A stretch of DNA of 64,000 bases from Paragemmobacter amnigenus (GTDB lineage: Bacteria > Pseudomonadota > Alphaproteobacteria > Rhodobacterales > Rhodobacteraceae). The stretch is taken from positions 1 to 64,000 of the forward strand of contig NZ_JAAATX020000014.1 of the NCBI RefSeq assembly GCF_009908265.2. The letters run 5' to 3'. Below are positions 1 through 64,000 of this stretch, piece after piece; position 1 is the first letter of the stretch; every line of letters starts with the position of its first letter. Below the pieces are notes generated by a model. It searched no databases. It was given only the letters and a program-made list of their open reading frames with translations, and had not been told where the DNA came from. A program made the translations under genes and the position numbers.

Positions 1-237
1 ACGGCCGGAGGCGTAGAACCACGGATCGGCCTGAAACTTCGTCTGACATTTGCTAGAGCAGAAATGGAAGTCCTTGCTGCCAAACGCCTCGGTCCGCGTG
101 TCAGGTTTCAACGTGACGGTCATGCCGCAGACTGGGTCGATGGAAGTTGGCCCAGTTCCACTTTGTGGGGCGTCTTGGCTTTCAGGCATGTCGGGGTCGG
201 GATGGGCATGGCTGCCGTGCGGATCGGTGGATTTCAT
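1..237 (-). CDS. copA: Copper/heavy-metal P-type ATPase, N-terminal fragment (YHS domain)
   Basis: The reading frame starts at the ATG at 235-237 and is still open at the window edge, so only the first 79 codons are visible. A His/Asp-rich leader (residues 1-25) is followed by a YHS metal-binding domain: DPVCGMTV at about residues 35-42 and a CSSKC pair near 60-64. This arrangement is typical of the N-terminus of copper-exporting P1B ATPases. The start is supported by a GGAG Shine-Dalgarno and by a CueR-type promoter just upstream. The ATPase core lies outside the window, so the copper assignment rests on the YHS domain, the operator and the neighbouring metal genes. A stand-alone YHS protein cannot be excluded. 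Confidence 0.7.
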   Translation of the reverse strand, partial: MKSTDPHGSHAHPDPDMPESQDAPQSGTGPTSIDPVCGMTVTLKPDTRTEAFGSKDFHFCSSKCQTKFQADPWFYASGR

Positions 238-295
238 AGCGTTCTCCTGTCGCGGTCAGCGCCGCGCGAAGGCAGATGCAAAGGCCTACCGACTC

Positions 296-326
296 ACGAT
301 GCGCCTTCCCATCATTGGAAGGTCAA
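296..326 (-). promoter_or_regulatory. CueR/MerR-type promoter of the P-type ATPase gene
   Basis: A perfect dyad CCTTCC-N7-GGAAGG lies at 304-322. On the minus strand it overlaps a -35 element TTGACC (321-326) and is followed, 19 bp later, by a poor -10 (CATCGT, 296-301). The long spacer with the dyad inside it is the hallmark of MerR/CueR-activated copper promoters. It points toward the ATPase start at 237. No cueR gene is visible in the window. Confidence 0.65.
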
Positions 327-351
327 GCGAAGATTGCAGTTGCGGGTGCAA

Positions 352-738
352 TCAAATTGCCGCAACAACTTTGGCCAGTAGGTCGCGCACCTGACCAGCG
401 ACAGCATGCAAGGCGGGATTGTCGATGGCCTGCATCGACGCCACCGGATCAATAGCACTCACCTCGACACCGTCTTTGACCTCGCGCAGGATAACGTTGC
501 AGGGCAGCATGGCACCGACGCGCGGTTCCATCCCGATGGCTTCCAGTGCCATCTTCGGGTTGCATGCCCCAAAAATGCGGTAGGCTGGCATATCCACGTC
601 CAGCTTCTTTTTCATCGTTGCCTTGACGTCGATTTCGGTCAGTACACCAAAGCCGTTTTCGGACAGCGCGGCACGGGTTCTGGCGTCGACCACGTCAAAA
701 TCAGCACCTGTGATCAGGCGGTTGATCGTATAGTCCAT
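352..738 (-). CDS. DUF302 domain protein
   Basis: A 128-residue protein without signal peptide that matches the DUF302 fold: an N-terminal DYTINRLITG strand, a central 'FGVLTEIDVKATMKKKL' stretch (about residues 30-46), then 'YRIFGACNPKMALEAI' and 'PCNVILRE'. The CNP and PCN cysteines are typical of the family. Its biochemical role is unknown, but it is often found next to copper or other metal-resistance genes, as here. An AGGAAA Shine-Dalgarno supports the start at 738. It lies in the same orientation as the P-type ATPase and 114 bp upstream of it, on the other side of the CueR-type promoter. Confidence 0.8.
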   Translation of the reverse strand: MDYTINRLITGADFDVVDARTRAALSENGFGVLTEIDVKATMKKKLDVDMPAYRIFGACNPKMALEAIGMEPRVGAMLPCNVILREVKDGVEVSAIDPVASMQAIDNPALHAVAGQVRDLLAKVVAAI

Positions 739-753
739 CAGGTTTCCTTTGAG

Positions 754-867
754 CTATCTACGCAGGTATTTGACCAGCGCCGCAATCGCGAGGCCGACCA
801 GCACAAGGGTGACGATCATCCAGAGCCAGCCGAAGCCCATTCCAAATCCCATACCGTAGCCGTTCAT
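754..867 (-). CDS. 37-residue Gly/Met/aromatic-rich membrane peptide
   Basis: A short frame of 37 codons beginning MNGYGMGFGMGFGWLW, then a hydrophobic segment (MIVTLVLVGLAIAALV) and a basic end KYLRR. It therefore looks like a single-pass membrane peptide with a Gly-Met rich N-terminus. A strong AGGAGG precedes the ATG by about 8 bases, which is why the frame is called as a gene despite its length. It sits between the DUF302 gene and the EF-hand gene in the same direction, probably in one operon. Similar short peptides accompany copper genes, but the function is unknown. Confidence 0.6.
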   Translation of the reverse strand: MNGYGMGFGMGFGWLWMIVTLVLVGLAIAALVKYLRR

Positions 868-945
868 CTTCGTGGCCTCCTGATCTGTGTTGGGATTCCT
901 CCCGCTAACCGGAGATTTGCCCAGTTAGCGGGAGAATAAAGCGCG

Positions 946-1449
946 TCAGTCGTTGTCCATCATCCCATGACCCATGCCCGGCATGTTGCCCTCCTGCCCG
1001 CCCATGTGGCTTTGCATCATGTCTGCCATGGCGGCCATTTCAGCCTCCGTCACTTGCGCATCCCCATCGGCGTCATGCATCTGGAAGGCACGCACGGTCA
1101 TTGGTCGGGTATGGGCCGCATGCATCACCGCGAATTCCTCCAGCGACAAAGTACCGTTGGCGTCGGTGTCGTAGGTCTTGATTTCAGCCTGAATTCCGGC
1201 TGTCATTTCCTCGGGGCTGAGCGTGCCGTCTTTGTTGGTATCGAATGTGGCCATCGCATAGCTCTGGCCGCCGGCCATCATTCCCATGGCGCCACCCATC
1301 ATACCGCCATGCTGGCCCATCATGCCCATGCCTCCGTCCATCATGCCATCATGCTGCATCTGACCCTGCTGGGCGACGACCGGTACGGCGACAGCGGCCA
1401 CGCCAAGGGCGGCAACGGTAGCGAGGGCGAATTTTGTCGAACGTTTCAT
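946..1449 (-). CDS. Secreted Met-rich EF-hand protein
   Basis: A 167-residue protein with a signal peptide (KRST start, hydrophobic core, cleavage near AVAVPVVAQ, about residue 26). A Met/Gly/His-rich tract follows (residues 28-62, repeated GGMMGG units). Three EF-hand loops are readable: DTNKDGTLSPEE (about 71-82), DTDANGTLSLEE (about 94-105) and DADGDAQVTEAE (about 126-137). The C-terminus is again Met/His rich. The EF-hands should bind Ca2+, while the Met clusters suggest Cu(I) binding, in line with the neighbours. It is divergent from the two-component genes, with 184 bp between them. A periplasmic metal buffer or sensor is a reasonable but unproven role. Confidence 0.75.
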   Translation of the reverse strand: MKRSTKFALATVAALGVAAVAVPVVAQQGQMQHDGMMDGGMGMMGQHGGMMGGAMGMMAGGQSYAMATFDTNKDGTLSPEEMTAGIQAEIKTYDTDANGTLSLEEFAVMHAAHTRPMTVRAFQMHDADGDAQVTEAEMAAMADMMQSHMGGQEGNMPGMGHGMMDND

Positions 1450-1540
1450 TCTGTCTCTCCTGGATCAGATTGCGATGGGTCCAATCTGGGAGTGAGGTGT
1501 CCCACAGGTTTGTCAGCGCGACGCCTGTTTTGTATCAAAC

Positions 1541-1576
1541 TGTCGCAAGCGAAGGTCCTGAGAGAGGTTTGCGACA
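1541..1576. promoter_or_regulatory. Inverted repeat in the divergent EF-hand / two-component promoter region
   Basis: TGTCGCAA (1541-1548) and TTGCGACA (1569-1576) form an exact 8-bp inverted repeat with a 20-bp spacer, between the start of the EF-hand gene (1449) and the response regulator (1634). The position suits binding of the OmpR-type regulator, which would autoregulate and control the divergent gene. Confidence 0.4.
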
Positions 1577-1633
1577 ATCTTCTGTCCGCAGCACCACCGC
1601 GTTCAGCTAGGGTCGACATCAGGAGACAATAAA

Positions 1634-2356
1634 ATGACCCAGCCGCCGCGTATTCTGATCGTCGATGACCACCGCGATATCCGCGATGCCCTGGTGAAGT
1701 ATCTGGAAAAGAACGGCATGCGCGCGACTTCTGCCGCCAATGCCGTCGCAATGGATGCGGCGATGAAGGTGGGTCAATTCGATCTGATCGTGCTGGATGT
1801 GATGATGCCGGGCGAAGATGGCCTCTCGGTCTGCCGACGTTTGCGTGCGCAGGGGGCCATTCCGATCTTGATGCTGACAGCCCTGGGTGATGAAACTGAC
1901 CGTATCGTGGGGTTGGAGGTCGGGGCCGACGACTATCTGCCCAAACCCTTCAATCCGCGTGAGTTGCTGGCCCGGATCAAGGCGATCCTGCGCCGATCCG
2001 ACCGGGGGGGCGTCGTTGGTGGCAGCCTTGCCGGGCACAGATTGGCCTTCGACCGATGGGTGCTTGATACCGACCGCCGGACCCTGACCGACGACGATGG
2101 CATCGAGGTCGCACTCACAACTGCAGAATTCCGTCTGCTGACGGTGTTTCTGGAACGGCCGCGCTTCGTGCTCAGCCGCGAACAACTGCTCGATCTTACA
2201 TCGGGTCGCGCCGCACAGGTGTTCGATCGCACCATCGACAACCAGATTAGCCGCCTGCGCCGCAAGATCGAGGCCGATCCGGCCAAGCCTGTGCTGATCG
2301 CAACTGTCTGGGGTGGTGGCTACAGCCTTGCCGCAGACGTGAGTGCAATGCCGTGA
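1634..2356 (+). CDS. OmpR/PhoB-family response regulator
   Basis: A 240-residue two-domain regulator. The receiver domain (about 6-118) has the acidic pair in LIVDDHRD, the phospho-acceptor Asp in LIVLDVMMPGEDG (about residue 55) and the switch Lys in LPKPF. The C-terminal winged-helix DNA-binding domain (about 140-235) ends in the usual RTIDNQISRLRRKIE and WGGGYSL motifs. The gene overlaps the downstream kinase by 4 bp, so the pair is translationally coupled. The location beside metal-resistance genes suggests metal sensing (CopR/CusR-like); that substrate is inferred from context only. Confidence 0.9.
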   Translation: MTQPPRILIVDDHRDIRDALVKYLEKNGMRATSAANAVAMDAAMKVGQFDLIVLDVMMPGEDGLSVCRRLRAQGAIPILMLTALGDETDRIVGLEVGADDYLPKPFNPRELLARIKAILRRSDRGGVVGGSLAGHRLAFDRWVLDTDRRTLTDDDGIEVALTTAEFRLLTVFLERPRFVLSREQLLDLTSGRAAQVFDRTIDNQISRLRRKIEADPAKPVLIATVWGGGYSLAADVSAMP

Positions 2357-3756
2357 GCGCGCGCTTCTCGATGTTGCGCAAGCTCTTCCCGCAATCTCTT
2401 GGCGGGCAGTTGCTGATCATGTTGCTTTTGGCGTTGGCCATCACACAGGGGCTTGGCCTGTTGCTGCTGACAGACGAGCGGAACCGGGCGGTCCGTGCAG
2501 CCCTCGGGCTCGAGGCGGCAGGGCGTGCCGCGAATGTTGTCTTGCTTCTGGATGGCGCCCCCACCGATCTGCGCATGTCGATACTCCGCGCGGCAAATTC
2601 TCCGCTTGTCCGGTTTGAAGTCGGGCCCGAGCCTGCAGCGTCCCACAACAGCGCCGAGGCGGACATGGTTCTGCGTCAGATCCGCCAGATCCTTGGCGAG
2701 CCGGAACGGGAAGTTCGCGCCGATGTTCATGCGCTGTCCCTCGCGTCCCTGCCATTGCCAGAGGGAGTACCTGCGTCCATGCGCCCGATGCATGAGGCGA
2801 TGATGGCGGGGCGGACCGACCCCATTGAGCTGACGCTGTCGATCCGTCTTGCGGCGGGCGACTGGCTGAACGTGCGCACGATGTTTTACCGCCCTGCCCT
2901 CCAGTTGACTCCGCAGGCTCTGCTGCCGGTGGTGTTGATGGCAGTCGCGGTAGCTTTGGTGGCCTGGTGGACTGCGCGGCGCGTCGTCGGCCCGATGCGT
3001 GCTCTTGCTGTTGGTGCGGACCGCTTGGGCCGTGGGCTTGATGCCGATCCGCTGCCGATGACGGGACCATCCGAGGTGCGCGAGACCACGCAGGCCTTCA
3101 ACCGGATGAAGGCCCGACTGACCCGCTTCGTGAACGAGCGCACGCACATGCTCGCCGCCCTGAGTCATGATTTGCGCTCACCGCTTACAGCAATGCGGCT
3201 CAGGATCGAAATGCTGGACGAAACCGAGGATAGCGTACGCCTGAAGGCATTGGTCGAGGAAATGCAGGCCATGGTCGAGGCGACCCTGGAATTCGCACGC
3301 GGGGTTGCGCGGACAGAACCCGCCGCTGAAGTCGATCTTGCCGTCCTGCTGGCTGATCTGGTCAACGATGTAGGGGGAGAACGAGCCAATCTTGCCCCGT
3401 CGTCGCCTCTGCCCATCACCGTCCGCCCGCACGCCTTGAACCGCGCTCTAAGGAACCTGATCGACAATGCTGTCCGCTATGGCGGGGTGGCGATGGTAAA
3501 GCTGGACCGAACGCCGGGATTGGCCGTCATCACCATCGCGGACAAGGGCCAGGGATTGCCCGAAGACCAGCTTGAAGCGGTCTTTGAGCCGTTCGTACGC
3601 TTGGAAGGGTCTCGCAGCCGAGATACCGGCGGCGTTGGCCTCGGCCTGGCAATCGCCCGCACGATCATTCAGGCACACGGCGGAACAGTCGTGCTCCGCA
3701 ATGTGCTGGCAGGTGGACTGGAAGCAGTTGTATGTTTGCCTATAGGTGATGCGTGA
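2353..3756 (+). CDS. Membrane sensor histidine kinase
   Basis: A 467-residue kinase starting at GTG 2353, inside the stop codon of the regulator. It has a first transmembrane helix (about 20-38), a periplasmic sensor segment of about 150 residues, and a second helix (about 195-215). HAMP follows, then a HisKA domain with the phosphorylated His in LSHDLRSPLTAM, and a HATPase domain with the N box NLIDNAVRYG and G boxes ADKGQGLP and GGVGLGLAIA. It is the cognate partner of the preceding OmpR-type regulator. The periplasmic part contains several Met residues (for example SMRPMHEAMMAG), which is compatible with copper sensing but does not prove it. Confidence 0.9.
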   Translation: MSARFSMLRKLFPQSLGGQLLIMLLLALAITQGLGLLLLTDERNRAVRAALGLEAAGRAANVVLLLDGAPTDLRMSILRAANSPLVRFEVGPEPAASHNSAEADMVLRQIRQILGEPEREVRADVHALSLASLPLPEGVPASMRPMHEAMMAGRTDPIELTLSIRLAAGDWLNVRTMFYRPALQLTPQALLPVVLMAVAVALVAWWTARRVVGPMRALAVGADRLGRGLDADPLPMTGPSEVRETTQAFNRMKARLTRFVNERTHMLAALSHDLRSPLTAMRLRIEMLDETEDSVRLKALVEEMQAMVEATLEFARGVARTEPAAEVDLAVLLADLVNDVGGERANLAPSSPLPITVRPHALNRALRNLIDNAVRYGGVAMVKLDRTPGLAVITIADKGQGLPEDQLEAVFEPFVRLEGSRSRDTGGVGLGLAIARTIIQAHGGTVVLRNVLAGGLEAVVCLPIGDA

Positions 3757-3833
3757 TCTCATCTAACAAGATCGCCCAACATTCTTGGGCTATCGAAGCC
3801 AACCCACAAAAAAGCTGTGGTCAAATCTGGCAT

Positions 3834-4901
3834 CTAAACCGCTGCACGCCACATCCTGAAACGCCCTTGGCCAGTCACCTCGCAGATCAGCCCGTGCGCC
3901 TCCATCCAAGCCAGGTTTCGCTGAACAGCCGCACGACTGGCGCCGCTCAGAGTCTCGGCCATCGGCGCAGAGACCAAGGGCCATTCGGTCAATACAGCGC
4001 GCAAAGCCGGAGGCGTACGGCCAGACAAAACTGACATAGCCGTCTCCACCCGAGTGGACCATATTTCGAGATCGTCGAGGTGCCGCATCGCTGCGAGGCA
4101 TGCGTTGTCCATTCCGTCCAGCCAGCGGATCAACCGCTCTGCCGGAGGTCCGCCGGCCCGAAGCCCCCCTGCCCCACCCATTGCTACCGGTGCGAAGATT
4201 CCACCCTTCCCTTCTGCTGCAGCAATCCGGCCTGCCGTGACCGCAGCCTCCATCCGGTCACCATGCTGACCAAGACCTGCCAAGCTCCAAAGGTGAAAGC
4301 CCAGACAAGCCCGGGTGATAGGGTGAAAATGTCGGGCGGCTCCCATGAAGGCGAGCCAACCATCGGCGCGATCAGTGAAACGCTCGGCGTCATCCGCTAT
4401 GTTCTCAGAGTCCCGCCGGTCGAGAAAATCGGCTAGCCCAGCTTCGGGGCCAGGCCCCCCAGTAAGACGTCGAACAGCCCATCCAACGCGTGACAACGCC
4501 CCAGAGTCTTCCTGAGCGCCAGACAGACGAAGCGCGATCCAGAGTGCAAGTCGGTCAGGGCTGACCCGGTCACCAACGAACCAGCTTAGCTCTGCAGCCT
4601 CGATCAGGGCTAATCTGTGCCGCCAACCCGATGGCCCGCGTCTCAGACGGTCGTCAAGCGCGCCCAATCTCCCGGCTACTCGTGCGAGGCGGGCCGCACA
4701 ACCCGCTTCGGCCCGGGCCCATGCCGCAACGACTGAGGTTTCGCTGGGTTCAGGTCTTGGGCCTGGAAGCAGATAATCAGGTTCCTCATCCATCGGTCCT
4801 GGCAGGAACCACAAGTCGTCTTCGGACGCCTGCTCTCTTCCCTCGGGATCGCCGAGGGCTTCGTCAGGACTATCAGGCAGAACAGAGAGGTAGGGCTTCA
4901 T
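3834..4901 (-). CDS. RHE_PE00001-family plasmid protein (DUF1612 with C-terminal helix-turn-helix)
   Basis: A 355-residue soluble protein. The central part (about 80-290: LDDRLRRGPSGWRHRL, FLDRRDSENIADDAERF, HFHPITRACLGFHLW) is characteristic of the DUF1612/RHE_PE00001 family, common on rhizobial and Rhodobacteraceae plasmids. The last 60 residues (APMAETLSGASRAAVQRNL) look like a helix-turn-helix. The N-terminal 70 acidic, Pro-rich residues are longer than in many relatives. The molecular function is not established. A 22-bp near-palindrome sits four bases upstream of the start codon, which suggests autoregulation. The gene points toward the two-component genes and is divergent from the recombinase. 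Confidence 0.8.
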   Translation of the reverse strand: MKPYLSVLPDSPDEALGDPEGREQASEDDLWFLPGPMDEEPDYLLPGPRPEPSETSVVAAWARAEAGCAARLARVAGRLGALDDRLRRGPSGWRHRLALIEAAELSWFVGDRVSPDRLALWIALRLSGAQEDSGALSRVGWAVRRLTGGPGPEAGLADFLDRRDSENIADDAERFTDRADGWLAFMGAARHFHPITRACLGFHLWSLAGLGQHGDRMEAAVTAGRIAAAEGKGGIFAPVAMGGAGGLRAGGPPAERLIRWLDGMDNACLAAMRHLDDLEIWSTRVETAMSVLSGRTPPALRAVLTEWPLVSAPMAETLSGASRAAVQRNLAWMEAHGLICEVTGQGRFRMWRAAV

Positions 4902-4904
4902 ATG

Positions 4905-4926
4905 TGCAAAATACGACTATTATGCA
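4905..4926. promoter_or_regulatory. Operator-like palindrome at the RHE_PE00001 gene start
   Basis: TGCAAAATA (4905-4913) and TATTATGCA (4918-4926) form an inverted repeat with one mismatch and a CGAC centre, four bases upstream of the ATG at 4901. This is a good candidate for binding by the helix-turn-helix protein encoded next to it. AT-rich sequence around it stands out in this GC-rich region. Confidence 0.45.
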
Positions 4927-5072
4927 AACTACCCAAGGGTTTTCTGTGGGGCTGCATTTGCTCCTTATATAGTACGCGCGCGCGGTGTCCGTGGAGAGCG
5001 CTCAAGTCGAGTTCAGCGCATGGAAACCAAGGGGTTTCCAGCGATCAGCACCACACAGCGTGCCCTTGCATT

Positions 5073-5126
5073 CGTTTACAAACGGTCGTTTATTGATGGT
5101 ATATGAAATTGCAAACGGCCTGTTTT
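5073..5126. other. Candidate res (resolution/crossover) site of the serine recombinase
   Basis: Immediately before the recombinase start there is an AT-rich stretch with overlapping short palindromes: CGTTT-AC-AAACG, then AAACG-GT-CGTTT (5073-5091), and a related copy AAACGGCCTGTTT at 5114-5126. Serine resolvases usually bind such repeated dyads next to their own gene. Location and repeat structure support the call, but subsite spacing was only judged by eye. Confidence 0.4.
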
Positions 5127-5127
5127 G

Positions 5128-6012
5128 ATGCCCCTGATCGGCTACGCGCGCGTCTCGACCGAGGATCAAACCCCCCTGCCCCAGTCGCAGGCCCTGAAAT
5201 CCGCGGGCTGCGTCGAGATCCACGAGGAGCAGGCCTCGGGCGGGAACCGCACGCGGCCAGTGCTGGCCCGCGTGCTGGACCGGATCGGCAAAGGCGACAC
5301 GCTGGTCGTCGTGCGGATCGACCGCCTGGCGCGGTCCCTCTCGCATCTGCTGGAGGTGATCGAGCGGCTTGAGGCGAAAGGTGCCTACTTCCGCTCACTG
5401 ACCGATCCCATCGACACGTCCTCGCCGCAGGGCAAATTCACCCTGCAAGTCCTGGGCGCCGCGGCCGAGTTCGAGCGCGCTCTAATCCGCGAACGCACGA
5501 AGGCGGGGCTGGCCTCGGCGCGCAGCAAGGGGCGGGTCGGTGGCAACCCGGGTCTGCGCGCTCGCGATCCCGCGGCGCTTCGCAAGGTGCGGCTGGCGCG
5601 CCAGCACGGCTACATGGAACGGCTGAACGAGACGGCCCAGCACTGGGTGCCCCATGTCCGCCGCCTGCGGCCCGACATGGCCTGGGAGGATGTGCTGCGC
5701 ATCATCAACGGCCCCCTGCCCAATGAGCGGCATTGGACGCAAAGCCGCCTGCTGCGCGCCGTGAATGCCTACGTCCGCGACGGCTTCCTGCCCGAAACTG
5801 TGCTGGGCCGTGCCGGCCGACGCGAAACCGACGACCGCCTGCCCGCCATCGTCGCCGCAATCAAGGGCGCGGATCCCGACATCACGCTTCAGGCGATCTG
5901 CACCCGGCTGGAGGCGATGCGCGAGCGCACGCCCCGTGGGCGGACAAGCTGGCAGCCGTCATCCGTGAAGATGCTGCTGGAACGAGCCGAGAGGCTGGGG
6001 TTGCTTGAGTGA
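5128..6012 (+). CDS. Serine recombinase / resolvase
   Basis: About 294 residues starting at ATG 5128 (a TTG codon directly precedes it). The N-terminal resolvase domain (about 1-140) carries the nucleophile Ser in GYARVSTEDQ, the RIDRLARS motif and the FERALIRERTKAGL segment, matching Tn3-type resolvases. The C-terminal part (about 150-294) is longer than in a classical 185-residue resolvase, and I recognise only a helical DNA-binding-like region there. Its position between the RHE_PE00001 gene and repA fits a plasmid multimer-resolution enzyme. A transposon origin is possible, but no matching transposase is nearby. Confidence 0.85.
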   Translation: MPLIGYARVSTEDQTPLPQSQALKSAGCVEIHEEQASGGNRTRPVLARVLDRIGKGDTLVVVRIDRLARSLSHLLEVIERLEAKGAYFRSLTDPIDTSSPQGKFTLQVLGAAAEFERALIRERTKAGLASARSKGRVGGNPGLRARDPAALRKVRLARQHGYMERLNETAQHWVPHVRRLRPDMAWEDVLRIINGPLPNERHWTQSRLLRAVNAYVRDGFLPETVLGRAGRRETDDRLPAIVAAIKGADPDITLQAICTRLEAMRERTPRGRTSWQPSSVKMLLERAERLGLLE

Positions 6013-6145
6013 AGTTGCGGGAATCGACCGCGCGATTCTGAAGATCGTCGTTACGTAGGCGTCCACAATACATGTTGTGGCCACGACATCCCGGGCCACG
6101 AACTGTTGAAGTGATCTACGAACAGGGTCACCCAAAGCATTGATA

Positions 6146-6237
6146 CTTAACAGCTTTATCTCGTCAGAAATAGGCCGCCTCAACGCCCTTAGGTCGTTCA
6201 ACAGTTCGGGCTGGATTTAATCGCCAAAACTGTTAAG
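6146..6237. promoter_or_regulatory. repABC upstream regulatory region with inverted repeat
   Basis: CTTAACAG (6146-6153) and CTGTTAAG (6230-6237) are an exact 8-bp inverted repeat flanking the probable promoter region in the 257 bp before repA. In repABC plasmids RepA autorepresses from operators at this place. No clear -10/-35 pair stands out to me, so the operator assignment is positional. I see no gene between 6013 and 6269. Confidence 0.35.
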
Positions 6238-6269
6238 GTCTGCAAAACAATAAAGACTTGAGGGCAGTG

Positions 6270-7451
6270 ATGAGCGGGATACGGGCCTCTCAAAGATTCG
6301 ACGTCATGTCCAAGCGGCTCGGTAGCCGGTTGCGTGAACATGCGCAGGAAACCTTCCCACCGGATGCCCAGAAAGGTCTCCGTCGTTTCGCGATGCGTGA
6401 AGCGGCTGATCTCCTTCGGATCAACCAGAACACCTTCCGCCACCATGTGTCAAACCTCGAGGGCTTTCCCGAAGGCATCCTTGAGGGTGGCAACCGCCGC
6501 AGCTTCTCTGCCGGAGAAATGGTCGAGGCCCAACGCGTCCTTCTTGAGACGGGTAGGATCAAGCCCGATGAGCACCCTCACAGAAGAGCCGGCGAACCGT
6601 GCCAGGTCGTGACAATCTTCAACCTGAAGGGCGGGTCCGCAAAAACGTCGACCGTGGCTCATGTTGGTCAGCTGCTGGGCCTTCGCGGCTATCGGGTCCT
6701 GCTGATCGACCTCGACAGCCAGGCAAGTCTGACGAACCTGTTCGGGGTGACCCCTGAACTCGATCCGGACATGCCGACCTCCTACGATCTGATCCGCTCG
6801 GAAGGTCCCCTGCCCGCCTCCGATATCATTCGCAAGACGAACTTCCCGACAGTGGATCTGATCCCGGCCTCCATGGACATCATGGAGTACGAGTTCGAGG
6901 TCGCTTTGAGCTTCAGACACGGCGCCACCACCTTCCACAGTCGGATCCGTGAAGCGCTTGAGCCTGTCCTGAGCCGATATGATGTGGTGATCTTCGACAC
7001 CCCGCCGCAGCTGAACTTCTCGGTGATCTCCGCCCTCTTTGCTTCCACTGGGGTCCTGATCCCGCTCAACGCGTCCATGCTTGATGTGATGTCTCTGGCA
7101 AGCTTTCTCGGCATGGCGAGCAACCTGATGGGCGTCGTCGAGGCGCATGCTCCCGAGCACGGCCTGAACTTCGTTCGGGTGCTGATCACCCGGTACGAGA
7201 ACACCGACGGTCCACAGGTCCAGATCTCGTCTCTGCTTCGGACGGTCCTTGGCGATGCGGTCCTTCCGGCCGAGTTCCTTAAATCGACGGCGGTAGGCGA
7301 CGCTGCAAACACCCAACAGAGCATCTTTGAGGTCGAACCTCGCGACGTGAACCGCAGAACATACGAGCGTGCGATCGAGTCCGTTTCACGCGTGACCGAC
7401 GAAGTTGAGCGCGAAATCCTCAAGGCATGGGGGCGTAGCCATGGCGCGTAA
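6270..7451 (+). CDS. repA: RepA, plasmid partition ATPase of the repABC replicon
   Basis: A 393-residue ParA-type protein starting at ATG 6270, nine bases after a GAGG. Residues about 35-100 hold the helix-turn-helix segment typical of RepA (FAMREAADLLRINQNTFRHH). They are followed by the Walker-type NLKGGSAKTSTVAHV motif (deviating from KGGxGKTT as in many RepA proteins), IDLDSQASLTNLFG and FDTPPQLNF. RepA polymerises on DNA to segregate the plasmid and represses the repABC promoter. Its frame overlaps repB by 11 bp, which indicates co-translation. Confidence 0.93.
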   Translation: MSGIRASQRFDVMSKRLGSRLREHAQETFPPDAQKGLRRFAMREAADLLRINQNTFRHHVSNLEGFPEGILEGGNRRSFSAGEMVEAQRVLLETGRIKPDEHPHRRAGEPCQVVTIFNLKGGSAKTSTVAHVGQLLGLRGYRVLLIDLDSQASLTNLFGVTPELDPDMPTSYDLIRSEGPLPASDIIRKTNFPTVDLIPASMDIMEYEFEVALSFRHGATTFHSRIREALEPVLSRYDVVIFDTPPQLNFSVISALFASTGVLIPLNASMLDVMSLASFLGMASNLMGVVEAHAPEHGLNFVRVLITRYENTDGPQVQISSLLRTVLGDAVLPAEFLKSTAVGDAANTQQSIFEVEPRDVNRRTYERAIESVSRVTDEVEREILKAWGRSHGA

Positions 7452-8370
7452 GGTCTTCGGAGATTCCCTCAAGAACGCGATGGGTAAAGCGTCAACGTCG
7501 GATGAGGATGCGGATCTCGATCTGAAGCGCACGAGCCCAACTGTAGCTCGAGCGCAAGCATCGGTGTTGGAAGAAGACAAGCACGCCACGCGCCTGATCG
7601 ACCCGAGCACTGTTCGGATGTCCGCGGTCATGGATCGTATCGATCCGAGCGATGGCCTCGAAGAACTTGTGTCCTCGATCCGAGAACACGGACAAAAAGT
7701 TCCCATTCTTGTCCGCCGAACCCAGGATGGCGCACTTGAGATCGTCTATGGGCGCCGCAGGCTTCTCGCCTGTCGTGAGCTAGGTCAGAAGGTGCGGGCC
7801 ACGGTCATGGAAATGACCGAAGAGGAAGCTCTGATCGCCCAAGGCGTGGAGAACAATGCCCGCCAAGACCCCTCGTTTATCGAGAGGGCTCTGTTCGTCG
7901 CCGGGATAATTCGAGAACTTGGGAAAACAGACGAAACGCGCAAGAACGCCCAGACCATCGCCTATCGGGCACTCCAGATCGATGAGTCTCTCGTCTCTCG
8001 GATGAACCGTATCGCGACGGGTATTCCAATGGAGCTGATTCAGGCCATCGGACCTGCACATGGCGTTGGTCGGAGGGTCTGGGAGAAGCTTTTCAGGCTG
8101 TGCGAGAAGGACGTCTCGAGAGCCAGGGAAGTTGCACGTGAAATCCCCCGCACATTGCCCGGTCCAGACCGACTTGACGCAGCGATTACGCTGCTCACGG
8201 CCACCAAGGCAACTACACCCAAGGTTGAGCAAGGTGAGCGCGTGAAGATCGGCCGCAAAGGCAACCGCATCACAATCGATGTGGACGCTGACCTTGCCCC
8301 GCGCGTCGAAGACGCCATCCGAAAGCTGATCGGGGAGCTTCTTGACCGCAGTCAAGACAACCCAGAATGA
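7441..8370 (+). CDS. repB: RepB, centromere-binding partition protein
   Basis: A 309-residue ParB-family protein that starts at ATG 7441, inside the end of repA. The N-terminal part has the RepB/ParB box (ISEHGQK-like SIREHGQKVPILVRR, then EIVYGRRRLLACRELG). The central helix-turn-helix region (AYRALQIDESLVSRMNRIA) should bind parS, and the C-terminus is probably the dimerisation domain. A parS-like site (8341-8356) lies within its last codons. With RepA it forms the segregation complex. Confidence 0.93.
   Translation: MARKVFGDSLKNAMGKASTSDEDADLDLKRTSPTVARAQASVLEEDKHATRLIDPSTVRMSAVMDRIDPSDGLEELVSSIREHGQKVPILVRRTQDGALEIVYGRRRLLACRELGQKVRATVMEMTEEEALIAQGVENNARQDPSFIERALFVAGIIRELGKTDETRKNAQTIAYRALQIDESLVSRMNRIATGIPMELIQAIGPAHGVGRRVWEKLFRLCEKDVSRAREVAREIPRTLPGPDRLDAAITLLTATKATTPKVEQGERVKIGRKGNRITIDVDADLAPRVEDAIRKLIGELLDRSQDNPE
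8341..8356. promoter_or_regulatory. parS-like site 1 (inside the repB 3' end)
   Basis: CTTGACCGCAGTCAAG is a 16-bp palindrome with one mismatch to the two perfect copies at 8380 and 9703. It resembles the RepB-binding parS type (dyad around a central GC) of repABC plasmids. Confidence 0.65.
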
Positions 8371-8379
8371 CGACCCCGT

Positions 8380-8399
8380 GTCTTGACCGCGGTCAAGAC
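8380..8399. promoter_or_regulatory. parS-like site 2 (between repB and repC)
   Basis: GTCTTGACCGCGGTCAAGAC is a perfect 20-bp palindrome, ten bases after the repB stop codon. It is identical to the copy downstream of repC (9703-9722). Placement around repC and identity of the copies support a centromere function. Confidence 0.75.
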
Positions 8400-8573
8400 A
8401 TCAAAAGCAACGAGCAGAAAACGAAAGGAGGACGGGCTAGAAAAGGAAAGACCCCCCGAAAGCGGTGCTTCCGAAGGGCCTCAATCAGTCTCGACACCTG
8501 ATTGATACCCCCAAAACGAATCGAGTTCAACACCGCTCGCGGTGACCGGGGAAGCTTTTTCTTCCGAAACACC
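8400..8573 (-). ncRNA. Probable inc-alpha antisense RNA region (ctRNA) between repB and repC
   Basis: In repABC replicons a small antisense RNA in the repB-repC gap controls RepC synthesis and incompatibility. Here the 203-bp gap holds a perfect hairpin (TCAATCAG 8481-8488 with CTGATTGA 8498-8505). There is also a pair of possible attenuator arms, GCTTCC (about 8467) and GGAAGC (about 8550), the latter close to the repC start. The transcript limits are not visible, so the span given is the gap rather than an RNA. Confidence 0.4.
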
Positions 8574-9686
8574 ATGAGACATGTCACTCAAGCACGAACC
8601 GCCTTGGCGGAACAGGCAGCTATTGCCTGCTCTAACCCCTACGAGCTTCTGGGGCCGGTGCGGGTTCTTCGGAAAGACCTGAACCTCACGAGCAACGACG
8701 TCACCGTACTGACAGCGCTCATCAGCTTTCTTCCGCGCAATCAGAGCCCCAACTCTGGTGAAACACAGTGCCAGCTGACCGTTGTGTTCCCTTCTAACGC
8801 CTCCTTATCAGAGCGCGCAAACGGCATCGATGAGAGAACGCTTCGCCGCTGCCTGGGGCGCCTTGAGGCTGCGGGACTCATCCAGCGAAAGAGTTCAGCG
8901 AACGGGAAACGCTTCCCTCTCCGCTACGGAGGCATCATCAGGGATGCGTTTGGGATCGACTTGGGTCCGCTAATGCAGAGCCACGACGCTCTTGCAGCCA
9001 GAGCATCGAAGGTCACGGAAGAACGTGAACGCCTGCGCTCCCTCAAGGCAGAAGCCTTAGCGCTGCGCGCGTCCCTCCTTCAAGACGAACAGCTCAATGA
9101 CGCACGGTTGGCTTCACTGGAAACGATCCGAAACCTGCTTCGTCGAGCAACCCTGACTGCCGACACAGTCTTGCAAATCATCGCTGGTCTCCGCGAGCTC
9201 GGAGCCAACGCCAAGCGGAGCTACGGAGAGTGCCGCGATTCAAACACCCGTGCGAACCGAGTGCAATCGCAAGACCAAACCCTCGGCCGTGAGTACGCGA
9301 GCAAAATGTCCGCCAGGAACGGACAAAATGACCGGCAGATAGAGTCTGAAAAAAAAGAACATATAAAGAAAGACACGCACGTGAAGCAGACCAACGCTTC
9401 CCAAAGCATTGGGGCAGCGACCATGAACCGGGACCCTGCAAAAATGGCATGGACGGACTTTTCACATGTCGCGGACTTCTTCCCAGACCCGCCACGAACA
9501 GGCGAAGCCCTCAACCGCGTTCTCTTCGATATCGGTCGATTGCTTAGAATACACCAAGAAAAACTGATGCGCGGTCTCCAGAAAGCTGGGGCTGGACGGC
9601 TTTTGCTGATCTTGGACTACCTGTTGGGGAAGGGGGAAGCGATCAGGCAGCCCGAGGCATACTTTGAAACGATCCTGCGCGCATAG
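8574..9686 (+). CDS. repC: RepC, replication initiator of the repABC replicon
   Basis: A 370-residue initiator. ATG 8574 is chosen because it leaves the antisense region upstream; an alternative upstream start would extend the protein by 24 residues. The N-terminal replication domain (about 1-150) contains the winged-helix segment ERTLRRCLGRLEAAGLIQRKSS and the RFPLRYGG motif typical of RepC. A coiled-coil-like Arg/Glu/Leu stretch follows (about 145-180). The C-terminal domain (LEAYFETILRA-type end) is also typical. The origin of replication of such plasmids usually lies within repC. No clear Shine-Dalgarno precedes it, consistent with translation being controlled by the leader structure. Confidence 0.92.
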   Translation: MRHVTQARTALAEQAAIACSNPYELLGPVRVLRKDLNLTSNDVTVLTALISFLPRNQSPNSGETQCQLTVVFPSNASLSERANGIDERTLRRCLGRLEAAGLIQRKSSANGKRFPLRYGGIIRDAFGIDLGPLMQSHDALAARASKVTEERERLRSLKAEALALRASLLQDEQLNDARLASLETIRNLLRRATLTADTVLQIIAGLRELGANAKRSYGECRDSNTRANRVQSQDQTLGREYASKMSARNGQNDRQIESEKKEHIKKDTHVKQTNASQSIGAATMNRDPAKMAWTDFSHVADFFPDPPRTGEALNRVLFDIGRLLRIHQEKLMRGLQKAGAGRLLLILDYLLGKGEAIRQPEAYFETILRA

Positions 9687-9702
9687 AGCATGCAGCTTAC
9701 AC

Positions 9703-9722
9703 GTCTTGACCGCGGTCAAGAC
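9703..9722. promoter_or_regulatory. parS-like site 3 (downstream of repC)
   Basis: A second exact copy of the 20-bp palindrome GTCTTGACCGCGGTCAAGAC, 16 bp after the repC stop. Three sites thus bracket repC. Confidence 0.75.
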
Positions 9723-9754
9723 CGACGAAGAGAGGGAAAGGTTGGGGGTTGAGG

Positions 9755-9812
9755 GGTGACGGGAAGTGAGATCGGGAGAGTGGCTTCCGACGCCCGTCGT
9801 GGAGAAGATCTG
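9755..9812 (+). promoter_or_regulatory. Conserved leader element A, copy 1 (before the ParB-like gene)
   Basis: GGTGACGGG, then 10 bp later GGGAGAGTGGCTYCCGRCGC and CCGTCG, ending in a GGAGA ribosome-binding site directly before ATG 9813. Nearly the same arrangement precedes the DUF932 gene at 32662-32718. The GC-rich part can fold into a short hairpin. It looks like a shared 5' untranslated control element of the plasmid backbone. Confidence 0.5.
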
Positions 9813-11984
9813 ATGGCGAAAGCAACCCAGAACGTCGTCCTGTCCCCGTCGCGGGACATCCCCTTCAACAAGCTCGTGCTGAGCCAGTCCAACGTGCGGC
9901 GCATCAAGGCCGGCGTCTCGGTCGAGGAACTGGCCGAGGACATCGCCCGGCGCGGGCTCCTGCAGAGCCTGAACGTCCGGCCTGTGCTCGATGCGGATGG
10001 GGTCGAGACCGGTATGTTCGAGATCCCCGCCGGTGGCCGCCGCTTTCAGGCGCTGTCGCTCCTGGTGAAGCAGAAGCGGCTGGCCAAGACCGCGCCGATC
10101 CCCTGCATCGTTCGGGACGCCGCGTCCGAGATTCTGGCCGAGGATGACTCGCTGGCAGAGAACATACAGCGCGTGGCCCTGCACCCGCTCGACCAGTTCC
10201 GTGCGTTTCAGGCTCTGCGCGAGAAGGGTCAGGGCGAGGAGGCGATTGCCGCGGCCTTCTTCGTTACCCGGCAGATTGTGAAACAGCGCCTGAAGCTCGC
10301 CTCTGTGGCCCCTACCCTCCTGGATGTCTATGCCGAGGATGGCATGACGCTCGAACAGCTGATGGCCTTCACCGTGAACCCGGATCATGCGCGTCAGGTG
10401 CAGGTCTGGGAAGCAGTGAAGAACTCCTGGAACAAGGAGCCCTACGCCATCCGGCGCATGCTGACGGAAACCTCGATCCGGGCGTCCGATCGTCGTGCTG
10501 TCTTCGTCGGTGTCGATGCCTATGAAGCGGCAGGCGGTGTCGTGCTGCGCGATCTCTTCCAAGGTGATGACGGTGGCTGGCTCGAGGACCCTGCCCTGCT
10601 CGACCGGCTGGTTTCCGAGAAGCTTCAGGCCGAAGCCGATGCGCTGACCTCGGAGGGCTGGAAGTGGATCGAGGTGGCGACCGACCTGCCCTATGGCTAC
10701 AGCCACGGCCTGCGGCGTCTGGCCGGTGATCCTGCGCCGATGACCGACGAGGAAAGCGCGTCCCACGCGACGCTCCTCGCAGAGTATCGGGCGCTGGAGG
10801 AGGAATACTCCGGCCAAGACGAGTACCCCGAGGAGATCGATGCTCGGCTTGGTCAGCTCGAGATGGCGATGGAAGCGCTTGAACAGCGGCCCCTGATCTA
10901 CGATCCGGCCGAGGTTGCGCGGGCGGGCGTCTTCGTGACGCTAGATCGGGACGGCAGCCTTGCGATCTATCGCGGCTATGTCCGGCCCGAAGACGAGTCG
11001 CGCGAGGAGACCGCGGTACAGGAGGATGATGGTGCGGATGCCATGGGGCAGGGGGGTGATTTCGGTGTTTCCAACTGGAAACCATCGGCGACCTCCGCTG
11101 GCGCCACCGTCATAACCTCGGGCGGTCACCCGATCGGCGCGGACGCATCCGACGAGGAAGACGACGGGGCGCTGAAGCCGTTGCCTGAGCGGCTGGTCAT
11201 GGAACTGACGGCCCATCGGACCCTCGCGCTGCGTGAGGCTATCGGACGGTCGCCGGACGTCGCGCTGACGCTTCTCCTCCTGAAGCTGGTCACGGATACC
11301 TTCCGCACCTCCTCTGCTTCGGGCAGCTGCCTCGAAGCCTCTGTCCGATACGTCTACATGTCGGCGCAGGCGCCCGATCTGAAGGACAGCGTCGTGGCCA
11401 AGCTCGTCGACGAGCGTCACGCAGCTTGGGAGGCTGATCTGCCCCTCGGCGATGATGCCGCGCTTTGGGACTATCTGACCGTGCTCGATCAGGGCAGCCG
11501 TCTCGCGCTCCTGGCGCATTGCCTCAGCTTCGGGATCAACGCGCTCCATGAGAAGGTGAACCCCTATGGGGCAGGCATCTCCGCCAGCGGTCTGACCCGC
11601 CGCATGGCACATGCCGATCTCGTGGCCCGCGCGGTCGATCTCGACATGGTCGAGGCAGGTTGGGAGCCGACGGTCGATGGCTATCTCAACCGCGTGCCCA
11701 AGGCCCGGATCCTCGAGGCTGTGCGCGAGGCGAAGGGGAAGGGGACTGCGCAGCTTCTCGATCACCTCAAGAAGGGTGAGATGGCCACAGAGGCTGAGCG
11801 GCTGCTCAAGGGCAGCGGTTGGTTGCCCGAGGTCCTGCGCCGGGCTGATCTGGCGGCAGGCGACGGCCTAAGGATTGCAGAAGGGCAGGGGGAGGACGCG
11901 AGCGCGCCCGATGACATCGATCTCCCCGCCTTCTTGACGGCTGACCTGGCCGGCGGCGACGCGTCGATGCTGGCTGCGGAATGA
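9813..11984 (+). CDS. Large ParB/RepB/Spo0J-like plasmid protein
   Basis: A 723-residue protein starting at ATG 9813 after GGAGA. The N-terminal ParB-like domain (about 10-130) has SQSNVRR, VEELAEDIARRGLLQSL, EIPAGGRRFQAL and DSLAENIQR. A helix-turn-helix-like region follows (FFVTRQIVKQRLKLA, about 155-170). The remaining 500 residues are an acidic, helix-rich extension without a domain I recognise. This ParB-like family is distinct from RepB and is a frequent accessory gene of alphaproteobacterial plasmids and integrative elements. Whether it takes part in segregation or in gene regulation during transfer is unknown. A GAAA-loop hairpin follows it. Confidence 0.85.
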   Translation: MAKATQNVVLSPSRDIPFNKLVLSQSNVRRIKAGVSVEELAEDIARRGLLQSLNVRPVLDADGVETGMFEIPAGGRRFQALSLLVKQKRLAKTAPIPCIVRDAASEILAEDDSLAENIQRVALHPLDQFRAFQALREKGQGEEAIAAAFFVTRQIVKQRLKLASVAPTLLDVYAEDGMTLEQLMAFTVNPDHARQVQVWEAVKNSWNKEPYAIRRMLTETSIRASDRRAVFVGVDAYEAAGGVVLRDLFQGDDGGWLEDPALLDRLVSEKLQAEADALTSEGWKWIEVATDLPYGYSHGLRRLAGDPAPMTDEESASHATLLAEYRALEEEYSGQDEYPEEIDARLGQLEMAMEALEQRPLIYDPAEVARAGVFVTLDRDGSLAIYRGYVRPEDESREETAVQEDDGADAMGQGGDFGVSNWKPSATSAGATVITSGGHPIGADASDEEDDGALKPLPERLVMELTAHRTLALREAIGRSPDVALTLLLLKLVTDTFRTSSASGSCLEASVRYVYMSAQAPDLKDSVVAKLVDERHAAWEADLPLGDDAALWDYLTVLDQGSRLALLAHCLSFGINALHEKVNPYGAGISASGLTRRMAHADLVARAVDLDMVEAGWEPTVDGYLNRVPKARILEAVREAKGKGTAQLLDHLKKGEMATEAERLLKGSGWLPEVLRRADLAAGDGLRIAEGQGEDASAPDDIDLPAFLTADLAGGDASMLAAE

Positions 11985-11999
11985 TCTGAGCCATCCGGG

Positions 12000-12017
12000 G
12001 GCGGGGAAACCCGCCCT
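12000..12017 (+). terminator. Hairpin terminator after the ParB-like gene
   Basis: A perfect 7-bp stem GGGCGGG / CCCGCCC closed by a GAAA tetraloop, 16 bp after the stop codon. A T-tract is missing. The core GCGGGGAAACCCGCC is identical to the hairpin after ssb (31011-31025). Confidence 0.6.
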
Positions 12018-12051
12018 CACCCCCACAAAACACAGCAATATCAATATGATG

Positions 12052-12071
12052 AATGCGAGCACTCGTATTCA
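12052..12071. promoter_or_regulatory. Palindrome upstream of the gene at 12084
   Basis: GAATGCGAG (12052-12060) and CTCGTATTC (12063-12071) form a 9-bp inverted repeat with one mismatch, 13 bp before the ATG at 12084. It may be an operator or an mRNA structure that overlaps the ribosome-binding region. Confidence 0.35.
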
Positions 12072-12083
12072 GGATGAGGAATC

Positions 12084-12557
12084 ATGTCTGCAACAACCAT
12101 CATCGACACAGCCCCTCTGGGGGCACTGATCCGCTACACCGACGGCAGCCCGAAGCCGCCGGCACGTTTCACCAAGAAGCTCGCGGCCTGGGAGCGCTCG
12201 AACGGCGTCGGCCGCCTCGTGAAGAAGGAACCGCCCAGGGCATATCCGACCTGGACGGCACCGGCCTCCTTCACGCTGCATGAAGGCAACTTCTCCTCCG
12301 ACGGGGTCATTCTCGTCACCATCATGCGCAGTCATTCGGCGGACAGTCGTCTGATCTTCGAGGTGGCCGAGGAACCGAAGTCGGAGCAGGTCCGCGTGCT
12401 CCTCGACTTCGGCGGCAACACCGAGTTGCTGCATCTGGCGGAGTCCCTCACCGCTGCCGAGCTCTGGATTGCACGGGAGGGCTATCGCAACGCGCGGCTG
12501 GAAATCGTCGGTTATGAAGACGGCGATAGGGCAGGGGGCGCGGACCTGGCCGCCTGA
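12084..12557 (+). CDS. Conserved hypothetical plasmid protein, 157 residues
   Basis: A soluble 157-residue protein with no domain I can name. Visible features are a basic N-terminal third (FTKKLAAWERSNGVGRLVKKEPPRAYPTW, in pieces), a beta-rich middle (SFTLHEGN, VILVTIMRS, RLIFEVAEE) and an acidic end. A GAGG lies 8 bases before the ATG. It follows the ParB-like gene in the same direction, behind its own terminator and palindrome, so it may be transcribed separately. Frame length and the ribosome-binding site make it a real gene; the function is unknown. Confidence 0.7.
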   Translation: MSATTIIDTAPLGALIRYTDGSPKPPARFTKKLAAWERSNGVGRLVKKEPPRAYPTWTAPASFTLHEGNFSSDGVILVTIMRSHSADSRLIFEVAEEPKSEQVRVLLDFGGNTELLHLAESLTAAELWIAREGYRNARLEIVGYEDGDRAGGADLAA

Positions 12558-12737
12558 GCCCTGACAATGCGTGAGGGGCCTGCCGAAGGGCGGACCTCTC
12601 ACCGACCACTCCCTCTGCCCGCGATATTGCGCGGGCGCCAAGGCTCCATCCTTCGGGACGGATGATCGTCAACCAAGAGCCTGCCTAGGAGGCTGGCGGC
12701 TTTCGAAGCATCAGCGGGACAACCGGCTCCTGACGTT

Positions 12738-12923
12738 GGGGGACCATCCCCCGCTCGCCATTCCCTTCCTTGCCCCGAATCCCGTCTTCGAGATCAACCC
12801 GCAAAGGGGTCGGACTACGGGCAAGCCCGTGCCGCCGGGAGGATTCGGGCGAGCCGAACGCACCCGGTGATGTCAGCCAGTCTTCGGGCCTGCGGGGTCC
12901 TGTCGCGCGGGGGATGGTCCCCC
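12738..12923. repeat. 17-bp inverted repeat pair, each arm itself a hairpin
   Basis: GGGGGACCATCCCCCGC (12738-12754) and its exact reverse complement GCGGGGGATGGTCCCCC (12907-12923) are 152 bp apart. Each arm can also fold alone (six to eight G-C/A-T pairs around a three-base loop). They lie in the 390-bp stretch 12558-12947, where I see no convincing gene, and the second arm is part of the leader of the next small gene. Confidence 0.6.
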
Positions 12924-12947
12924 GCCTCCAAGACAGGAGCCAAACAG
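12907..12947 (+). promoter_or_regulatory. Leader element B, copy 1 (hairpin plus AAGACAGGAGC)
   Basis: The hairpin GCGGGGGA-TGG-TCCCCCGC is followed by AAGACAGGAGC (12930-12940) and, seven bases later, by the ATG at 12948. The ssb gene has the same layout: GGGACGGTCCC (30543-30553), then AAGACAGGAGC (30555-30565). The shared 11-mer contains the Shine-Dalgarno. Confidence 0.5.
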
Positions 12948-13112
12948 ATGTCCCGCAAAGATGCACACGCCTTCGCCGCCTCCCTCGCCGCCACGCTCAT
13001 GGTCTCGATCGTCGTTTTCCGGGCAGGAGATGGAACCTTCGGCGCTGTTCCCGCCGATGAAATCGACGGCGACGAGGTCGTGATCGTCTCGGAATACGAT
13101 CCCTTCGGGTGA
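12948..13112 (+). CDS. 54-residue hypothetical protein with one hydrophobic segment
   Basis: A small frame beginning MSRKDAHAFAASLAATLMVS, with a hydrophobic stretch at about residues 9-24 (AFAASLAATLMVSIVVF) and an acidic C-terminal tail (EIDGDEVVIVSEYDPFG). It could be membrane-anchored or exported. The GGAG in leader element B sets the start. A perfect TTCG-loop hairpin overlaps its end. The function is unknown; the upstream leader shared with ssb suggests it belongs to the plasmid backbone regulon. Confidence 0.65.
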   Translation: MSRKDAHAFAASLAATLMVSIVVFRAGDGTFGAVPADEIDGDEVVIVSEYDPFG

Positions 13113-13126
13113 GGCTTCGGCCTCAC
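13109..13126 (+). terminator. TTCG-tetraloop terminator
   Basis: GTGAGGC-TTCG-GCCTCAC is a perfect 7-bp stem with a UUCG loop followed by TTTC. It overlaps the last bases of the 54-residue gene and closes the maintenance module. Confidence 0.7.
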
Positions 13127-13498
13127 TTTCCGAGGGCCTGCCACGGCGCAGGTGCGCCTCCGGGCCTATCTCCGATAGAGTGATCGGCGGTGCCGATCTG
13201 AGGAAGGCTTATGTGCCACCAGCACAGATCTTGGGGCGCAGAGGGCGGAAAGCGGCTGTTCGCCGCGGTTAAGACGAATGGCATGTAAGCGCAGGAAGCG
13301 AGCCGATGGCAGGGTTGGCCGTGCGACCTTGCCTAAATTATTGCGCGACAATCTGGGTGAGACCGAGAACCTAAGTGGCATGGTTCAAGGGCCGTTGCGG
13401 ATATCTGTAAGCCTTTCGCGCCTTCCTGATCGGTTGCCGAGCGTTACAGCAATGAGCGGGTTATCTTCAAACGAGCCGTTTATGATCGCCAAAATAGG
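13127..13498. other. Stretch without a convincing gene
   Basis: These 372 bp join the plasmid maintenance module to the first catabolic island. Small frames exist on both strands, but none has a ribosome-binding site or a recognisable motif. A plus-strand frame at 13278-13514 has a faint LysR-like phrase (GPLRISVSL) that I do not trust. The segment may hold eroded sequence left by acquisition of the island. Confidence 0.4.
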
Positions 13499-13645
13499 TC
13501 ACTGGCAGCGGTAGGATTGGTCTTTCGCGATTTTCTGAATTGCACGTAGATCAACAGAACTTGGGGATGGATGATAGGCAGGGTGGACGCACAACGACGC
13601 ATGGAACGGGATGGTGACGTCCTTGCCCCTGACAATCTCGACCAT
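13499..13645 (-). pseudogene. Possible truncated divergent 4Fe-4S (Fer4_19-like) protein
   Basis: A 48-residue frame starting MVEIVRGKDVTI, with a GGGAG ribosome-binding site eight bases before the ATG at 13645. The first 22 residues resemble the beginning of the divergent 4Fe-4S mono-cluster proteins (EIV.GK.VTI.F....C.H), but the remaining cysteines and the usual length (about 65-75 residues) are missing, and the end diverges. It is most likely a degraded remnant at the edge of the catabolic island. The family call is tentative. Confidence 0.35.
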
Positions 13646-13756
13646 GTGCAATCTCCCTTAGCGGCGACAATCGCGTGACCGCCACCCGGGAAGGCTGCCC
13701 CCTATGCACTTCGCCTCCTCAAGGATTCGATCTGACTGGACAGGAGAGCGGGCAAC

Positions 13757-14956
13757 TCACACGCGTTCCAGCGCGATGGCGATGCCCTGCCCCACGCCGA
13801 TGCACATGGTAGAGAGTGAGCGTCTGCCGTTGATGTGGCGCAATTCCAGCGCGGCCGTGCCGGTGATCCTCGCACCCGACATGCCCAAGGGGTGACCCAG
13901 CGCGATGGCCCCGCCGTTGCGGTTCACCCGAGGGTCATCGTCGGCGATCCCGAGCTGGCGCAGCGTGGCCACGCCTTGCGCGGCGAAGGCCTCGTTCAGT
14001 TCGATCACGTCGAAATCTGCCTGGGAGAGCCCCAGCCGCGCCATCAGTTTCTGGCTCGCGGGTGCCGGGCCGATGCCCATGATGCGCGGCGGCACGCCCG
14101 CGGTCGCCCCGCCGAGGACGCGGGCGATCGGCGTCAGGCCATGCGCGCGGGCGGCGTCGGCGCTGGCCAGTATCAGCGCCGCGGCGCCATCGTTGACGCC
14201 CGACGCGTTCCCCGCCGTGACCGAGCCGTTCGGGAACAGTGACCGCAGCTTTGCCAGCGCCTCGGCCGTTGTCGCGCGGGGATGCTCATCGCGGTCTACC
14301 ACCAGCGCCTCGCCCTTGCGCTGCGGGATCGTGACAGGGGTGATCTCAGCCGCGAGGCGCCCGTTGACTTGCGCAGCCGACGCCTTGGCCTGGCTGGACA
14401 GTGCCATCGCGTCCTGCGCCTCGCGGCTGATGCCGTAGTCATCCGCCACGTTCTGCCCGGTCTGCGGCATCGAATCCGTGCCGTAGGCCGCGTGCATCGC
14501 CGGATTGATCAGCCGCCAGCCGATGGTGGTGTCGCAGATCTCGGCGTTGCGAGAAAAGGCGTTGTCGGCCTTGGGCATTACGAAGGGGGCGCGGCTCATG
14601 CTTTCGACACCGCCCGCGATGACTAGCTGCGCCTCGCCGGCGGCGATCTGGCGCGCCGCGGTCAGCACCGCGTCCATTCCCGAGCCACAAAGCCGGTTGA
14701 TCGTGGTCCCGGTGACGCCGACCGGCAGCCCCGCCAGCAACAGCGACATCCGCGCCACGTTGCGGTTATCCTCGCCCGCCTGGTTGGCGCAGCCGAAGAT
14801 CACGTCATCGACCGCCGCCCAGTCCACACCCGCGTTGCGGTCCATCAGCGCTCGCAGGGGAATGGCCGCCAGATCGTCGGGGCGCACCGATGAGAGCGCC
14901 CCGCCATAGCGCCCGATCGGCGTGCGGATGTAGTCGCAGATGAAGACGTCGGTCAT
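13757..14956 (-). CDS. pcaF: Acetyl-CoA acyltransferase, 3-oxoadipyl-CoA thiolase type
   Basis: A 399-residue thiolase, the normal length. The acyl-accepting Cys is in [11 protein letters not shown] (about residue 90), the His and Cys base pair in [17 protein letters not shown] and [10 protein letters not shown], and [10 protein letters not shown] is conserved. [10 protein letters not shown] is characteristic of the PcaF/PaaJ branch, which cleaves 3-oxoadipyl-CoA to succinyl-CoA and acetyl-CoA. It is the last gene of the minus-strand operon running from 23981. In this context it would finish beta-oxidation of a C6 dicarboxylate. General thiolase activity on other 3-oxoacyl-CoAs is possible. 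Confidence 0.88.
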
Positions 14957-14979
14957 GTTGGTGCTCCGAGTGTGGCAAC

Positions 14980-15906
14980 TTACAGCTTCTCGATCATTTC
15001 CGGCACGGCGGTAAACAGGTCTGCGACCAATCCATAGTCGGCGACCTGGAAGATTGGGGCCTCTTCGTCCTTGTTGATCGCGACGATGACCTTCGAATCC
15101 TTCATCCCGGCGAGGTGCTGGATCGCACCCGAGATGCCGACGGCGACGTAAAGGTCCGGAGCCACGACCTTGCCGGTCTGCCCGACTTGCCAGTCGTTCG
15201 GCGCAAAGCCCGAGTCCACCGCGGCGCGCGAGGCACCGACAGCGGCGTTCAGCTTGTCCGCGAGCTTCTCAATCAGCGCGAACTCGGTCTGCGAGCCCAC
15301 GCCACGTCCGCCCGAGACCACGATCCCGGCCGACGTCAGCTCGGGACGGTCGGGGGACGCGACCTTATCCTCGACCCAGGCGGACAGCCCGCTGTCGACC
15401 GAGGCCGAGACCTTCTCGACCGGGGCGTTACCGCCCTTGCCCGCCGCATCGAAAGTCGCGGTGCGGATGGTCAGCACCTTCTTCGTATCCGAGGTCTTGA
15501 CCGTGTGGATCGCGTTCCCGGCATAGATTGGCCGGTCGAAGGTCGCAGCGTCATGCACCGCCAGCACTTCCGAGATCACCATGACGTCCAGCAGGGCTGC
15601 CACGCGGGGCAGGACCGACTTGGACAATGCGCCCGAGGCGGCGACGATGTGCTCGTAGTCACCGGCCAGCGACACGACCAGCGCGGCGGTGGGCTCGGCC
15701 AGGCCATGCGCGTAGGCCCCGTCCTCGGCCAGTAGTACCTTCGCCACGCCTTCCAGCGTCGCGGTCTCGGCCGCAGCGGCCGCTGCATCGGGATCCGCGA
15801 CCAGCACGGTCACTGGACCCAGCGATTTCACCGCGGTCAACGCCTTCGCCACCTGGTCGGTCGCGAGTTTCCCGTCAGCAACGTCGGCAAGAAGAAGAAC
15901 GGCCAT
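14980..15906 (-). CDS. etfA: Electron transfer flavoprotein alpha subunit
   Basis: A 308-residue ETF alpha subunit of usual length. The C-terminal FAD-binding domain shows [42 protein letters not shown] and [12 protein letters not shown]. It begins one base after the etfB stop, so the two are co-translated. ETF carries electrons from acyl-CoA dehydrogenases to ETF-quinone oxidoreductase. Its presence beside an acyl-CoA dehydrogenase (24963) indicates a dedicated electron acceptor for this pathway; no ETF-QO is present here, so that step would rely on the host. Confidence 0.93.
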
Positions 15907-15907
15907 C

Positions 15908-16669
15908 TCAGATCACCCCTGCTTCGTCTTTGAGTTTTGCGATCAGCTCGGCCACCGAGCCGACCTTAACGCCCGCCTTGCGGCCCGCCGGTTCCACGGT
16001 CTTGACGACCGACAGCCGCGGGCTCACGTCCACGCCGTAGTCGGCAGGCGTCTTGGTCGCCAGCGGCTTGGCCTTGGCCTTCATTATGTTCGGCAGCGAG
16101 GCATAGCGCGGCTCGTTCAGGCGCAGGTCGACGGTGATGATCGTCGGCATCTTGACTGTGATCGTCTGCAGACCGCCGTCCACCTCGCGGGTGACCTTGG
16201 CTTGGTCGCCGTTGATCGACACTTCCGAGGCGAAGGTCGCCTGGCTCCAGCCGAGAAGCGCCGATAGCATCTGGCCGGTGGCGTTCATGTCGTTGTCGAT
16301 CGCCTGCTTGCCGCAAAGGACGAGGCCCGGCTTTTCTTCCTTCACCACGGCCGCCAGCAGCTTGGCCACGGCCAAGGGCTCGATGTCCACATGCAGGTTG
16401 TCCGTCGCCTCGATCAGGATGGCGCGGTCGGCCCCCATCGCAAGCGCGGTCCGCAGCGTTTCCTGGGCCTGCTTGACGCCGATGGAGACGACCACGACCT
16501 CGGTCGCGATGCCCTTCTCCTTCAGACGGATCGCCTCTTCCACGGCAATCTCGTCAAAGGGGTTCATCGACATCTTCACATTGGCCAGATCGACACCCGT
16601 GCCATCCGCCTTCACGCGGACCTTCACGTTGTAGTCGATCACCCGTTTGACAGGCACCAGAACCTTCAT
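15908..16669 (-). CDS. etfB: Electron transfer flavoprotein beta subunit
   Basis: About 253 residues starting at [17 protein letters not shown] (ATG 16669, preceded by GGAAGC). The frame is open further upstream, but that extension is not conserved in type. The AMP-binding ETF beta motifs are visible: [36 protein letters not shown] and [19 protein letters not shown]. It forms the heterodimer with the following etfA gene. Confidence 0.93.
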
Positions 16670-16737
16670 GGGAGAGCTTCCTTTCTCACATCCCCTGTCC
16701 GCCCGGTCGTGCTGGGCGGACAGGGCAGTCATGTGCG

Positions 16738-17493
16738 TCAGTTTGCGGTGTAGCCACCGTCCACGACGATCTCGGCGCCATGGACGAACGAGGCTTCGTC
16801 CGAAGCAAGGAACAGCACCGCGTTCGACACTTCCTCGGGCTTGCTCGGACGCTTGAGGAGCGTGCAGCCCAGGATCGCCTGCCGCGTGGCCGGATCGGCG
16901 TGCAGCAGATCCTTGGTCATCGGCGTGTCAATGACGCCGGGGTGGATCGAGTTCACCCGGATCCCGGTATCTGCCAGATCGACGGCACAGGATTTGGTCA
17001 GCATCCTCACAGCACCCTTGGAACCGATATAGGCCCCGGCCATTGCCGCACCGACGATGCCGTAGATCGACGAAATGTTCACGATCGAGGCCTTGTCCGC
17101 TTCCTTCATCAGCGGCACGGCCGCGCGGATGCCCAGATAGACGCCCTTCACGTTGACGTTCATCGTCAGGTCGAATTCCTCGGGCGTTGTTTCGTGCAGG
17201 GGCTTCAAGATCAGCACGCCCGCGTTGTTGACAAGGATGTCCAGCCGCCCGGCCTTGGCACGCACAGTGGCAATGGCGTTGGCCCAGTCGGCTTCGCTTG
17301 CCACGTCATGCTTGATGAAGTCGGCCTTGCCACCTGCTGCCACAATGCCCTTGGCAACCGCCTCACCCGCCGCCACGTCGCGGTCGGTGACGAAGACATG
17401 CGCGCCTTCCCGCGCCAGAAGTTCGGAGTGGGATTTGCCCATCCCCATTGCTGCGCCCGTCACGAGGGCGACTTTTCCCGATACACGTCCCAC
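16738..17493 (-). CDS. SDR-family alcohol dehydrogenase (cyclic alcohol dehydrogenase candidate)
   Basis: A 251-residue classical short-chain dehydrogenase. The cofactor motif [12 protein letters not shown] (about 12-23) and NNAGVL (about 88-93) are intact. The catalytic Ser in NISSIYG (about 140) and the YIGSK pair (Tyr about 154, Lys about 158) are also present. An acidic residue after the second strand (VTDRD) favours NAD+ over NADP+. It lies directly downstream of the Baeyer-Villiger monooxygenase, where a cyclohexanol-type dehydrogenase (ChnA role) would be expected. Substrate is inferred from context; SDRs of this class act on many secondary alcohols. Confidence 0.8.
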
Positions 17494-17580
17494 AGACTCT
17501 CTCCCTTATTGCTGTGTGGTTTTCTTGGCGCATGGCGGGCCGGGCACAATCCTGCCCGGCCCGCCGCGCGTTCCGTAGCT

Positions 17581-19218
17581 TCAGGCGCTTGCCATCTCGC
17601 GGTCGAAGATCATGGTCTGGTAACCACCATCCTTCACCGCGTTGATCGCGTTGCGGTAATTGCCGATGCCCGCCATGTAGAACATCACCGCGTTCTTCTT
17701 GCCGGGGATGTTCGCACCGAAGATCCAACTTTCGGCTTTCGGGAATAGGGTCATGTCCGCAATTGTCCGGCAGAGCGTGACCCATTCGTCCCGGGCGGCC
17801 TCGGTCGGCTCGATGGCCTTCAGGCCCTTGCCCTCCATCATCTCGATGGTGTCGGCGATCCACTCGACCTGCGTTTCGATGCTCGGCGGCAGGTTGGTGA
17901 AGGGGCCATTCGGGCCAAGGATCATGAAGAGGTTCGGGAAATCCGTCTCCATCATGCCCAGATAGCCCAGGGGGCCGTCCTTCCACTTGTCGCGCATGGT
18001 GACGCCGCCGCGGCCGCGCATGTCCATCTTGACGTAGTTGCCGTCCACCGCGTCAAAGCCAGTGGCGAAGATCACCACATCCAGCTCATGCTCCGCGCCA
18101 CTTTCCAGCCGGATACCGGTCGCGGTGAACTCGGCGATCGGGTCGGCCTTTACATCGGCGAGGGTGACGTTGGGCCGATTGTAGACCTCATAGTAGTTGT
18201 TCCCGCACAAGGGGCGCTTGGCATAGATGTCGCGCGGCGTCAGCGCCTTTGCGGTTGCGGGATCCTTCACGATTTCCTTGATTTTCTTCTTGATGAAGTC
18301 GGCAGCCGCGTCATTTGCGATCTGGCTGGTCGCAATGTCGCAGAACGTTCCAAACATGAAGTAGAAGCCGCCGCCGCGCTGCCATGCGGCCTCGAACACG
18401 CGTTCGCGTTCTTCAGGCGAAGCGGTTTCCGCAGGCACGGTGCTTTCCTCGAAGCCGAAGGCCACGACCGAGGATTTCACTTGTTTCCAGATGTCGTCGT
18501 AGTTGGCCTTTTGCTGGGCGATCGTCGCCTCGTCCTGGGGCGTGTTGCCGATCGGCACGACATATTGGGGCGAGCGCTGGAATACCGTAAGATGCCCGGC
18601 AATCGGAGCGGTCGCGGTGATGACCTGAACCCCGGTCGAGCCGGTGCCGATCACGCCGACGCGCTTGCCCTTGAGTTCGACACCCTCGGGCCAGTAGCCG
18701 GTGTGCAGCATCTGGCCCTTGAAGCTGTCAATGCCCTTGTATTTCGGCGTGTTCGTCGCGGACAGCAGGCCAAGCGCCGTGATCAAGTATTTCGCGGTGA
18801 CCGTCTCGCCCTTGTCGGTTGTCACATGCCACAGCCCGGTTTCGTCATTGAAATGGGTCGCGGTGACACGAGTGTTGAACTGGAAGCTGCGGCGCAGGTC
18901 GTAGGTGTCTGCAACCTCGTTCATGTAGGCGCGGATTTCGGGCTGGGTAAGATAGCGGGTCTTCCAGCGACCCTTTTGCAAAAGCTCGCCGCTGAAGGAA
19001 TAGCGGTAGACGAAGCTTTCGGTATCCGACAGCGCGCCGGGATAGCGGTTCCAGTACCAGGTGCCACCCACATCGCCTGCACTGTCGAAGGCCTTGACGT
19101 TCAGGCCCTGTTCATTGCGCAATTTGTAGACGGAATAGAGACCGCCGAAGCCCGCACCGATGACGACAGCATCGAAATCGGCGCCCTTGGTCTTTGTGGT
19201 TTCAACAGATTTGGTCAT
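17581..19218 (-). CDS. chnB: Baeyer-Villiger monooxygenase (cyclohexanone monooxygenase-like)
   Basis: A 545-residue flavin monooxygenase, the usual size of type I BVMOs. It starts at ATG 19218 behind GGGAGGAG, not at the frame opening upstream. FAD motif GAGFGG (21-26), the BVMO fingerprint FKGQMLHTGYWP (166-177, matching FxGxxxHxxxWP) and NADPH motif GTGSTG (191-196) are all intact. It should insert oxygen beside a cyclic ketone carbonyl to give a lactone. It is flanked by a lactone hydrolase and an alcohol dehydrogenase, so cyclohexanone or a close ring size is the likely substrate. Ring size cannot be read from sequence. Confidence 0.88.
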   Translation of the reverse strand: MTKSVETTKTKGADFDAVVIGAGFGGLYSVYKLRNEQGLNVKAFDSAGDVGGTWYWNRYPGALSDTESFVYRYSFSGELLQKGRWKTRYLTQPEIRAYMNEVADTYDLRRSFQFNTRVTATHFNDETGLWHVTTDKGETVTAKYLITALGLLSATNTPKYKGIDSFKGQMLHTGYWPEGVELKGKRVGVIGTGSTGVQVITATAPIAGHLTVFQRSPQYVVPIGNTPQDEATIAQQKANYDDIWKQVKSSVVAFGFEESTVPAETASPEERERVFEAAWQRGGGFYFMFGTFCDIATSQIANDAAADFIKKKIKEIVKDPATAKALTPRDIYAKRPLCGNNYYEVYNRPNVTLADVKADPIAEFTATGIRLESGAEHELDVVIFATGFDAVDGNYVKMDMRGRGGVTMRDKWKDGPLGYLGMMETDFPNLFMILGPNGPFTNLPPSIETQVEWIADTIEMMEGKGLKAIEPTEAARDEWVTLCRTIADMTLFPKAESWIFGANIPGKKNAVMFYMAGIGNYRNAINAVKDGGYQTMIFDREMASA

Positions 19219-19332
19219 GATACTCCTCCCAGAGCATGGCACTGCCGCCCCGCGAAAAGCGGGTGAAAGGCCGGTTGACTGTGATGATATTTGTTGCTGC
19301 CCCGCGCCAGCTGGCGGCGCGGGGCAGTCGGA

Positions 19333-20235
19333 TCAGAGGGCGCGATACCAAGCGGCGATGCGTGCCAGTTCCTGATCGGCCTCGGGGGCGCGGCCCGACA
19401 GGGCCGGGAAGACGTGCTGCATCCCCGGCACCACCGAGAGTGCGACGTTCACGCCCTGCGACTTGGCCTTGGCGGCCAGCGACTCGGAATCGCTTTGCAG
19501 CGTCTCGGCCCCGCCGCAAGTGATGTAGAGCGGCGGGAAGCCGGTGAAATCGTTTTCCAGCGGGTTGGCCAGCGGGTTCAGCGGATCGGTCGCGCCGCCG
19601 AGGAACATGCCGGCCATCGCTTCAAGGATCGGCTTGCCGACCAGCGCATCGGTGGCGGCGTTGGTTTCCAACGTCTTGCCGCGCAGCGCCATGTCAAGCC
19701 AGGGCGAATAGGCGATGACCGCACCCGGAAGGGGCAGGCCAAGGTCGCGGAACTTCAGCACCGAAGCGATGGCGAGGTTGCCACCCGCGCTGTCGCCTGC
19801 AGTCAGAATGTTCCTCGCCTCGAACCCTTGGGCCAGCAGCGCTTTGTAAGCGGCCACGGCATCCTCGATCTGGGCGGGGAAGGGGTGTTCCGGCGCACGG
19901 CGATAGTGCAGAATGCAGGCGGTCACGCCCAGCACTTTAGCAAGATGGCCCGCCATCTTTCGGTGGCTGTCGGCCGAACCAACAGCAAACCCGCCGCCAT
20001 GAGTATAAACGATCACGCGCTTGGCGTCGGCGCCCACGGGCAGGGCCCAGATCGCCTCGACCCCGCCGACATGGTCGCTCTTGTAGGTGACGTTCTCCGG
20101 TTCCAGCGCGGGCTGGCCCCATTCGTCGAACATGCTGCGCAGGTTGGCGATGGTCAGGCCGGGGTTCGCGACCATTTGGTCGGTCCAGCTCTGATAGAGC
20201 GCACGCAGTGTATCGGCTTCCTTGCTGATTGCCAT
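19333..20235 (-). CDS. HSL-family alpha/beta hydrolase (lactone hydrolase candidate)
   Basis: A 300-residue esterase starting at ATG 20235 behind TTGGAGG. It has the hormone-sensitive-lipase oxyanion motif HGGG (79-82), the nucleophile motif GDSAGG (147-152, Ser 149), an acidic segment ETLQSDSES and a terminal His in PGMQHVF. HSL-type enzymes include known epsilon-lactone hydrolases (ChnC, monoterpene lactone hydrolases). The gene sits immediately upstream of the BVMO in the same operon, so opening of the BVMO lactone to a hydroxy acid is the natural role. Activity on other esters is possible. Confidence 0.82.
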   Translation of the reverse strand: MAISKEADTLRALYQSWTDQMVANPGLTIANLRSMFDEWGQPALEPENVTYKSDHVGGVEAIWALPVGADAKRVIVYTHGGGFAVGSADSHRKMAGHLAKVLGVTACILHYRRAPEHPFPAQIEDAVAAYKALLAQGFEARNILTAGDSAGGNLAIASVLKFRDLGLPLPGAVIAYSPWLDMALRGKTLETNAATDALVGKPILEAMAGMFLGGATDPLNPLANPLENDFTGFPPLYITCGGAETLQSDSESLAAKAKSQGVNVALSVVPGMQHVFPALSGRAPEADQELARIAAWYRAL

Positions 20236-20442
20236 TTTATCCTCCAATGGTGGTGTTCCTGCCTTTCCTCGCCTCCGTCCGATCCTCCATCGGCACAGGG
20301 GGGCACGGAATATCCCTGATCACGAGACGCTACAGCCATTGGCGGTACCGCGTATTGAACGTGCTTGCTTGCCGCGTAGCATCTTCTTGCTGTTTCGCGC
20401 CCCCAGTGCGGCGCGGGGGCGGTCCGGGCTGGGGCGCGGGGA

Positions 20443-22518
20443 TCAGGCGTTGGCCTTGGCGGCGTTCAGGCTGTCCAGGGTCAGCCCCTTTGCGGCCAGA
20501 CGCGCCAGCAGCGGCGGCACCGCCCATCCCTGCGGATCGGCCGTGGCCAGCGCCGCATAGCGCGCCAGCAGGTCTTTCGCCCCAAGGCTGTCGGCATGAT
20601 GCATCAACCCGCCGCGCCAGCGCGGAAAGCCGTAGCCATGCACCAGCGCCAGGTCGATGTCCTGCGGCCGTTCGGCGATGCCTTCGTCAAGGATGGCACA
20701 GGCCTCGGCGATCATCGCCAGGGTGATCCGCTCGACGATCCCCTCTGCGGTAAAGCTGCGCCGCGTCTTGCCCGCTTCGGCCGAGACCCGGTGGATCTCC
20801 TCCGTCACCAGTGCCGACACCACGGGCTTGCCCTCTGCGCCGTAATCATACCACCCCGCGCCGGTCTTACGGCCAAGGCGCTTGTGATCCTCGACCAGCC
20901 GTTCCACCAGCGGGACGTGACGCGGGGTGGCGCCAGCGTTCTGCCGCCGGATGTTGGCGTAAGCGATGTCCAGGCCGGACATGTCCTGCGCCTCATAAGG
21001 CCCCATCGCCATGCCGAAGCCCTGCATCGCGGCATCGATCTCGGCCGGCAAGGCGCCCTCGACCAGCAAGAGGTTCGCCTCCTGCCGGTAGCGCGTCAGG
21101 ATGCGGTTGCCGATGAAGCCGTCGCACACACCCGACAGGACCGGAACCTTGCCTAACCGCCGTGCCAGCGCGAAACCCGCGCCAAGTGTTTCGGGCGAGG
21201 TGCGCTCGCCCTTCACGATCTCCAAGAGCTTCATGACATGGGCCGGGCTGAAGAAATGCAGCCCGAGGAACCTCGTCGGGTTCTTTAGGTCATCGGCGAG
21301 GCGGTTCACGTCAAGGTATGAGGTGTTGGTGGCCAGGATGGTTTCTGGCGGCAGGGCGGCCTCAAGCTCGGCAAAGATCGCGCGCTTGACGTCAAAATCC
21401 TCGAATGCCGCCTCGATGGCCAGATCGGCGGGTGGCAGGTTGTCGTATCCGGCTACGGTGGTCAGGCGGCCGTGAACGGCTTCGCCGTCGATTGCAGACA
21501 GCGTGCCACGGGCGACCCCCTGATCAACCAGCTTGCGAAGATTGTCCTCGGCCCGCCCCGCCGCCGTCGCGTCACGCTCGACAATCGTCACCGCGATGCC
21601 TCCGGTTGCGAAGGCGTAGGCGATGGAGGCCCCCATGTTGCCGCCGCCGACGACAATGGCCGTCGCTATATCGCGCGCCGGTCTGGGATAGTCGCGCCCA
21701 CGGTTGCCAGCCGCCCGTTCGGTAAAGAACACATGCCTGAGCGCGCGCGCCTGAGCCGAGGCGCGCAGGTCCAAAAACGCCGCCCGTTCTCGCGCCAGCC
21801 CTTCGGCCAGCGGCAGCGTGGCACTGGCCGCGACCAGACCCACGGCGATTGGCGGCGCAATCTGGCCGGTCAGGCGCCGCTTCGCATGAGCCAGCATAGC
21901 GGCCACGGCGTCCTCATCCACTTGGGGCGCGGGTTGCTCGTCCGGCCCTCGCGCTGCGGCAAGTAGAGCGTCGTCAATGGCCAGCGCGACTGCCAGCGGG
22001 TTGTCCGCAAGCTTGTCGACCAGCCCCAGCGACAGCGCCTTGCCTGCCGCGATGGCCTTGCCGGTCACGATCATGTCCAGCGCCGCCTTGACGCCGATCA
22101 GGCGCGGCAGCCTTTGCGTCCCGCCTGCGCCCGGAACAATGCCCAGAACCACCTCGGGCAGGCCAAGCTGCGCGCCGGGCGCGGCGATGCGGTATCGGCA
22201 GGCTAGCGCGATCTCCAGCCCGCCGCCCAATGCCGCCCCGTTGATCGCGGCGATCGTCGGGATCGCCAGCCCCGCAAGATGCAGCAGCACATCGTTCAGG
22301 TGCGGTTCGATCGGCGGCAGGCCGAACTCCCTCGCATCCGCACCCGCGACAAAGGTGTTGCCCGCGCCGGTGACGATCAGGCGGGTCGCGCCCTGTGCCA
22401 TCGCCGCGTCCATCCCACGCATCAGTCCCGCCCGAACCTCGGCACTGAGCAGGTTCAAGGGCGCATTGTCGAAGGTCAGGATGGCCGCGCCACCACTCAG
22501 GTTCAGATCAACGGACAT
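20443..22518 (-). CDS. Fused enoyl-CoA hydratase / 3-hydroxyacyl-CoA dehydrogenase
   Basis: A 691-residue FadJ/FadB-type multifunctional enzyme (ATG 22518 behind GAGG). The hydratase half (about 1-190) keeps both Glu-bearing motifs GGGLEIALACRY and LPEVVLGIVPGAGG. The dehydrogenase half (about 285-690) has the NAD motif VVGGGNMGASIAYAFA, LHFFSPAHVMKLLEIV and the GRKTGAGWYDY region. It performs the two middle steps of beta-oxidation. In this island the expected substrate is 2,3-didehydroadipyl-CoA, giving 3-oxoadipyl-CoA for the thiolase. It starts eight bases after the aldehyde dehydrogenase stop. Confidence 0.9.
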   Translation of the reverse strand: MSVDLNLSGGAAILTFDNAPLNLLSAEVRAGLMRGMDAAMAQGATRLIVTGAGNTFVAGADAREFGLPPIEPHLNDVLLHLAGLAIPTIAAINGAALGGGLEIALACRYRIAAPGAQLGLPEVVLGIVPGAGGTQRLPRLIGVKAALDMIVTGKAIAAGKALSLGLVDKLADNPLAVALAIDDALLAAARGPDEQPAPQVDEDAVAAMLAHAKRRLTGQIAPPIAVGLVAASATLPLAEGLARERAAFLDLRASAQARALRHVFFTERAAGNRGRDYPRPARDIATAIVVGGGNMGASIAYAFATGGIAVTIVERDATAAGRAEDNLRKLVDQGVARGTLSAIDGEAVHGRLTTVAGYDNLPPADLAIEAAFEDFDVKRAIFAELEAALPPETILATNTSYLDVNRLADDLKNPTRFLGLHFFSPAHVMKLLEIVKGERTSPETLGAGFALARRLGKVPVLSGVCDGFIGNRILTRYRQEANLLLVEGALPAEIDAAMQGFGMAMGPYEAQDMSGLDIAYANIRRQNAGATPRHVPLVERLVEDHKRLGRKTGAGWYDYGAEGKPVVSALVTEEIHRVSAEAGKTRRSFTAEGIVERITLAMIAEACAILDEGIAERPQDIDLALVHGYGFPRWRGGLMHHADSLGAKDLLARYAALATADPQGWAVPPLLARLAAKGLTLDSLNAAKANA

Positions 22519-22526
22519 GTTAGACC

Positions 22527-23981
22527 TCACTGGACCGGCGCGGAATTGCGCGAGATGAACTTGGTGGACAGGTAGCCGTCAAACGTCTCGGTCCCGCCTT
22601 CGCTGCCATAGCCACTGTCGCGTACGCCGCCGAACGGCGTTTCCGGCAGGGCGAGGCCGAAGTGGTTGATGCTGACCATCCCCGCTTGCAAGCCTGCTGC
22701 TGCACGGTCGGCCCGTTCCAACGAATTGGTGAAGATGTAGGAAGCAAGGCCGAAGGGCAGGCCATTGGCGCGTGCCAACCCGTCCTCGATCTCGCGGAAG
22801 GGCGACACGACCGCGACCGGACCGAAGGGCTCGTCGCGCATCAGGGCGATGCTGTCGTCGGGCGTGTTGACGATCGTGGGCGCGTAGAAACTGCCGCTGT
22901 TGCCGATCCGGGTGCCCCCGGTCAGCACCTCGGCGCCGTTGTCGCGCGCATCGGCCACAAGCCTTTCCATCGCCGTCACCCGGCCCGCATGGCAAAGCGG
23001 TCCCATCTGCGTGCCCTCGGCCAGGCCGTCACCGACCTTCACGGCCTGAAACGCCGAGACCAGCTCCGCAAGGAACCGCTCGTGAATGCCCGCCTGCACA
23101 AAGAATCGGGTGGGCGAGACGCAGACCTGCCCGGCATTGCGCAGCTTGTTGCCCGCCAGAGCCCGCGCTGCCGCTCCGGCATCCGCGTCATCGAAGACCA
23201 GCACCGGCGCGTGGCCGCCCAGTTCCATCGTGGCCCGCTTCATGTGCCGCCCGGCCAGCGCGGCTAGATGCTTGCCCACCTCGACCGACCCGGTGAAGGT
23301 GATCTTGCGCAAGACCGGATGCGCGATAAGCGTTTCCGAGATGAAGGCCGAGTTGCCCCAGACGAGGTTCAGGCAACCCTCGGGCAGACCCGCCTCCTGC
23401 AGGAAGCGCGCGATGGCAAGGCAGCCTGCCGGGGCTTCGGCCGGGCCTTTCAGGATCATCGTGCAGCCCGACGCCAGCGCGGCGGCGACCTTTCGCACAG
23501 CCTGGCTCAGCGGAAAGTTCCAAGGGGTGATGGCAAGGCAGACACCCACCGGCTCGCGCACGACCAACTGCTGCACCGTCGGATTGCGCGAAGGCACGAT
23601 GCGGCCATAGATGCGGCGACATTCCTCGGCGTGCCAGTCGACGTGGTCGGCGGACGCGCGCACCTCGACCAGCGCTTCGGCTAGCGGCTTGCCTTCATCC
23701 AGCGTGATCCAGCGGGCGATCATCGCATCGTTTTGCCGCAGAAGATCGGCGAACCGGCGCAGGATCGCGCCACGATCGGTGGGCGAACGGTCCTTCCAAG
23801 TGGCAAAGGCCGATTCGGCGTGGCGCACCGCACGCTCCAGATCCTCGGCCGTGGCCTGGGGAATTCGGCCAATCTCGACCCCGTTGGCCGGGTTGATGAC
23901 CGCCCGATCGCCGGTAGTTGCACTCGCCAGCCAATCCTTGCCGATGAGGTGGCGGATTTGCGGGTAATCCAGATTATTCAT
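22527..23981 (-). CDS. NAD(P)+-dependent aldehyde dehydrogenase
   Basis: About 484 residues from ATG 23981 (a 498-residue version from 24023 has no ribosome-binding site). The ALDH motifs are present: ITPWNFPLSQ (substrate/cofactor entry), TMELGGHAP with the general-base Glu, and NAGQVCVSPTRF with the nucleophilic Cys. The protein resembles succinate-semialdehyde-type ALDHs, which accept omega-oxo acids. Oxidation of 6-oxohexanoate to adipate (ChnE role) fits the pathway. It is the first gene of the minus-strand operon and faces the IclR-type regulator across a 175-bp control region. Confidence 0.87.
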   Translation of the reverse strand: MNNLDYPQIRHLIGKDWLASATTGDRAVINPANGVEIGRIPQATAEDLERAVRHAESAFATWKDRSPTDRGAILRRFADLLRQNDAMIARWITLDEGKPLAEALVEVRASADHVDWHAEECRRIYGRIVPSRNPTVQQLVVREPVGVCLAITPWNFPLSQAVRKVAAALASGCTMILKGPAEAPAGCLAIARFLQEAGLPEGCLNLVWGNSAFISETLIAHPVLRKITFTGSVEVGKHLAALAGRHMKRATMELGGHAPVLVFDDADAGAAARALAGNKLRNAGQVCVSPTRFFVQAGIHERFLAELVSAFQAVKVGDGLAEGTQMGPLCHAGRVTAMERLVADARDNGAEVLTGGTRIGNSGSFYAPTIVNTPDDSIALMRDEPFGPVAVVSPFREIEDGLARANGLPFGLASYIFTNSLERADRAAAGLQAGMVSINHFGLALPETPFGGVRDSGYGSEGGTETFDGYLSTKFISRNSAPVQ

Positions 23982-24057
23982 GATGTTCACGTCCTCGCTT
24001 GGCAGCGCCACCCGCTGTTCCATTGATGCAAGCGGGATAAGGCGGGCAGCTTCTTTA

Positions 24058-24083
24058 TTCCGCTATGCGGAAAAATATTCCGC
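24058..24083. promoter_or_regulatory. IclR-type operator in the divergent control region
   Basis: TTCCGC-TAT-GCGGAA (24058-24072) is a perfect 15-bp palindrome. A further half-site TTCCGC (24078-24083) starts exactly 20 bp, two helix turns, after the first. It is placed between the divergently transcribed aldehyde dehydrogenase operon and the iclR-like gene, as expected for regulation of both. Confidence 0.6.
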
Positions 24084-24087
24084 AGTA

Positions 24088-24116
24088 TTGACGTGGACCA
24101 TATCTTTGCTTTAGAG
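24088..24116 (+). promoter_or_regulatory. Candidate promoter of the iclR-like gene
   Basis: TTGACG (24088-24093), 17 bp, then TTAGAG (24111-24116), 40 bp before the GTG start. The -35 abuts the IclR-type operator half-site, so autorepression by occlusion is plausible. Confidence 0.4.
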
Positions 24117-24156
24117 ATCATTCAATACGCAGCATCTGTCCTTGAGGAGGGACACC

Positions 24157-24948
24157 GTGAGGCCAAGGAAGGAGAAACCCGAGGATGACGAACAGGACCG
24201 CGACTTCGTGGTGGCCTTGGCGCGCGGCCTGGAACTTCTGCGCGCCTTCCGGCGTGAGGGCGAGGCGCTGGGCAACCGCGATCTTGCCGAACGCGCGGCG
24301 CTCAGCAAATCCACCGTCTCACGGCTGACCTACACGCTGCACAAACTGGGGTATCTCAGCTACAACCCAGACACCGCGCGCTACGTGTTGGCGCCCCCGG
24401 TGCTGTCACTGGGCTTTTCCTGCCTTGCTGGGATGCCCCTGCGGCAACTGGCCAAGCCTTACATGCAGGAACTCGCCGATTACACCGGGATGCCGGTGGC
24501 AATGGCCAGCCGCGACCGCCTGTCGATGGTCTATCTGGAACGCTGCAAGGGCACCAATGCGGTGACGCTCGCGATCGAAGTCGGCGCGCATATCAAGCTG
24601 GCCACCACCGCAGTCGGCCGGGCCTGTATCGCCGCCCACCCCGAGGACGAGCGCGCCCGGATGATCGACGAGGTGCGCGAGCACGAAGGCGAGAACTGGC
24701 CAAACGTCCAGCCCGGTATCGAAAAGGCGATCGAGGATTACCAGACCCGTGGCTACTGCACCTCCTATACCGAATGGAAGCGCGACGTGAACGCGGTGGC
24801 GGTGCCCTTCATCCCACGCGACGGCTCGCCCATCGTCGCCTTCAACTGTGGCGGCCCCTCGCAGACCCTGACGCGCGACTGGATCGAAAGTGATGTCGCG
24901 CCCCGCCTTATCAACGTTGTCCGCCACGTGGCGGCCGTAGCCCCCTGA
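24157..24948 (+). CDS. IclR-family transcriptional regulator
   Basis: A 263-residue regulator read from GTG 24157, seven bases after GAGGAGGGA; a TTG five codons upstream is less likely. The winged helix-turn-helix (about 20-75: LLRAFRREGEALGNRDLAERAALSKSTVSRL, in pieces) is followed by the IclR effector domain (GMPVAMASRDRLSMVYLER, TTAVGRACIAA, GYCTSYTEWKRDVNAVAVPF). It is divergent from the catabolic operon and probably reports a pathway intermediate. IclR members such as PcaR and PobR control related aromatic and dicarboxylate routes. Confidence 0.88.
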   Translation: MRPRKEKPEDDEQDRDFVVALARGLELLRAFRREGEALGNRDLAERAALSKSTVSRLTYTLHKLGYLSYNPDTARYVLAPPVLSLGFSCLAGMPLRQLAKPYMQELADYTGMPVAMASRDRLSMVYLERCKGTNAVTLAIEVGAHIKLATTAVGRACIAAHPEDERARMIDEVREHEGENWPNVQPGIEKAIEDYQTRGYCTSYTEWKRDVNAVAVPFIPRDGSPIVAFNCGGPSQTLTRDWIESDVAPRLINVVRHVAAVAP

Positions 24949-24962
24949 CCCCAGAGAATACC

Positions 24963-26126
24963 ATGGCCCTAGACTCCGATACACTCGCCCAGTTCCTCGA
25001 CGCGCTCGACCGCTTCGTCAAGGAACGCCTGATCCCGAACGAGGCGCTGGTCGCCGAAGAAGACGCGATCCCGCCCGCGCTGGTGCAGGAGATCCGGGAA
25101 ATGGGCCTTTTCGGCATGTCGATCCCAGAGGAATACGGCGGCCTTGGCCTTTCCATGTCCGAAGAGGTGCAGGCCGCCTTCGTGCTGGGTCAGACCTCGC
25201 CGGTGTTCCGCTCACTGGTCGGCACCAACAACGGCATCGGGTCGCAGGGCATCATCATCGACGGCACCGCCGAACAGAAGGCGAAATACCTGCCCGCGCT
25301 GGCTTCCGGCGAAATGATCGCCTCCTTTGCGCTGACCGAACCGGATGCTGGGTCGGACGCAGGCAGCTTGCGCACCACCGCCCGCCGCGATGGTGACCAT
25401 TTCGTGCTGAACGGGACCAAGCGCTATATCACCAACGCGTCGCGCGCCGATGTCTTCACCGTTTTTGCCCGCACCAATCCCGAGACAAAGGGATCGTCCG
25501 GCGTCAGCGCCTTCATCGTCGAGGCCGGAACGCAAGGCCTGTCGCTGGGCCAGCCCGACAAGAAGATGGGTCAGAAGGGCTCGCACACCTGCGACGTGAT
25601 CCTTGAAGATGTCCGCGTCCCCGCCGCCAACATCATTGGTGGCCCGGCGCGGGAAAACCAAGGCTTCAAGACCGCGATGAAGGTGCTGGACCGGGGGCGT
25701 CTGCATATCTCGGCAGTCTGCGTCGGGGCAGCCGAACGGCTGATCCGCGATGCGCTGGCCTATGCGATGGAGCGCCGCCAGTTCGGCGAACCGATTGCCG
25801 AAAAGCAACTGATTCAGGCCATGCTGGCAGACAGCCGCACCGAAGCCTTCGCCGCCCGCTGCATGATCGAGGAAACAGCCCGGCGCAAGGACGCCGGGGC
25901 GAACGTGTCCACCGATGCCGCCTGCTGCAAGATGTATGCCTCGGAAATGGTGGGCCGGGTGGCCGACCGGGCGGTGCAGATCCACGGCGGCGCAGGCTAC
26001 ATGGCCGAATATGCCGTCGAACGCTTCTACCGCGATGTGCGCCTTTTCCGCATCTACGAAGGCACCACCCAGATCCAGCAGGTTCTGATCGCGCGGAACA
26101 TGATCCGCGATGCTGCTGCCGCCTGA
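24963..26126 (+). CDS. Acyl-CoA dehydrogenase
   Basis: A 387-residue FAD enzyme of normal length. Signature motifs are SFALTEPDAGSDAGSL (about 117-132), KKMGQKGSHT, and the C-terminal QIHGGAGYMAEYAVERFYRD with RIYEGTTQIQ, where the Glu of IYEGT is the catalytic base. It should introduce the alpha-beta double bond in an acyl-CoA and pass electrons to the EtfAB encoded in the same island. The pathway position suggests adipyl-CoA as substrate. The gene begins 14 bp after iclR and probably shares its transcript with the next two genes. Confidence 0.9.
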   Translation: MALDSDTLAQFLDALDRFVKERLIPNEALVAEEDAIPPALVQEIREMGLFGMSIPEEYGGLGLSMSEEVQAAFVLGQTSPVFRSLVGTNNGIGSQGIIIDGTAEQKAKYLPALASGEMIASFALTEPDAGSDAGSLRTTARRDGDHFVLNGTKRYITNASRADVFTVFARTNPETKGSSGVSAFIVEAGTQGLSLGQPDKKMGQKGSHTCDVILEDVRVPAANIIGGPARENQGFKTAMKVLDRGRLHISAVCVGAAERLIRDALAYAMERRQFGEPIAEKQLIQAMLADSRTEAFAARCMIEETARRKDAGANVSTDAACCKMYASEMVGRVADRAVQIHGGAGYMAEYAVERFYRDVRLFRIYEGTTQIQQVLIARNMIRDAAAA

Positions 26127-26140
26127 CCGAACCGGAGCCC

Positions 26141-27298
26141 ATGATGGATTTCAACTTTCTCGCCACCCCCAGCATCGTCTGCCAGAGCGGCGGCCTCGCC
26201 CAGCTTGGCAGCCTGACCAAAGGTCTGTCAGTCACCCGCGCCTTCGTGATCACCGACCCCGGCATCGTCGCCTGCGGTTTTGCCGGTGAGGCGGTCGCGG
26301 CACTCAACGGCGCAGGCATCGCTGCCGAGATCTTTGATAAAGTGCAGGCCGACCCACCCATCGCGGTTGTCGAGGCCGCAGTTGAGGCCGCGACTAGCTT
26401 CGGCGCCGACGGCGTCATCGGTCTGGGCGGCGGCAGTTCGCTCGATACCGCAAAGGTCGTGGCGGTCGCCGTGGCCAGCGGCCAGCCGATTGCCGACATG
26501 ATCGGCGTGGACCGCGTGAGGGGCCAGCGCCTGCCACTGATCCAGGTGCCGACCACCGCCGGAACCGGGTCCGAGGTGACCTGGGTTTCGGTGCTGACAT
26601 CGGAGAGCCACGAGAAGAAGGCGGTCTATGCGCCGCAGCTTCTGCCCGACATCGCCCTTCTGGATGCCAAGCTCACGCTCGGGATGCCACGTTCGATCAC
26701 TGCGGCCACCGCACTGGATGCGATGGTGCATGCGATCGAGGCCGCAACCAGCCGCACCCGCAAGAACCCTATTTCCGACGGTCTGGCCGACAAGGCGCTG
26801 GTCCTTCTGGGCCAGAACCTGCCCCGCGTGCTGGATACCCCGACGGACCTTGAGGCGCGCGAAGCGATGTTGCTGGGCGCCACTCTGGCCGGGATGGCCT
26901 TCATCAACGCCAGCGTCGGCGCGATCCACGCGCTGTCCTATCCCCTTGGCACCGGTTTCCACGTTCCGCACGGCCATGCCAACGCGCTGGTGGCAGGCCC
27001 GGTCCTGCGCTTCAACCTGCCCGTCGCCGAGGCGGAATACGCCCGCCTGTCGCGTCTCCTTTTGCCTGCCCGCCATTTCAACTCCGACGCGGCGGCGGCC
27101 CTTGCCCTGATCGAGGAAATGGAGCGGATGCTGAAGGCCAGCGGCCTCAAGGCCCGCCTGTCCGAGGTTGGTGTGACCGAGGCCGCCATTCCCGGCATGG
27201 CAAACGAGGTCGTGACCGGTATCAGCCGGCTGCTGGCCACCAACCCGCGCGACATGACGGCCGACGACGTGGCCTCCCTTTACCGCGAGGTGTTGTGA
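26141..27298 (+). CDS. Iron-containing (group III) alcohol dehydrogenase
   Basis: A 385-residue enzyme (two adjacent ATGs, 26141 and 26144). The NAD motif GLGGGSSLDTAK (about 90-101) and PTTAGTGSEVT are present. Iron ligands appear in ATALDAMVHAIEA and in the HALSYPLGTGFHVPHGHANA segment (three His). It would oxidise the omega-hydroxy acid released from the lactone to the aldehyde acid (ChnD role), although ChnD of Acinetobacter is a zinc medium-chain enzyme, so this would be a replacement. Its stop codon overlaps the next start by one base (TGATG). Confidence 0.85.
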   Translation: MMDFNFLATPSIVCQSGGLAQLGSLTKGLSVTRAFVITDPGIVACGFAGEAVAALNGAGIAAEIFDKVQADPPIAVVEAAVEAATSFGADGVIGLGGGSSLDTAKVVAVAVASGQPIADMIGVDRVRGQRLPLIQVPTTAGTGSEVTWVSVLTSESHEKKAVYAPQLLPDIALLDAKLTLGMPRSITAATALDAMVHAIEAATSRTRKNPISDGLADKALVLLGQNLPRVLDTPTDLEAREAMLLGATLAGMAFINASVGAIHALSYPLGTGFHVPHGHANALVAGPVLRFNLPVAEAEYARLSRLLLPARHFNSDAAAALALIEEMERMLKASGLKARLSEVGVTEAAIPGMANEVVTGISRLLATNPRDMTADDVASLYREVL

Positions 27299-28500
27299 TG
27301 CCCGGCGCGCTTGACGGAATCCGCGTCCTTGACCTCAGCCGCGTGCTGGGCGGCCCCTATTGCACCCAGACGCTGGCCGACCATGGCGCCGAGATCATCA
27401 AGGTCGAGCCTCCGCAAGGGGACGAGACGCGCGGCTGGGGCCCGCCCTTCAACGACGGGCTTTCCGCCTATTTTTCCGGCGCCAACCGCAACAAGCGCTC
27501 CATCGCCATCGACATCGGCAAGCCCGAGGGGCGCGACGTGATCCTGCGCCTGCTCGAAGGCGCCGACGTCCTGGTCCACAACTTCAAGTCCGGTGCTTTG
27601 GAAAAATGGGGTCTCGGCTATGATGCGGTGCTCAAGAACCGTTTTCCCCGCCTGATCCTTTGTCACGTCACCGGCTTTGGTGCCGATGGCCCGTTGGGCG
27701 GCTTCCCCGGCTATGACGCCGTGGTGCAGGCGATGACCGGCCTGATGAGCATCAACGGAAACCCGGCCAATGGCCCGACGCGGATGGGCACGCCCATCGT
27801 GGATATCGGCACAGGACTCATCGCCTGCAATGCGGTGCTGGCGGCTATCATCGAACGGTTCCGCTCTGGGCTGGGCCAAGCAATCGAAGTGCCACTTTAC
27901 GACTGCGCCATCAGCATGATGCACCCGCAAGCTGCAAACAGCCTCATGTCGGGAAAGGTCCCGGTTGCCACCGGCAACGGGCACCCCAACATCGTGCCCT
28001 ATGACATGTTCGAAACCCGAACCGGCAAGTTATACCTCGCCGTTGGCAACAACGGCCAGTTCGCCAAGCTCTGCGAGGTGCTAGGCCTGTCCGACGTCCC
28101 GCAAGACCCCCGCTTTGCCGACAACGCTGCCCGGCTGGCCCACCGCGCCGAAATCACGGAAATCCTGTCTGCGCGCCTTGCGGAGAGCGACGCCCGGGCG
28201 CTTGAACCCGCGCTGCTGCGCGCAGGTGTCCCGGCAGGCGTGGTGCGCAACGTGATCGACGCGCTTGACCACCCGCATACCCGCCATCGCGGCATGGTGG
28301 TGTCGGTCGGCAGCTACAAGGGCACTGGCGTTCCGGCACGTCTGTCGCGGACACCAGGCGAAGTCCGCGCCGCCCCGCCCCGGTTCGCACAGCATAGCCG
28401 TGTCCTGCTCAAGGAGGCGGGTTTTTCGGAACAGCAGATCGACGATCTGACGCAGTCGGGCGTCGTTCTTGAGGAACGGACGGACACGGTTCAGAGATGA
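27298..28500 (+). CDS. Family III (CaiB/BaiF) CoA-transferase
   Basis: A 400-residue enzyme starting ATG 27298, coupled to the preceding stop. It has the family start GIRVLDLSRVLGGPYCTQTLADHGAEIIKVE (read in pieces) and the catalytic Asp in PGYDAVVQAMTG (about residue 138). It would activate the dicarboxylate by CoA transfer. Succinyl-CoA, produced by the thiolase at the end of the same pathway, is a likely donor, which would make activation ATP-independent. Acceptor identity is inferred. Confidence 0.87.
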   Translation: MPGALDGIRVLDLSRVLGGPYCTQTLADHGAEIIKVEPPQGDETRGWGPPFNDGLSAYFSGANRNKRSIAIDIGKPEGRDVILRLLEGADVLVHNFKSGALEKWGLGYDAVLKNRFPRLILCHVTGFGADGPLGGFPGYDAVVQAMTGLMSINGNPANGPTRMGTPIVDIGTGLIACNAVLAAIIERFRSGLGQAIEVPLYDCAISMMHPQAANSLMSGKVPVATGNGHPNIVPYDMFETRTGKLYLAVGNNGQFAKLCEVLGLSDVPQDPRFADNAARLAHRAEITEILSARLAESDARALEPALLRAGVPAGVVRNVIDALDHPHTRHRGMVVSVGSYKGTGVPARLSRTPGEVRAAPPRFAQHSRVLLKEAGFSEQQIDDLTQSGVVLEERTDTVQR

Positions 28501-28553
28501 CGCGCAAAGCCGGGCCGCCAACTCGGCCCGACCGCCAATAAAGGGGGAGCCAG

Positions 28554-29435
28554 ATGCAGAAAGCACTCGTGACGCCAGACCGGATTCCTGAGTGGATTCC
28601 CGGCACAATCACGATGGACAGTTCCGGCCGGGACTGGAAGGGCATCACGATGAAAGGCTACCACTACGATCGCCAGGACGCGGCCATCCCCGCGATGCGC
28701 GATTACATGATCGTAGCCTACGACGGAAATCCGACGACCATGCTGCGAACAAGTGGCGGATCAAGGCAAAGCGCGCCCGTTGGCAGGGGCAGGATCTCGC
28801 TTTTGACGCGGGCCGAGCAATCCACGTGGTGCTGGGCAGAACCGATCAAGGTTCGGCATATCTACATCGGTCATGACTGCCTTGAGGACACGGCACAGAC
28901 CGTGTTTGGCCGCAGTCCGCAATCCGTCGAGATACAAGATCAGGTTTCGGCCGAGGATCCGGTTCTGCTAAACTGCTTCCACATGCTTGAAAACGAACTG
29001 CGCAACGGTGGCATGGGGCAGCGCCTGATGATTGACGCGCTGCGCAACCAGATCGCGGTGCATATGCTGCGACGCTATGCCCGGATCCGGCTTGCCGATG
29101 AAAGCGGCTCCGCCTTCAGCCCGACTCAACGCAAACGCATCATAGACCTCATCGAAGACCAGCTCAGCGAAAACATCAGCCTTGACGATCTCGCCGCTGC
29201 CGTCGGCCTCAGCCCGTTTCACTTTTCCCGCCAGTTCAAGGCCGACTTCGGGATCGCCCCATACGCCTTTGTAATCCAGAAACGTGTCAGCAAGGCACAG
29301 GAGATGCTCCGACGCGGGCGCCTTCCACTTAAGTCGGTCGCGCTGGACTGCGGTTTCTCCGACCAAAGCCACCTTTGCCGTACATTTCGCAAGATAGTAG
29401 GTGTGACGCCAGCCCAGTACCAGAACAGAGCATGA
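28554..29435 (+). CDS. AraC/XylS-family transcriptional regulator
   Basis: A 293-residue regulator with a strong AGGGGGAG before ATG 28554. The N-terminal two thirds are a ligand-sensing region without a named domain. The C-terminal 100 residues carry two helix-turn-helix motifs (ISLDDLAAAVGLSPFHFSRQFK and LPLKSVALDCGFSDQSHLCRTF, each read in parts) and the closing GVTPAQYQNRA. The cyclohexanone cluster of Acinetobacter is also controlled by an AraC/XylS protein (ChnR), so this gene may activate the cluster in response to the ketone. It is the last gene of the island on this side. Confidence 0.87.
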   Translation: MQKALVTPDRIPEWIPGTITMDSSGRDWKGITMKGYHYDRQDAAIPAMRDYMIVAYDGNPTTMLRTSGGSRQSAPVGRGRISLLTRAEQSTWCWAEPIKVRHIYIGHDCLEDTAQTVFGRSPQSVEIQDQVSAEDPVLLNCFHMLENELRNGGMGQRLMIDALRNQIAVHMLRRYARIRLADESGSAFSPTQRKRIIDLIEDQLSENISLDDLAAAVGLSPFHFSRQFKADFGIAPYAFVIQKRVSKAQEMLRRGRLPLKSVALDCGFSDQSHLCRTFRKIVGVTPAQYQNRA

Positions 29436-29588
29436 CTTTCGCCGCGAGTATCATTTGCAGGTCTTGACCTTCTGCGAGCACAAACGATGGCGGACCTCTG
29501 TTGGGCTCTGACTTGCCCCCTCCACCAAGTCAGGACCAATTGATCATTCGCTCGCTGCGTCACTCGGACTCCGTGAGGAGACTGACCG

Positions 29589-29730
29589 ATAAGCAACCTT
29601 TTCTGGCTGACAGACGCACAGATGGCGCGGTTTCAACCTTTCTTTCCAAAAGGCTATGGCAACCCCCGCGCCTTCATAAATCGCAATGGTGTGCTCTGGT
29701 GTGATACGCGTCGGGAGTATGGCCCAGCAT
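29589..29730 (+). pseudogene. IS5-family transposase remnant
   Basis: Reading from an ATA codon (probably a mutated ATG), the frame gives SNLFWLTDAQMARFQPFFPK followed directly by GYGNPRAFINRNGVLWCD and TRREYGP. These are two separate N-terminal pieces of IS5/IS427-type transposases joined by an internal deletion. The rest of the transposase, including the DDE residues, is absent. The remaining sequence of the 398-bp gap 29436-29833 shows no gene. The remnant marks the right edge of the first catabolic island. Confidence 0.55.
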
Positions 29731-29833
29731 TTGGATCGATCTGGAGGCACCGGGGATCACGTTTTCCACATAGCCGCCGTTGGCTGTGATCCGCACGAAG
29801 GGCTGCTAAGGGCCGAAAGCGTAGGTCAAGCCT

Positions 29834-30154
29834 TCAACTGATGGCCAGGTCGCTCGCGGTCTTTCCCGCATCCAAAGCCTTCACGAACCACTGCGGTTTC
29901 CGCCCCCGGCCGGACCAGGTGAGCGCCGGGTTCTCAGGGTGCCGGTATTTCGCCGCGGCAGGCGCACGGGAGGATTTCGTATCGGTGCTGACAAGTTCGG
30001 CCAAGGAGTAGCCCAGATCCCGGGCGAGCGCTTCTACCTTGGCGCGGGCTTCCGCCTTCTGCCGGTCCTCATAGGTGGAAATCGCCTTGGCGATGTCCTT
30101 CTGCATTTTCTTCAGCTCGCTGAGCGACAGTGCCTCGAGATCGTAATCAGCCAT
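29834..30154 (-). CDS. H-NS-family nucleoid-associated protein
   Basis: A 106-residue protein from ATG 30154. The N-terminal helical oligomerisation part (LSLSELKKMQKDIAKAISTYEDR, in pieces, about 10-45) is followed by a Lys/Ala-rich linker. The C-terminal DNA-binding motif NPALTWSGRGRKPQWF (about 75-90) is diagnostic for H-NS/HvrA-type proteins of alphaproteobacteria. Plasmid-encoded H-NS homologues silence horizontally acquired genes and reduce the cost of carriage. It lies beside the catabolic island and is divergent from ssb. Confidence 0.88.
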   Translation of the reverse strand: MADYDLEALSLSELKKMQKDIAKAISTYEDRQKAEARAKVEALARDLGYSLAELVSTDTKSSRAPAAAKYRHPENPALTWSGRGRKPQWFVKALDAGKTASDLAIS

Positions 30155-30579
30155 TTGTGCGGTCCGTATCCGAATGTCCCGGTATCGATCGCCCGTCGCG
30201 GCAGGGCGCCGCAACTCCCGGAGGGCAGGGGCAGGGGTGGCATAGGCTGGTGATCTCCGTTTTCGTCGCCGGTGAGGTGCTGAACTGGGGGGGCAGGCTG
30301 TCCCGATGGGCAAGGTGATAGGGTCCGGCATGGGCTCCCCGCACATCTCTGGCTTCTGGGCCATCCCTTCGACTGACAATCCCCTAATCCCGTTCTGGCT
30401 CTCGCGCGCAACCCCGCTTCAGTCCGGGCCGTGTTGCCCCTTTGGGGCTGCCCGCTCCACCCCGGTCCTCTGGGGGTTTCCGGCGTCCGTTCCGTCCACC
30501 GTGCACGCGTCACCCGACGGGCTTTTTCCGGGTCTTGTCGAAGGGACGGTCCCGAAGACAGGAGCAACAGGAGCTTACC
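30155..30579 (+). promoter_or_regulatory. ssb upstream region with leader element B, copy 2
   Basis: No gene is visible in these 425 bp between the H-NS-like gene and ssb. Directly before ssb lies the hairpin GGGACGGTCCC (30543-30553) followed by AAGACAGGAGC (30555-30565), the same arrangement as before the 54-residue gene at 12948. A second GGAG (30570-30573) is closer to the ATG and may be the one used. Confidence 0.45.
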
Positions 30580-30984
30580 ATGCAGAACATCGTCATCCTC
30601 GCCGGCAACATCGGTCAGACCCCCGAAGTCCGCACCACCCAGGGCGGCACCAAGATCACCAACTTCAGCCTCGCCACCTCCCGCCCCCGCCTCTCGGAAG
30701 GTCGCGTGCTGCGCGACGAGAATGGCTACCGGGTCATGGACACCGAATGGCACCGTATCACCTGCTTCAACGGTCTGGGCAAGACGGTCGCGGAGCATTG
30801 CGAAAAGGGCATGAAGGTCCTCGTCCACGGCCGCATCCACTACACCAAGTGGATCGACAGCATGGGGAACGACCGCTACGGCTGCGAGATCATCGCCGAG
30901 AAGGTCGACTTCCTGAGCCGCCCGAAGTCGGCCGAGAACGAAAGCCCCGAGCTGGTCGACCGCGACGACGAGATCCCGTTCTGA
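30580..30984 (+). CDS. ssb: Single-stranded DNA-binding protein
   Basis: A 134-residue SSB starting at ATG 30580 (MQNIVILAGNIGQTPEVR). The OB fold is complete (TEWHRITCFNGLGKTVAEHCEKGMKVLVHGRIHY in pieces), and the acidic C-terminal tip DDEIPF, the partner-binding tail, is intact. The linker is short, as in many plasmid SSBs. It protects single strands during plasmid replication and conjugal entry. A perfect GAAA-loop hairpin follows. Confidence 0.93.
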   Translation: MQNIVILAGNIGQTPEVRTTQGGTKITNFSLATSRPRLSEGRVLRDENGYRVMDTEWHRITCFNGLGKTVAEHCEKGMKVLVHGRIHYTKWIDSMGNDRYGCEIIAEKVDFLSRPKSAENESPELVDRDDEIPF

Positions 30985-31006
30985 GGATCGGGGTCTCCCC
31001 CTGGGG

Positions 31007-31028
31007 CCCGGCGGGGAAACCCGCCGGG
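31007..31028 (+). terminator. Hairpin terminator after ssb
   Basis: CCCGGCGGG-GAAA-CCCGCCGGG, nine perfect pairs with a GAAA tetraloop, followed by TCTGTT. It shares its core with the hairpin after the ParB-like gene (12000-12017). Confidence 0.75.
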
Positions 31029-31039
31029 TCTGTTAAACT

Positions 31040-31636
31040 TCAGCCTAGCGTCTTTATCGCCGCCAGCTTCTTGTCGATCCTACCGATGTGGTGGTCCCAG
31101 TCATCTGCCCAGCCCTCTGCGTTCGCTTGCTTGCAGAGCACCCTCGCCAAGGTCCAGTTGCCGCGCTTCTCTTCGATGATGCGAAGCTGCCGGTAGCCCG
31201 CGTGGGCCGGGATGAAGCCCCAGTTCTTGTCCTCGCGGAAGAACCGGACGACATTAGCCCCGAGGCCGATCTGGCGCTGGAAACTCTTCACGGCCTCGTC
31301 CAAAGCGAATGGATCGTGATCCCGCCACCGGTAATAGAACGCACCTCTGACCGCAAAGTAGAAGTGCAGGTCAAGAACCGGGACGTTCTCGTTTACCAGC
31401 GTGTCAGCCCGATCTAGCAGCTTGTACCCCAGATGGCGCAGGTGCTCCTTCTTCAGGTATTCCGCCAGCGTGCCGAGGCTGTTGGGGTTGGTCGACCGCG
31501 CAAGGCTTTCCGCCGTGCCTCCGCCTAGTGGCGCGAAGACCCCTTCAATGGTCGCGCGCACCTCCTGCGTGAAGGCGTCCGTCCACCAGTCACCGTTCGG
31601 TTTCGATTCGGCTTTTCGACGGATGAATGGCAGCAT
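31040..31636 (-). CDS. Hypothetical protein of an unknown divergent pair (198 residues)
   Basis: Start at ATG 31636 (MLPFIRRKAESKPNG) with an AGGG upstream; a longer frame would run through the neighbouring gene. I recognise no domain. The protein is soluble, rich in aromatic and basic residues, with phrases such as WWTDAFTQEVRATIEGVF, LHFYFAVRGAFYYRWRDHD and VVRFFREDKNWGFIP. It is divergent from the gene at 31676, with only 39 bp between the starts, so the two probably share a control region. The pair sits between ssb and the DUF932 gene, a position where plasmids often carry accessory or defence genes. The function is unknown. Confidence 0.6.
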   Translation of the reverse strand: MLPFIRRKAESKPNGDWWTDAFTQEVRATIEGVFAPLGGGTAESLARSTNPNSLGTLAEYLKKEHLRHLGYKLLDRADTLVNENVPVLDLHFYFAVRGAFYYRWRDHDPFALDEAVKSFQRQIGLGANVVRFFREDKNWGFIPAHAGYRQLRIIEEKRGNWTLARVLCKQANAEGWADDWDHHIGRIDKKLAAIKTLG

Positions 31637-31675
31637 CCTGTTTCCCTGTCCCACCACCGTGGGTAGCATCGCATC

Positions 31676-32581
31676 ATGCAAATACCTGACGACATCACAC
31701 CCATTCTGCGCGAGATCGACCAGTCGCTCAAGGAGAAGGCAATACCGCCACACTCGCGCCCCATCATGGCGGTGATCGAGTTCGGAAAAAGGTTCCGCAT
31801 CAGTCTTCCCATTGCGAAGCTCCCGCCCGGTGCACCGGCAGAACTGGTCGCCACCAGCGTATACACCGACCGCATCCACCGCTGGTACGAAGAGGTCTAC
31901 GGCGATCTGATCAAGACCGATTTCTCAGAGGAGGCCAAGGTCGCGGTCCTCGCGGATGGGGACATCTGGGAGATGCGAATTCCGTTGAGCTACGGGATGA
32001 CGGTTATTGGGGTGAAGCGCGAGTTGCCGAAGGAGACCGGCAACACGATCGGGACGAAAGTTCTGGACCTCAACGCTTGCGCCTCCCTTACTGGCATCAC
32101 CGAGGCCCGCCTTCAGCACTTCTCGGATGATGACCTGAACGAGGTCTATGGGCTTTTCGTGGTGGGCCTCGACGTTCGCAAGGCATTCGACCGTTTCCGC
32201 AAGGCCGACCCTATGTTCGCTGCCGCCGAGGATGACTGGGCTGCCGCCGTTGCGAACATGACCAGTCAGTCACCGAACTGGGGACACGCGAGATGGGCAT
32301 CTCTTCAGATGACCGAGAAGTTCATGAAGGGCCTGATCACGCTGGTTGGGGACGTCCCGGTCAAACGGGTTCACGACCTGACGGCGTTGCACGACGCACT
32401 CGCCTTCTCTGCCGCGGGCATGAACCTCAAGCACCTCCTTGCGGACATCCAATGCGGCGCTGGTGTCCGCTATAACGACCCGAAGATGCCATCCACGCGC
32501 CAGCAGGCCTACGCCGCGCACAAGGCCAGCCTGCTCGTCGTACGTGTCTTGGGCGACGTCCAATACAGCCAAAACCGATGA
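31676..32581 (+). CDS. Hypothetical protein of an unknown divergent pair (301 residues)
   Basis: A 301-residue soluble protein with no named domain. The first 90 residues contain FGKRFRISLPIAKLPPGAP and HRWYEEVYGDLIKTD. The C-terminal third is helical, and WASLQMTEKFMKGLITLVGD with KRVHDLTALHDAL faintly recalls HEPN-type helices, but the HEPN Rx4-6H nuclease motif is not evident. The start has no strong ribosome-binding site; ATG 31676 is chosen because the divergent partner begins at 31636. Function unknown. Confidence 0.6.
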   Translation: MQIPDDITPILREIDQSLKEKAIPPHSRPIMAVIEFGKRFRISLPIAKLPPGAPAELVATSVYTDRIHRWYEEVYGDLIKTDFSEEAKVAVLADGDIWEMRIPLSYGMTVIGVKRELPKETGNTIGTKVLDLNACASLTGITEARLQHFSDDDLNEVYGLFVVGLDVRKAFDRFRKADPMFAAAEDDWAAAVANMTSQSPNWGHARWASLQMTEKFMKGLITLVGDVPVKRVHDLTALHDALAFSAAGMNLKHLLADIQCGAGVRYNDPKMPSTRQQAYAAHKASLLVVRVLGDVQYSQNR

Positions 32582-32661
32582 CCACCCGCAGGCCTCGGAC
32601 ACTGCCGCTTTGCTCTAATTCGCCATTGTGAACCCAAGAGTGAGAGGAGTGCCGGTTTCCC

Positions 32662-32718
32662 GGTGACGGGTTGAGGGCAGGGAGAGTGGCTCCCGGCGCC
32701 CGTCGCGGGAGATAGCCG
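32662..32718 (+). promoter_or_regulatory. Conserved leader element A, copy 2 (before the DUF932 gene)
   Basis: GGTGACGGG (32662-32670), then at a near-identical distance GGGAGAGTGGCTCCCGGCGC and CCGTCG (32680-32705), and GGGAGA before ATG 32719. CTCCCG and CGGGAG form a six-pair stem. It corresponds to 9755-9812 before the ParB-like gene. Confidence 0.5.
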
Positions 32719-33918
32719 ATGGGCGTTGTGGAAGTTCTGGATCCGGTTGCACCGACGCGGGCTGGTGGCTGGAAAGTGGATGTGAGCCGGGGTGAGCGGA
32801 ACGGGCGAGTGTCGTCCGAATGGTTCAACCGGCCGGATGACGAGCGGTATCTGTCGCTCGACGATCTCTGGGCCAATGTGAAGAGCCGCTCCGAGCGCAG
32901 CCGCAGCAGGGTGGTGCAGACGGTCGACATCCGAGTCGAGGCGGCGCGCGACAACCCCGAACGGTTGCACCTGATGCTGCCGAAAGCGCACGAGCCGGTT
33001 GCACCCACGCACTGGGCCTTCGGCCAGCTTGCCAGCATCGTCGGCGCTCCGGCCTCCTACCTGCGGCAGTTGCCCGCGCCGCTGGCGGGGATCAACCTGC
33101 AGTATGGCCTGACCAATCACCGCGCAGAGCAGGTGAAAACCTTCGAGACGGAAGACGGCCGCACCGAACTGCGCGCCGTGACCGGTCCTGACTATGGCCG
33201 CATCCATGACCATGAGTTAGTCGAGGCCGTGCAGCGCATCGCGGGCAATGGCACGGGCGACACGCGCTGGAAGGTGCCGGGCGTGCTCGACTGGTCGACC
33301 GGGGTCTACAACCCTGATGTAGAGATCAGCCGCGACACGACCACCCTCTATGCCTCGGATCGCGATGTTTTCCTGTTCCTAGTCGACGATCACAACCCGA
33401 TCGAGGCGGGCCGGCTGCCGGACGGCTCCCCCGATCTCTACTTCCGGGGGTTCTACTGCTGGAACTCCGAGGTGGGGGCCAAGACCCTCGGCATGGCGAG
33501 CTTCTACCTTCGGGCCGTGTGCCAGAACCGCAACCTCTGGGGCGTCGAGGATTTCCAGGAGATCACCATCCGCCACTCGAAATACGCCGCTTCCCGCTTT
33601 GCCCATGAGGCGGCCCCGGCCCTGACGCGGTTCGCCAATTCCTCGCCGCAGGGGTTCGTGAACGGTATCAAGGCGGCGCGGCAGCAGATCGTGGCACGGA
33701 CAGATGAGGATCGGGATGACTTCCTGCGGAAGCGTGGCTTCTCGAAGGCCGAATCCGGAAAGATCATCGAGAAGGTGCTGATGGAAGAGGGCCGCCCGCC
33801 CGAAAGCATCTTCGACTTCGTGCAGGGCATCACACGGCTAGCACGCGACAAAACCCAGCAGGATGCCCGCCTCGACATGGAAGGGCGGGCCAAGAAGCTC
33901 CTCGACCGGGTCGGCTGA
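32719..33918 (+). CDS. DUF932 plasmid protein
   Basis: A 399-residue soluble protein of the DUF932 family, which is common on plasmids and phages. The hallmark segments are visible: SYLRQLPAPLAGINLQYGL, VTGPDYGRIHDHELVEAV, LYASDRDVFLFLVDD, YFRGFYCWNSEVGAKTLG and CQNRNLWGVEDFQE. The molecular role of the family is not established, though it is often found with radC and ssb, as here. A hairpin terminator follows, and its leader is shared with the ParB-like gene. Confidence 0.85.
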   Translation: MGVVEVLDPVAPTRAGGWKVDVSRGERNGRVSSEWFNRPDDERYLSLDDLWANVKSRSERSRSRVVQTVDIRVEAARDNPERLHLMLPKAHEPVAPTHWAFGQLASIVGAPASYLRQLPAPLAGINLQYGLTNHRAEQVKTFETEDGRTELRAVTGPDYGRIHDHELVEAVQRIAGNGTGDTRWKVPGVLDWSTGVYNPDVEISRDTTTLYASDRDVFLFLVDDHNPIEAGRLPDGSPDLYFRGFYCWNSEVGAKTLGMASFYLRAVCQNRNLWGVEDFQEITIRHSKYAASRFAHEAAPALTRFANSSPQGFVNGIKAARQQIVARTDEDRDDFLRKRGFSKAESGKIIEKVLMEEGRPPESIFDFVQGITRLARDKTQQDARLDMEGRAKKLLDRVG

Positions 33919-33934
33919 CGCCGGGCCCGAAAAC

Positions 33935-33961
33935 GCGACCGCTCGCACGCGCGGCGGTCGC
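33935..33961 (+). terminator. Hairpin terminator after the DUF932 gene
   Basis: GCGACCGC (33935-33942) and GCGGTCGC (33954-33961) form a perfect 8-bp stem with an 11-base loop, followed by CCCCTTTCCCTT. Confidence 0.6.
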
Positions 33962-34020
33962 GCCCCTTTCCCTTCCAGCAGCACGCCACTGGCTCCGCCC
34001 CGAAAGGGTAGGGGGCTTCG

Positions 34021-34407
34021 ATGTGCGCAATCAGCGAGACACCCATGACCCCCCACGAAGAAACCATCGTCCTCGAGGCCCGTGACATCCTCGGCCGCTA
34101 CCTCAGCCAGAACCCGGTCATCGGCAGTTGGCAGGCGCTGATGGACTATTGCGCGCTGACCGTCCGCGGCCCGATCGAACGCTTCCACGTCCTCTACCTC
34201 GACCGCAAGAACCGCATCATCTCCGATGAGCTCTTGTCGACCGGCACGGTCGATCACGTTCCGGTCTACCCGCGCGAGGTGATCAAGCAGGCGCTGATGC
34301 TGAATGCCAGCGCCCTGATCCTGATCCACAATCACCCGTCAGGCGATCCCACACCGTCGGAATGTCCGGCATCACCACCCACGGAACAGTTTGGCGTGAT
34401 TGCGTAG
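34021..34407 (+). pseudogene. radC: RadC/JAB-domain protein truncated by an insertion sequence
   Basis: Authentic RadC sequence runs from ATG 34021 to about 34362: the segment ERFHVLYLDRKNRIISDELL is followed by the JAMM metal motif HNHPSGDPTPS. The frame then enters the IS left end (codons ECPASPPTEQFGVIA) and stops at 34407. The essential Asp that normally follows the HNHPSGDPTPS motif and the last 40 or so residues are lost, so the metal centre is incomplete. The missing part is not found on the other side of the IS. RadC-like proteins are frequent plasmid genes next to DUF932 proteins. Confidence 0.85.
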
Positions 34408-34437
34408 CGGAGGGTTTGTGGCTCATCTTGACCCCAG

Positions 34438-34824
34438 TTGGAGTTTAAGATGATGAAGAAACCGGTGACGACCAAGGCCCCTGCCGAGCAGGTCGTGAAA
34501 GACATCCGGCGCGCGACGCGCAAGTTGCATTCGTCCGAGGAGAAGATCCGGATCGTTCTGTCCGGCCTTCGTGGCGAGGATAGCATTGCTGAGCTTTGCC
34601 GCAAGGAAGGCATAGCTCAGAGCCTGTATTACAGTTGGTCAAAGGAGTTTCTTGAGGCCGGCAAGAAGCGGCTGGCTGGTGATACTTCTCGTCAGGCCAA
34701 CACCGGCGAAGTGAAGGGCCTGCGCGCCGAGGCTTTGGCGCTGAAGGAACTGGTGGCCGATCTGAGCCTCGAAAACCGCCTGCTCAAAAAAAACATGACC
34801 GGGGCTGGGGGAGAAGGCGAATGA
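34438..34824 (+). CDS. IS3-family transposase OrfA
   Basis: A 128-residue helix-turn-helix protein (RIVLSGLRGEDSIAELCRKEG with IAQSLYYSWSKEFLEAGKKR) ending in a leucine-rich coiled coil (LKELVADLSLENRLLKKN). It binds the IS ends. Near its 3' end an A8 run (about 34787-34794) is a likely slippery site for the -1 frameshift that gives the OrfAB fusion transposase. Confidence 0.88.
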   Translation: MEFKMMKKPVTTKAPAEQVVKDIRRATRKLHSSEEKIRIVLSGLRGEDSIAELCRKEGIAQSLYYSWSKEFLEAGKKRLAGDTSRQANTGEVKGLRAEALALKELVADLSLENRLLKKNMTGAGGEGE

Positions 34825-35801
34825 GGTATCCCGCCGCTGAGAAGCTTGAGATCATCCGGCTGGTGGAGCAGTCGCATCTGTCGGTCCGGCGCACCCTTGC
34901 CAAGATCGGCATCCCGCCCACCACGTTCTACCGGTGGTATGACCGCTTCGTCGAACACGGGCCGGAGGGGTTGGAAGACCGCCCTTCACGGCCTTCCCGG
35001 GTCTGGAACCGCATCCCTGAGGCCGTGCGGGACCAGATCGTGGACTTGGCGCTGGAAGAGCCGGAGCTGTCGCCGCGCGAATTGGCAGTCCGGTTCACTG
35101 ACACAGAAAAGTATTTTGTGTCAGAGGCTTCCGTATACCGCTTGCTCAAAGCGCACGACCTCATCACCAGCCCAGCCTATATCGTCATCAAGGCGGCAGA
35201 TGAGTTCAAGGACAAGACGACGGCGCCAAACCAGATGTGGCAAACCGACTTCACCTACCTCAAGGTCATCGGCTGGGGCTGGTTTTACCTTTCTACGATC
35301 CTCGATGACTACTCGCGCTACGTCGTCGGCTGGAAGCTCTGTGGCAACATGCGGGCCGAGGATGTCACCGACACGCTCGACATCGCCCTGACCGCGTCCG
35401 GCTGCAGCAGCGCAAAAGTTCTGCACAAACCCCGGCTTCTCAGCGATAACGGCTCGTCCTACATCGCAGAGGGTCTGGCCAGATACCTCGAGGATAAAGG
35501 CATGAAACATGTCCGCGGCGCCCCGATGCATCCCCAGACTCAGGGCAAGATCGAACGATGGCACCAGACCCTCAAGAACCGCATCCTGCTCGAAAACTAC
35601 TTCCTCGAAGGCCAGCTTGAGGCTGCCATCGCCGCCTTCATCGAGCACTACAACAACCACCGCTACCACGAGAGCATCGGCAACCTGACCCCGGCTGACG
35701 TCTACTTTGGCCGAGGCGAAAACATCCTAGCCGAAAGGAGGCGCATCAAACACCAAACCATCCAAAACCGTCGCTTGAACCATCAGCGTCAAGCGGCATA
35801 G
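34821..35801 (+). CDS. IS3-family transposase OrfB (DDE integrase domain)
   Basis: A 326-residue rve-type integrase overlapping orfA by 4 bp (ATGA). The N-terminal helix-turn-helix (LSVRRTLAKIGIPPTTFYRW) is followed by the catalytic triad: Asp in WQTDFTYL (about 141), Asp in LLSDNGSSYIA (about 208) and Glu in GKIERWHQTLK (about 244). All three residues are intact, so the element may still be active. Confidence 0.9.
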   Translation: MRYPAAEKLEIIRLVEQSHLSVRRTLAKIGIPPTTFYRWYDRFVEHGPEGLEDRPSRPSRVWNRIPEAVRDQIVDLALEEPELSPRELAVRFTDTEKYFVSEASVYRLLKAHDLITSPAYIVIKAADEFKDKTTAPNQMWQTDFTYLKVIGWGWFYLSTILDDYSRYVVGWKLCGNMRAEDVTDTLDIALTASGCSSAKVLHKPRLLSDNGSSYIAEGLARYLEDKGMKHVRGAPMHPQTQGKIERWHQTLKNRILLENYFLEGQLEAAIAAFIEHYNNHRYHESIGNLTPADVYFGRGENILAERRRIKHQTIQNRRLNHQRQAA

Positions 35802-35837
35802 CCTGAATCCGATGAGCCAATGACCTCCGCTCCAAAA

Positions 35838-37088
35838 TCAGGCCGCCTGTTCCAAATCATTCGACGACGGACACTGAACATGCAGATGCGCCTCCGGCTC
35901 CTCGATCAGCACGAGTTGCAGGGGTTCGATGCCACGATCGTCCGGGGTCACCACCTGTGATTTGAACTTGCCTACCTGCATCCAGTCATCGCGGAAACGC
36001 ATGAGCTGAAACACCATGGAGATCAGGTTCTGGAAGCCCAAGCCATTGTAGCTTTCGGGCAGCTTCACCCCGGACTTGTCGCCGGAAAGATCGTACTGCA
36101 CAGCCGCTGGGTGATCGAGCCCGTCAATGGGCTTGACCTGCGTGGAAATGGATAGTTTTGGATTGTTGAGTCCGCCGGGATAGCCGAGTGCTTCCAGCTC
36201 CTCAATGGCATTGGCAAAGCCAACCTTGAGGCGGGCATTGAAGGTGGTCTCAGCATCATGAATCGCTTCCAGCGCCTTGACGTCGTCCGGCGTGGGGTCC
36301 TTTTCGGGGTCAATATGTTTGCGAAAGTAGGGCTGTATTTGGCTGGCGATCTTACGGCTGGCTGCGTTCATCGACTCATCGTCGTCGCCACTACTGTCCC
36401 CCGCATCTGCGAAACCGCGTTGCGCGTTGATCTCTCGAATGTGGATGAGGCCAGCAAATGGATTCGCACCGATCCCCTCAGACAAGGGCGGCAGTGGATG
36501 CGGCTCCACCGGCCCTGTCATAGCGAAGTTCGCAGGATCCAAAAGATAAGCATTGAGCTCGAACAGGTCCCTTAGGCGCTTGTCCAGGAATTCCCGCATG
36601 TCGCGTGGCCAAAGCGCGAACCCACTCGCCGTTGCGCCGCCGGGTTGCAGCTTCTGAGCAGCCTCTCGCGCGGCCAGGTATTGCGCTTTGATGTCTACCC
36701 CCTTCTTTGGCTCAACGCGCAGGCGCACCCCGAGCAGGCCGCCAGTCCATGTAAGTGTGGGGATCAGATGCGCGACATGGTGGAACTCTGACGTGTCGGC
36801 ATGGAGCCAGACGTCGAGGAACGGAAGTTGTGCCAAGAGCGGGCTGAGATCCGCCTCGGCCTCATGTGTCCAGGCTTCCGCTATTTGTTCGATCGCGGCC
36901 CAGTTGGAGGCGGTAACATCGCGCGTGTCGATGCCACCGCGATCCTTGAGGAATTTGCGCAGCGCCTTCATGGCCGATGTCTTGCCGCTATTGTTGGCCC
37001 CAACGAGCAGAGTCTGCTTGTCTGACAGGTCCAAACGGGCGCGCCGCAATTTGCGAAAATTGAAGACTTCAATGCGTGTGAGTTTCAT
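35838..37088 (-). pseudogene. OLD-family-like AAA ATPase, C-terminus removed at the IS junction
   Basis: Starts at ATG 37088 (MKLTRIEVFNFRKLRRARL). The ATPase domain has an intact Walker A LVGANNSGKTSAMKAL (about 27-42), and the frame continues to the Walker B region LVLIEEPEAHLHVQ (about 395-408). After that it crosses into the IS (35873) and stops at 35838 with an unrelated tail. The C-terminal TOPRIM nuclease expected in OLD or Gabija-like proteins is absent, and no second gene remains. It is probably a dead fragment of an anti-phage or DNA-processing system. Whether the family was OLD, GajA or an abortive-infection type cannot be decided from this half. Confidence 0.75.
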
Positions 37089-37491
37089 AATATTGGTGCT
37101 CCCTCGCAGGAATTGCTGCGCTAGTGTCAGCATACATTCTTGTTCTGCGGGTTTGTAGCCGCGCTCAACCGTCAGGGTTCCTGACAGTCTGCATGGGTCT
37201 GGTTATTCGCTTCGCGGACTCATAGGGCAAGGTGGAAGTCGCACAGTGGGTAGTGGGCTGTCATCGATCTTGAGGCGCAACGCCGGAAGCCTTGGTGTCT
37301 AGTCTTTTGGTCGCACCCGTCGTCTGGGTTGCTGCCTCCTGAATGCCCAATTCCTCTTATGCGTTTGCAGCGAATGACCACTTGCCGCCCGCCGCGGCGA
37401 TATAGATTACATAATCAAAATTATGCGTCATAGCTTTGTAGCCGCAAAGTAGAACTGTCGCACACGCCCTTCTCGCCACGGCGCACCTCAG
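37089..37491. other. Intergenic stretch containing the dif-like site
   Basis: No gene is apparent in these 403 bp. A short hairpin-like sequence TCAGGGTTCCTGA lies near 37175-37187. The only other notable object is the AT-rich dif-like site at 37404-37431. Confidence 0.4.
37404..37431 (-). other. dif-like / pdif XerC-XerD site
   Basis: On the minus strand, ATGACGCATAA (XerC-like arm), six bases TTTTGA, then TTATGTAATCT (XerD-like arm). This matches the 11-6-11 layout of dif, with CGCATAA and TTATGT at the inner edges. The outer XerD positions deviate. It is an AT-rich island in GC-rich DNA, 60 bp from the toxin gene end. Confidence 0.5.
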
Positions 37492-37824
37492 TCATCCGCT
37501 GAAGGACTTCCTCGCTTCGCCTTCGGTCATCCAGTCCTGCCCACCGAAGGCAATGAGTGCGACGAAGACGCAGTTCTTGTTGAGATCGGCGCGGAACACG
37601 ACGGTTAGACGATGGCCGCGTCCACCATGACGGACCAGCCATCCGTCCAGCGGTGGCGCCAAGCGAACGCCTGACATCGGGTTGGCAGAGATGTCGGCAA
37701 TCAGGTCGTCGACCTCATCAAGGCGCCTGCCGGCGGCGTCGAAGTCTCCGCCGGTGACGTCGACGATGTGATCCACCAACGCGGCAAGGTCTTGGTCTAC
37801 CAAGGGATGTCGAACGATGCGCAT
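37492..37824 (-). CDS. RelE/ParE-family toxin
   Basis: A 110-residue ParE-type protein: N-terminal MRIVRHPLVDQDLAALVDHI, central DEVDDLIADISANPMSGVRL, then WLVRHGGRGHRLTVVFR with the basic residues typical of the fold. It is encoded directly after the antitoxin with a TGATG overlap. It should act on gyrase (ParE) or on ribosome-bound mRNA (RelE); the sequence leans toward ParE. The pair would stabilise the plasmid. Confidence 0.82.
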   Translation of the reverse strand: MRIVRHPLVDQDLAALVDHIVDVTGGDFDAAGRRLDEVDDLIADISANPMSGVRLAPPLDGWLVRHGGRGHRLTVVFRADLNKNCVFVALIAFGGQDWMTEGEARKSFSG

Positions 37825-38117
37825 CAGGCAGTGGTGCCACCGGCAGCCTTTGCAAGTCGAGCAAGATGCGCGCGCGCGCCTGACGTGATGCTTTCGCCCG
37901 TTCGAACGGGTTCCCAGGTATCAGGGGGAAGCGCGAGGCGCCGCTGGACTTCGGCTTCAAAGAGAAGACGCTCCCGCTCCCGCGCTGCCCGCGCGCGTGC
38001 CATCTCGCCAGAGACCGCAGCGCTTATGTTCGGATACTCGCCGCTCTCGACCAGCTCTCGGGCGAAGTTGAAAGCTGCATCCGTGAAGCTGACACTCTGT
38101 TTGTGTACGCCCATCAT
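37824..38117 (-). CDS. ParD/CopG-type antitoxin
   Basis: A 97-residue protein (start 38117 or the adjacent ATG at 38114, GGAG upstream). Its N-terminal ribbon-helix-helix (SVSFTDAAFNFARELVESGEYPNISAAVSGE, read in parts) is the DNA-binding antitoxin fold. The tail (LALPPDTWEPVRTGE) would wrap the toxin. The overlapping stop and start with the toxin gene and the order antitoxin-toxin confirm a type II system. Confidence 0.82.
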   Translation of the reverse strand: MMGVHKQSVSFTDAAFNFARELVESGEYPNISAAVSGEMARARAARERERLLFEAEVQRRLALPPDTWEPVRTGESITSGARAHLARLAKAAGGTTA

Positions 38118-38388
38118 CGTCTCCGTCGGTAGTCCATTGGAGCACCATAGCCTTCCCGCTGAATGTTTTCAACAATTGGAAGCGGGCAAGGGTCTGGATG
38201 TCATGGCTGAGCGATAGACGCAGAATCTATAGCTCACGAGGGACGACCGGCAGACGATCCTTGCCGGACGAGTTGTGCAATGCCGAGTGCTGCCGCGCTT
38301 CTTCGCCGATCACGGCGCCGCGTGTTGCCCTTTCGTTTCGCTTCTGGTCCAGTCATGCAGCACGACGTTGAGCTAAGGCGGCACCAAG

Positions 38389-38751
38389 ATGAATACCCCA
38401 AATGGCGACCTCGACCGTTGGCCGGACCCGGCCGTCGCAAACGCTCGCCGCAGCGTCTTCGCGCAGGACCTTGTCGTCGAAGGTGATGCCACCTCCAATG
38501 GACCGATCGAGGTCCAAGGCAATGTCGTTGGCTCACTGCGGGCGCCGGAGATCACCGTGGCTGGTTCAGGTCGTGTTGAAGGTTCCGTGGTCGCCCACGA
38601 CCTCGTCGTGCTCGGGGTGGTTTCCGGCAGGGTCTCAGCGCGAAACGTTCAGCTCGCACCGAGTGCGGTCGTGCAGGCCGACGTCACCCATGAGCAGATC
38701 GCCATCGAGGCCGGTGCCGAGCTGGAGGGCAGGCTTCAGCGTAAGGCCTGA
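38389..38751 (+). CDS. Bactofilin-family protein
   Basis: A 120-residue protein whose core (about 20-115) is the repetitive beta-helix of bactofilins: VFAQDLVVEGDATSNGPIEV, GNVVGSLRAPEITVAGSG, VEGSVVAHDLVVLGVVSG, ARNVQLAPSAVVQADV. There are short unstructured tails on both sides. Bactofilins polymerise into filaments that scaffold cell-wall enzymes, and some bind ParA/ParB proteins. A plasmid copy may have been co-opted for partition or may be cargo. Confidence 0.85.
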   Translation: MNTPNGDLDRWPDPAVANARRSVFAQDLVVEGDATSNGPIEVQGNVVGSLRAPEITVAGSGRVEGSVVAHDLVVLGVVSGRVSARNVQLAPSAVVQADVTHEQIAIEAGAELEGRLQRKA

Positions 38752-38757
38752 CAGATC

Positions 38758-39072
38758 TCACACCACAAGGTCTGGCGGCAGCATTTGGCCAGCAGGCAGA
38801 TAGCCCCGCCGCATCTTCTGTCGAAGAGTTTGAGATGCCGCCCTCTCCGCTTCTTCCACGGTGGCGCAAGTCTCGAGTCTTGTCCGTCCGTGCGTTCCGA
38901 TCCGGCCCCAGGTCCGCAAGACGGAGACGTCTCCGAACAGCGTCGCCGCAACATCGATGCAGTAGAATCGCGCCATCTTGTGCTCAGGGTCGATGCGGTG
39001 CAGATGTGCCAGAGCCAAGGCGGTCCTCCTCTGCACAGACTCCGCCTTATTGCTCTCCAAGTCTAATTGCAT
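38758..39072 (-). CDS. WGR-domain protein
   Basis: A 104-residue protein. The WGR domain occupies about residues 30-95: KMARFYCIDVAATLFGDVSVLRTWGRIGTHGRTRLETCAT (in pieces), including the TWGRIGT motif that names it. WGR domains bind nucleic acids in PARP proteins and also occur alone in bacteria, often on plasmids. Its 3' end faces the bactofilin gene, seven bp away. Function unproven. Confidence 0.82.
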   Translation of the reverse strand: MQLDLESNKAESVQRRTALALAHLHRIDPEHKMARFYCIDVAATLFGDVSVLRTWGRIGTHGRTRLETCATVEEAERAASQTLRQKMRRGYLPAGQMLPPDLVV

Positions 39073-39114
39073 TTCTGAATCGATCCGGGCGGTCCGATTC
39101 AGAAAGCTGATGGG

Positions 39115-39324
39115 TCATGGTGACGGATCGCCCGGTGTTCCCTCGACAACCTCGACCCAGAGGACGCCACGCAGGCTTTCTTCCGGGACCAGCCACACGG
39201 TCCTGAACCGGCCATTCACGGTGCGGTGCCGTTCTGCAACGAGTTCCCGGTCTCCGCGGTCGATCCGCCACAGGCGACGATCGATGGTCGGGCTTTTGGA
39301 GCTGCTTCTAGCGACCTCTTCCAT
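39115..39324 (-). CDS. Small hypothetical protein (69 residues)
   Basis: A 69-residue basic protein with no recognised domain, called because a consensus AGGAGG lies five bases before its ATG at 39324 and it ends 42 bp before the WGR gene in the same direction. The sequence WRIDRGDRELVAERHRTVNG with FRTVWLVPEESLRGVLWVEV looks folded, with alternating strands. It probably forms an operon with the WGR gene. Confidence 0.5.
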   Translation of the reverse strand: MEEVARSSSKSPTIDRRLWRIDRGDRELVAERHRTVNGRFRTVWLVPEESLRGVLWVEVVEGTPGDPSP

Positions 39325-39448
39325 ACCGGCCTCCTGTCATCCGTTGACGGCTAGCGGTCATGGACATGAACTCTGTCAGAACATATCTAACGACATCAGA
39401 AGTGGTGCTTTGCTGTCGCCACGCGAACCACGAAAGGCTTTCCTGTCG

Positions 39449-39874
39449 ATGCATGTTCTGTCCCCCGTTCTGGCTGTTTCCGCGCTTGCGGCGATGTCTG
39501 TTCCCGTCCACGCGCTCGACGCCTGGACGATAGGTGTCGAACGTGGCCTGCCGACCTACGCGCTCACCAGCGAAGCGGGTGAGGTGCGGCTTGTCTGCGA
39601 TCCGGATCGCGTCTTTGGGCCAACGCCCAACGGCGCGTTCGTGGTTCGCTTTGTCAAAGACGCCGCACCGGACATGGTCGTCGTTCTCGCAAAGTCGGGC
39701 GAACAGGCCCGCCTGCCGGTCAACAACGGCATCGCCGCACAGGCATCGGTTGACGCAGCGGACTGGTCGAAAATGGTGGCTACCTTCCGCTCGGGCGGCG
39801 AGTTCGCGCTCGTTACAAGCGCCGACAGTCTGACCTTCGAGACAGCGCCGCTGCCCGATCTTGCCTGCGAGTAA
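39449..39874 (+). CDS. Exported hypothetical protein (141 residues)
   Basis: Starts at ATG 39449 behind AAAGG. It has a signal peptide (residues 1-22, LSPVLAVSALAAMSVPVHA then LDAW), so it is periplasmic or secreted. The mature part is beta-rich (YALTSEAGEVRLVCDPDRVF, MVVVLAKSGEQARLPV, FALVTSADSLTFETAPL) and carries two Cys (in LVCDP and the terminal LACE) that could form a disulphide. No family is recognised. Confidence 0.65.
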   Translation: MHVLSPVLAVSALAAMSVPVHALDAWTIGVERGLPTYALTSEAGEVRLVCDPDRVFGPTPNGAFVVRFVKDAAPDMVVVLAKSGEQARLPVNNGIAAQASVDAADWSKMVATFRSGGEFALVTSADSLTFETAPLPDLACE

Positions 39875-39913
39875 CCGGAGGCAGTTCATCGAATTCTGTT
39901 GCATTGTCCGGGT

Positions 39914-40588
39914 CTATCTGACGCGTCGCGCCTCGATCAGCAGCGACGCAATCGCGGCGAGGAAGGCACCAACGATCGTCGCCCGGGCCTCGATCAGCCA
40001 AGGGTCATCAAGTGCCGCATGCATAGCCCGGATAGCGGAGCTTTGGGCGTAGACGGTCATCGGTTCGCCGACCGCCATGTCCGATGCTGCCATGGCAAAG
40101 ATGCGCCTCGCCTCATCGACATGCGGCGCAAGATCATCTTCCGCCAAGAGCCGCCGCAGTTCGGCCCGGGCTTCCTTGGCAAAGGCGCGCAGCATGTAGG
40201 CTGGGGTCACGTCGCCCGCGCCAGGGATCTGCTCAAGCTGCTTCTCGATTGCCAGCGGCAGCCGAAAGAGGACCACCAGCTTCTCTTTCCGGGGCCTCGC
40301 CAACCCACTGGCAGCACATTCGGGCGGCGAAGCGGGGGACTGCGGCCGACCACTCTCCCCTTCCCTCTTCCCGGCAAACTCCGGGTCGGCCAAGTGCTCC
40401 GTCGTCATGTCGGGAAGCTGGGCCTTGCCGCACTCGACATTTCCTCCCTGCTCCGGCGCACGCCGTTCGGCAAGAATGCGCGACTGCACCTCGCGCGATG
40501 ACCGCAACCGTGCGGCGGAGTTCTGCAGACCTGGTTCTTCCGCTGCCGGGGAGGGTGCGACACGTGCAGGAAGGCGGAAACGGCTCAT
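39914..40588 (-). CDS. VirC2-like conjugation accessory protein
   Basis: A 224-residue protein whose ATG (40588) overlaps the stop of the VirC1-like gene (ATGA). The first 100 residues are basic, Pro/Ala-rich and unstructured. The C-terminal half begins KEKLVVLFRLPLAIEKQLEQ and continues with TPAYMLRAFAKEARAELRRLL, a ribbon-helix-helix-like arrangement similar to the DNA-binding region of VirC2. It is assigned mainly by gene order (virC1-virC2 facing the oriT candidate); sequence similarity by eye is weak. Confidence 0.5.
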   Translation of the reverse strand: MSRFRLPARVAPSPAAEEPGLQNSAARLRSSREVQSRILAERRAPEQGGNVECGKAQLPDMTTEHLADPEFAGKREGESGRPQSPASPPECAASGLARPRKEKLVVLFRLPLAIEKQLEQIPGAGDVTPAYMLRAFAKEARAELRRLLAEDDLAPHVDEARRIFAMAASDMAVGEPMTVYAQSSAIRAMHAALDDPWLIEARATIVGAFLAAIASLLIEARRVR

Positions 40589-41349
40589 GCAGGGATCACC
40601 TCGTCGATCCCGGTCAGGACAAGTTCCGCAACTACAAGCTGGCGTGTGATGGCATCCGCCACCAGCCGACCGCCGGGTGCTTTGGCGTTGGCGCGGGCCG
40701 CCGGTCCAAGGGGGCCGTGATAGCCCAGTTGTTCGAGGATTCTCGAATGCGGAACGATCACGTCGAGATGGTCGAGACGCAGGATCTCTTGCAGCACGTC
40801 TTGGTCGCGCTTTGGCAGTTGAGCCATCCCCCCTTCCCGGGTTGCGGCGTCGATGATCTTCGGCCCCGCGTCCATGACGAGGACCCGGACCGCGGGGAAC
40901 CGCTCGCCCTCGGCAATCGAGGCGCGGAGGTCGTCCATCCAGAGGACGGCGCGATGGGTCATTTCCCATTCGGCGTAGACGGGGCGGGCTGGGATCAGCA
41001 CCAGATCGGAGATCAGGCAGAAGTCCTCGGTGTCGGTGTGGGTGCCAGGCCGGGTGTCGATCACGACGAGATCGACGCCGCGCGCTTCCTCGGCCTCGAG
41101 GAGCGACAGAAGCCCTTCAACACTTTCCGGTGGCGAGAGGATCGCCAGGCTCTCCGGCCAGTCGGGCTTTTGCGCACTCTCCCACGTGGCCAGTTCGAAA
41201 CTGTCGCGCCAACGGCCGAGTTGAGCGTTCACATCACCGTCGATCAGGGTGACGCTGCGCCCGAGGTTCAGTGCTGCAGATGCGAGAAGCATGGCGGTCG
41301 TGGTCTTGCCCGAGCCGCCCTTGGTCTGCACGATGGTAATGACTTGCAT
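40585..41349 (-). CDS. virC1: VirC1-like ParA-family ATPase
   Basis: A 254-residue protein from ATG 41349. The deviant Walker A QTKGGSGKTTTAML (residues about 7-20), LIDGDVNAQLGRWRDSF and the Walker B-like VVIDTRPGTHTDTED match VirC1-type ATPases rather than chromosomal ParA. VirC1 helps assemble the relaxosome at the cell pole and stimulates T-DNA processing. The gene is divergent from the mobilisation genes across a 967-bp non-coding region containing the oriT candidate. Confidence 0.75.
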   Translation of the reverse strand: MQVITIVQTKGGSGKTTTAMLLASAALNLGRSVTLIDGDVNAQLGRWRDSFELATWESAQKPDWPESLAILSPPESVEGLLSLLEAEEARGVDLVVIDTRPGTHTDTEDFCLISDLVLIPARPVYAEWEMTHRAVLWMDDLRASIAEGERFPAVRVLVMDAGPKIIDAATREGGMAQLPKRDQDVLQEILRLDHLDVIVPHSRILEQLGYHGPLGPAARANAKAPGGRLVADAITRQLVVAELVLTGIDEVIPA

Positions 41350-41828
41350 GAAATGACGCCTCCACAAACGGTACTCGATACACCTTGCACCGACGCCCGG
41401 CGTTCTTTCATGACGCTGCGGAAGGCAGTGCACCGCGGGCAAGCCAAGATCCAGCGAAGCCGTTGTAAAGGCGTCACTAATCCGACCGACGTGCGGTGCG
41501 CCGTTTAGGCATAAGGTTGCAGAAACGTCAAATGGCATGTGCTGGAAGTTGTAACACACCGCCGAAGCCTTCATGTTTCCTAAGGATTCCCGCAGCCGTG
41601 ATGCTGCGGCGCGGCGTCCGAGCACTCCTTCGGCCTAGCCGCAATCGAGGCTATCTGCCTTCCGGCCCGTATGACGGTTTGCATGTCTGCATGCCTGCAT
41701 AGGTGACAGGCCGCATGCCTGCGTTGGAACCTGTCCGCACGGCTGATCCGAAGGCAGGGTGACATCAGGCCTCTGTCTAGGGACGATCCCGAATATGACC
41801 CGCCAACCGGATGCATGCCGGACAATCT

Positions 41829-41855
41829 GCCTGCTTGCCTGTCGGCCTGCTTGCC
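41829..41855. repeat. Direct repeat GCCTGCTTGCC x2 (period 16 bp)
   Basis: Identical 11-mers at 41829-41839 and 41845-41855 inside the oriT candidate region, with related CTGCCTGC/GCATGCCTGC motifs 110-170 bp upstream. They could be binding sites for MobC, VirC1 or VirC2. Confidence 0.5.
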
Positions 41856-42180
41856 AGTTCGCCTAGTGACGGGTTGACGCTACGCCGATCCAGCCTGTGG
41901 CTTCATGCCCAAAGCCATTCATCGTCGGCCATCTTCCGCAATGGGCAGGCCTTGAAGCATCTTGAGGCCCCTTCCCCGGCCCCCCTTCTCTTCCCGGGCA
42001 GCCCTTCCTTCAGACTGTCGTGCCCGTCCCAACAGCCCTCATGGAGGGACCGCACACTTCTGCAAAGCCCAAGGTTTCAAGGCGCTCGACCACTTTGGTC
42101 TCGCGTTGCACGGAGGCCTGACGGCCGGGGCGCAGGGACGCAGTCGGCGGGCAAGCCGCCGACCCCTGACGCCATATTGA

Positions 42181-42250
42181 GTCCTCACCGGCTGTCCGGT
42201 TTCCGCACGCGGGCTCCTCTTCAGAGGAGCGGAAACCGGCCGGTGAGGAC
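42181..42250. repeat. 70-bp nested palindrome (oriT core candidate)
   Basis: Three nested stems: GTCCTCACCGG / CCGGTGAGGAC (42181-42191 with 42240-42250), CCGGTTTCC / GGAAACCGG (42196-42204 with 42231-42239) and GCTCCTCT / AGAGGAGC (42213-42220 with 42223-42230). All pairs are exact. The middle stem with AAACCGG recalls the stem of MOBQ-type origins. It ends 66 bp before mobC. Confidence 0.6.
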
Positions 42251-42316
42251 GGTTGGCAGGAACGGTGGTGTGTGGTACGTGATGCGCAATGACTTCAAAA
42301 CATATGTAATGATGCA

Positions 42317-42880
42317 ATGCCACGCTCACGCCTTACCTCTGCTGAGACTGCCGCCATCAAGGCGCGGCTCCTCGCTGGCGAGAGCGTCGCGTCTGTGGCG
42401 AGGTCAATGGGGCGTTCCCGCCAGGCGCTGTCACGGATCAAGGGCAGCCTTGACCGGAAGGAGGTGCGGCGGCTTTCGGTGAAGCTCAACATCCGCATCA
42501 CGGAAGACGAGCATGCAGCCTTTCAGGCGGTTGCCGAGGCAAGCGGTCTGACGGTTTCCGAGGCAGTCCGGCATCTGGTCAGACAGGCAAGCGATCGTCT
42601 GGCCATCCAGGCAGACGAGCTTGATGCCATCGCTTCGGCCAGGCGGGAGCTGTCGGCCGTCGGCAACAACCTCAACCAGATTGCCCGACTGGGGGCGGTC
42701 GGGCGTCTGACCTGGAATGCCCGTGATGCTGCCCTGGTGCGCAAGGTTGGAGCGCGGGTCGATGACCTTGTTGAAGAAGTCGTCCACCTTCTCTCGGCGC
42801 TTCGGGCCAAGCAGGGACTTGGTGATCAAACCTCTCCTTTCGTTGTAGCGACTGATCCCTCTGCCGAGGCATCGAAATGA
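42317..42880 (+). CDS. mobC: MobC/VirD1-like relaxosome accessory protein
   Basis: A 187-residue DNA-binding protein with two parts. The N-terminal helix-turn-helix (LTSAETAAIKARLLAGESVASVARSMGRSRQAL, in pieces) is followed by a MobC-type region (LNIRITEDEHAAFQAVAEAS, SEAVRHLVRQAS, and ELSAVGNNLNQIARLGAVGRL, the hallmark of MobC). It would bind oriT and open the strand for the relaxase. Its stop overlaps the relaxase start by four bases. The added N-terminal helix-turn-helix is unusual compared with short MobC proteins and may also regulate the operon. Confidence 0.8.
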   Translation: MPRSRLTSAETAAIKARLLAGESVASVARSMGRSRQALSRIKGSLDRKEVRRLSVKLNIRITEDEHAAFQAVAEASGLTVSEAVRHLVRQASDRLAIQADELDAIASARRELSAVGNNLNQIARLGAVGRLTWNARDAALVRKVGARVDDLVEEVVHLLSALRAKQGLGDQTSPFVVATDPSAEASK

Positions 42881-44754
42881 ACCGGTCTCCTTCCGTCGAG
42901 GATCTGGTTCTCGGTCATGTTCTCGACGACCTGCGTCGTGGGCGAGGAAGCGGCGAGGGTGCCGCGTCCCGTCTCGGCACGCGCAAAGAACGTCAGACCC
43001 GGGCGCTTCTGCGAAACGCTGGTGGACCACGCGGCTGGCAGTCGGTCGTCAAACGCATCGCTGGTGGGAGTGCTCGCACCCCGCAGGAGCTGAAGCGCCT
43101 TCTCAACTATGTGGCCCGGGAAGAGGGGGTGCAAAGCACCTGGTGCAATCTGGCGGGCTATGAACGCGACTTTGACCCTGCCCGAACGGAGCGGACAGCA
43201 GATCTCTGGTCTTCGACCTGGACAGGCGCGCCGCGACGGGGACATGCCGATCACATCGTCCTGAGCTTCCCGCGTGGGGTGGACGCCGAGCGCGCCGAGG
43301 TGATCGCCCGGGAATGGGGGCAAGCGGTGTTCGGGTCCGGTGAATGTGGGGATGTCTGGCGCTACGTCGCGGCCCTTCACAAGGACACCGACCACTTGCA
43401 CGCACATTTCGTGGTCGACAAGCATGGCATCGAGGAAGGCCGGTTCCTATCGATCTGTCGGCATGCCGCACTGAACTTCGATGTGATGCGAGAGCTTCAC
43501 GCCGAAATCAGTCAGTCGCATGGGCTGAACATCCTCGCCTCTTCGCGCCTTTCCCGCGGCATCATCGAGAACCCGCCGCGCCAGTCCGAGCTACGCGCAT
43601 CGCGAGACGGTGGGAAGTCCACGCCCCCTCCCCCGCCGCCGCTGTCCGACGGGGAGCGGAGCCGACGGCTTGCCACATTGCAGGGCTTCGCCCGCGAATA
43701 CGAGACCCTTGGCGACCTCGCCGACCTTGCCGCCGCAACCGGCACCGAGGCGAGTGCCGCTTCCTACCTTTCCCGGCTGGCCCGGGCGCTTGGCGCGTCC
43801 GCCGCCGCACTCAGACAAGGAGTTCCTTTCATGCCCGACCACTCGCTTCATGCCGAAGGCGATCCCGCCGCGCGGGTTGAGGCTGCGCGCAACGAGATGA
43901 TCGCTTCGGCCACTGAGGCTTGGGAGGCAATTCGCGCCATGGAACCTTCAGCTGAGCGGGTCGATCTTGAACGGAGCTTTGCCGAACAGGCGCGCGCCTC
44001 GATGAAACTCGCGCCAGACAGCATCCTCCTGGCAGAGCATGCCCAAATTGCCGACCAGAACATCGATCCCTACCACAACCCGACCCTCGCCTCGCTTGCA
44101 CGACTGGAGCATGGCCAGACCGAGGGGGTTTCCCTCGATGAGGGCCTGCGCGCAACCCTTGCACATGTTCGCGACGAGATCGGCGAACGGCTGACGGCGC
44201 TGTTCTCGATCCGGGAAGACGAGCTTCGCATAGCAGGCACGTCCGTCGAGGAAATGGTCGCCCGCTTCAGTTTGGCCGAGCGTAGCGAAGGCCAGCGGGC
44301 GAGCTGGATCACGGAGCAGCCGAACACGATGCAAAAGGTGTTCTGGATGGAAACGGAGCGCGCCCTCGGCCAGGAGGTTCGGGCAGAAGTCGCCGCTTTC
44401 AACTTTGCGCCGGAGTTGACGGAGGCCATTGCGCGCGACCAGTTGCTCACCGTCGATCGCCATATGAAACTCTCTGATGTGCCCGCGCTGGAAGCCATCG
44501 TCGACCGCCTGCACGACACCCTGAAACCCGAAGATCTCGACCGCGTCCGGTCCGGCGATCTCGCCCCGCTCAACGAGCAGGTCCGAGATCCGGCACTCAG
44601 GGCGGCCGTTGCGCATGAACTGAAAAATGAGGGCGACCTTGGCGCGACGAGCGAGGTTGGACCCTGGGCAGACCTGGCACGTGCACAGAATCGCGCCGCC
44701 GAGCTGGGGCAGCGCGACCGCGCCGTCGAACGCGACACCGGGCACGAACTCTGA
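42877..44754 (+). CDS. VirD2-like relaxase/mobilisation nuclease
   Basis: A 625-residue protein. The relaxase domain fills about residues 55-240, with a candidate nucleophile Tyr78 in LLNYVAREEG, HADHIVLSFPRG (about 123-134) and the metal-binding three-His motif HKDTDHLHAHFVV (168-180). The latter matches the HxDxxHxHxVV of MOBP/MOBQ relaxases. The long C-terminal part is charged and helical and probably carries the secretion signal. It nicks oriT, stays covalently bound to the strand and is delivered through the T4SS. A Pro-rich linker with a PPPPPPP run lies near residue 250. Confidence 0.85.
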   Translation: MNRSPSVEDLVLGHVLDDLRRGRGSGEGAASRLGTRKERQTRALLRNAGGPRGWQSVVKRIAGGSARTPQELKRLLNYVAREEGVQSTWCNLAGYERDFDPARTERTADLWSSTWTGAPRRGHADHIVLSFPRGVDAERAEVIAREWGQAVFGSGECGDVWRYVAALHKDTDHLHAHFVVDKHGIEEGRFLSICRHAALNFDVMRELHAEISQSHGLNILASSRLSRGIIENPPRQSELRASRDGGKSTPPPPPPLSDGERSRRLATLQGFAREYETLGDLADLAAATGTEASAASYLSRLARALGASAAALRQGVPFMPDHSLHAEGDPAARVEAARNEMIASATEAWEAIRAMEPSAERVDLERSFAEQARASMKLAPDSILLAEHAQIADQNIDPYHNPTLASLARLEHGQTEGVSLDEGLRATLAHVRDEIGERLTALFSIREDELRIAGTSVEEMVARFSLAERSEGQRASWITEQPNTMQKVFWMETERALGQEVRAEVAAFNFAPELTEAIARDQLLTVDRHMKLSDVPALEAIVDRLHDTLKPEDLDRVRSGDLAPLNEQVRDPALRAAVAHELKNEGDLGATSEVGPWADLARAQNRAAELGQRDRAVERDTGHEL

Positions 44755-44764
44755 GGACAGACCT

Positions 44765-46612
44765 ATGCTTTCGAATCTCGACACCGCCTGGCGGTATCCG
44801 CTGGCGCTGCTTCTTGGTCTGCTGACCGGTCTTTATATCGGCGGCATGCTTGCCACGATCTATGTGATCACGGCCTTCCGGGAGAGCCTCGACACCCTGA
44901 GCCCCATAGGCCCTTGGTTCCTTCGATACGCCTGGGCAGATCTCGCTGCGCGGCCTTCGGTCCTGCAGGGCGCACTGATCATCACCGGCGCCGTGACCGT
45001 CGCCATGATGCTTGTCGGTCTCGCCGGGGTGCATCGCGGCCGCCTCAACCAATATGACGATGCGCATTTCCAGTCCCGTAGGGAGTTGAAACGCAACCAC
45101 ATGGTCGGGACCCTCGATCAGAACGGTTTCATCTTCGGCAAGCTCGGTCTCCCGAAATCCGACGCGCCCTTCGTGATGGCGCCGCCGGACCGCTTCCCCC
45201 ACGCGATGATGATTGCACCTACCGGCCGGGGGAAGGGCGTCGGCTTCGTCATCCCGAACCTCCTCCACTTCTCAGGCTCGGCGATCATCCTCGACGTGAA
45301 GGGCGAGAACTTCGCCAAAACCTCGATCCACCGCAAGCACGGCCTAAAAAACGGCATCTGGTACTTCTCGCCTTTCGACGATGACCGAGGATCGCATAGC
45401 TTCAACCCCCTCGCCCGCATCGCCGCCCTGCCCTCTGCCGAGCGTCAGTACACCGCGCTGAACTCGATGTCCGATCTCTTCCTCATCCCCGAAGGCGAAA
45501 GCGCGCAGAGCTTTTTCAATGCCGGCAAGCGGCTTTTCATCGCTTCATGCCTTTACGCCATCGAACAGCGGCGCCAGACCTTGGGCTTTGCCGGTGAGAT
45601 CATGGCCGGGGGTGGCGACAAGAAGAAGAGCTACACCGCCATCGCTGAGACGACCAACATCCCGATCGTCTCCCGCACATTTCTCGAGATGGCCGACGTC
45701 CCGGAAAAGACCCTCGGGGCTTATGTGTCCGTCATTCAAGGATCTGGTCTCGAACTCTGGAACGACCCCGCAGTGGACCGTGTGACCTCGGCAAGCGACT
45801 TCGACTTCTCGACCTTCCGCCGCGATCCCCAAAGTCTCTACATCGTCGTCCAGCCGGAGCACCTGAAAACACTGGCACCCCTCGTCCGCCTTCTCTTCGC
45901 GGATGCCATCGCCTCTCTCCAGCGCCGCGAGCCGGGTCCAGATGAACCCCATGCCGTTATGTTCCTGATGGACGAGTTCGACCAGCTCGGCCGCCAGCCC
46001 CTGGTTCTCTCCTCGATCAAGACGATCCGCAGCTTCGGGGGGCGTTTCTTCATCATCTCCCAGACCATTCCAGGCCTCGACGACATTTATGGCGAAACGG
46101 GGCGGCGATCCCTGCAGGGTGGCGCGGGCGTGCAGATCTACATGACCCCGCAGGATGACCGCACAGCCGAGGTTCTGTCGAATGCCTTGGGGCGTTCCAC
46201 CATCACTGCCGTGACCGAGAGCCAATCGCGGGTTCGGGCGCTCGAGGACAGTGCGAATGTGAGCCGGCGTTCGGAGGAGCGGCCGTTGATTTCGGCAAAC
46301 GAAGTGCTGCGGTTTCCGCTGGATGAGGTCCTGGTTCTGCCCGAAGGGCAGTATCCGATCCGCGCGCGGCACATCCGATACTATTCGGATCGACACTTTG
46401 GGCCGATTGATCGGGCAAGGAACGGGAGGTCGCTGTCAATGGCGTTTGGTGCGAGCATGGTTTCGGGCAAAGTAGCGGTCGGCAAACTGTCAGGTCTGTC
46501 GGCGTCACAAGGGGCCACTCCCGACGCTGCTAGTCTAGAGCGTGCGGCGGAGGGGTTTAAGAAACTTTCCGCTGGCGCACGAGTTGGTCGCACGCTCCCG
46601 GTTCGTGCGTGA
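44765..46612 (+). CDS. virD4: Type IV coupling protein VirD4
   Basis: A 615-residue TraG/VirD4 ATPase starting at ATG 44765, ten bases after the relaxase stop. Two N-terminal membrane segments (about 11-36 and 68-90) anchor it. The cytoplasmic ATPase has Walker A APTGRGKGVGFV (about 151-162) and Walker B MFLMDEFDQLG. It links the relaxosome to the VirB channel. Transcription with mobC and the relaxase forms a complete DNA-processing operon. Confidence 0.92.
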   Translation: MLSNLDTAWRYPLALLLGLLTGLYIGGMLATIYVITAFRESLDTLSPIGPWFLRYAWADLAARPSVLQGALIITGAVTVAMMLVGLAGVHRGRLNQYDDAHFQSRRELKRNHMVGTLDQNGFIFGKLGLPKSDAPFVMAPPDRFPHAMMIAPTGRGKGVGFVIPNLLHFSGSAIILDVKGENFAKTSIHRKHGLKNGIWYFSPFDDDRGSHSFNPLARIAALPSAERQYTALNSMSDLFLIPEGESAQSFFNAGKRLFIASCLYAIEQRRQTLGFAGEIMAGGGDKKKSYTAIAETTNIPIVSRTFLEMADVPEKTLGAYVSVIQGSGLELWNDPAVDRVTSASDFDFSTFRRDPQSLYIVVQPEHLKTLAPLVRLLFADAIASLQRREPGPDEPHAVMFLMDEFDQLGRQPLVLSSIKTIRSFGGRFFIISQTIPGLDDIYGETGRRSLQGGAGVQIYMTPQDDRTAEVLSNALGRSTITAVTESQSRVRALEDSANVSRRSEERPLISANEVLRFPLDEVLVLPEGQYPIRARHIRYYSDRHFGPIDRARNGRSLSMAFGASMVSGKVAVGKLSGLSASQGATPDAASLERAAEGFKKLSAGARVGRTLPVRA

Positions 46613-46807
46613 AGAAAGCGGTCCGTTATGCCCTGATCACCTTCGGCGGTGCTATCGCGCCAAGCTCCGAACCACCGGTCGAGTGGCAGTAAGTCGTTCG
46701 CAAAATGAGGCTAGGGTCGACCAATCTTGGTGCATTTAGTGGACCGGGCAGTCGAGCGGCGCCCTGCCCGCTAGGCATAAAGGGGCAAATCTCTGTGTCC
46801 TCCATGC

Positions 46808-47704
46808 TCAACCCATACGCTCCGAAGCGTAGGAGCCTGGAGACGCTGGAAAGACTAATGTTCTATGGCCGTTTATGAATACCCGTCCGTTGACATGTGC
46901 GTGGATCGCCCGTGCCAGAACCTGAGATTCAACATCGCGCCCGAGGCTGACGTAGTCCTCGTTCGACTGTGCGTGAGTAACGCGGATGGTGTCCTGCTCG
47001 ATGATCGGACCTTCATCTAGGTCGGCCGTGACGTAATGCGAAGTAGCCCCGATGAGCTTCACGCCCTTTTCAAAGGCTTGCTTGTAGGGATTTGCGCCCT
47101 TGAAGCTGGGCAAGAAGGAATGGTGGATGTTGATGATCCGACCTGAGAACTTCTGGCACATCTCGTCCGACAACACCTGCATGTAGCGCGCCAACACGAT
47201 CAGTTCCGCGCCGCAATCCTCCACGATCCGCATCTGCTGCGCTTCGGCCTCAGCCTTGCTCTGAGGGGTCACCTTTATGCAGTGATAGGGAATGTCCTGA
47301 TTTACGACAACTTTCTGATAATCCATGTGGTTCGAGATGACACCCACGATCTCCACGGGCAGCGCCCCGATACGCGAGCGGTAGAGAAGATCATTCAGGC
47401 AGTGGCCAAAGCGACTTACCATGACAACAACTTTGCGCTTGGCCGCTTCATCGAAGAAGGAAAAGTCCATGCCGAAGCGGTCGGCAATTGGCGCGAAGCC
47501 ACTTTTAAGGTCGGCAAGGCTCCGCCCCTCTTCTGAAACAAAGCTGGTCCGCATGAAAAAACGCCCCGTCCCAACATCGTCAAACTGGGCAGAGTCGGTG
47601 ATGTTGCCGCCACTTTCTGCCAGATAGGTGGAGATCGCTGCGACGATCCCGCGGGTTGAGGGACAGGTGACGCGAAGGGCGAAACGGGAAGGAGAAGTGT
47701 TCAT
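46808..47704 (-). CDS. purU: Formyltetrahydrofolate deformylase
   Basis: A 298-residue PurU (ATG 47704 behind AGGACC). It has the N-terminal ACT domain (about 8-80, LRVTCPSTRGIVAAISTYLAE in parts) and a C-terminal formyltransferase-fold hydrolase with GVISNHMDYQ, LARYMQVLSDEMC, IINIHHSFLPSFKGANPY and ATSHYVTADLDEGPII, including the catalytic Asn/His/Asp. It releases formate and tetrahydrofolate from 10-formyl-THF. It is the last gene of the long minus-strand moc-like operon and follows folD by 14 bp, so it would unload the C1 unit made by O-demethylation. Confidence 0.92.
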   Translation of the reverse strand: MNTSPSRFALRVTCPSTRGIVAAISTYLAESGGNITDSAQFDDVGTGRFFMRTSFVSEEGRSLADLKSGFAPIADRFGMDFSFFDEAAKRKVVVMVSRFGHCLNDLLYRSRIGALPVEIVGVISNHMDYQKVVVNQDIPYHCIKVTPQSKAEAEAQQMRIVEDCGAELIVLARYMQVLSDEMCQKFSGRIINIHHSFLPSFKGANPYKQAFEKGVKLIGATSHYVTADLDEGPIIEQDTIRVTHAQSNEDYVSLGRDVESQVLARAIHAHVNGRVFINGHRTLVFPASPGSYASERMG

Positions 47705-47718
47705 GGTAGGTCCTGTTG

Positions 47719-48591
47719 TCAGGCTTTTGCCGGGAGCTTGCGGCGAAAGGCGGTCAGTGTGTTCTGAAGCAGGCACGCGATTGTCATCGGACCCACGCCG
47801 CCGGGCACCGGGGTGATGGCCCCAGCGTGGCCTGCCTCAGCAAAGGCCACATCCCCCACAAGGCGCGTGCTGTCTCCGTCTGGGATGCGGTTGATCCCAA
47901 CGTCGATCACGGTCGCACCGGGCTTGATCCAGTCGCCGCGGATCATCTCGGGTCGTCCGACCGCTGCGATCAGGATGTCGGCCGTCCGGCATAGGGCTGG
48001 CAGATCGCGCGATCCGGAATGAGCGATGGTCACCGTACAGTTTGCACCGAGCAGCAACTGCGCCATCGGCTTGCCGACGATGTTCGACCGACCGACGATC
48101 ACGGCATGCAGGCCCGACAGGTCGCCCAGATGGTCCTGCAACAGGAAAAGACAGCCAAGTGGCGTGCAGGGCACCAGAGCGTCCTGTCCGGTCGCCAGCT
48201 GTCCGGCGTTGACCACATGAAACCCATCGACATTCTTGGAAGGATCAATCGCAGCGATGACGGCGGAGGCGTCCAAATGCGCGGGCAAAGGCAACTGCAC
48301 CAGGATTCCGTGCACGTTCGGATCGGCGTTCAATTGCGCGATCAGGCCCAGCAGCACGTCTTCCGACGTTTCTGCGGGCAGGCGATGCTCGAAGGATTTC
48401 ATACCTGCGGCGATGGTCGCCTTGTGCTTGGCACCCACATAGACTTGGCTGGCGGGGTCATGGCCCACCAGCACGACGGCCAGACCGGGTTTCAACCCGG
48501 CTTCGTCGAACAAAGACCTTACTTCGTCCGCGATCCGCGTGGTCATCCGGGCGGCAAAGGCTTTGCCGTCAATGCGTTGAACCGGCGCCAT
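47719..48591 (-). CDS. folD: Methylene-THF dehydrogenase / methenyl-THF cyclohydrolase
   Basis: A 290-residue FolD from ATG 48591; longer frames lack the typical start. Motifs: [12 protein letters not shown] with the catalytic Lys, [13 protein letters not shown], the NADP site [18 protein letters not shown], and [18 protein letters not shown]. It converts 5,10-methylene-THF to 10-formyl-THF. Every bacterium has a chromosomal folD, so a plasmid copy next to purU inside a catabolic operon points to a dedicated C1 oxidation branch. Confidence 0.93.
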
Positions 48592-48793
48592 AGGATCAAA
48601 CCGCGCCCATTTGAGAATTGTCTTCAACACGTGGGAATAGACGGTGAAGGCTCATTTCGGTCTCCTTGGATGATGCGGCCCTTAAACGGCTCTTGAAAGG
48701 GGTGGGCTGACTTGCAGTCAAGTGGAGCGTGAAGGCGGACCTCCGACGGTGCACTCGGGCTGCAGTCTCCACGTTTGTTACAGGTGCCAATTC

Positions 48794-49855
48794 CTAGACC
48801 GTCCCTCCTGGTCGGGCCTGCGGTGACGCGAGAGTGATCGAGCGGCTCTCGGCCGCGCTTTGGCGCGCCGCGTCCAACACCGCCAGTGTTCGGGCGCCTT
48901 CATCGGCGGTTACAGGCGGGGCCGCGCCAGTTCGGACAGCGGCTGCAAAGGCCTCGTAATAGTCGTGATACCGGCCCTGTTCGGACGGAATGCGCTGTTG
49001 ACCCGACGCACTGTAGAGAGTTCCCCAGTTCGCCTCAGGCTCACGCCCCCAACCCTCAAGATCATCGACCGGGCGTCGTCCGGCGAAGATGTCTTGCGCC
49101 TGAACATCCGTAGTTAAAGAGACATAGGCACCCTTGTCGCCATAGGCGCGCAATTCGCGGCAGTCGAGGTGGTTCAGTTTACTGGCCGACAAGTGGCTAT
49201 GGGCACCGCTTTCGTGCCGCAGAGTGATGGTGAAGCCAACATCCGTTCTCCCGCCGGGCATGTCGACATGATCCAACTGCGCGTCCACGGCCGATACGGG
49301 GCCGAGCAGATAGATCATCTGATCGACGACATGACTGCCCAAGTCTCGCAAAAGGCCGCCCGTTGGCCCCTGCTCGACGGTTTGCGGACTGTCCTGATCC
49401 ATGCGGCTTTCGATCCGCCAGACCTGGCCCAATCGTCCGTCGTCGATGAGCTTTTTCAGGGTCTGCAGATCTGCATCAAACCGGCGGTTCTGATAGACGC
49501 CAAGAACCACACCTTTTGCCCACGCGGCACGGTCCAGCTCCAGCGCCGCTTCAGAATTGGGGGCAAAGGGCTTATCTGCAATGACATGCAAACCGGCGGC
49601 AATTGCCTCCAGCACCAGTTCGCGCCGTGTTTGGGGTGGAGTGGTAATCGTCACGGCGTCACAGACACCAGCAGCAATCAGCGCAGAAAGGCTGGGGTAG
49701 ATCGGGGTGTCAGACCAGTCGGCACGGGCTTTGGCAACGGTTTCCGGCGCCCGCGCAACGATGGCGGTTAGGGTGCAACCTGTTGCCGCCGCAATGAAGG
49801 GCGTGTGGAAATGCTGCCCGCCCGTGCCATAGCCAACCACCCCGATCTTGAGCAT
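48794..49855 (-). CDS. Gfo/Idh/MocA-family oxidoreductase (second copy)
   Basis: A 353-residue NAD(P)-dependent dehydrogenase. The Rossmann start is IGVVGYGTGGQHFHTPF, the EKP-type motif appears as ADKPFAPNS (about 94-102), and the C-terminal domain has LLRDLGSHVVDQMIYLLG with the catalytic His. It lacks the exact EKP found in MocA/IolG and more resembles YvaA/scyllo-inositol dehydrogenase-like members. It ends the tightly spaced part of the operon, three bases after the PanB-like gene. The substrate is probably a cyclitol or a keto-cyclitol. Confidence 0.85.
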   Translation of the reverse strand: MLKIGVVGYGTGGQHFHTPFIAAATGCTLTAIVARAPETVAKARADWSDTPIYPSLSALIAAGVCDAVTITTPPQTRRELVLEAIAAGLHVIADKPFAPNSEAALELDRAAWAKGVVLGVYQNRRFDADLQTLKKLIDDGRLGQVWRIESRMDQDSPQTVEQGPTGGLLRDLGSHVVDQMIYLLGPVSAVDAQLDHVDMPGGRTDVGFTITLRHESGAHSHLSASKLNHLDCRELRAYGDKGAYVSLTTDVQAQDIFAGRRPVDDLEGWGREPEANWGTLYSASGQQRIPSEQGRYHDYYEAFAAAVRTGAAPPVTADEGARTLAVLDAARQSAAESRSITLASPQARPGGTV

Positions 49856-49858
49856 CGG

Positions 49859-50677
49859 TCAGCCTTTCACAGATGACAGGAAGGCGTCGAACTCGTCGTC
49901 CTTGATCGCGACGGTATGTTCAGGCCCGGGATACCCGCCAGCGTTGACATCGGCCTTGAACGCTTTGAAAGCCGCGATCCGCTCGTCTTGAATGGCCTTC
50001 AGCTTCGGCCCCATGTCTGCATAGACCTTGCCGTGACGGGGCTTGTGATTGACGCCGTAGCCGCAGACATCCTCGGTGAACAGGTACTGGGCGTCGGCAT
50101 GTTTGCCTGCCCCCATGCCCAGCATGATCAAGCTGGAGTTCTCCGTCAGGTATTGCGCGACGCGGTCTGGCACCACCTCCAGCTCAGCCGCGAAAACCCC
50201 GATCTTTTCCAGCATCTGGGTATGGCGCCACAGTGCAGCGGCCTCATCCCCAGTCTTTCCGACAGCACGCCAGCCGGTCCAGGTGATATAGGACGGCACA
50301 AGGCCGATGTGGCCGACAACCGCCAGATGGTTGTCGGCAAGGGTTTTCTGTATGTCGTACGAAGCCGAGCAATAGAAGGCGTCGCCGCCAAGGGACGAGA
50401 ACTTGAACGCCGTCCTCAGATATTCCTCGGCCGTTGTCAGGAAGGTGCCATGCAACGGGCCCCATCCGCCATAAGGCAGACCGACCTGCACAAAGCAATC
50501 GCCCGCCGCTTCGCGCATCTCGGCATCAAAGAAGCGGCCTTCAATCGACAGCATGTTGATGCCCGCCGCCGCCGCCGCGGCGGCCTCTTCCTTGGTCTGA
50601 ACGTAGAGCATCGAGATCTTCTCGCCGCGCTTCTTCATCGCGCGCAGGTCCTGGACGAGGGGACGGTTGTGATACAT
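49859..50677 (-). CDS. Divergent PanB-like (ketopantoate hydroxymethyltransferase-family) protein
   Basis: A 272-residue TIM-barrel protein. The family is recognisable from VVGHIGLVPSYITWTGWRAVGKTGDEA (about 120-146, in parts), AAELEVVPDRVA (163-174, the catalytic Glu167 kept) and MLGMGAGKHADAQYLF. However, the metal-binding and substrate residues of true PanB are not conserved: the VGDS segment reads SIEG (44-47), the ADLPF Asp is Gly in VGLPYG (65-70), and the VKIEGG stretch is FYCSAS (101-106). PanB uses methylene-THF, and here the gene sits with folD and purU. It is therefore either a C1-transferring enzyme with altered chemistry or a lyase. Pantothenate synthesis is unlikely. Confidence 0.75.
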   Translation of the reverse strand: MYHNRPLVQDLRAMKKRGEKISMLYVQTKEEAAAAAAAGINMLSIEGRFFDAEMREAAGDCFVQVGLPYGGWGPLHGTFLTTAEEYLRTAFKFSSLGGDAFYCSASYDIQKTLADNHLAVVGHIGLVPSYITWTGWRAVGKTGDEAAALWRHTQMLEKIGVFAAELEVVPDRVAQYLTENSSLIMLGMGAGKHADAQYLFTEDVCGYGVNHKPRHGKVYADMGPKLKAIQDERIAAFKAFKADVNAGGYPGPEHTVAIKDDEFDAFLSSVKG

Positions 50678-50695
50678 GGGGCTTTCCTTTTTGGC

Positions 50696-51880
50696 TCAGG
50701 TGGCGGCAAGCAGCCGCTTCAGGTTTTGAGAGGGATCGGCCAATCGGCCCGCGTCGACGATTGTCCGCCGCTCGATGAGCTTCTCGAATATCCGGATGTC
50801 CTTGGACGTTGCATTGCCGGGCCCGATGCCTGCCGCTGCGACAAGGTTTTGCGTAGCGTCACACTGAAAGACGACGGTCGTGTCATCGCCAGTTGAACGG
50901 CTATGAATGGGCGCGCCCAGATCGAAGATCCCGGCGACCTGAAGGCTCAGATCGTATTGATCCGACCAGAACCACGGAACCTTGTTGTACGGAACCGACT
51001 TCCCCAGAATTGCCAGCGCGACATGCTCGCCCTGATCTTGTGCGGCCTTCCAGCTTTCCAGTCTGACCCGCTGACCACGCCAGTCAAAGTTGCAACAGTC
51101 GCCTGCAGCAAAGACGTCGGGCGCCGAGGTCCGAAAATCGCCATCGACGACGATCCCGTTCTGAACTACCAATCCGCCAGCTTCAGCTAGTCCCGTCTCT
51201 GGCACCGCGCCCACACCGGCGATCACCGTGTCAAATTTCATCGAGGACCCGTCGACCAAATCGATCCGGTCCGAACTCGCGCTGACGACGCCGGTTTCAA
51301 GTTTGAGGCTAACTCCTTCGAGGGCATGCCTTTCATGCAAGATTTTCGCAATCTGCGGCGGGACGGCGCGACCCAGAAGACGTGGACCCGCTTCAACGAC
51401 CGTCACCTCTGCGCCTGCCTGGCGCGCCCGCGCCGCAAGCTCCAAGCCGATAAAGCCACCCCCGATGATGCCTATCTTTGCGCCGGGCGTCAGGCGCGAC
51501 AGGATCACTTGCGCATCAAGATTAGTGCGCAGGGTTAAGCAACCCTCCATCCCGGGAAACAGCCTCGCCCGCGCGCCCGTCGCAAGCAGCAGGTTATCAT
51601 AGGCCATGGCCTCGCCGCCTTTCAGCGAAACCAGACGAGTGCCGAGGTCGATGTTGGTCACGAATGCGCCCGGGCGCAGCGCTATTCGCTTGTCAGAATA
51701 GGCCTCCGCTGTTCGGATCGCTGCTATTTCGCCGGTCTTGGAGAGCGGCGGGCGTTCATAGGGCAGCGCGACCTCGGCCCCGATCAGAGTGACCTCTCCC
51801 ACATATCCGTGTTCGCGCAGGGCAAAGGCTGCCCTCACGCCGCATTCTCCAGCACCGATGATGACGACACCGCTCATCAT
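50696..51880 (-). CDS. FAD-dependent ferredoxin reductase (MocF-like)
   Basis: A 394-residue reductase of the putidaredoxin-reductase type (start 51880 or the adjacent ATG at 51877). FAD motif VIIGAGECGVRAA (about 5-17), the PYERPPLSK loop, NAD motif IGIIGGGFIGLELAARA (about 135-151) and DVFAAGDC (about 262-269) are present. It would pass electrons from NAD(P)H to the MocE-type ferredoxin encoded two genes upstream. In Rhizobium, MocF is such a reductase in 3-O-methyl-scyllo-inosamine demethylation. Confidence 0.85.
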   Translation of the reverse strand: MMSGVVIIGAGECGVRAAFALREHGYVGEVTLIGAEVALPYERPPLSKTGEIAAIRTAEAYSDKRIALRPGAFVTNIDLGTRLVSLKGGEAMAYDNLLLATGARARLFPGMEGCLTLRTNLDAQVILSRLTPGAKIGIIGGGFIGLELAARARQAGAEVTVVEAGPRLLGRAVPPQIAKILHERHALEGVSLKLETGVVSASSDRIDLVDGSSMKFDTVIAGVGAVPETGLAEAGGLVVQNGIVVDGDFRTSAPDVFAAGDCCNFDWRGQRVRLESWKAAQDQGEHVALAILGKSVPYNKVPWFWSDQYDLSLQVAGIFDLGAPIHSRSTGDDTTVVFQCDATQNLVAAAGIGPGNATSKDIRIFEKLIERRTIVDAGRLADPSQNLKRLLAAT

Positions 51881-52654
51881 CTACACCGTGAACGCCGCCC
51901 GGAATGCCTCAAGCGCGGCTTCGGGCTCCTTGGCAGCGTATGCCTCCATGCCGACAGGGCCATTGTAACCCATAGCGTCGAGGGCGCGGGCGATGCTCGG
52001 CCAGTTCATCTCTCCTGTCCCGGGTTCACAGCGCCCGGGATTGTCGGCAACCTGAATTTCCCCGATCCAAGGCAGGCAGGCCTCTGCCCAGCGGATAACG
52101 TCACCCTCACCAATCTGCGTGTGGTAAAGGTCAAGATTAATGCGAAGGCGTGGTCGGTTGACAGCTGAGACAAGCGACAGAACCGCAGCAGTCGAATTGA
52201 ACGGGCAGCCTGGATGTTCGCGCAGATTCAGGTTCTCAAGCGTGAAGGTCACGTCAAGTTCCTCGGCCAGGTCGCAGATGCGGTGAAGCGTATCGCGAGC
52301 CCTGATTTCCATCCCCGGGGCAAAACTGGCCAGATGGGGGATCGGCAGGCCAAGATCGCCCAACCCGGTGCCATGCAGGTTCAACCTTTGAACGCCCAGT
52401 CTCTTGCCGATGATCGCGGTTTCGCGCGCCGATTTCAAAAGCGCCGCGGCACCGTCCTTGTCGGTCAGCCTCCCCTTGAGATAGCCGTTCATGATCGTGA
52501 AGGTCGCGCCCGTGCGTTCCAGCGCCGTCACATCCCAGTCTGTCCAGTTCCACAGGCCGACGCCGAAGCCCATGTCCTTCAGGCGACTTGCCCGCCATGA
52601 GATCGGGCGGTCGCGCCATAGCATCTCCGCGCAGGCGGCAAGCTGAAAGGCCAT
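51881..52654 (-). CDS. TIM-barrel sugar isomerase/epimerase (hydroxypyruvate-isomerase-like)
   Basis: A 257-residue AP-endonuclease-2-type TIM barrel from ATG 52654. Residues that suit metal binding are seen in FTLENLNLREHPG (Glu), RINLDLYHTQIGEGD (Asp, His), GEIQVADNPGRCEPGTGEMNW and GPVGMEAYA (Glu). The closest pattern is hydroxypyruvate isomerase (Hyi/OtnI). It lies one base after mocE and directly before the reductase gene. It may isomerise a keto-cyclitol or its ring-opened product. Confidence 0.82.
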   Translation of the reverse strand: MAFQLAACAEMLWRDRPISWRASRLKDMGFGVGLWNWTDWDVTALERTGATFTIMNGYLKGRLTDKDGAAALLKSARETAIIGKRLGVQRLNLHGTGLGDLGLPIPHLASFAPGMEIRARDTLHRICDLAEELDVTFTLENLNLREHPGCPFNSTAAVLSLVSAVNRPRLRINLDLYHTQIGEGDVIRWAEACLPWIGEIQVADNPGRCEPGTGEMNWPSIARALDAMGYNGPVGMEAYAAKEPEAALEAFRAAFTV

Positions 52655-52655
52655 T

Positions 52656-52964
52656 TCAGATGTCCACCAGCACGCGCCCGCCTTCAACCTTCGTCTTGTA
52701 GCAGTGCAGGTTGTTGCAGGCCGGCGGGGTCTCAACCTCGCCGGTGGTGAAGTCAAAGATCGAGGAATGCTTCGGGCATTCGATGGTGTTCTCCATCACC
52801 AGCCCATCGGCCAGATGGATGTCTTCATGCGTGCAAAGGCCATCGGTGCAGAAATAGCCATCTTCATGGTTGCGGAAGATCGCAAAGGTGCGGCCGCCGT
52901 GGTCAAAGCGGATCACGTCTTCGGCGTCGATATCGTCGGTCGAGCAGGCATCAATCCAGGCCAT
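52656..52964 (-). CDS. mocE: MocE-family Rieske [2Fe-2S] ferredoxin
   Basis: A 102-residue Rieske ferredoxin. Both cluster-binding pairs are intact: Cys44 and His46 in CTHEDIHLADG, Cys63 and His66 in CPKHSSIFD. The sequence type (FCTDGLCTHEDIHLADGLV in parts, PPACNNLHCYKTKVE) is that of the MocE ferredoxins from rhizopine catabolism. It would carry electrons from the reductase at 50696 to a membrane hydroxylase. This is the strongest single marker that the island is moc-like. Confidence 0.9.
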   Translation of the reverse strand: MAWIDACSTDDIDAEDVIRFDHGGRTFAIFRNHEDGYFCTDGLCTHEDIHLADGLVMENTIECPKHSSIFDFTTGEVETPPACNNLHCYKTKVEGGRVLVDI

Positions 52965-52974
52965 GTCGTCTCTC

Positions 52975-53934
52975 TCAGATTGCTTGAGGTTGGTAGTCGG
53001 CGGGGGCCTTCGGCATGACGCCCTGCAAAAGCGACACGGATTTCTCGAGCCCTTCCAGCGAGTTCAAGAGCACGTCTTCATGCTCGATCGACAGCCAGCC
53101 GTCATAGCCGCCCATCTTCAGCCGATAGCAGAACTGCCGCCACCATTCCTCGCCATGTCCAAAGCCAAGGGTGATGTAGCTCCAGCTGCGGGCGGGAATG
53201 TCCATCAGGCTGCCGTTCTCCAACAGGCTGGTGGTGGCCTGCACGGGAGCGTTGAGGAAGGTATCCTTGGCGTGGACGTGATAGATGGCGTCGCCAAGTC
53301 GCTCCGCCGCAATCAGCGGGTCTGCGCCCATCCAGAACAGATGGCTGGGGTCGAGGTTGGCACCAATCACGGGACCAACGGCGTCGCGCAGTTTCAGAAG
53401 GCTGGGGACGTTGTAGACGCACTGGTTGCCATGAAGCTCCAGCGCGATCTTCTCGACGCCGTTTACCTTGGCCAGCTCCACGATTTCGGCCCAGAACGGA
53501 ATCAGTTTTTCCTGCCACTGATACCGAAGGATTTCCTGCGTTTCGGGCGGCCAGGAGGAGACGACCCAGTTCGGCATCTGGTCATTGGGCGATCCAGCTG
53601 GAAGTCCCGACATGGTGCAGACGGTCTTGATCCCCATTTGCCCGGCGACGCGGATGGTATCGCGGAGGTCACCTCCCTGCTTCGGATCGGTGGGATGCAG
53701 GGGGTTCCCGTTGGCGTTCAGACTGATCACCTCCAGCCTGCGGTCGCTAAAGGCCTTGAGAAACGCCTTTTGACCAAACGTATCGCCCAGCATGGCCTTC
53801 AGATCGAAATGCGGGGCGGTGGACCAGCCGCAGGTGTTCACTTCGACGCCGGACACCCCCATGCGTGCAGCGTGGTCCAGCATTTCGGTGAACGACATGC
53901 CGCCGAGGCTGTCGGATACAAATCCCAGTTTCAT
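52975..53934 (-). CDS. mocC: MocC/IolE-like TIM-barrel protein
   Basis: A 319-residue sugar-phosphate isomerase/epimerase-fold protein. It starts KLGFVSDSLGGMSFTEML and has VSGVEVNTCGW, the metal residues in KIALELHGNQ (Glu), IGANLDPSHLFWMGAD (Asp, His), IYHVHAKDT (His) and WLSIEHED (Glu). The family includes inosose dehydratase, cyclitol epimerases and MocC of the rhizopine cluster. Its start overlaps the stop of the MocA-like dehydrogenase (ATGA), so the two are coupled and should act in succession on the same cyclitol. Confidence 0.83.
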   Translation of the reverse strand: MKLGFVSDSLGGMSFTEMLDHAARMGVSGVEVNTCGWSTAPHFDLKAMLGDTFGQKAFLKAFSDRRLEVISLNANGNPLHPTDPKQGGDLRDTIRVAGQMGIKTVCTMSGLPAGSPNDQMPNWVVSSWPPETQEILRYQWQEKLIPFWAEIVELAKVNGVEKIALELHGNQCVYNVPSLLKLRDAVGPVIGANLDPSHLFWMGADPLIAAERLGDAIYHVHAKDTFLNAPVQATTSLLENGSLMDIPARSWSYITLGFGHGEEWWRQFCYRLKMGGYDGWLSIEHEDVLLNSLEGLEKSVSLLQGVMPKAPADYQPQAI

Positions 53935-54935
53935 GCGTAGAACTCCGGTTTGGCGATCATTTCGACGGCGAGCTTGGTCCCGGACGTAAGCGCGCGCGCG
54001 CCGGTCTCGGCAACCTGCGCTGCGGCATAGCCATCCCAGGCACTGGAGCCGATCTTGGTGAATTCGCCCGTGTTGACGAAATGCAGAAAGTCCCGGTTCT
54101 GCCGGACATATGCCTCGTGATACCGACTGCGCCAGTCAGCGTCATATCGGGTGGAAGAGGCCAGCCGCATGTCAGTGCGGGTATAGGCCACGTTGTTCAT
54201 GGCAACCGACCCAGCCTCACCCACCAGTTCGGCGCGCACGTCATAGCCGTAGGCCGCGTTATTGTTGATCTCGATCGTGACCAACTGGCCTTCGGTGGTT
54301 TCCAGCACCATCACGACCGGGGCCACCCGCGCATCCGACCGCTTGGGCTGAAAGGCGGATATGCTGGTGTATTCACAACCCAGCACATGGCGGACCACGT
54401 CAAACTCATGCGGGGCCGAGTTGGTGATCGCCATCGCGCCGGTAAAATCGGCTGACGGCGTTTCCACGTTGCGGTGGAAGTTGTGCATCATCAGCGCGCG
54501 GCCAAGGTGGCCTTGGGTCAGCGCGGCTTTCATCTCGGCATAGGATTGGTCAAACCGGCGCATGAAACCGACTTGCACGAAACGGCGGCCAGCGGCCTGT
54601 TCGGCGGCCATCACGGCAAGACATTCCGCAGGCTTTTGCGACAAGGGCTTTTCACAAAGCACCGGCTTGCCCGCCTTGATGCATGCCAGGCTCAGCGGTG
54701 TGTGCGTGAAATCGGGGCTGGCGACAATCACGGCATCGACGTCGGCGCGGGCAATCACGGCCTCGGGAACACTGGCAACATCAGTGGCGCCAAGGCTGTC
54801 GGCGACGGACTTTGCCCGAGACTGGTCCATGTCGCAGACCACTTGCAGGGTCGCGCCCGGCAGGTCTTCAGCCACGATCCTTGCGTGGTCGGCCCCCATC
54901 AGGCCCGCGCCGATTACGGCAATTCTTGTTGTCAT
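53931..54935 (-). CDS. mocA: Inositol 2-dehydrogenase / MocA-like oxidoreductase
   Basis: A 334-residue Gfo/Idh/MocA enzyme from ATG 54935, behind GGGAAGA. NAD motif IAVIGAGLMGADHARI (about 5-20), the catalytic Lys in LCEKPLS (about 98) and VGFMRRFDQSY, followed by ITNSAPHEFDVVRHVLG with the Asp/His pair, all match IolG/IdhA/MocA. It should oxidise a (methyl) inositol or the demethylated product to a keto compound (inosose). It is the first enzyme gene after the ABC importer. Confidence 0.88.
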   Translation of the reverse strand: MTTRIAVIGAGLMGADHARIVAEDLPGATLQVVCDMDQSRAKSVADSLGATDVASVPEAVIARADVDAVIVASPDFTHTPLSLACIKAGKPVLCEKPLSQKPAECLAVMAAEQAAGRRFVQVGFMRRFDQSYAEMKAALTQGHLGRALMMHNFHRNVETPSADFTGAMAITNSAPHEFDVVRHVLGCEYTSISAFQPKRSDARVAPVVMVLETTEGQLVTIEINNNAAYGYDVRAELVGEAGSVAMNNVAYTRTDMRLASSTRYDADWRSRYHEAYVRQNRDFLHFVNTGEFTKIGSSAWDGYAAAQVAETGARALTSGTKLAVEMIAKPEFYA

Positions 54936-55043
54936 TCTTCCCGACTTGGACATCTTGCTTGGGTTGATCTGGGACCCGGGCCGGAGGGCAATCCGGCCCG
55001 GGTGAGGGAAGGCCATCGGGGAGGAGGCAGCCTTCCAGGGAGA

Positions 55044-55862
55044 TCAGTGCGCGGGTGAGGGCGGGTGCCCGTCATGACTGGCCATGTAGCCTTCGATCGA
55101 GGCTTCCAGCGTGGCCATGGTTTCGCCGCCGGCCATCAGGTCGGTGATCTCTTCACGTGTCTTCTCGCCCTTGCGGAAATCTGATGCGACGGCACCACGG
55201 ATGAGAACGGCGAAGTGGTCGCCCACAGCCATGGCGTGCATGACCTGGTGGGTGATGAACACCACGGCGAGACCGCGCCTCTTGGCCTCGTTGACAATGC
55301 GTAGAACGTGGGCGGCCTGCTTCACACCGAGTGCCGCCGTGGGCTCGTCAAGGATCAGAACACGCGCCCCGAAATGAACTGCGCGGGCAATGGCGAGTGA
55401 TTGCCGCTCGCCCCCCGACAGGCCACCAACGAGGCGGTCCCCATCTGTGATGCGGGTGATGCCAAAGCTTTGCACGGCTTTCACCGCGACTTCGTTTGCA
55501 AACTTCCGATCAAAAACCTTGAATGGCCCCCATCCTTTCGTCGGCTCGACCCCGACGAAAAAGCTGCGGCCGATGCTCATCAGGGGAAACGTGCCACCAA
55601 ACTGGTGCACGGTGGCGATGCCGCGATCTGCAGCCTCACGTGGCGTGGTCAAGCGAACTGGCGCACCATCCATCAGGATTTCGCCAGAAGTCGGCTGATG
55701 CACGCCGGACAAGAGCCTGATCAGCGTAGACTTTCCGGCGCCATTGTCGCCGAGCAGACACAGCACTTCGCCAGCGCGGACCTCCAGATTGATGTCATGC
55801 AGCACATCGATGGGTCCGAAGCTTTTGTTGACGCCTTTCAGCGATACGATGGATGCGGTCAT
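55044..55862 (-). CDS. Sugar/cyclitol ABC transporter ATP-binding protein (single domain)
   Basis: A 272-residue ATPase with Walker A GDNGAGKSTLIRLLSG (about 37-52), signature LSGGERQSLAIARA and Walker B VLILDEPTAALG. It has one nucleotide-binding domain only, like FrcA, instead of the duplicated 500-residue form of most CUT2 importers. It must dimerise. The start overlaps the permease stop (ATGA). Confidence 0.9.
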   Translation of the reverse strand: MTASIVSLKGVNKSFGPIDVLHDINLEVRAGEVLCLLGDNGAGKSTLIRLLSGVHQPTSGEILMDGAPVRLTTPREAADRGIATVHQFGGTFPLMSIGRSFFVGVEPTKGWGPFKVFDRKFANEVAVKAVQSFGITRITDGDRLVGGLSGGERQSLAIARAVHFGARVLILDEPTAALGVKQAAHVLRIVNEAKRRGLAVVFITHQVMHAMAVGDHFAVLIRGAVASDFRKGEKTREEITDLMAGGETMATLEASIEGYMASHDGHPPSPAH

Positions 55863-56878
55863 GCCTTGGCCCCTTTCTTCTTCGGCGCATAGGACAGCGC
55901 CATCTTGCGGAAGGTGTTGTTCATCAGGACGGCAACCAAAAGCAGGATGCCGATGATCAGGCTGGCCCAGTTGGCGTCAAACCCGGTGTAGTAGATGCCC
56001 TGGTTGACGATGGCGAAGGTCAGAGTGCCCAGCACGATGCCGAAGATGGAACCGTAGCCACCCGTCAGAAGCACGCCACCGACCACGACAGAGATGATGG
56101 CGTTAAAGATATAGGACTGACCCGCCGAGACTTGCGCCGAGTTGTAAAGGATCGCCTGGCTGAGGCCCACGAAGGCCGCGCTCATGCCTGAGCACATGAA
56201 GAGGATGATCGTTACGCGGTCGGTTGGAATGCCGGCGTTGCGCGCCGAGACCTTGTCGCCACCCATGGCCAGGATCCAGTTCCCGTACTTCGAGTAGTGA
56301 AGGACGAAGGCCCAGAAGGCTGCGGCCGCGATCCACCAGAAGATGGTGACCTGAAAAACGCCGCCGATGAAATGGCCCAGCAGAAGCTTAGCCTCCGGCC
56401 CGGCTTGAAGCTTCACGCTGGTGGTGCCGGTGATAATCACCGCCAGACCCAGCAGCAGGCCCGCCACGGCAAACAATGTGCCCAGAGTCACGATGAAGGA
56501 CGGGACTGCAGTTTTGACCACCAGAAGCCCATTGATCAATCCGACCATTGCCCCGAGGGCCAGCGCCGCCCCGATCCCCACTACGATGGGTAGCCCGAAA
56601 TGCCCCGATATAATCGCGCAGGTCATCGAACCGGCTGGAACCATGGAGCCGATGGAAATGTCCAGCTCCCCGGCGATCATCAAGAGCCCGATTGGGATCG
56701 CAATGATGCCCAGAGAGGCGGCCACGTTCAGCCAGCTTGCAGCACCATTGGGAGATGCGAAATTTGAACCACCAAAGATCCAGAAGAAGACAAAGACCGC
56801 AGCCAGGCCCAAAAAAGATCCTGTTTCCGGTCGGCGCAGCAAGGCGCCAAGCGACATGCGTGGGTTGGGGTCGGTCAT
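55859..56878 (-). CDS. Sugar/cyclitol ABC transporter permease
   Basis: A 339-residue membrane protein from ATG 56878 (GGAGAC upstream), with about eight to ten hydrophobic segments. The CUT2/BPD_transp_2 signature is readable in GELDISIGSMVPAGSMTCA, MGGDKVSARNAGIPTDRV and SVVVGGVLLTGGYGSIFG. It pairs with the single-domain ATPase and the binding protein on either side. RbsC/FrcC-type permeases import monosaccharides and inositols. Confidence 0.92.
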   Translation of the reverse strand: MTDPNPRMSLGALLRRPETGSFLGLAAVFVFFWIFGGSNFASPNGAASWLNVAASLGIIAIPIGLLMIAGELDISIGSMVPAGSMTCAIISGHFGLPIVVGIGAALALGAMVGLINGLLVVKTAVPSFIVTLGTLFAVAGLLLGLAVIITGTTSVKLQAGPEAKLLLGHFIGGVFQVTIFWWIAAAAFWAFVLHYSKYGNWILAMGGDKVSARNAGIPTDRVTIILFMCSGMSAAFVGLSQAILYNSAQVSAGQSYIFNAIISVVVGGVLLTGGYGSIFGIVLGTLTFAIVNQGIYYTGFDANWASLIIGILLLVAVLMNNTFRKMALSYAPKKKGAKA

Positions 56879-56994
56879 GACTGTCTCCGATTGGCGTCTT
56901 CGTCGGCGGATCATAGCGCCTGGCGCGCTTTTTGCCGAACATCAGGGTTTCCGGCCCAAGGCGATCAAGCCTCGGGCCGAAAGGTCTGGAGGGA

Positions 56995-57975
56995 TCAGCG
57001 ATAACCTGCGCCGGCACCCGCCAGCGTGGCATCGATGTTGGCGCTGTCCACGATCCCCGGTCCGGTCAGCACGGGGGCAGAGGCAATGGCCAGACCGTAG
57101 TTTACATAGGCATCCGCCATGGTGACCGCGAGGAAGCCCTGCAGCCAAGGCTGTTGGTCCACCGCAAACAGCTGAGTGCCCGCTTTGATCCGGTCCAAGC
57201 CCGTGCCATCCATGTCGAACGAGGCGAGTTGAACTTTACCGGTCAGACCGGCCTGGTCGATCCCGGTGGCGGCAGAGTTCGCGTCGCCCGCCGAGATGGT
57301 GATCGCACCATTGATGCTTGGGTCGCCAAGCAGAGTAGCCTTGATAGCTTCGGCGACCGCCGTCGGATCGCCAAAGGCCGAGGCAGGCAGGGGAAGCTGG
57401 GTCGAAACGCCACCTTCCTTGCCAATTCCGTCAGACACCCCCTTGCAGCGGTCTTCCAGGTTCTGCGCGCCCGGAACGGTGTTGACGCAGATCACATTCT
57501 TGAAGCCATGGCTGCCGTAATAGGCACCGGCCGCCAGGCCCGCTGTGTATTCCTCGTTGCCGATGTAGTTGATGGCGCCCAGCTCCTTCGCCTTGTCGGC
57601 ACCGCCCGAGTTATACAAAATGACTGGAATGCCGGCGGCCTGGGCCGCCTTGATCGCCTCGTCCTGAGCATCCGGCACCCAGTTCGGCACCGCGATGACC
57701 GAGGCACCTTGCGAAATGGCCGTGCGGACGAGGTTCGCCGCGTCGCCACCGATGTTGTCATAGTTCTGCAGCATCAGATAGTTGACAGTGCCTCCATGGG
57801 CCTGAACGACCAGCGTGCCGTCGTCGATGCCCTTCTTTACCTTGGCAAAGAACGGGTCATCGGCCTTGCCGCCAACGACGGCAATCACGGCGCCATCGGC
57901 CAAGGCCATCGTGGCGCCAAAGGCAATTGCGGTGGTGGTCATCGCCAGCCGCATAAGGGTTTTCTTGATCGTCAT
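56995..57975 (-). CDS. Periplasmic sugar/cyclitol-binding protein (MocB-like)
   Basis: A 326-residue type 1 periplasmic binding protein. The signal peptide covers residues 1-26 (KKTLMRLAMTTTAIAFGATMALA, in parts). The mature fold shows AVVGGKADDPFFAKVKKGID, YNSGGADKAKELGAINYIG, GAITISAGDANSAATG and VDQQPWLQGFLAV. Family members include RbsB and MocB, which binds rhizopine. It is the first gene of the transport operon, 117 bp upstream of the permease, and faces a separate 116-bp gap from the hydroxylase. Confidence 0.9.
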   Translation of the reverse strand: MTIKKTLMRLAMTTTAIAFGATMALADGAVIAVVGGKADDPFFAKVKKGIDDGTLVVQAHGGTVNYLMLQNYDNIGGDAANLVRTAISQGASVIAVPNWVPDAQDEAIKAAQAAGIPVILYNSGGADKAKELGAINYIGNEEYTAGLAAGAYYGSHGFKNVICVNTVPGAQNLEDRCKGVSDGIGKEGGVSTQLPLPASAFGDPTAVAEAIKATLLGDPSINGAITISAGDANSAATGIDQAGLTGKVQLASFDMDGTGLDRIKAGTQLFAVDQQPWLQGFLAVTMADAYVNYGLAIASAPVLTGPGIVDSANIDATLAGAGAGYR

Positions 57976-58091
57976 TGGGTATTCTCCTCCCTGAAACCGC
58001 CCATCTGGACGGGGTTTGCTTTTTCGTAGTCTGGCCCAGTTCGGGCCATCAGCGGCGTCGACTCCTCAAATCGCCACCGAAGATTCCGAGG

Positions 58092-59096
58092 TCAGCTTTG
58101 CGTCTTGTTCATTCGAGCTCGTTTTGCCGCAAAGCGCTTCTCCATCTGCGCTTCTCCATCCTTGGATCCATCGTGGAACGTCCCGAACCAACGGTCGAAG
58201 GGCACCAGCCCGTCTGAGTAGTTCACCTCGAAATACTTGTGGTGCAGGTAGTGGGAGTAGGCCTGCGTGTTGATCGCGCCCTCGCCGACCTCGACCTTGT
58301 CGAACCCGATGTGACCCACGACTGCACCCGTGCCGCTAAGTTGAAGGTGGTAGAGGACCAGCAGGGGATGCGACGGGAACACCAGGTGGATCAGGATGTC
58401 AGACCAGTAGAGCAGATGCTCGACCGGGTGCATCGACAAGCTGGACCACGGACTTGGATTGACCGAGTTGTGGTGAACCGAGTGGACGTATTTGTAGAGC
58501 GGCCCCTGGTGGATCAGCCAGTGAATGCAGAAGAAATGCGCTTCATGAATTAGGGGTATCAGCAGGCCCAAGATCACCAAAGCCCAAGGGTTGGCCTCGA
58601 ACGTGGTCCAAGGTCCCCAGCCGATTGCCCAGAGGTGCAGCATGACGACTTCATAAGCCGTCCAGATCGGCACCCCGGTGCCAAAGCTGCGGACGAAGTT
58701 GTCGATGTTCTGGCTCTTGAAGAGGAATACGTCGGATTTCTTGTCCGCCGGGAACAGTCCGTTGAACTTGAACCGGTTGCCTTGCGCGCGGCGGATGTAG
58801 AGCCGAAGTTCCATCAGGCCGTAGAGCACAAACACAATCGCGGAGTTGCGCAGCCACAGGTAGCCGATCCAGCGCCAGTCGAAATTGGCCAAGGTCTCTT
58901 TCGCCGGGGTCGCATAGAACCAGATCACAGAACCAAAGGCGAAGAACAGCGCGTTCCACGGCAGGAAGTAATGCGGCAACCACGCCAGAAGTTTGGCCGG
59001 GCGCGGTGGCCAGACGAACAGGGGTGCGCTTTCCAGTCGGGCGTTGGGGGCATAGTCCCCCCGCTTGTTGCGCGTGCCGAATTTGAGATCGTCCAT
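58092..59096 (-). CDS. Fatty-acid-hydroxylase-superfamily membrane monooxygenase (MocD role proposed)
   Basis: A 334-residue integral membrane di-iron enzyme from ATG 59096 (the open frame reaches 59240). Several hydrophobic helices (about 45-62, 80-100, 145-162, 168-186) enclose the His boxes HFFCIH (187-192), HSVHH (205-209), HPVEH (223-227) and HYLHH (282-286), the pattern of sterol desaturase/hydroxylase enzymes. With the Rieske ferredoxin and reductase of the same operon it would form a three-part oxygenase. O-demethylation, releasing formaldehyde, fits folD/purU; the classical MocD is described as a hydrocarbon-oxygenase-type protein. Lipid or carotenoid hydroxylation is the alternative. 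Confidence 0.75.
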   Translation of the reverse strand: MDDLKFGTRNKRGDYAPNARLESAPLFVWPPRPAKLLAWLPHYFLPWNALFFAFGSVIWFYATPAKETLANFDWRWIGYLWLRNSAIVFVLYGLMELRLYIRRAQGNRFKFNGLFPADKKSDVFLFKSQNIDNFVRSFGTGVPIWTAYEVVMLHLWAIGWGPWTTFEANPWALVILGLLIPLIHEAHFFCIHWLIHQGPLYKYVHSVHHNSVNPSPWSSLSMHPVEHLLYWSDILIHLVFPSHPLLVLYHLQLSGTGAVVGHIGFDKVEVGEGAINTQAYSHYLHHKYFEVNYSDGLVPFDRWFGTFHDGSKDGEAQMEKRFAAKRARMNKTQS

Positions 59097-59308
59097 CTTT
59101 CTGTCCCGCCCAATTGTCCATGCCGCTGGCACCAGAAAGTCAGTCCAGGACTGTACTCCAGTCCGGGGATTTGCAGCGTCAAAGGACGTCATTCGATATC
59201 TGTGGACGCTTGGCGCGCCCTTTCCCCTGATGTCGGTCAACCTCTGTTCCGAGGCGACCTTTCTGGCGCAGAGTCATATCGAAGCTTGACAAAATGTCGC
59301 GGGGCGCA

Positions 59309-59326
59309 TTGATTGATTTCAATCAA
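59309..59326. promoter_or_regulatory. LacI-type operator 1
   Basis: TTGATTGA-TT-TCAATCAA, a perfect inverted repeat of 18 bp, in the 263-bp divergent region between the hydroxylase gene (start 59096) and the lacI-like gene (start 59360). Confidence 0.7.
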
Positions 59327-59359
59327 CGGTGGACCAGAAAAATCTAAAGCATTGAAATA

Positions 59360-60400
59360 ATGGCAAAAAAAACCTCTTCCAGAGTGACACTTTCTGATGT
59401 CGCGGCCTTGGCGGGCGTGGGCAGCGCCACCGTGGACCGTGTGATCAACGACCGCGGCAATGTCAGTGACGATGTTCGCAAACGCGTTCTGGATGCCGCG
59501 CGAACCTTGGGATTGAAGCGGATTCTGCCTTCGTCGCACCATAGCATCGTTCGCCTGAACGTGATTCTGGCGCGGCCAGAACTGCCCCTGATCCGGCGTA
59601 TGGGGTTCGAGTTCCGCCGCCTTGCCCAACGCATGAACCACTCTCTCGCGATCCACCGGACCGTCCTGGAGGACGAAGAACCTGCAACCATCGTCGCGGC
59701 CTTGGACCTAAGCGGCTATGACGCCGCCATCGTCTATGCGCAGGACCATCCCCTGATCCGCGCTGCCATTGCCGATCTGGCAAGGCAGGGTCGGCCAGTG
59801 GTCACGATGATCTCGGACCTGCCCGGATCGGCGCGCTTGGCCTATGCGGGGACCGACCATTACAAGGCGGGACGCTCGGCGGGGTATTTCCTGGACCTGA
59901 TGGCCCGGCCCGGGTCGATTGTCGTGCTCTGCAATCACCTGGGTTTCCAATCCCATGCTGAGCGATTGTATGGACTAAAGGATCAGCTGGCAGAGACCGG
60001 TAAACTGGTTGTGGCCGAGGTGGTTGAAGGGGGCGATGACGCAGTCCGCTCTGAAGTGCGCCTGAAGGAGGCTTTCCGCCGCAATCCCTCGACCGTGGCG
60101 GTTTACAACATCGGCGCGGGCAACCGGGGTGTGGTGGGGGCGATCAAGTCGGACATTCTGCCTTCACGCCCGCTCTTCATCGGTCATGAACTGACGCCCT
60201 TCACACATGTCAGTCTGCGCGAAGGGACGATGACCCTGACGATTGACCAAAGCCCGGAATTGCAGGCTCAGTTCGCACTGGAGGTGCTTCTGAACCATTT
60301 CGGCTTTGAAGGAGTAACCGATCTGGCGCCGCCCTACACCTCCACCGTACCCATAGTGCTTTATGGCCCGCAGAACCTGCCCGACTCGGTGCCCGGCTGA
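59360..60400 (+). CDS. LacI-family transcriptional regulator
   Basis: A 346-residue repressor. The N-terminal helix-turn-helix VTLSDVAALAGVGSATVDRVIND (in parts, about 9-31) is typical LacI/RbsR. The effector domain (about 65-340) is a periplasmic-binding-protein fold, so it probably senses the imported cyclitol or a derivative. It is divergent from the moc-like operon and followed by an aldo/keto reductase. Two matching operators lie at 59309 and 60397. The ribosome-binding site is weak. Confidence 0.9.
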   Translation: MAKKTSSRVTLSDVAALAGVGSATVDRVINDRGNVSDDVRKRVLDAARTLGLKRILPSSHHSIVRLNVILARPELPLIRRMGFEFRRLAQRMNHSLAIHRTVLEDEEPATIVAALDLSGYDAAIVYAQDHPLIRAAIADLARQGRPVVTMISDLPGSARLAYAGTDHYKAGRSAGYFLDLMARPGSIVVLCNHLGFQSHAERLYGLKDQLAETGKLVVAEVVEGGDDAVRSEVRLKEAFRRNPSTVAVYNIGAGNRGVVGAIKSDILPSRPLFIGHELTPFTHVSLREGTMTLTIDQSPELQAQFALEVLLNHFGFEGVTDLAPPYTSTVPIVLYGPQNLPDSVPG

Positions 60401-60414
60401 TGGATTTCGATCAA
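60397..60414. promoter_or_regulatory. LacI-type operator 2
   Basis: CTGATGGATTTCGATCAA matches operator 1 at 15 of 18 positions and keeps the dyad. It overlaps the stop codon of the lacI-like gene and lies 60 bp before the aldo/keto reductase start, consistent with control of that operon too. Confidence 0.6.
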
Positions 60415-60474
60415 CGTCGGGCTATGCGATGAGGCCGCCGGCCCCTATTCCCTTGCGGAAAACAAGAGGGCTTC

Positions 60475-61449
60475 ATGCAGTACAGGGCGTTCGGGCGAAC
60501 CGGCTGGCAGGTGTCGGAGATCGGGTTTGGTGGCTGGCAGATCGGCGGACAATGGGGCCGTGTCGATGATGTAGCCTCTATCCGCACCCTTCTGCACGCG
60601 TTCGAAGCCGGGATCAATTTCGTCGATACGGCAGAGCTTTACGGCGCGGGGCATTCGGAATCCGTGATCGGGCAAGCGCTCCGACAATGGCGGGGGGCCA
60701 AGATTTATGTCGCGACGAAGGCTCAGCCGACAGTCTGGCCGAACCCGGAAGATCTTGCGCCCGAGATGCGAGGGCGGTTTCCGAGCTGGCATTTGCGGGC
60801 AAATGTTGACGCCTCCTTGCGACGGTTGGGTGTCGAAAGGATCGACCTATTCCAACTCCATTCGTGGGGTCCGGCAGGTCACCGCGAACTGGATTGGCTG
60901 GAAACCCTGAGCGACCTGCGGACCGAGGGCAAGATTGACCAGATCGGCGTTTCACTCCGGGACAACCAGCCGCAGGAAGGAGTAGCGCTGGCCCGGCTGG
61001 GGTTGGTGGCGTCCGAGCAGGTGATCTTCAACATGTTCGAACAGCCACCGCGTGACGCGTTGTTCCCGGCAGCCAGAGCCGGCGGGACCGCGATCATCGC
61101 ACGCGTTCCGCTGGATTCCGGGTCACTGATCGGGCAATGGACCGACAGCAGTTACGAAAACTTCGAGCCCGGCTCGCAGCCGCATCAGATGTTCCGGGGC
61201 GACCGCTTTGCTGAAACCCTGGCGAGAGTGGCCGCGCTGAAGTCCGATGTTGCACCCTACTATTCCAACCTGGCCGAGGCGGCGATGCGTTACGTTCTGG
61301 CGCATGACGCAGTGTCGGTTCTGATCCCCGGCATGAAGTCGCCGGACGAAGTGGACATGAACATCCGCTACAGCGATGGCGCCGAATTTCCGCATGACCT
61401 TCTGGCCAAGATGCCGCGACACGCCTGGGTGAGGAACTTTTACCGATGA
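60475..61449 (+). CDS. Aldo/keto reductase
   Basis: A 324-residue AKR starting behind GAGGG. The catalytic tetrad is readable: Asp and Tyr in FVDTAELYG (about 49-57), Lys in VATKAQ (about 83) and His in LFQLHSWG (about 127). It may reduce or, with NAD+, oxidise a cyclitol or sugar intermediate; some AKRs (IolS-like) occur in inositol clusters. It overlaps the next gene by four bases. Confidence 0.87.
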   Translation: MQYRAFGRTGWQVSEIGFGGWQIGGQWGRVDDVASIRTLLHAFEAGINFVDTAELYGAGHSESVIGQALRQWRGAKIYVATKAQPTVWPNPEDLAPEMRGRFPSWHLRANVDASLRRLGVERIDLFQLHSWGPAGHRELDWLETLSDLRTEGKIDQIGVSLRDNQPQEGVALARLGLVASEQVIFNMFEQPPRDALFPAARAGGTAIIARVPLDSGSLIGQWTDSSYENFEPGSQPHQMFRGDRFAETLARVAALKSDVAPYYSNLAEAAMRYVLAHDAVSVLIPGMKSPDEVDMNIRYSDGAEFPHDLLAKMPRHAWVRNFYR

Positions 61450-62129
61450 GACAGATCGAACGCCTGCGCCCGCACCAGATCGAAGCTGCGTTGGCCGAAC
61501 GCTCATTGATCTATCTCCCGCTCGGCACCATCGAATGGCATTGCCACCACCTTCCAGTCGGGCTTGACGCCCTGACCGCGCACGGCCTTTGCCTGCTCGC
61601 AGCAGAGGAAACCGGCGGCCTGGTCTGGCCGGTCCTTTACTATGGCACGGGTGGCGGTCATAGAGACTTTCCTTGGACTGTGATGATGTCCGAACGCGTG
61701 GAAATCGAGGCCCTCTTGACCCAAACCCTGCGAAGGCTCAGTCAATTGGGCGTTCAGGAAGTCGTGATTTTCTCCGGTCATTTCGCGGACGAGCAGTTGC
61801 AAATGATCGACGCGATGGCTGAGGGCTGGAACGCAACCGGCCACCCGCCACAGGTCAAAGCCTTCGCCGTCAACCGTGCTGACGTCCCGAAATTTCCGCC
61901 AGACCACGCAGGATTGTTCGAGACCACGTTGCTTGCTGGTTTGACGGAGGGGTTGATTGACCTTTCCAAGTTGGGATCTGCCGCGGATGACATCGACCGT
62001 TTCGATCCCGCTTCGCCCCTGTGGGGTATCGTTGGCACAGACCCCCGCGAGATTCCCCCGTCGGATGGGGCGACGGTGGTCCGCAGTGTAGTCAGTGCAA
62101 TCACGGCCCGTGCCGCCTCCCAGCTGTGA
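61446..62129 (+). CDS. Creatininase-family hydrolase
   Basis: A 227-residue metal hydrolase. The creatininase signatures IYLPLGTIEWHCHHLPVGLDA (in parts, Glu and His ligands about 29-40), HRDFPWTV and VVIFSGHFADEQ are present. The family includes creatinine amidohydrolase and, as I recall, hydrolases acting on diketo-inositols in bacterial inositol catabolism. Opening of a diketo-cyclitol ring is therefore an attractive role here. Creatinine use is unlikely because no creatinase or sarcosine oxidase is present. It is coupled to the aldo/keto reductase gene (ATGA). Confidence 0.8.
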   Translation: MRQIERLRPHQIEAALAERSLIYLPLGTIEWHCHHLPVGLDALTAHGLCLLAAEETGGLVWPVLYYGTGGGHRDFPWTVMMSERVEIEALLTQTLRRLSQLGVQEVVIFSGHFADEQLQMIDAMAEGWNATGHPPQVKAFAVNRADVPKFPPDHAGLFETTLLAGLTEGLIDLSKLGSAADDIDRFDPASPLWGIVGTDPREIPPSDGATVVRSVVSAITARAASQL

Positions 62130-62203
62130 AGGTCATTTGGCTACGGGACGACGCACACAACAATACAAATCCGCTAAGCGCAAAGTGTTTCCGCTCTCCT
62201 TTT

Positions 62204-62221
62204 CGGATAGCCGTCTATCCG
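62204..62221 (+). terminator. Hairpin between convergent creatininase and virB11 genes
   Basis: CGGATAG-CCGT-CTATCCG, seven perfect pairs, 75 bp after the creatininase stop and preceded by TTTT. It may terminate in both directions. I see nothing else in the 244-bp gap 62130-62373. Confidence 0.5.
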
Positions 62222-62373
62222 TTCGCCGGTCCTGAGGTAGTGAATGGCTGTACAGTCTAGCTGTGCGCTTTGCTCTAAGAACTGTCGGATGTCCGCTTTC
62301 CGCCTTTTGCGAAGCCAAGGCTCGCTTCAACCCGCCGCGCTTTACAGTTGATTCCCGCGCATCCGACGTCGCG

Positions 62374-63348
62374 TTACAGGCACAGTATCTCCGCCACCCC
62401 CCGGCTACCACCTTGCCGGGAGAGCTGCACCACCAAGTCCACGCTCCCTTCGCAGTACCGCTTCACCTCCTCGAATCCCATTCCGAGCCCGGCAGCCATG
62501 ACCATGATCGCCAGCCGGTCGATGGCTTTTCGCGCCGTATCTGCATGGATGGTCGTAAACGACCCGCCGTGTCCCGTGTTGATCGCCTCGAGGAAGGTGC
62601 GACTTTCCTCGCCCCGCAACTCGCCCAAGATGATCCGATCCGGCCGCATCCGGAGGGAGGCTTCCAGTAGCCGCGCAGGCGTCCGTTCGCCGTGGCCGCT
62701 GCGATCCGCCTTGAGCGCTACCGCGTTCTCCTGACGGGGGAACAGCTCATAGGCATCCTCGATGGTCAGGATTCGCTCGGCTGGGTTCACCATCGACAAC
62801 AAAGACCGAGCGAATGTCGTCTTACCGGTCGAGGTGCCGCCGGAGATCAGAAGGTTCATACGTTCCTCAACACACAGCCGCATTGCGTCGATGACATGCC
62901 CAGCCTCAGCAAATTTCATCGCCTCGGCTGCTCGCGCCCGTCGCCGCGCGTCCAGATCGACAAGCCCACCATGCAAGAGCCGTGGTTCGATCAGCTGATC
63001 GGCTGCGACCTTAAACGGCCGGAAGGTGATGGCCATCCCGCCTTCCACGACGGGCGGTGCCACAACCTGCGCCCTGATCGCAATGTCGCCCCAGACGATC
63101 TTGCCTGACACAGTCGGCTTCTTTTCGGAGAACTGCACGCCGACCGCTGAAGCGATGGCATGACCAAGATTGTTCGATAGGACCCGGTCGATGGTCAGAT
63201 GTGCCATCCGCTCCATGTGGGTCGCGCCCTTCCGCTCGATCCAGACGTTGCCGTCAGGATTGATCGCCACTTCGACGAGGTTGTCGCGCAGGAACAGCGG
63301 CGCGATCGGCGTGAGGTATGTCCCAAGGAAGCTCGGCCGATCGTCCAT
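62374..63348 (-). CDS. virB11: VirB11-type T4SS ATPase
   Basis: A 324-residue traffic ATPase from ATG 63348, which overlaps the virB10 stop (TGATG). It has the N-terminal domain, then Walker A ISGGTSTGKTTFARSLL (about 158-174), the Asp box ILTIEDAYEL, Walker B PDRIILGELRGEES and the His box GSFTTIHADT. It powers pilus assembly and DNA export. It is the last gene of a virB operon that enters from beyond the window edge. Confidence 0.93.
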   Translation of the reverse strand: MDDRPSFLGTYLTPIAPLFLRDNLVEVAINPDGNVWIERKGATHMERMAHLTIDRVLSNNLGHAIASAVGVQFSEKKPTVSGKIVWGDIAIRAQVVAPPVVEGGMAITFRPFKVAADQLIEPRLLHGGLVDLDARRRARAAEAMKFAEAGHVIDAMRLCVEERMNLLISGGTSTGKTTFARSLLSMVNPAERILTIEDAYELFPRQENAVALKADRSGHGERTPARLLEASLRMRPDRIILGELRGEESRTFLEAINTGHGGSFTTIHADTARKAIDRLAIMVMAAGLGMGFEEVKRYCEGSVDLVVQLSRQGGSRGVAEILCL

Positions 63349-64000
63349 CACCAGATTTCCAGATCGCGGTCGACCATGACCGTGATCGCGGCCCCGGGGG
63401 CGACCGTGATGATCGGCGGCAGGCTCGTGTAGGCCTCGACCGCCGAGCCCATGGCAGCACTCAGGTCTTCGCCCATGCTCTCGGCTGTATCTGAACTGAT
63501 CTCGTCGGTGTATTTCGCGGCGGCAACGGCGGGGGCGGCCCCGAGAAGAGAGATGAGCGCAGCCGACCCAAACCGCGCGCCGAATCGGGTGTTGACCTCG
63601 CCGGTGAGGCCGGAGCGACCCTGGGCGTCCCCACCGAAAGCCTCCATCTGCACGGACTGCCCATCCGGGGTGACGAGCCGCCTCCAAGCGACAAGAATGC
63701 GACCCTGACCAATCGCCACGTCCGAGGAATAGTCGCCGAAGAGACGCGAGCCGGCGGGAATCAGGATCTGGGCCTGATCGAAGGACCAGACCGGCCGGGT
63801 CACGATCGCCGTGAGCTGGCCGGGCAGGCTCGAGTCGACCGCGTTCTCCAGGGTTGCCTCGATCATGGTGCCTTGCAGGACGGTGTTCGACGGGTTGGCA
63901 ATCACCTGGCTGACTTCGGTCGCGGTGGCTTCCCGCCCCGACTGCACGAAATCCCGACCCGTCGCATCTCGGCCCTCGGCAGGGGCCTCGGGCATCCCCA
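63348..64000 (-). CDS. virB10: VirB10/TrbI-type T4SS protein, C-terminal part
   Basis: The frame is open at the window end; about 217 codons are visible. The conserved VirB10 beta-barrel region is readable: ATEVSQVIANPSNTVLQGTM, AIVTRPVWSFDQAQILIPAG, SRLFGDYSSDVAIGQGRILV and the end ITVAPGAAITVMVDRDLEIW. The helical antenna segment (FGSAALISLLGAAPAVAAAK, in parts) spans the outer membrane. An internal ATG at 63993-63995 is not likely to be the true start, because VirB10 proteins are about 380-450 residues. Confidence 0.9.
   Translation of the reverse strand, partial: GMPEAPAEGRDATGRDFVQSGREATATEVSQVIANPSNTVLQGTMIEATLENAVDSSLPGQLTAIVTRPVWSFDQAQILIPAGSRLFGDYSSDVAIGQGRILVAWRRLVTPDGQSVQMEAFGGDAQGRSGLTGEVNTRFGARFGSAALISLLGAAPAVAAAKYTDEISSDTAESMGEDLSAAMGSAVEAYTSLPPIITVAPGAAITVMVDRDLEIW

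Follow-up and report, generated by a model that had tools for sequence, protein, structure and literature searches.

What function is served by an island that joins the parts of a moc-type oxygenase to a sugar-type importer, a PanB-like protein and two folate genes is the question raised by this locus, which lies in the window (the whole 64 000 nt stretch of DNA that was analysed). It takes up all 15.8 kb (46613–62373) that separate virD4 from virB11 on a plasmid; on a related plasmid these two genes are only 64 bp apart, and another plasmid carries a closely similar cluster at the same virD4/virB11 site. The virD4 flank displays 88–91 % DNA identity to three Paracoccaceae plasmids, with 87 % of the 2.1 kb query covered. 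For virB11 the listed ORF is given below, its true start probably being nearer 63350, as the T. piscis gene is shorter. A sequence-only reading of this DNA had set the island at 46808–62129; its place holds, whilst 46613 and 62373, adjoining virD4 and virB11, are better limits for it. Every gene type listed in that reading is confirmed at its place, over the Pfam or NCBIfam cut-off. The 16 island genes and their two flanking genes are as follows.

44627–46612, plus strand: VirD4/TraG coupling protein (flank), PF02534
46808–47704, minus strand: purU, formyltetrahydrofolate deformylase, PF00551 (Formyl_trans_N) 2e-41, start at MNTSPSR
47719–48591, minus strand: folD, methylene-THF dehydrogenase/cyclohydrolase, PF02882 1.3e-64, start at MAPVQRI
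48794–49855, minus strand: GfoA, Gfo/Idh/MocA oxidoreductase, by Pfam match
49859–50677, minus strand: PanB-like protein (PanBL), proposed hydroxymethyl/formaldehyde-to-THF transferase, PF02548 (Pantoate_transf) 3.7e-32
50696–51880, minus strand: mocF, FAD ferredoxin reductase of the putidaredoxin-reductase type, PF07992 and PF14759
51881–52654, minus strand: TIMa, AP_endonuc_2 TIM-barrel isomerase/epimerase, PF01261 1.1e-26, start at MAFQLAA
52656–52964, minus strand: mocE, Rieske [2Fe-2S] ferredoxin, TIGR02377, CTH/CPKH motif (CxH...CxxH)
52975–53934, minus strand: TIMb, AP_endonuc_2 TIM-barrel protein, weakly IolE-like, PF01261
53931–54935, minus strand: GfoB, inositol-dehydrogenase-like oxidoreductase, by PDB matches, start at MTTRIAV
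55044–55862, minus strand: ABC importer ATPase, PF00005
55859–56878, minus strand: ABC importer permease, PF02653
56995–57975, minus strand: sugar/cyclitol binding protein, PF13407
58092–59099, minus strand: MocD-type membrane hydroxylase of the FA_hydroxylase/sterol-desaturase type, PF04116 2e-17, start at MDDLKFG, taken from relatives
59360–60400, plus strand: LacI-family regulator, PF00356 and PF13407
60475–61449, plus strand: aldo/keto reductase, PF00248, with an 83 % match in the F. ytuae cluster
61446–62129, plus strand: creatininase-family hydrolase, PF02633, weak IolN similarity
62374–63687, minus strand: VirB11-type ATPase (flank), PF00437, listed ORF

Clusters with the same core were found again in other genomes, and the grouping is therefore more than chance; two more modules of MocE with a PanB-like protein lie in the same genome, on contig C3. 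The island is probably a catabolic cassette for an O-methyl inositol, in which PanBL would pass the one-carbon unit to tetrahydrofolate (THF) and FolD and PurU would carry it on to formate. The ABC importer would take up a cyclitol methyl ether such as pinitol or ononitol, MocF and MocE would feed the MocD-type membrane hydroxylase, and the O-methyl group would be hydroxylated to an unstable hemiacetal. PanBL would then combine the hydroxymethyl or formaldehyde unit with THF to give 5,10-methylene-THF, which FolD would convert to 10-formyl-THF and PurU to formate, with THF regained, whilst GfoA, GfoB and the two TIM-barrel proteins would oxidise and isomerise the freed inositol isomer and so deliver it to the iol pathway. 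LacI, the sole regulator type amongst the 16 genes, would be the controller of the set. This chain of O-methyl cyclitol import, oxidative demethylation and disposal of the methyl carbon via THF as formate, as put forward in the sequence-only reading, fits all of the tests, with its chemistry predicted from sequence.

All three parts of the moc oxygenase system are present: a MocE-family ferredoxin (158.2 bits on TIGR02377, cut-off 136.15), a MocD-type oxygenase, whose listed ORF has its histidine boxes at residues 240, 253 and 330, and a MocF-type reductase. It is nevertheless very unlikely that the substrate is 3-O-methyl-scyllo-inosamine, as with rhizobial mocABCR-DEF. Whilst MocD/E/F-type parts, a Gfo/Idh protein and a sugar-type binding protein are common to moc loci (PMC10107442, PMC5789663), neither a MocR-type regulator nor an inosamine aminotransferase is found amongst the 16 island genes, as had already been remarked, and in relatives the cluster continues into iolC, D, E and B (the reference set applied there held no aminotransferase or mocR). 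Moreover, the hosts of related loci, as given by record titles, include many Rhodobacterales and not rhizobia alone.

An inositol ether is suggested by the importer and sugar enzymes as well as by the gene order of relatives. The top PDB sequence match of the binding protein is 4ru1 (1.8e-32), described as a verified myo-inositol transporter (PMC10747050). For GfoB, the top PDB match is 3ec7, a 'putative dehydrogenase' (8e-60), and the next six are inositol 2- or D-chiro-inositol 3-dehydrogenases (from 6e-58); its score on the equivalog NF052679 is 266.6 bits, against a cut-off of 540. A point against the inositol reading is that GfoB carries NSAPH at the position of what we take to be the inositol dehydrogenase motif, DSAIH. 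In Vannielia litorea (L110) one strand holds, in order, importer genes, GfoB, TIMb, a desaturase-type MocD, MocE, TIMa, MocF, PanBL, GfoA, IolG, PurU, IolC, IolD, IolE and IolB, the iolE-like gene being 41 % identical to the reference, with a 1.2 kb gap ahead of iolB and no folD in the cluster. This run into iol genes makes an O-methyl inositol more likely than rhizopine, and the earlier preference for such a substrate is strengthened by the iol genes in L103, L105 and L110 as well as by the 4ru1 and GfoB matches. In these three of the 80 related loci at least two of iolB, C, D and E come next on the same strand; in L107, L109 and L119 iolC starts at the end of the stretch, and the Marivivens order is MocD, MocE and PanBL, then LacI, a TIM barrel, an importer, iolG, C, D and E, and B. 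None of iolB, C, D or E lies inside the island of the window, but all four stand side by side on contig C7 of the same genome, iolC and iolB running off the ends of the segment retrieved. In R. mesoamericanum, mocDEF homologues, a mocB-like importer and iol genes are up on Mimosa exudate, of which pinitol, at 145 µM, is the most concentrated listed component (PMC5789663).

A methylated hexose, pentose or glycoside as substrate, in place of a cyclitol, appears distinctly unlikely. The importer, Gfo/Idh and TIM-barrel enzymes do belong to general sugar families, TIMa is similar to hydroxypyruvate isomerase and ketose 3-epimerases, iol genes are nearby in a minority of loci, and an R. leguminosarum plasmid has the GfoB–TIMb pair beside a sugar importer and, over the 26 kb covered, lacks moc genes; yet such a substrate sits poorly with the direct runs into iol genes, with an iolG-like dehydrogenase in 37 of the 80 loci, and with inositol proteins being nearest to the binding protein and GfoB. 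Amongst these loci TIMa is present in 57 and GfoA in 16; TIMb scores 26.7 bits on TIGR04379, far under the cut-off of 290. No locus of the 80 has a match to the aldo/keto reductase over 250 bits, and the island creatininase (28 bits on NF041098, far under the cut-off of 245) was found in none, so that the roles of these two proteins are guesses.

The clearest new point is PanBL, which has the PanB fold with canonical residues replaced. Having been called PanB-like from the sequence, it retains that name by Pfam family and fold but not as a PanB orthologue, its curated scores lying under the panB cut-offs (79.7 of 207.55 bits and 102.7 of 272 bits). With the predicted model (pLDDT 86), the 28 best Foldseek matches are all PanB (best E 4e-17), at a TM of about 0.67 yet with an rmsd near 15 Å in most; after these come lyases and mutases of the PanB/isocitrate-lyase superfamily, which performs C–C chemistry on 2-oxo acids. 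Residues D45, D84, K112 and E114 of PanB, which we take to be its Mg2+/2-oxo-acid site, are D, D, K and E in 14/14 canonical sequences. Across 41 PanBL sequences the D84 column is G, S or A, K112 is Y, M, F or I, and E114 is mostly A, S or P, whilst D45 is not wholly lost (D in 7/41); about 19 residues past the D45 column are absent in at least 40 of the 41. H123 and E167 (presumably H136 and E181 in E. coli PanB numbering) are invariant in PanBL and canonical PanB alike, and E165 and H215 are invariant in PanBL only.

PanBL and canonical panB also differ in their neighbours. By tblastn with reference proteins, an oxygenase lies within 4 kb in 41/58 PanBL loci and 0/20 canonical panB loci (nominal Fisher p 8e-9, the loci being related to one another), and in 22/26 PanBL loci of a second draw, including one weak Rieske match on the opposite strand (L237). 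The desaturase, Rieske and P450 references came from PanBL neighbourhoods, a bias towards PanBL loci, and a test with Pfam models in 20 genomes was therefore done to remove it, counting any desaturase, hydroxylase, Rieske oxygenase or P450. This gave an oxygenase within 4 kb in 12/16 PanBL rows (one a P450 on the opposite strand) and within 9 kb in 16/16; for true panB it was 0/20 within 9 kb, the nearest being 34 kb off. Of the 17/58 loci without an oxygenase at 4 kb, seven (the window, L041, L046 and L048–L051) have one farther off in the same run, three (L047, L055 and L059) have MocE but no oxygenase, and neither is seen in the other seven (L053, L067 and L069–L073). MocE is within 5 kb in 41/61 PanBL rows, leaving 20 without, and in 0/28 weaker, canonical-type rows; conversely, PanBL is within 5 kb in 36/54 MocE matches over the cut-off and absent in 18. 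Directly adjacent non-membrane oxygenases are few, namely Rieske in L074 and L075 (n=2) and P450 in L076 (n=1), but they indicate that the common theme is oxidative chemistry and not one scaffold.

That PanBL is an ordinary pantothenate-pathway paralogue, with folD and purU as housekeeping copies caught in the island, is extremely improbable. Its automatic annotation, 3-methyl-2-oxobutanoate hydroxymethyltransferase, would suit this, but PanBL falls far short of the panB cut-offs, a separate PanB with the canonical GDS, DMPF and KLEGG motifs is encoded at C6 of the same genome, and the company of canonical panB lacks both the oxygenases, within 9 kb, and, within 4 kb, folD or purU (0/20 loci). 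Distant genera, spanning rhizobia and Rhodobacterales, also have folD and purU with MocE and PanBL.

It is rather unlikely, if somewhat less so than a sugar ether, that PanBL acts on the carbon skeleton, by retro-aldol cleavage or isomerisation of a keto-inositol product, with the folate genes as a separate convenience. The chemistry of the superfamily and the rank of its lyases and mutases in the fold search speak for this, as does the presence of folD or purU near PanBL in only 10 of the 80 loci; however, PanBL keeps with oxygenases, and with families of them other than that of the island, where the sugar genes differ or are absent, and the residues for Mg2+ and the 2-oxo acid are mostly replaced. 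Our tentative preference, held at somewhat under an even chance, is that PanBL is a PanB-derived demethylase partner in Alphaproteobacteria, which may have dropped 2-oxo-acid chemistry to pass hydroxymethyl or formaldehyde from O- (perhaps N-) demethylation by several oxygenase families to THF. The families so served would be the membrane desaturase and hydroxylase types and, at a few loci, Rieske oxygenase and P450.

PurU converts 10-formyl-THF to formate and THF. In the island purU and folD are encoded together, and are 95 % and 89 % identical, respectively, to those of the N. shimadae cluster, the ACT domain of PurU being just under the cut-off. They are also together in L125, L132, L143, L151, L159, L174, L034 and L068. 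For the other 70/80 loci there was no folD or purU match at the threshold used, with 14 of the 80 stretches reaching under 4.5 kb downstream; housekeeping genes often serve as the folate exit, or it goes unused. The combination had been thought singular, a view not upheld when the gene set was sought across genomes: MocE and PanBL are a common pair, and folD or purU recur with it. No description of such a cluster was found in searches of the open-licence PMC literature. Spontaneous condensation of formaldehyde with THF is reportedly too slow for growth, and PanB has been weighed as a possible catalyst; deletion of panB and ltaE in E. coli left formaldehyde-dependent growth unchanged, so this activity is not shown for true PanB (PMC7073904).

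The route by which formaldehyde released in oxidative demethylation joins the folate pool is not settled: without a catalyst the reaction is reported as far too slow for growth (PMC7073904). A PanB-derived family whose genes accompany oxygenases of the demethylase type, and at some loci also folD and purU, offers a concrete candidate catalyst. If this is true, PanBL would provide an enzymatic route for formaldehyde into the THF pool, genes annotated as pantothenate biosynthesis would be re-labelled, bacterial use of pinitol and other plant methyl cyclitols would be explained, and some loci taken for rhizopine catabolism might serve pinitol.

The literature on the moc genes of rhizopine catabolism includes Bahar et al. 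1998. With these genes (mocDEF, mocR, mocBA and mocC of S. meliloti L5-30 and R. leguminosarum; PMC10107442, PMC5789663) as the comparison system, the island shares MocD, MocE and MocF, a MocA-type Gfo/Idh protein, a binding protein and dependence on the inositol pathway; in contrast, LacI replaces MocR, PanBL, folD and purU are added, and inosamine genes are absent. S. meliloti SMb20817–20820 comprise LacI, mocD, mocE and mocF, with a PanB-like gene beyond (PMC11387232). From its gene order, L037 appears to be this locus; like the island it has LacI, MocD, MocE, MocF and PanBL in one run, but its MocD is of the FA_desaturase and not the FA_hydroxylase type, no sugar-type importer stands beside it, and the 25 kb covered holds neither folD nor purU. 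In a Filomicrobium methanesulfonate locus, a 'PanB' gene, with GcvT, shares one 20.3 kb segment with a formaldehyde-releasing oxygenase, and its authors label the PanB-annotated gene as C1-moiety transfer (PMC4433239), a likeness drawn from annotation and not from sequence. PanB itself has the fold, H123 and E167 in common with PanBL, which differs in the replaced D84, K112 and E114 and the lost segment. Finally, the iol myo-inositol cluster resembles the island in its IolG-like dehydrogenases, isomerase-type TIM barrels and importer, and is joined to such genes in V. litorea, whilst the island carries in addition a putative oxygenase of methyl ethers and a putative outlet for one-carbon units, with iolBCDE elsewhere in the genome, on C7.

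Sixteen genes fill the moc-like island at positions 46808-62129, and each of the gene types named in an earlier sequence-only reading was confirmed with Pfam and NCBIfam. Its hydroxylase displays three histidine boxes, and its MocE ferredoxin a Rieske CxH...CxxH motif.

Genes of the island and their order
46808-62129, minus strand, in order of transcription: hydroxylase, binding protein, permease, ATPase, GfoB (Gfo/Idh/MocA oxidoreductase), TIMb (AP_endonuc_2 TIM barrel), mocE, TIMa (a second such barrel), mocF (ferredoxin reductase), PanB-like, GfoA (a second Gfo/Idh/MocA oxidoreductase), folD, purU
46808-62129, plus strand, divergent: LacI, aldo/keto reductase, creatininase
49859-50677, minus strand: the PanB-like protein, hereafter PanBL

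The island is flanked on the left by VirD4, preceded by a MobA/VirD2-like relaxase, and on the right by VirB11; a RepC-type replication gene lies at 8502-9686, and the window belongs to a 129 kb contig (C14 of the host genome, G000). Plasmids of Tabrizicola piscis, Neotabrizicola shimadae and Fuscovulum ytuae share 88-91 % DNA identity with the virD4 region. In T. piscis, 64 bp separate virB11 and virD4, which face each other. Between the same pair, N. shimadae harbours LacI, a PanB-like gene, hydroxylase, importer, MocE, TIMa, MocF, a second PanB-like gene, folD, purU and iolG, with no close match there to GfoA, GfoB, TIMb, the aldo/keto reductase or the creatininase. The F. ytuae site holds other cargo, apparently a betaine-type catabolic cluster with S-(hydroxymethyl)glutathione dehydrogenase, and its moc-type cluster, in which no PanB-like gene, folD or purU was seen, is located elsewhere on the same plasmid. 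The virB11-virD4 gap is thus a cargo site of this plasmid family, and the island is plasmid cargo at a site used for cargo (coordinates: window 46612-62374; NZ_CP034329.1 66557-69440; NZ_CP124536.1 61409-77589). On the N. shimadae plasmid, whose cluster already contains PanBL, a further copy (L223, 9309-10100) lies immediately upstream of the hydroxylase gene. A second catabolic cluster on the plasmid studied here (13757-28500) contains an FMO-like monooxygenase (possibly Baeyer-Villiger), an esterase-type hydrolase, Fe-alcohol and aldehyde dehydrogenases, acyl-CoA and beta-oxidation genes and a CoA transferase; it looks like a cluster for cyclic ketone or alcohol degradation.

With regard to the spread of the gene set, PanBL loci from GTDB genomes were queried with the window proteins and a few references. 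Among the best 80 of at least 527 loci, where the sequence extends less than 4.5 kb beyond PanBL on the downstream side in 14 and less than 6 kb on the upstream side in 14, MocE is present in 75, a membrane oxygenase of either type in 66, the ABC ATPase in 65, the binding protein in 58, TIMa in 57, an iolG-like gene in 37, TIMb and GfoB in 26 each, MocF in 20, GfoA in 16, purU in 10 and folD in 6. Either folD or purU occurs in 10/80 at 150 bits, or in 15/80 when partial matches above 60 bits are counted. The aldo/keto reductase and creatininase have no match in any of these 80 loci; close matches of both are present in F. ytuae, and neither could be placed at a pathway step. Reference-free ORF clustering, inspected by eye, revealed no further recurrent one-carbon family among families in at least four loci. 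Of 397 Pseudomonadota genomes drawn, with at most six candidates scored per genome in nearly all of them, 21 possess a PanBL match above 300 bits; all 21 belong to the family or class of the host, and the top score in genomes labelled as other classes is at most 146 bits. One of the best 80 loci, L151, is titled as a Comamonadaceae MAG, which is possibly mis-binned. The gene combination is not a one-off, as it recurs in other genomes; its supposed uniqueness does not hold, with folD or purU accompanying PanBL again in N. shimadae and among the best 80 of at least 527 loci. No description of the cluster was found in the open-licence PMC literature searched.

Across 195 relatives, a MocE match lies within 5 kb of 41 of the 61 PanBL rows above 100 bits (not counting G032:C20:30990, a short second fragment of a split gene), compared with 0 of 28 weaker rows, these being part of those listed. 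Conversely, PanBL lies within 5 kb of 36 of the 54 MocE matches over the cut-off and is lacking near 18; all 54 were entered, together with 14 below it. When fetched stretches were searched by tblastn, an oxygenase was found within 4 kb of 41/58 PanBL loci vs 0/20 canonical panB loci; the loci being related by descent, p-values on these counts are nominal. The 58 loci represent 59 of the 61 rows (G011:C46 is absent, G052:C2:5322 is known only as L034, and L075 comprises two rows). Amongst the 17 loci with no oxygenase within 4 kb, seven have a hydroxylase farther along the same run, three MocE only and seven neither, the last group being L053, L067, L069 and L070-L073. L053 begins at a contig end, PanBL of L067 adjoins mur-type genes, and L072 has a desaturase-family ORF beyond 4 kb. 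The ten proteins submitted to Pfam were confirmed in their oxygenase classes. A second draw (26 of 31 rows above 160 bits, five being already in the earlier set) placed an oxygenase within ~4.4 kb of the gene centre in 22/26 loci and within 9 kb in 24/26; for one, L237, the sole support is a weak Rieske match on the opposite strand.

Since the tblastn references came partly from PanBL neighbourhoods (L036, L037, L042, L075, L076), three loci match themselves, and the control was therefore redone in the 20 whole genomes of the canonical set with the Pfam models FA_desaturase, FA_hydroxylase, P450 and Ring_hydroxyl_A. Matches were entered from contigs with a PanBL or panB row, with some second pieces of split genes omitted. 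All 16 PanBL rows above 100 bits listed in these genomes, G052:C2:5322 included, have an oxygenase within 9 kb, and 12 within 4 kb (one an opposite-strand P450), compared with 0/20 canonical panB genes at either distance, for which the nearest oxygenase is 34 kb away; one canonical contig, G001:C327, spans 3.4 kb only. PanBL directly adjoins a Rieske oxygenase in L074 and L075 and a P450 in L076, all without MocE, and L068, from the host's genus, has desaturase, PanBL, mocF, folD and purU in a row. In L075, the genes adjoining the Rieske oxygenase are a tandem PanBL pair (8908-10599).

The AlphaFold model of PanBL is a PanB-type barrel (pLDDT 86), and PanB accounts for each of the 28 top-ranking PDB chains (TM ~0.67), with an rmsd near 15 Å in most rows indicating that parts superpose poorly. 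Alignment of 41 PanBL with 14 canonical PanB from relatives (usable ORFs came from 14 of the 20 canonical stretches, the other six being set aside) reveals a gap of ~19 residues after the GDSxG motif in at least 40/41 PanBL. At the D45 column PanBL varies (D in 7/41); D88, which corresponds to D84 of E. coli PanB, is replaced by G/S/A, K118 (E. coli K112) by Y in 35/41 and E120 (E. coli E114) by A/S/P in 36/41. Both groups keep H123 (H136) and E167 (E181) without exception; E165 and H215, invariant in PanBL, are V (13/14) and F (14/14) in canonical PanB. Most metal- and 2-oxo-acid-holding residues are thus lost and two catalytic-region residues kept. That PanBL is a normal PanB is rejected on curated panB scores, these replacements and an oxygenase neighbourhood that the 20 canonical panB loci lack.

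Hydroxylation of an O-CH3 group gives O-CH2OH, which breaks down to inositol and formaldehyde. PanBL would then bring the formaldehyde to THF, and FolD and PurU would take the carbon on to formate, recycling THF. According to He et al., formaldehyde and THF condense too slowly on their own to sustain growth; PanB was weighed there as a potential catalyst, and their strain grew unchanged after deletion of panB and ltaE (PMC7073904). Being PanB-derived, mostly without the 2-oxo-acid site and linked to demethylase-type oxygenases, PanBL lends itself as a candidate for such a catalyst. What gives the finding its value is PanBL, a putative enzyme for passing formaldehyde to folate that can be put to the test.

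As to the substrate, relatives carry iol runs alongside these genes. In Vannielia litorea (L110), a single strand encodes permease, permease, binding protein, permease, ATPase, GfoB, TIMb, desaturase-type MocD, MocE, TIMa, MocF, PanBL, GfoA, IolG, PurU, IolC, IolD, an IolE-like protein (41 %) and IolB. L103 and L105 have iolC, iolD and iolB in the direction of PanBL, with iolE additionally in L103, and in Marivivens MocD-MocE-PanBL is followed by LacI, TIM barrel, importer, iolG, iolC, iolD, iolE and iolB. The host's own iolC-D-E-B is on contig C7. The closest PDB sequence to GfoB is a putative dehydrogenase, the next six being inositol or D-chiro-inositol dehydrogenases. In B. subtilis, steps of this kind are performed by TIM-barrel isomerases, e.g. 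IolI. The binding protein is closest to 4ru1, termed a verified myo-inositol transporter in one paper (PMC10747050). Overall, the proposal of O-methyl cyclitol import, demethylation and a THF-to-formate exit is supported and sharpened by the analysis.

The host genome has two additional MocE and PanBL modules (C3:187000-206000, L041; C3:256000-275000, L042), one with FA_hydroxylase and an importer, the other with FA_desaturase; perhaps there is one module per methyl-inositol isomer. Tandem folD-like genes, 69 % and 42 % identical to island FolD, lie on C21 (L043, 3289-5025). A GfoB-TIMb pair with ~74 % DNA identity adjoins a sugar importer on Rhizobium leguminosarum pRL1 (L224, 11965-17642), with no moc genes in the stretch examined; GfoB and TIMb could thus form a cyclitol module of their own.

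Rhizopine is rejected as the main substrate, given the iol runs in relatives and an island with neither MocR nor an aminotransferase. In R. mesoamericanum, Mimosa exudate induced iol genes, homologues of mocDEF and a mocB-like importer, from which the authors of that study inferred rhizopine use (PMC5789663). The same study gives pinitol as the most concentrated listed component of the exudate, at 145 uM, and inositol at 0.73 uM (PMC5789663). In our reading, pinitol explains the R. mesoamericanum induction as well as, or better than, rhizopine.
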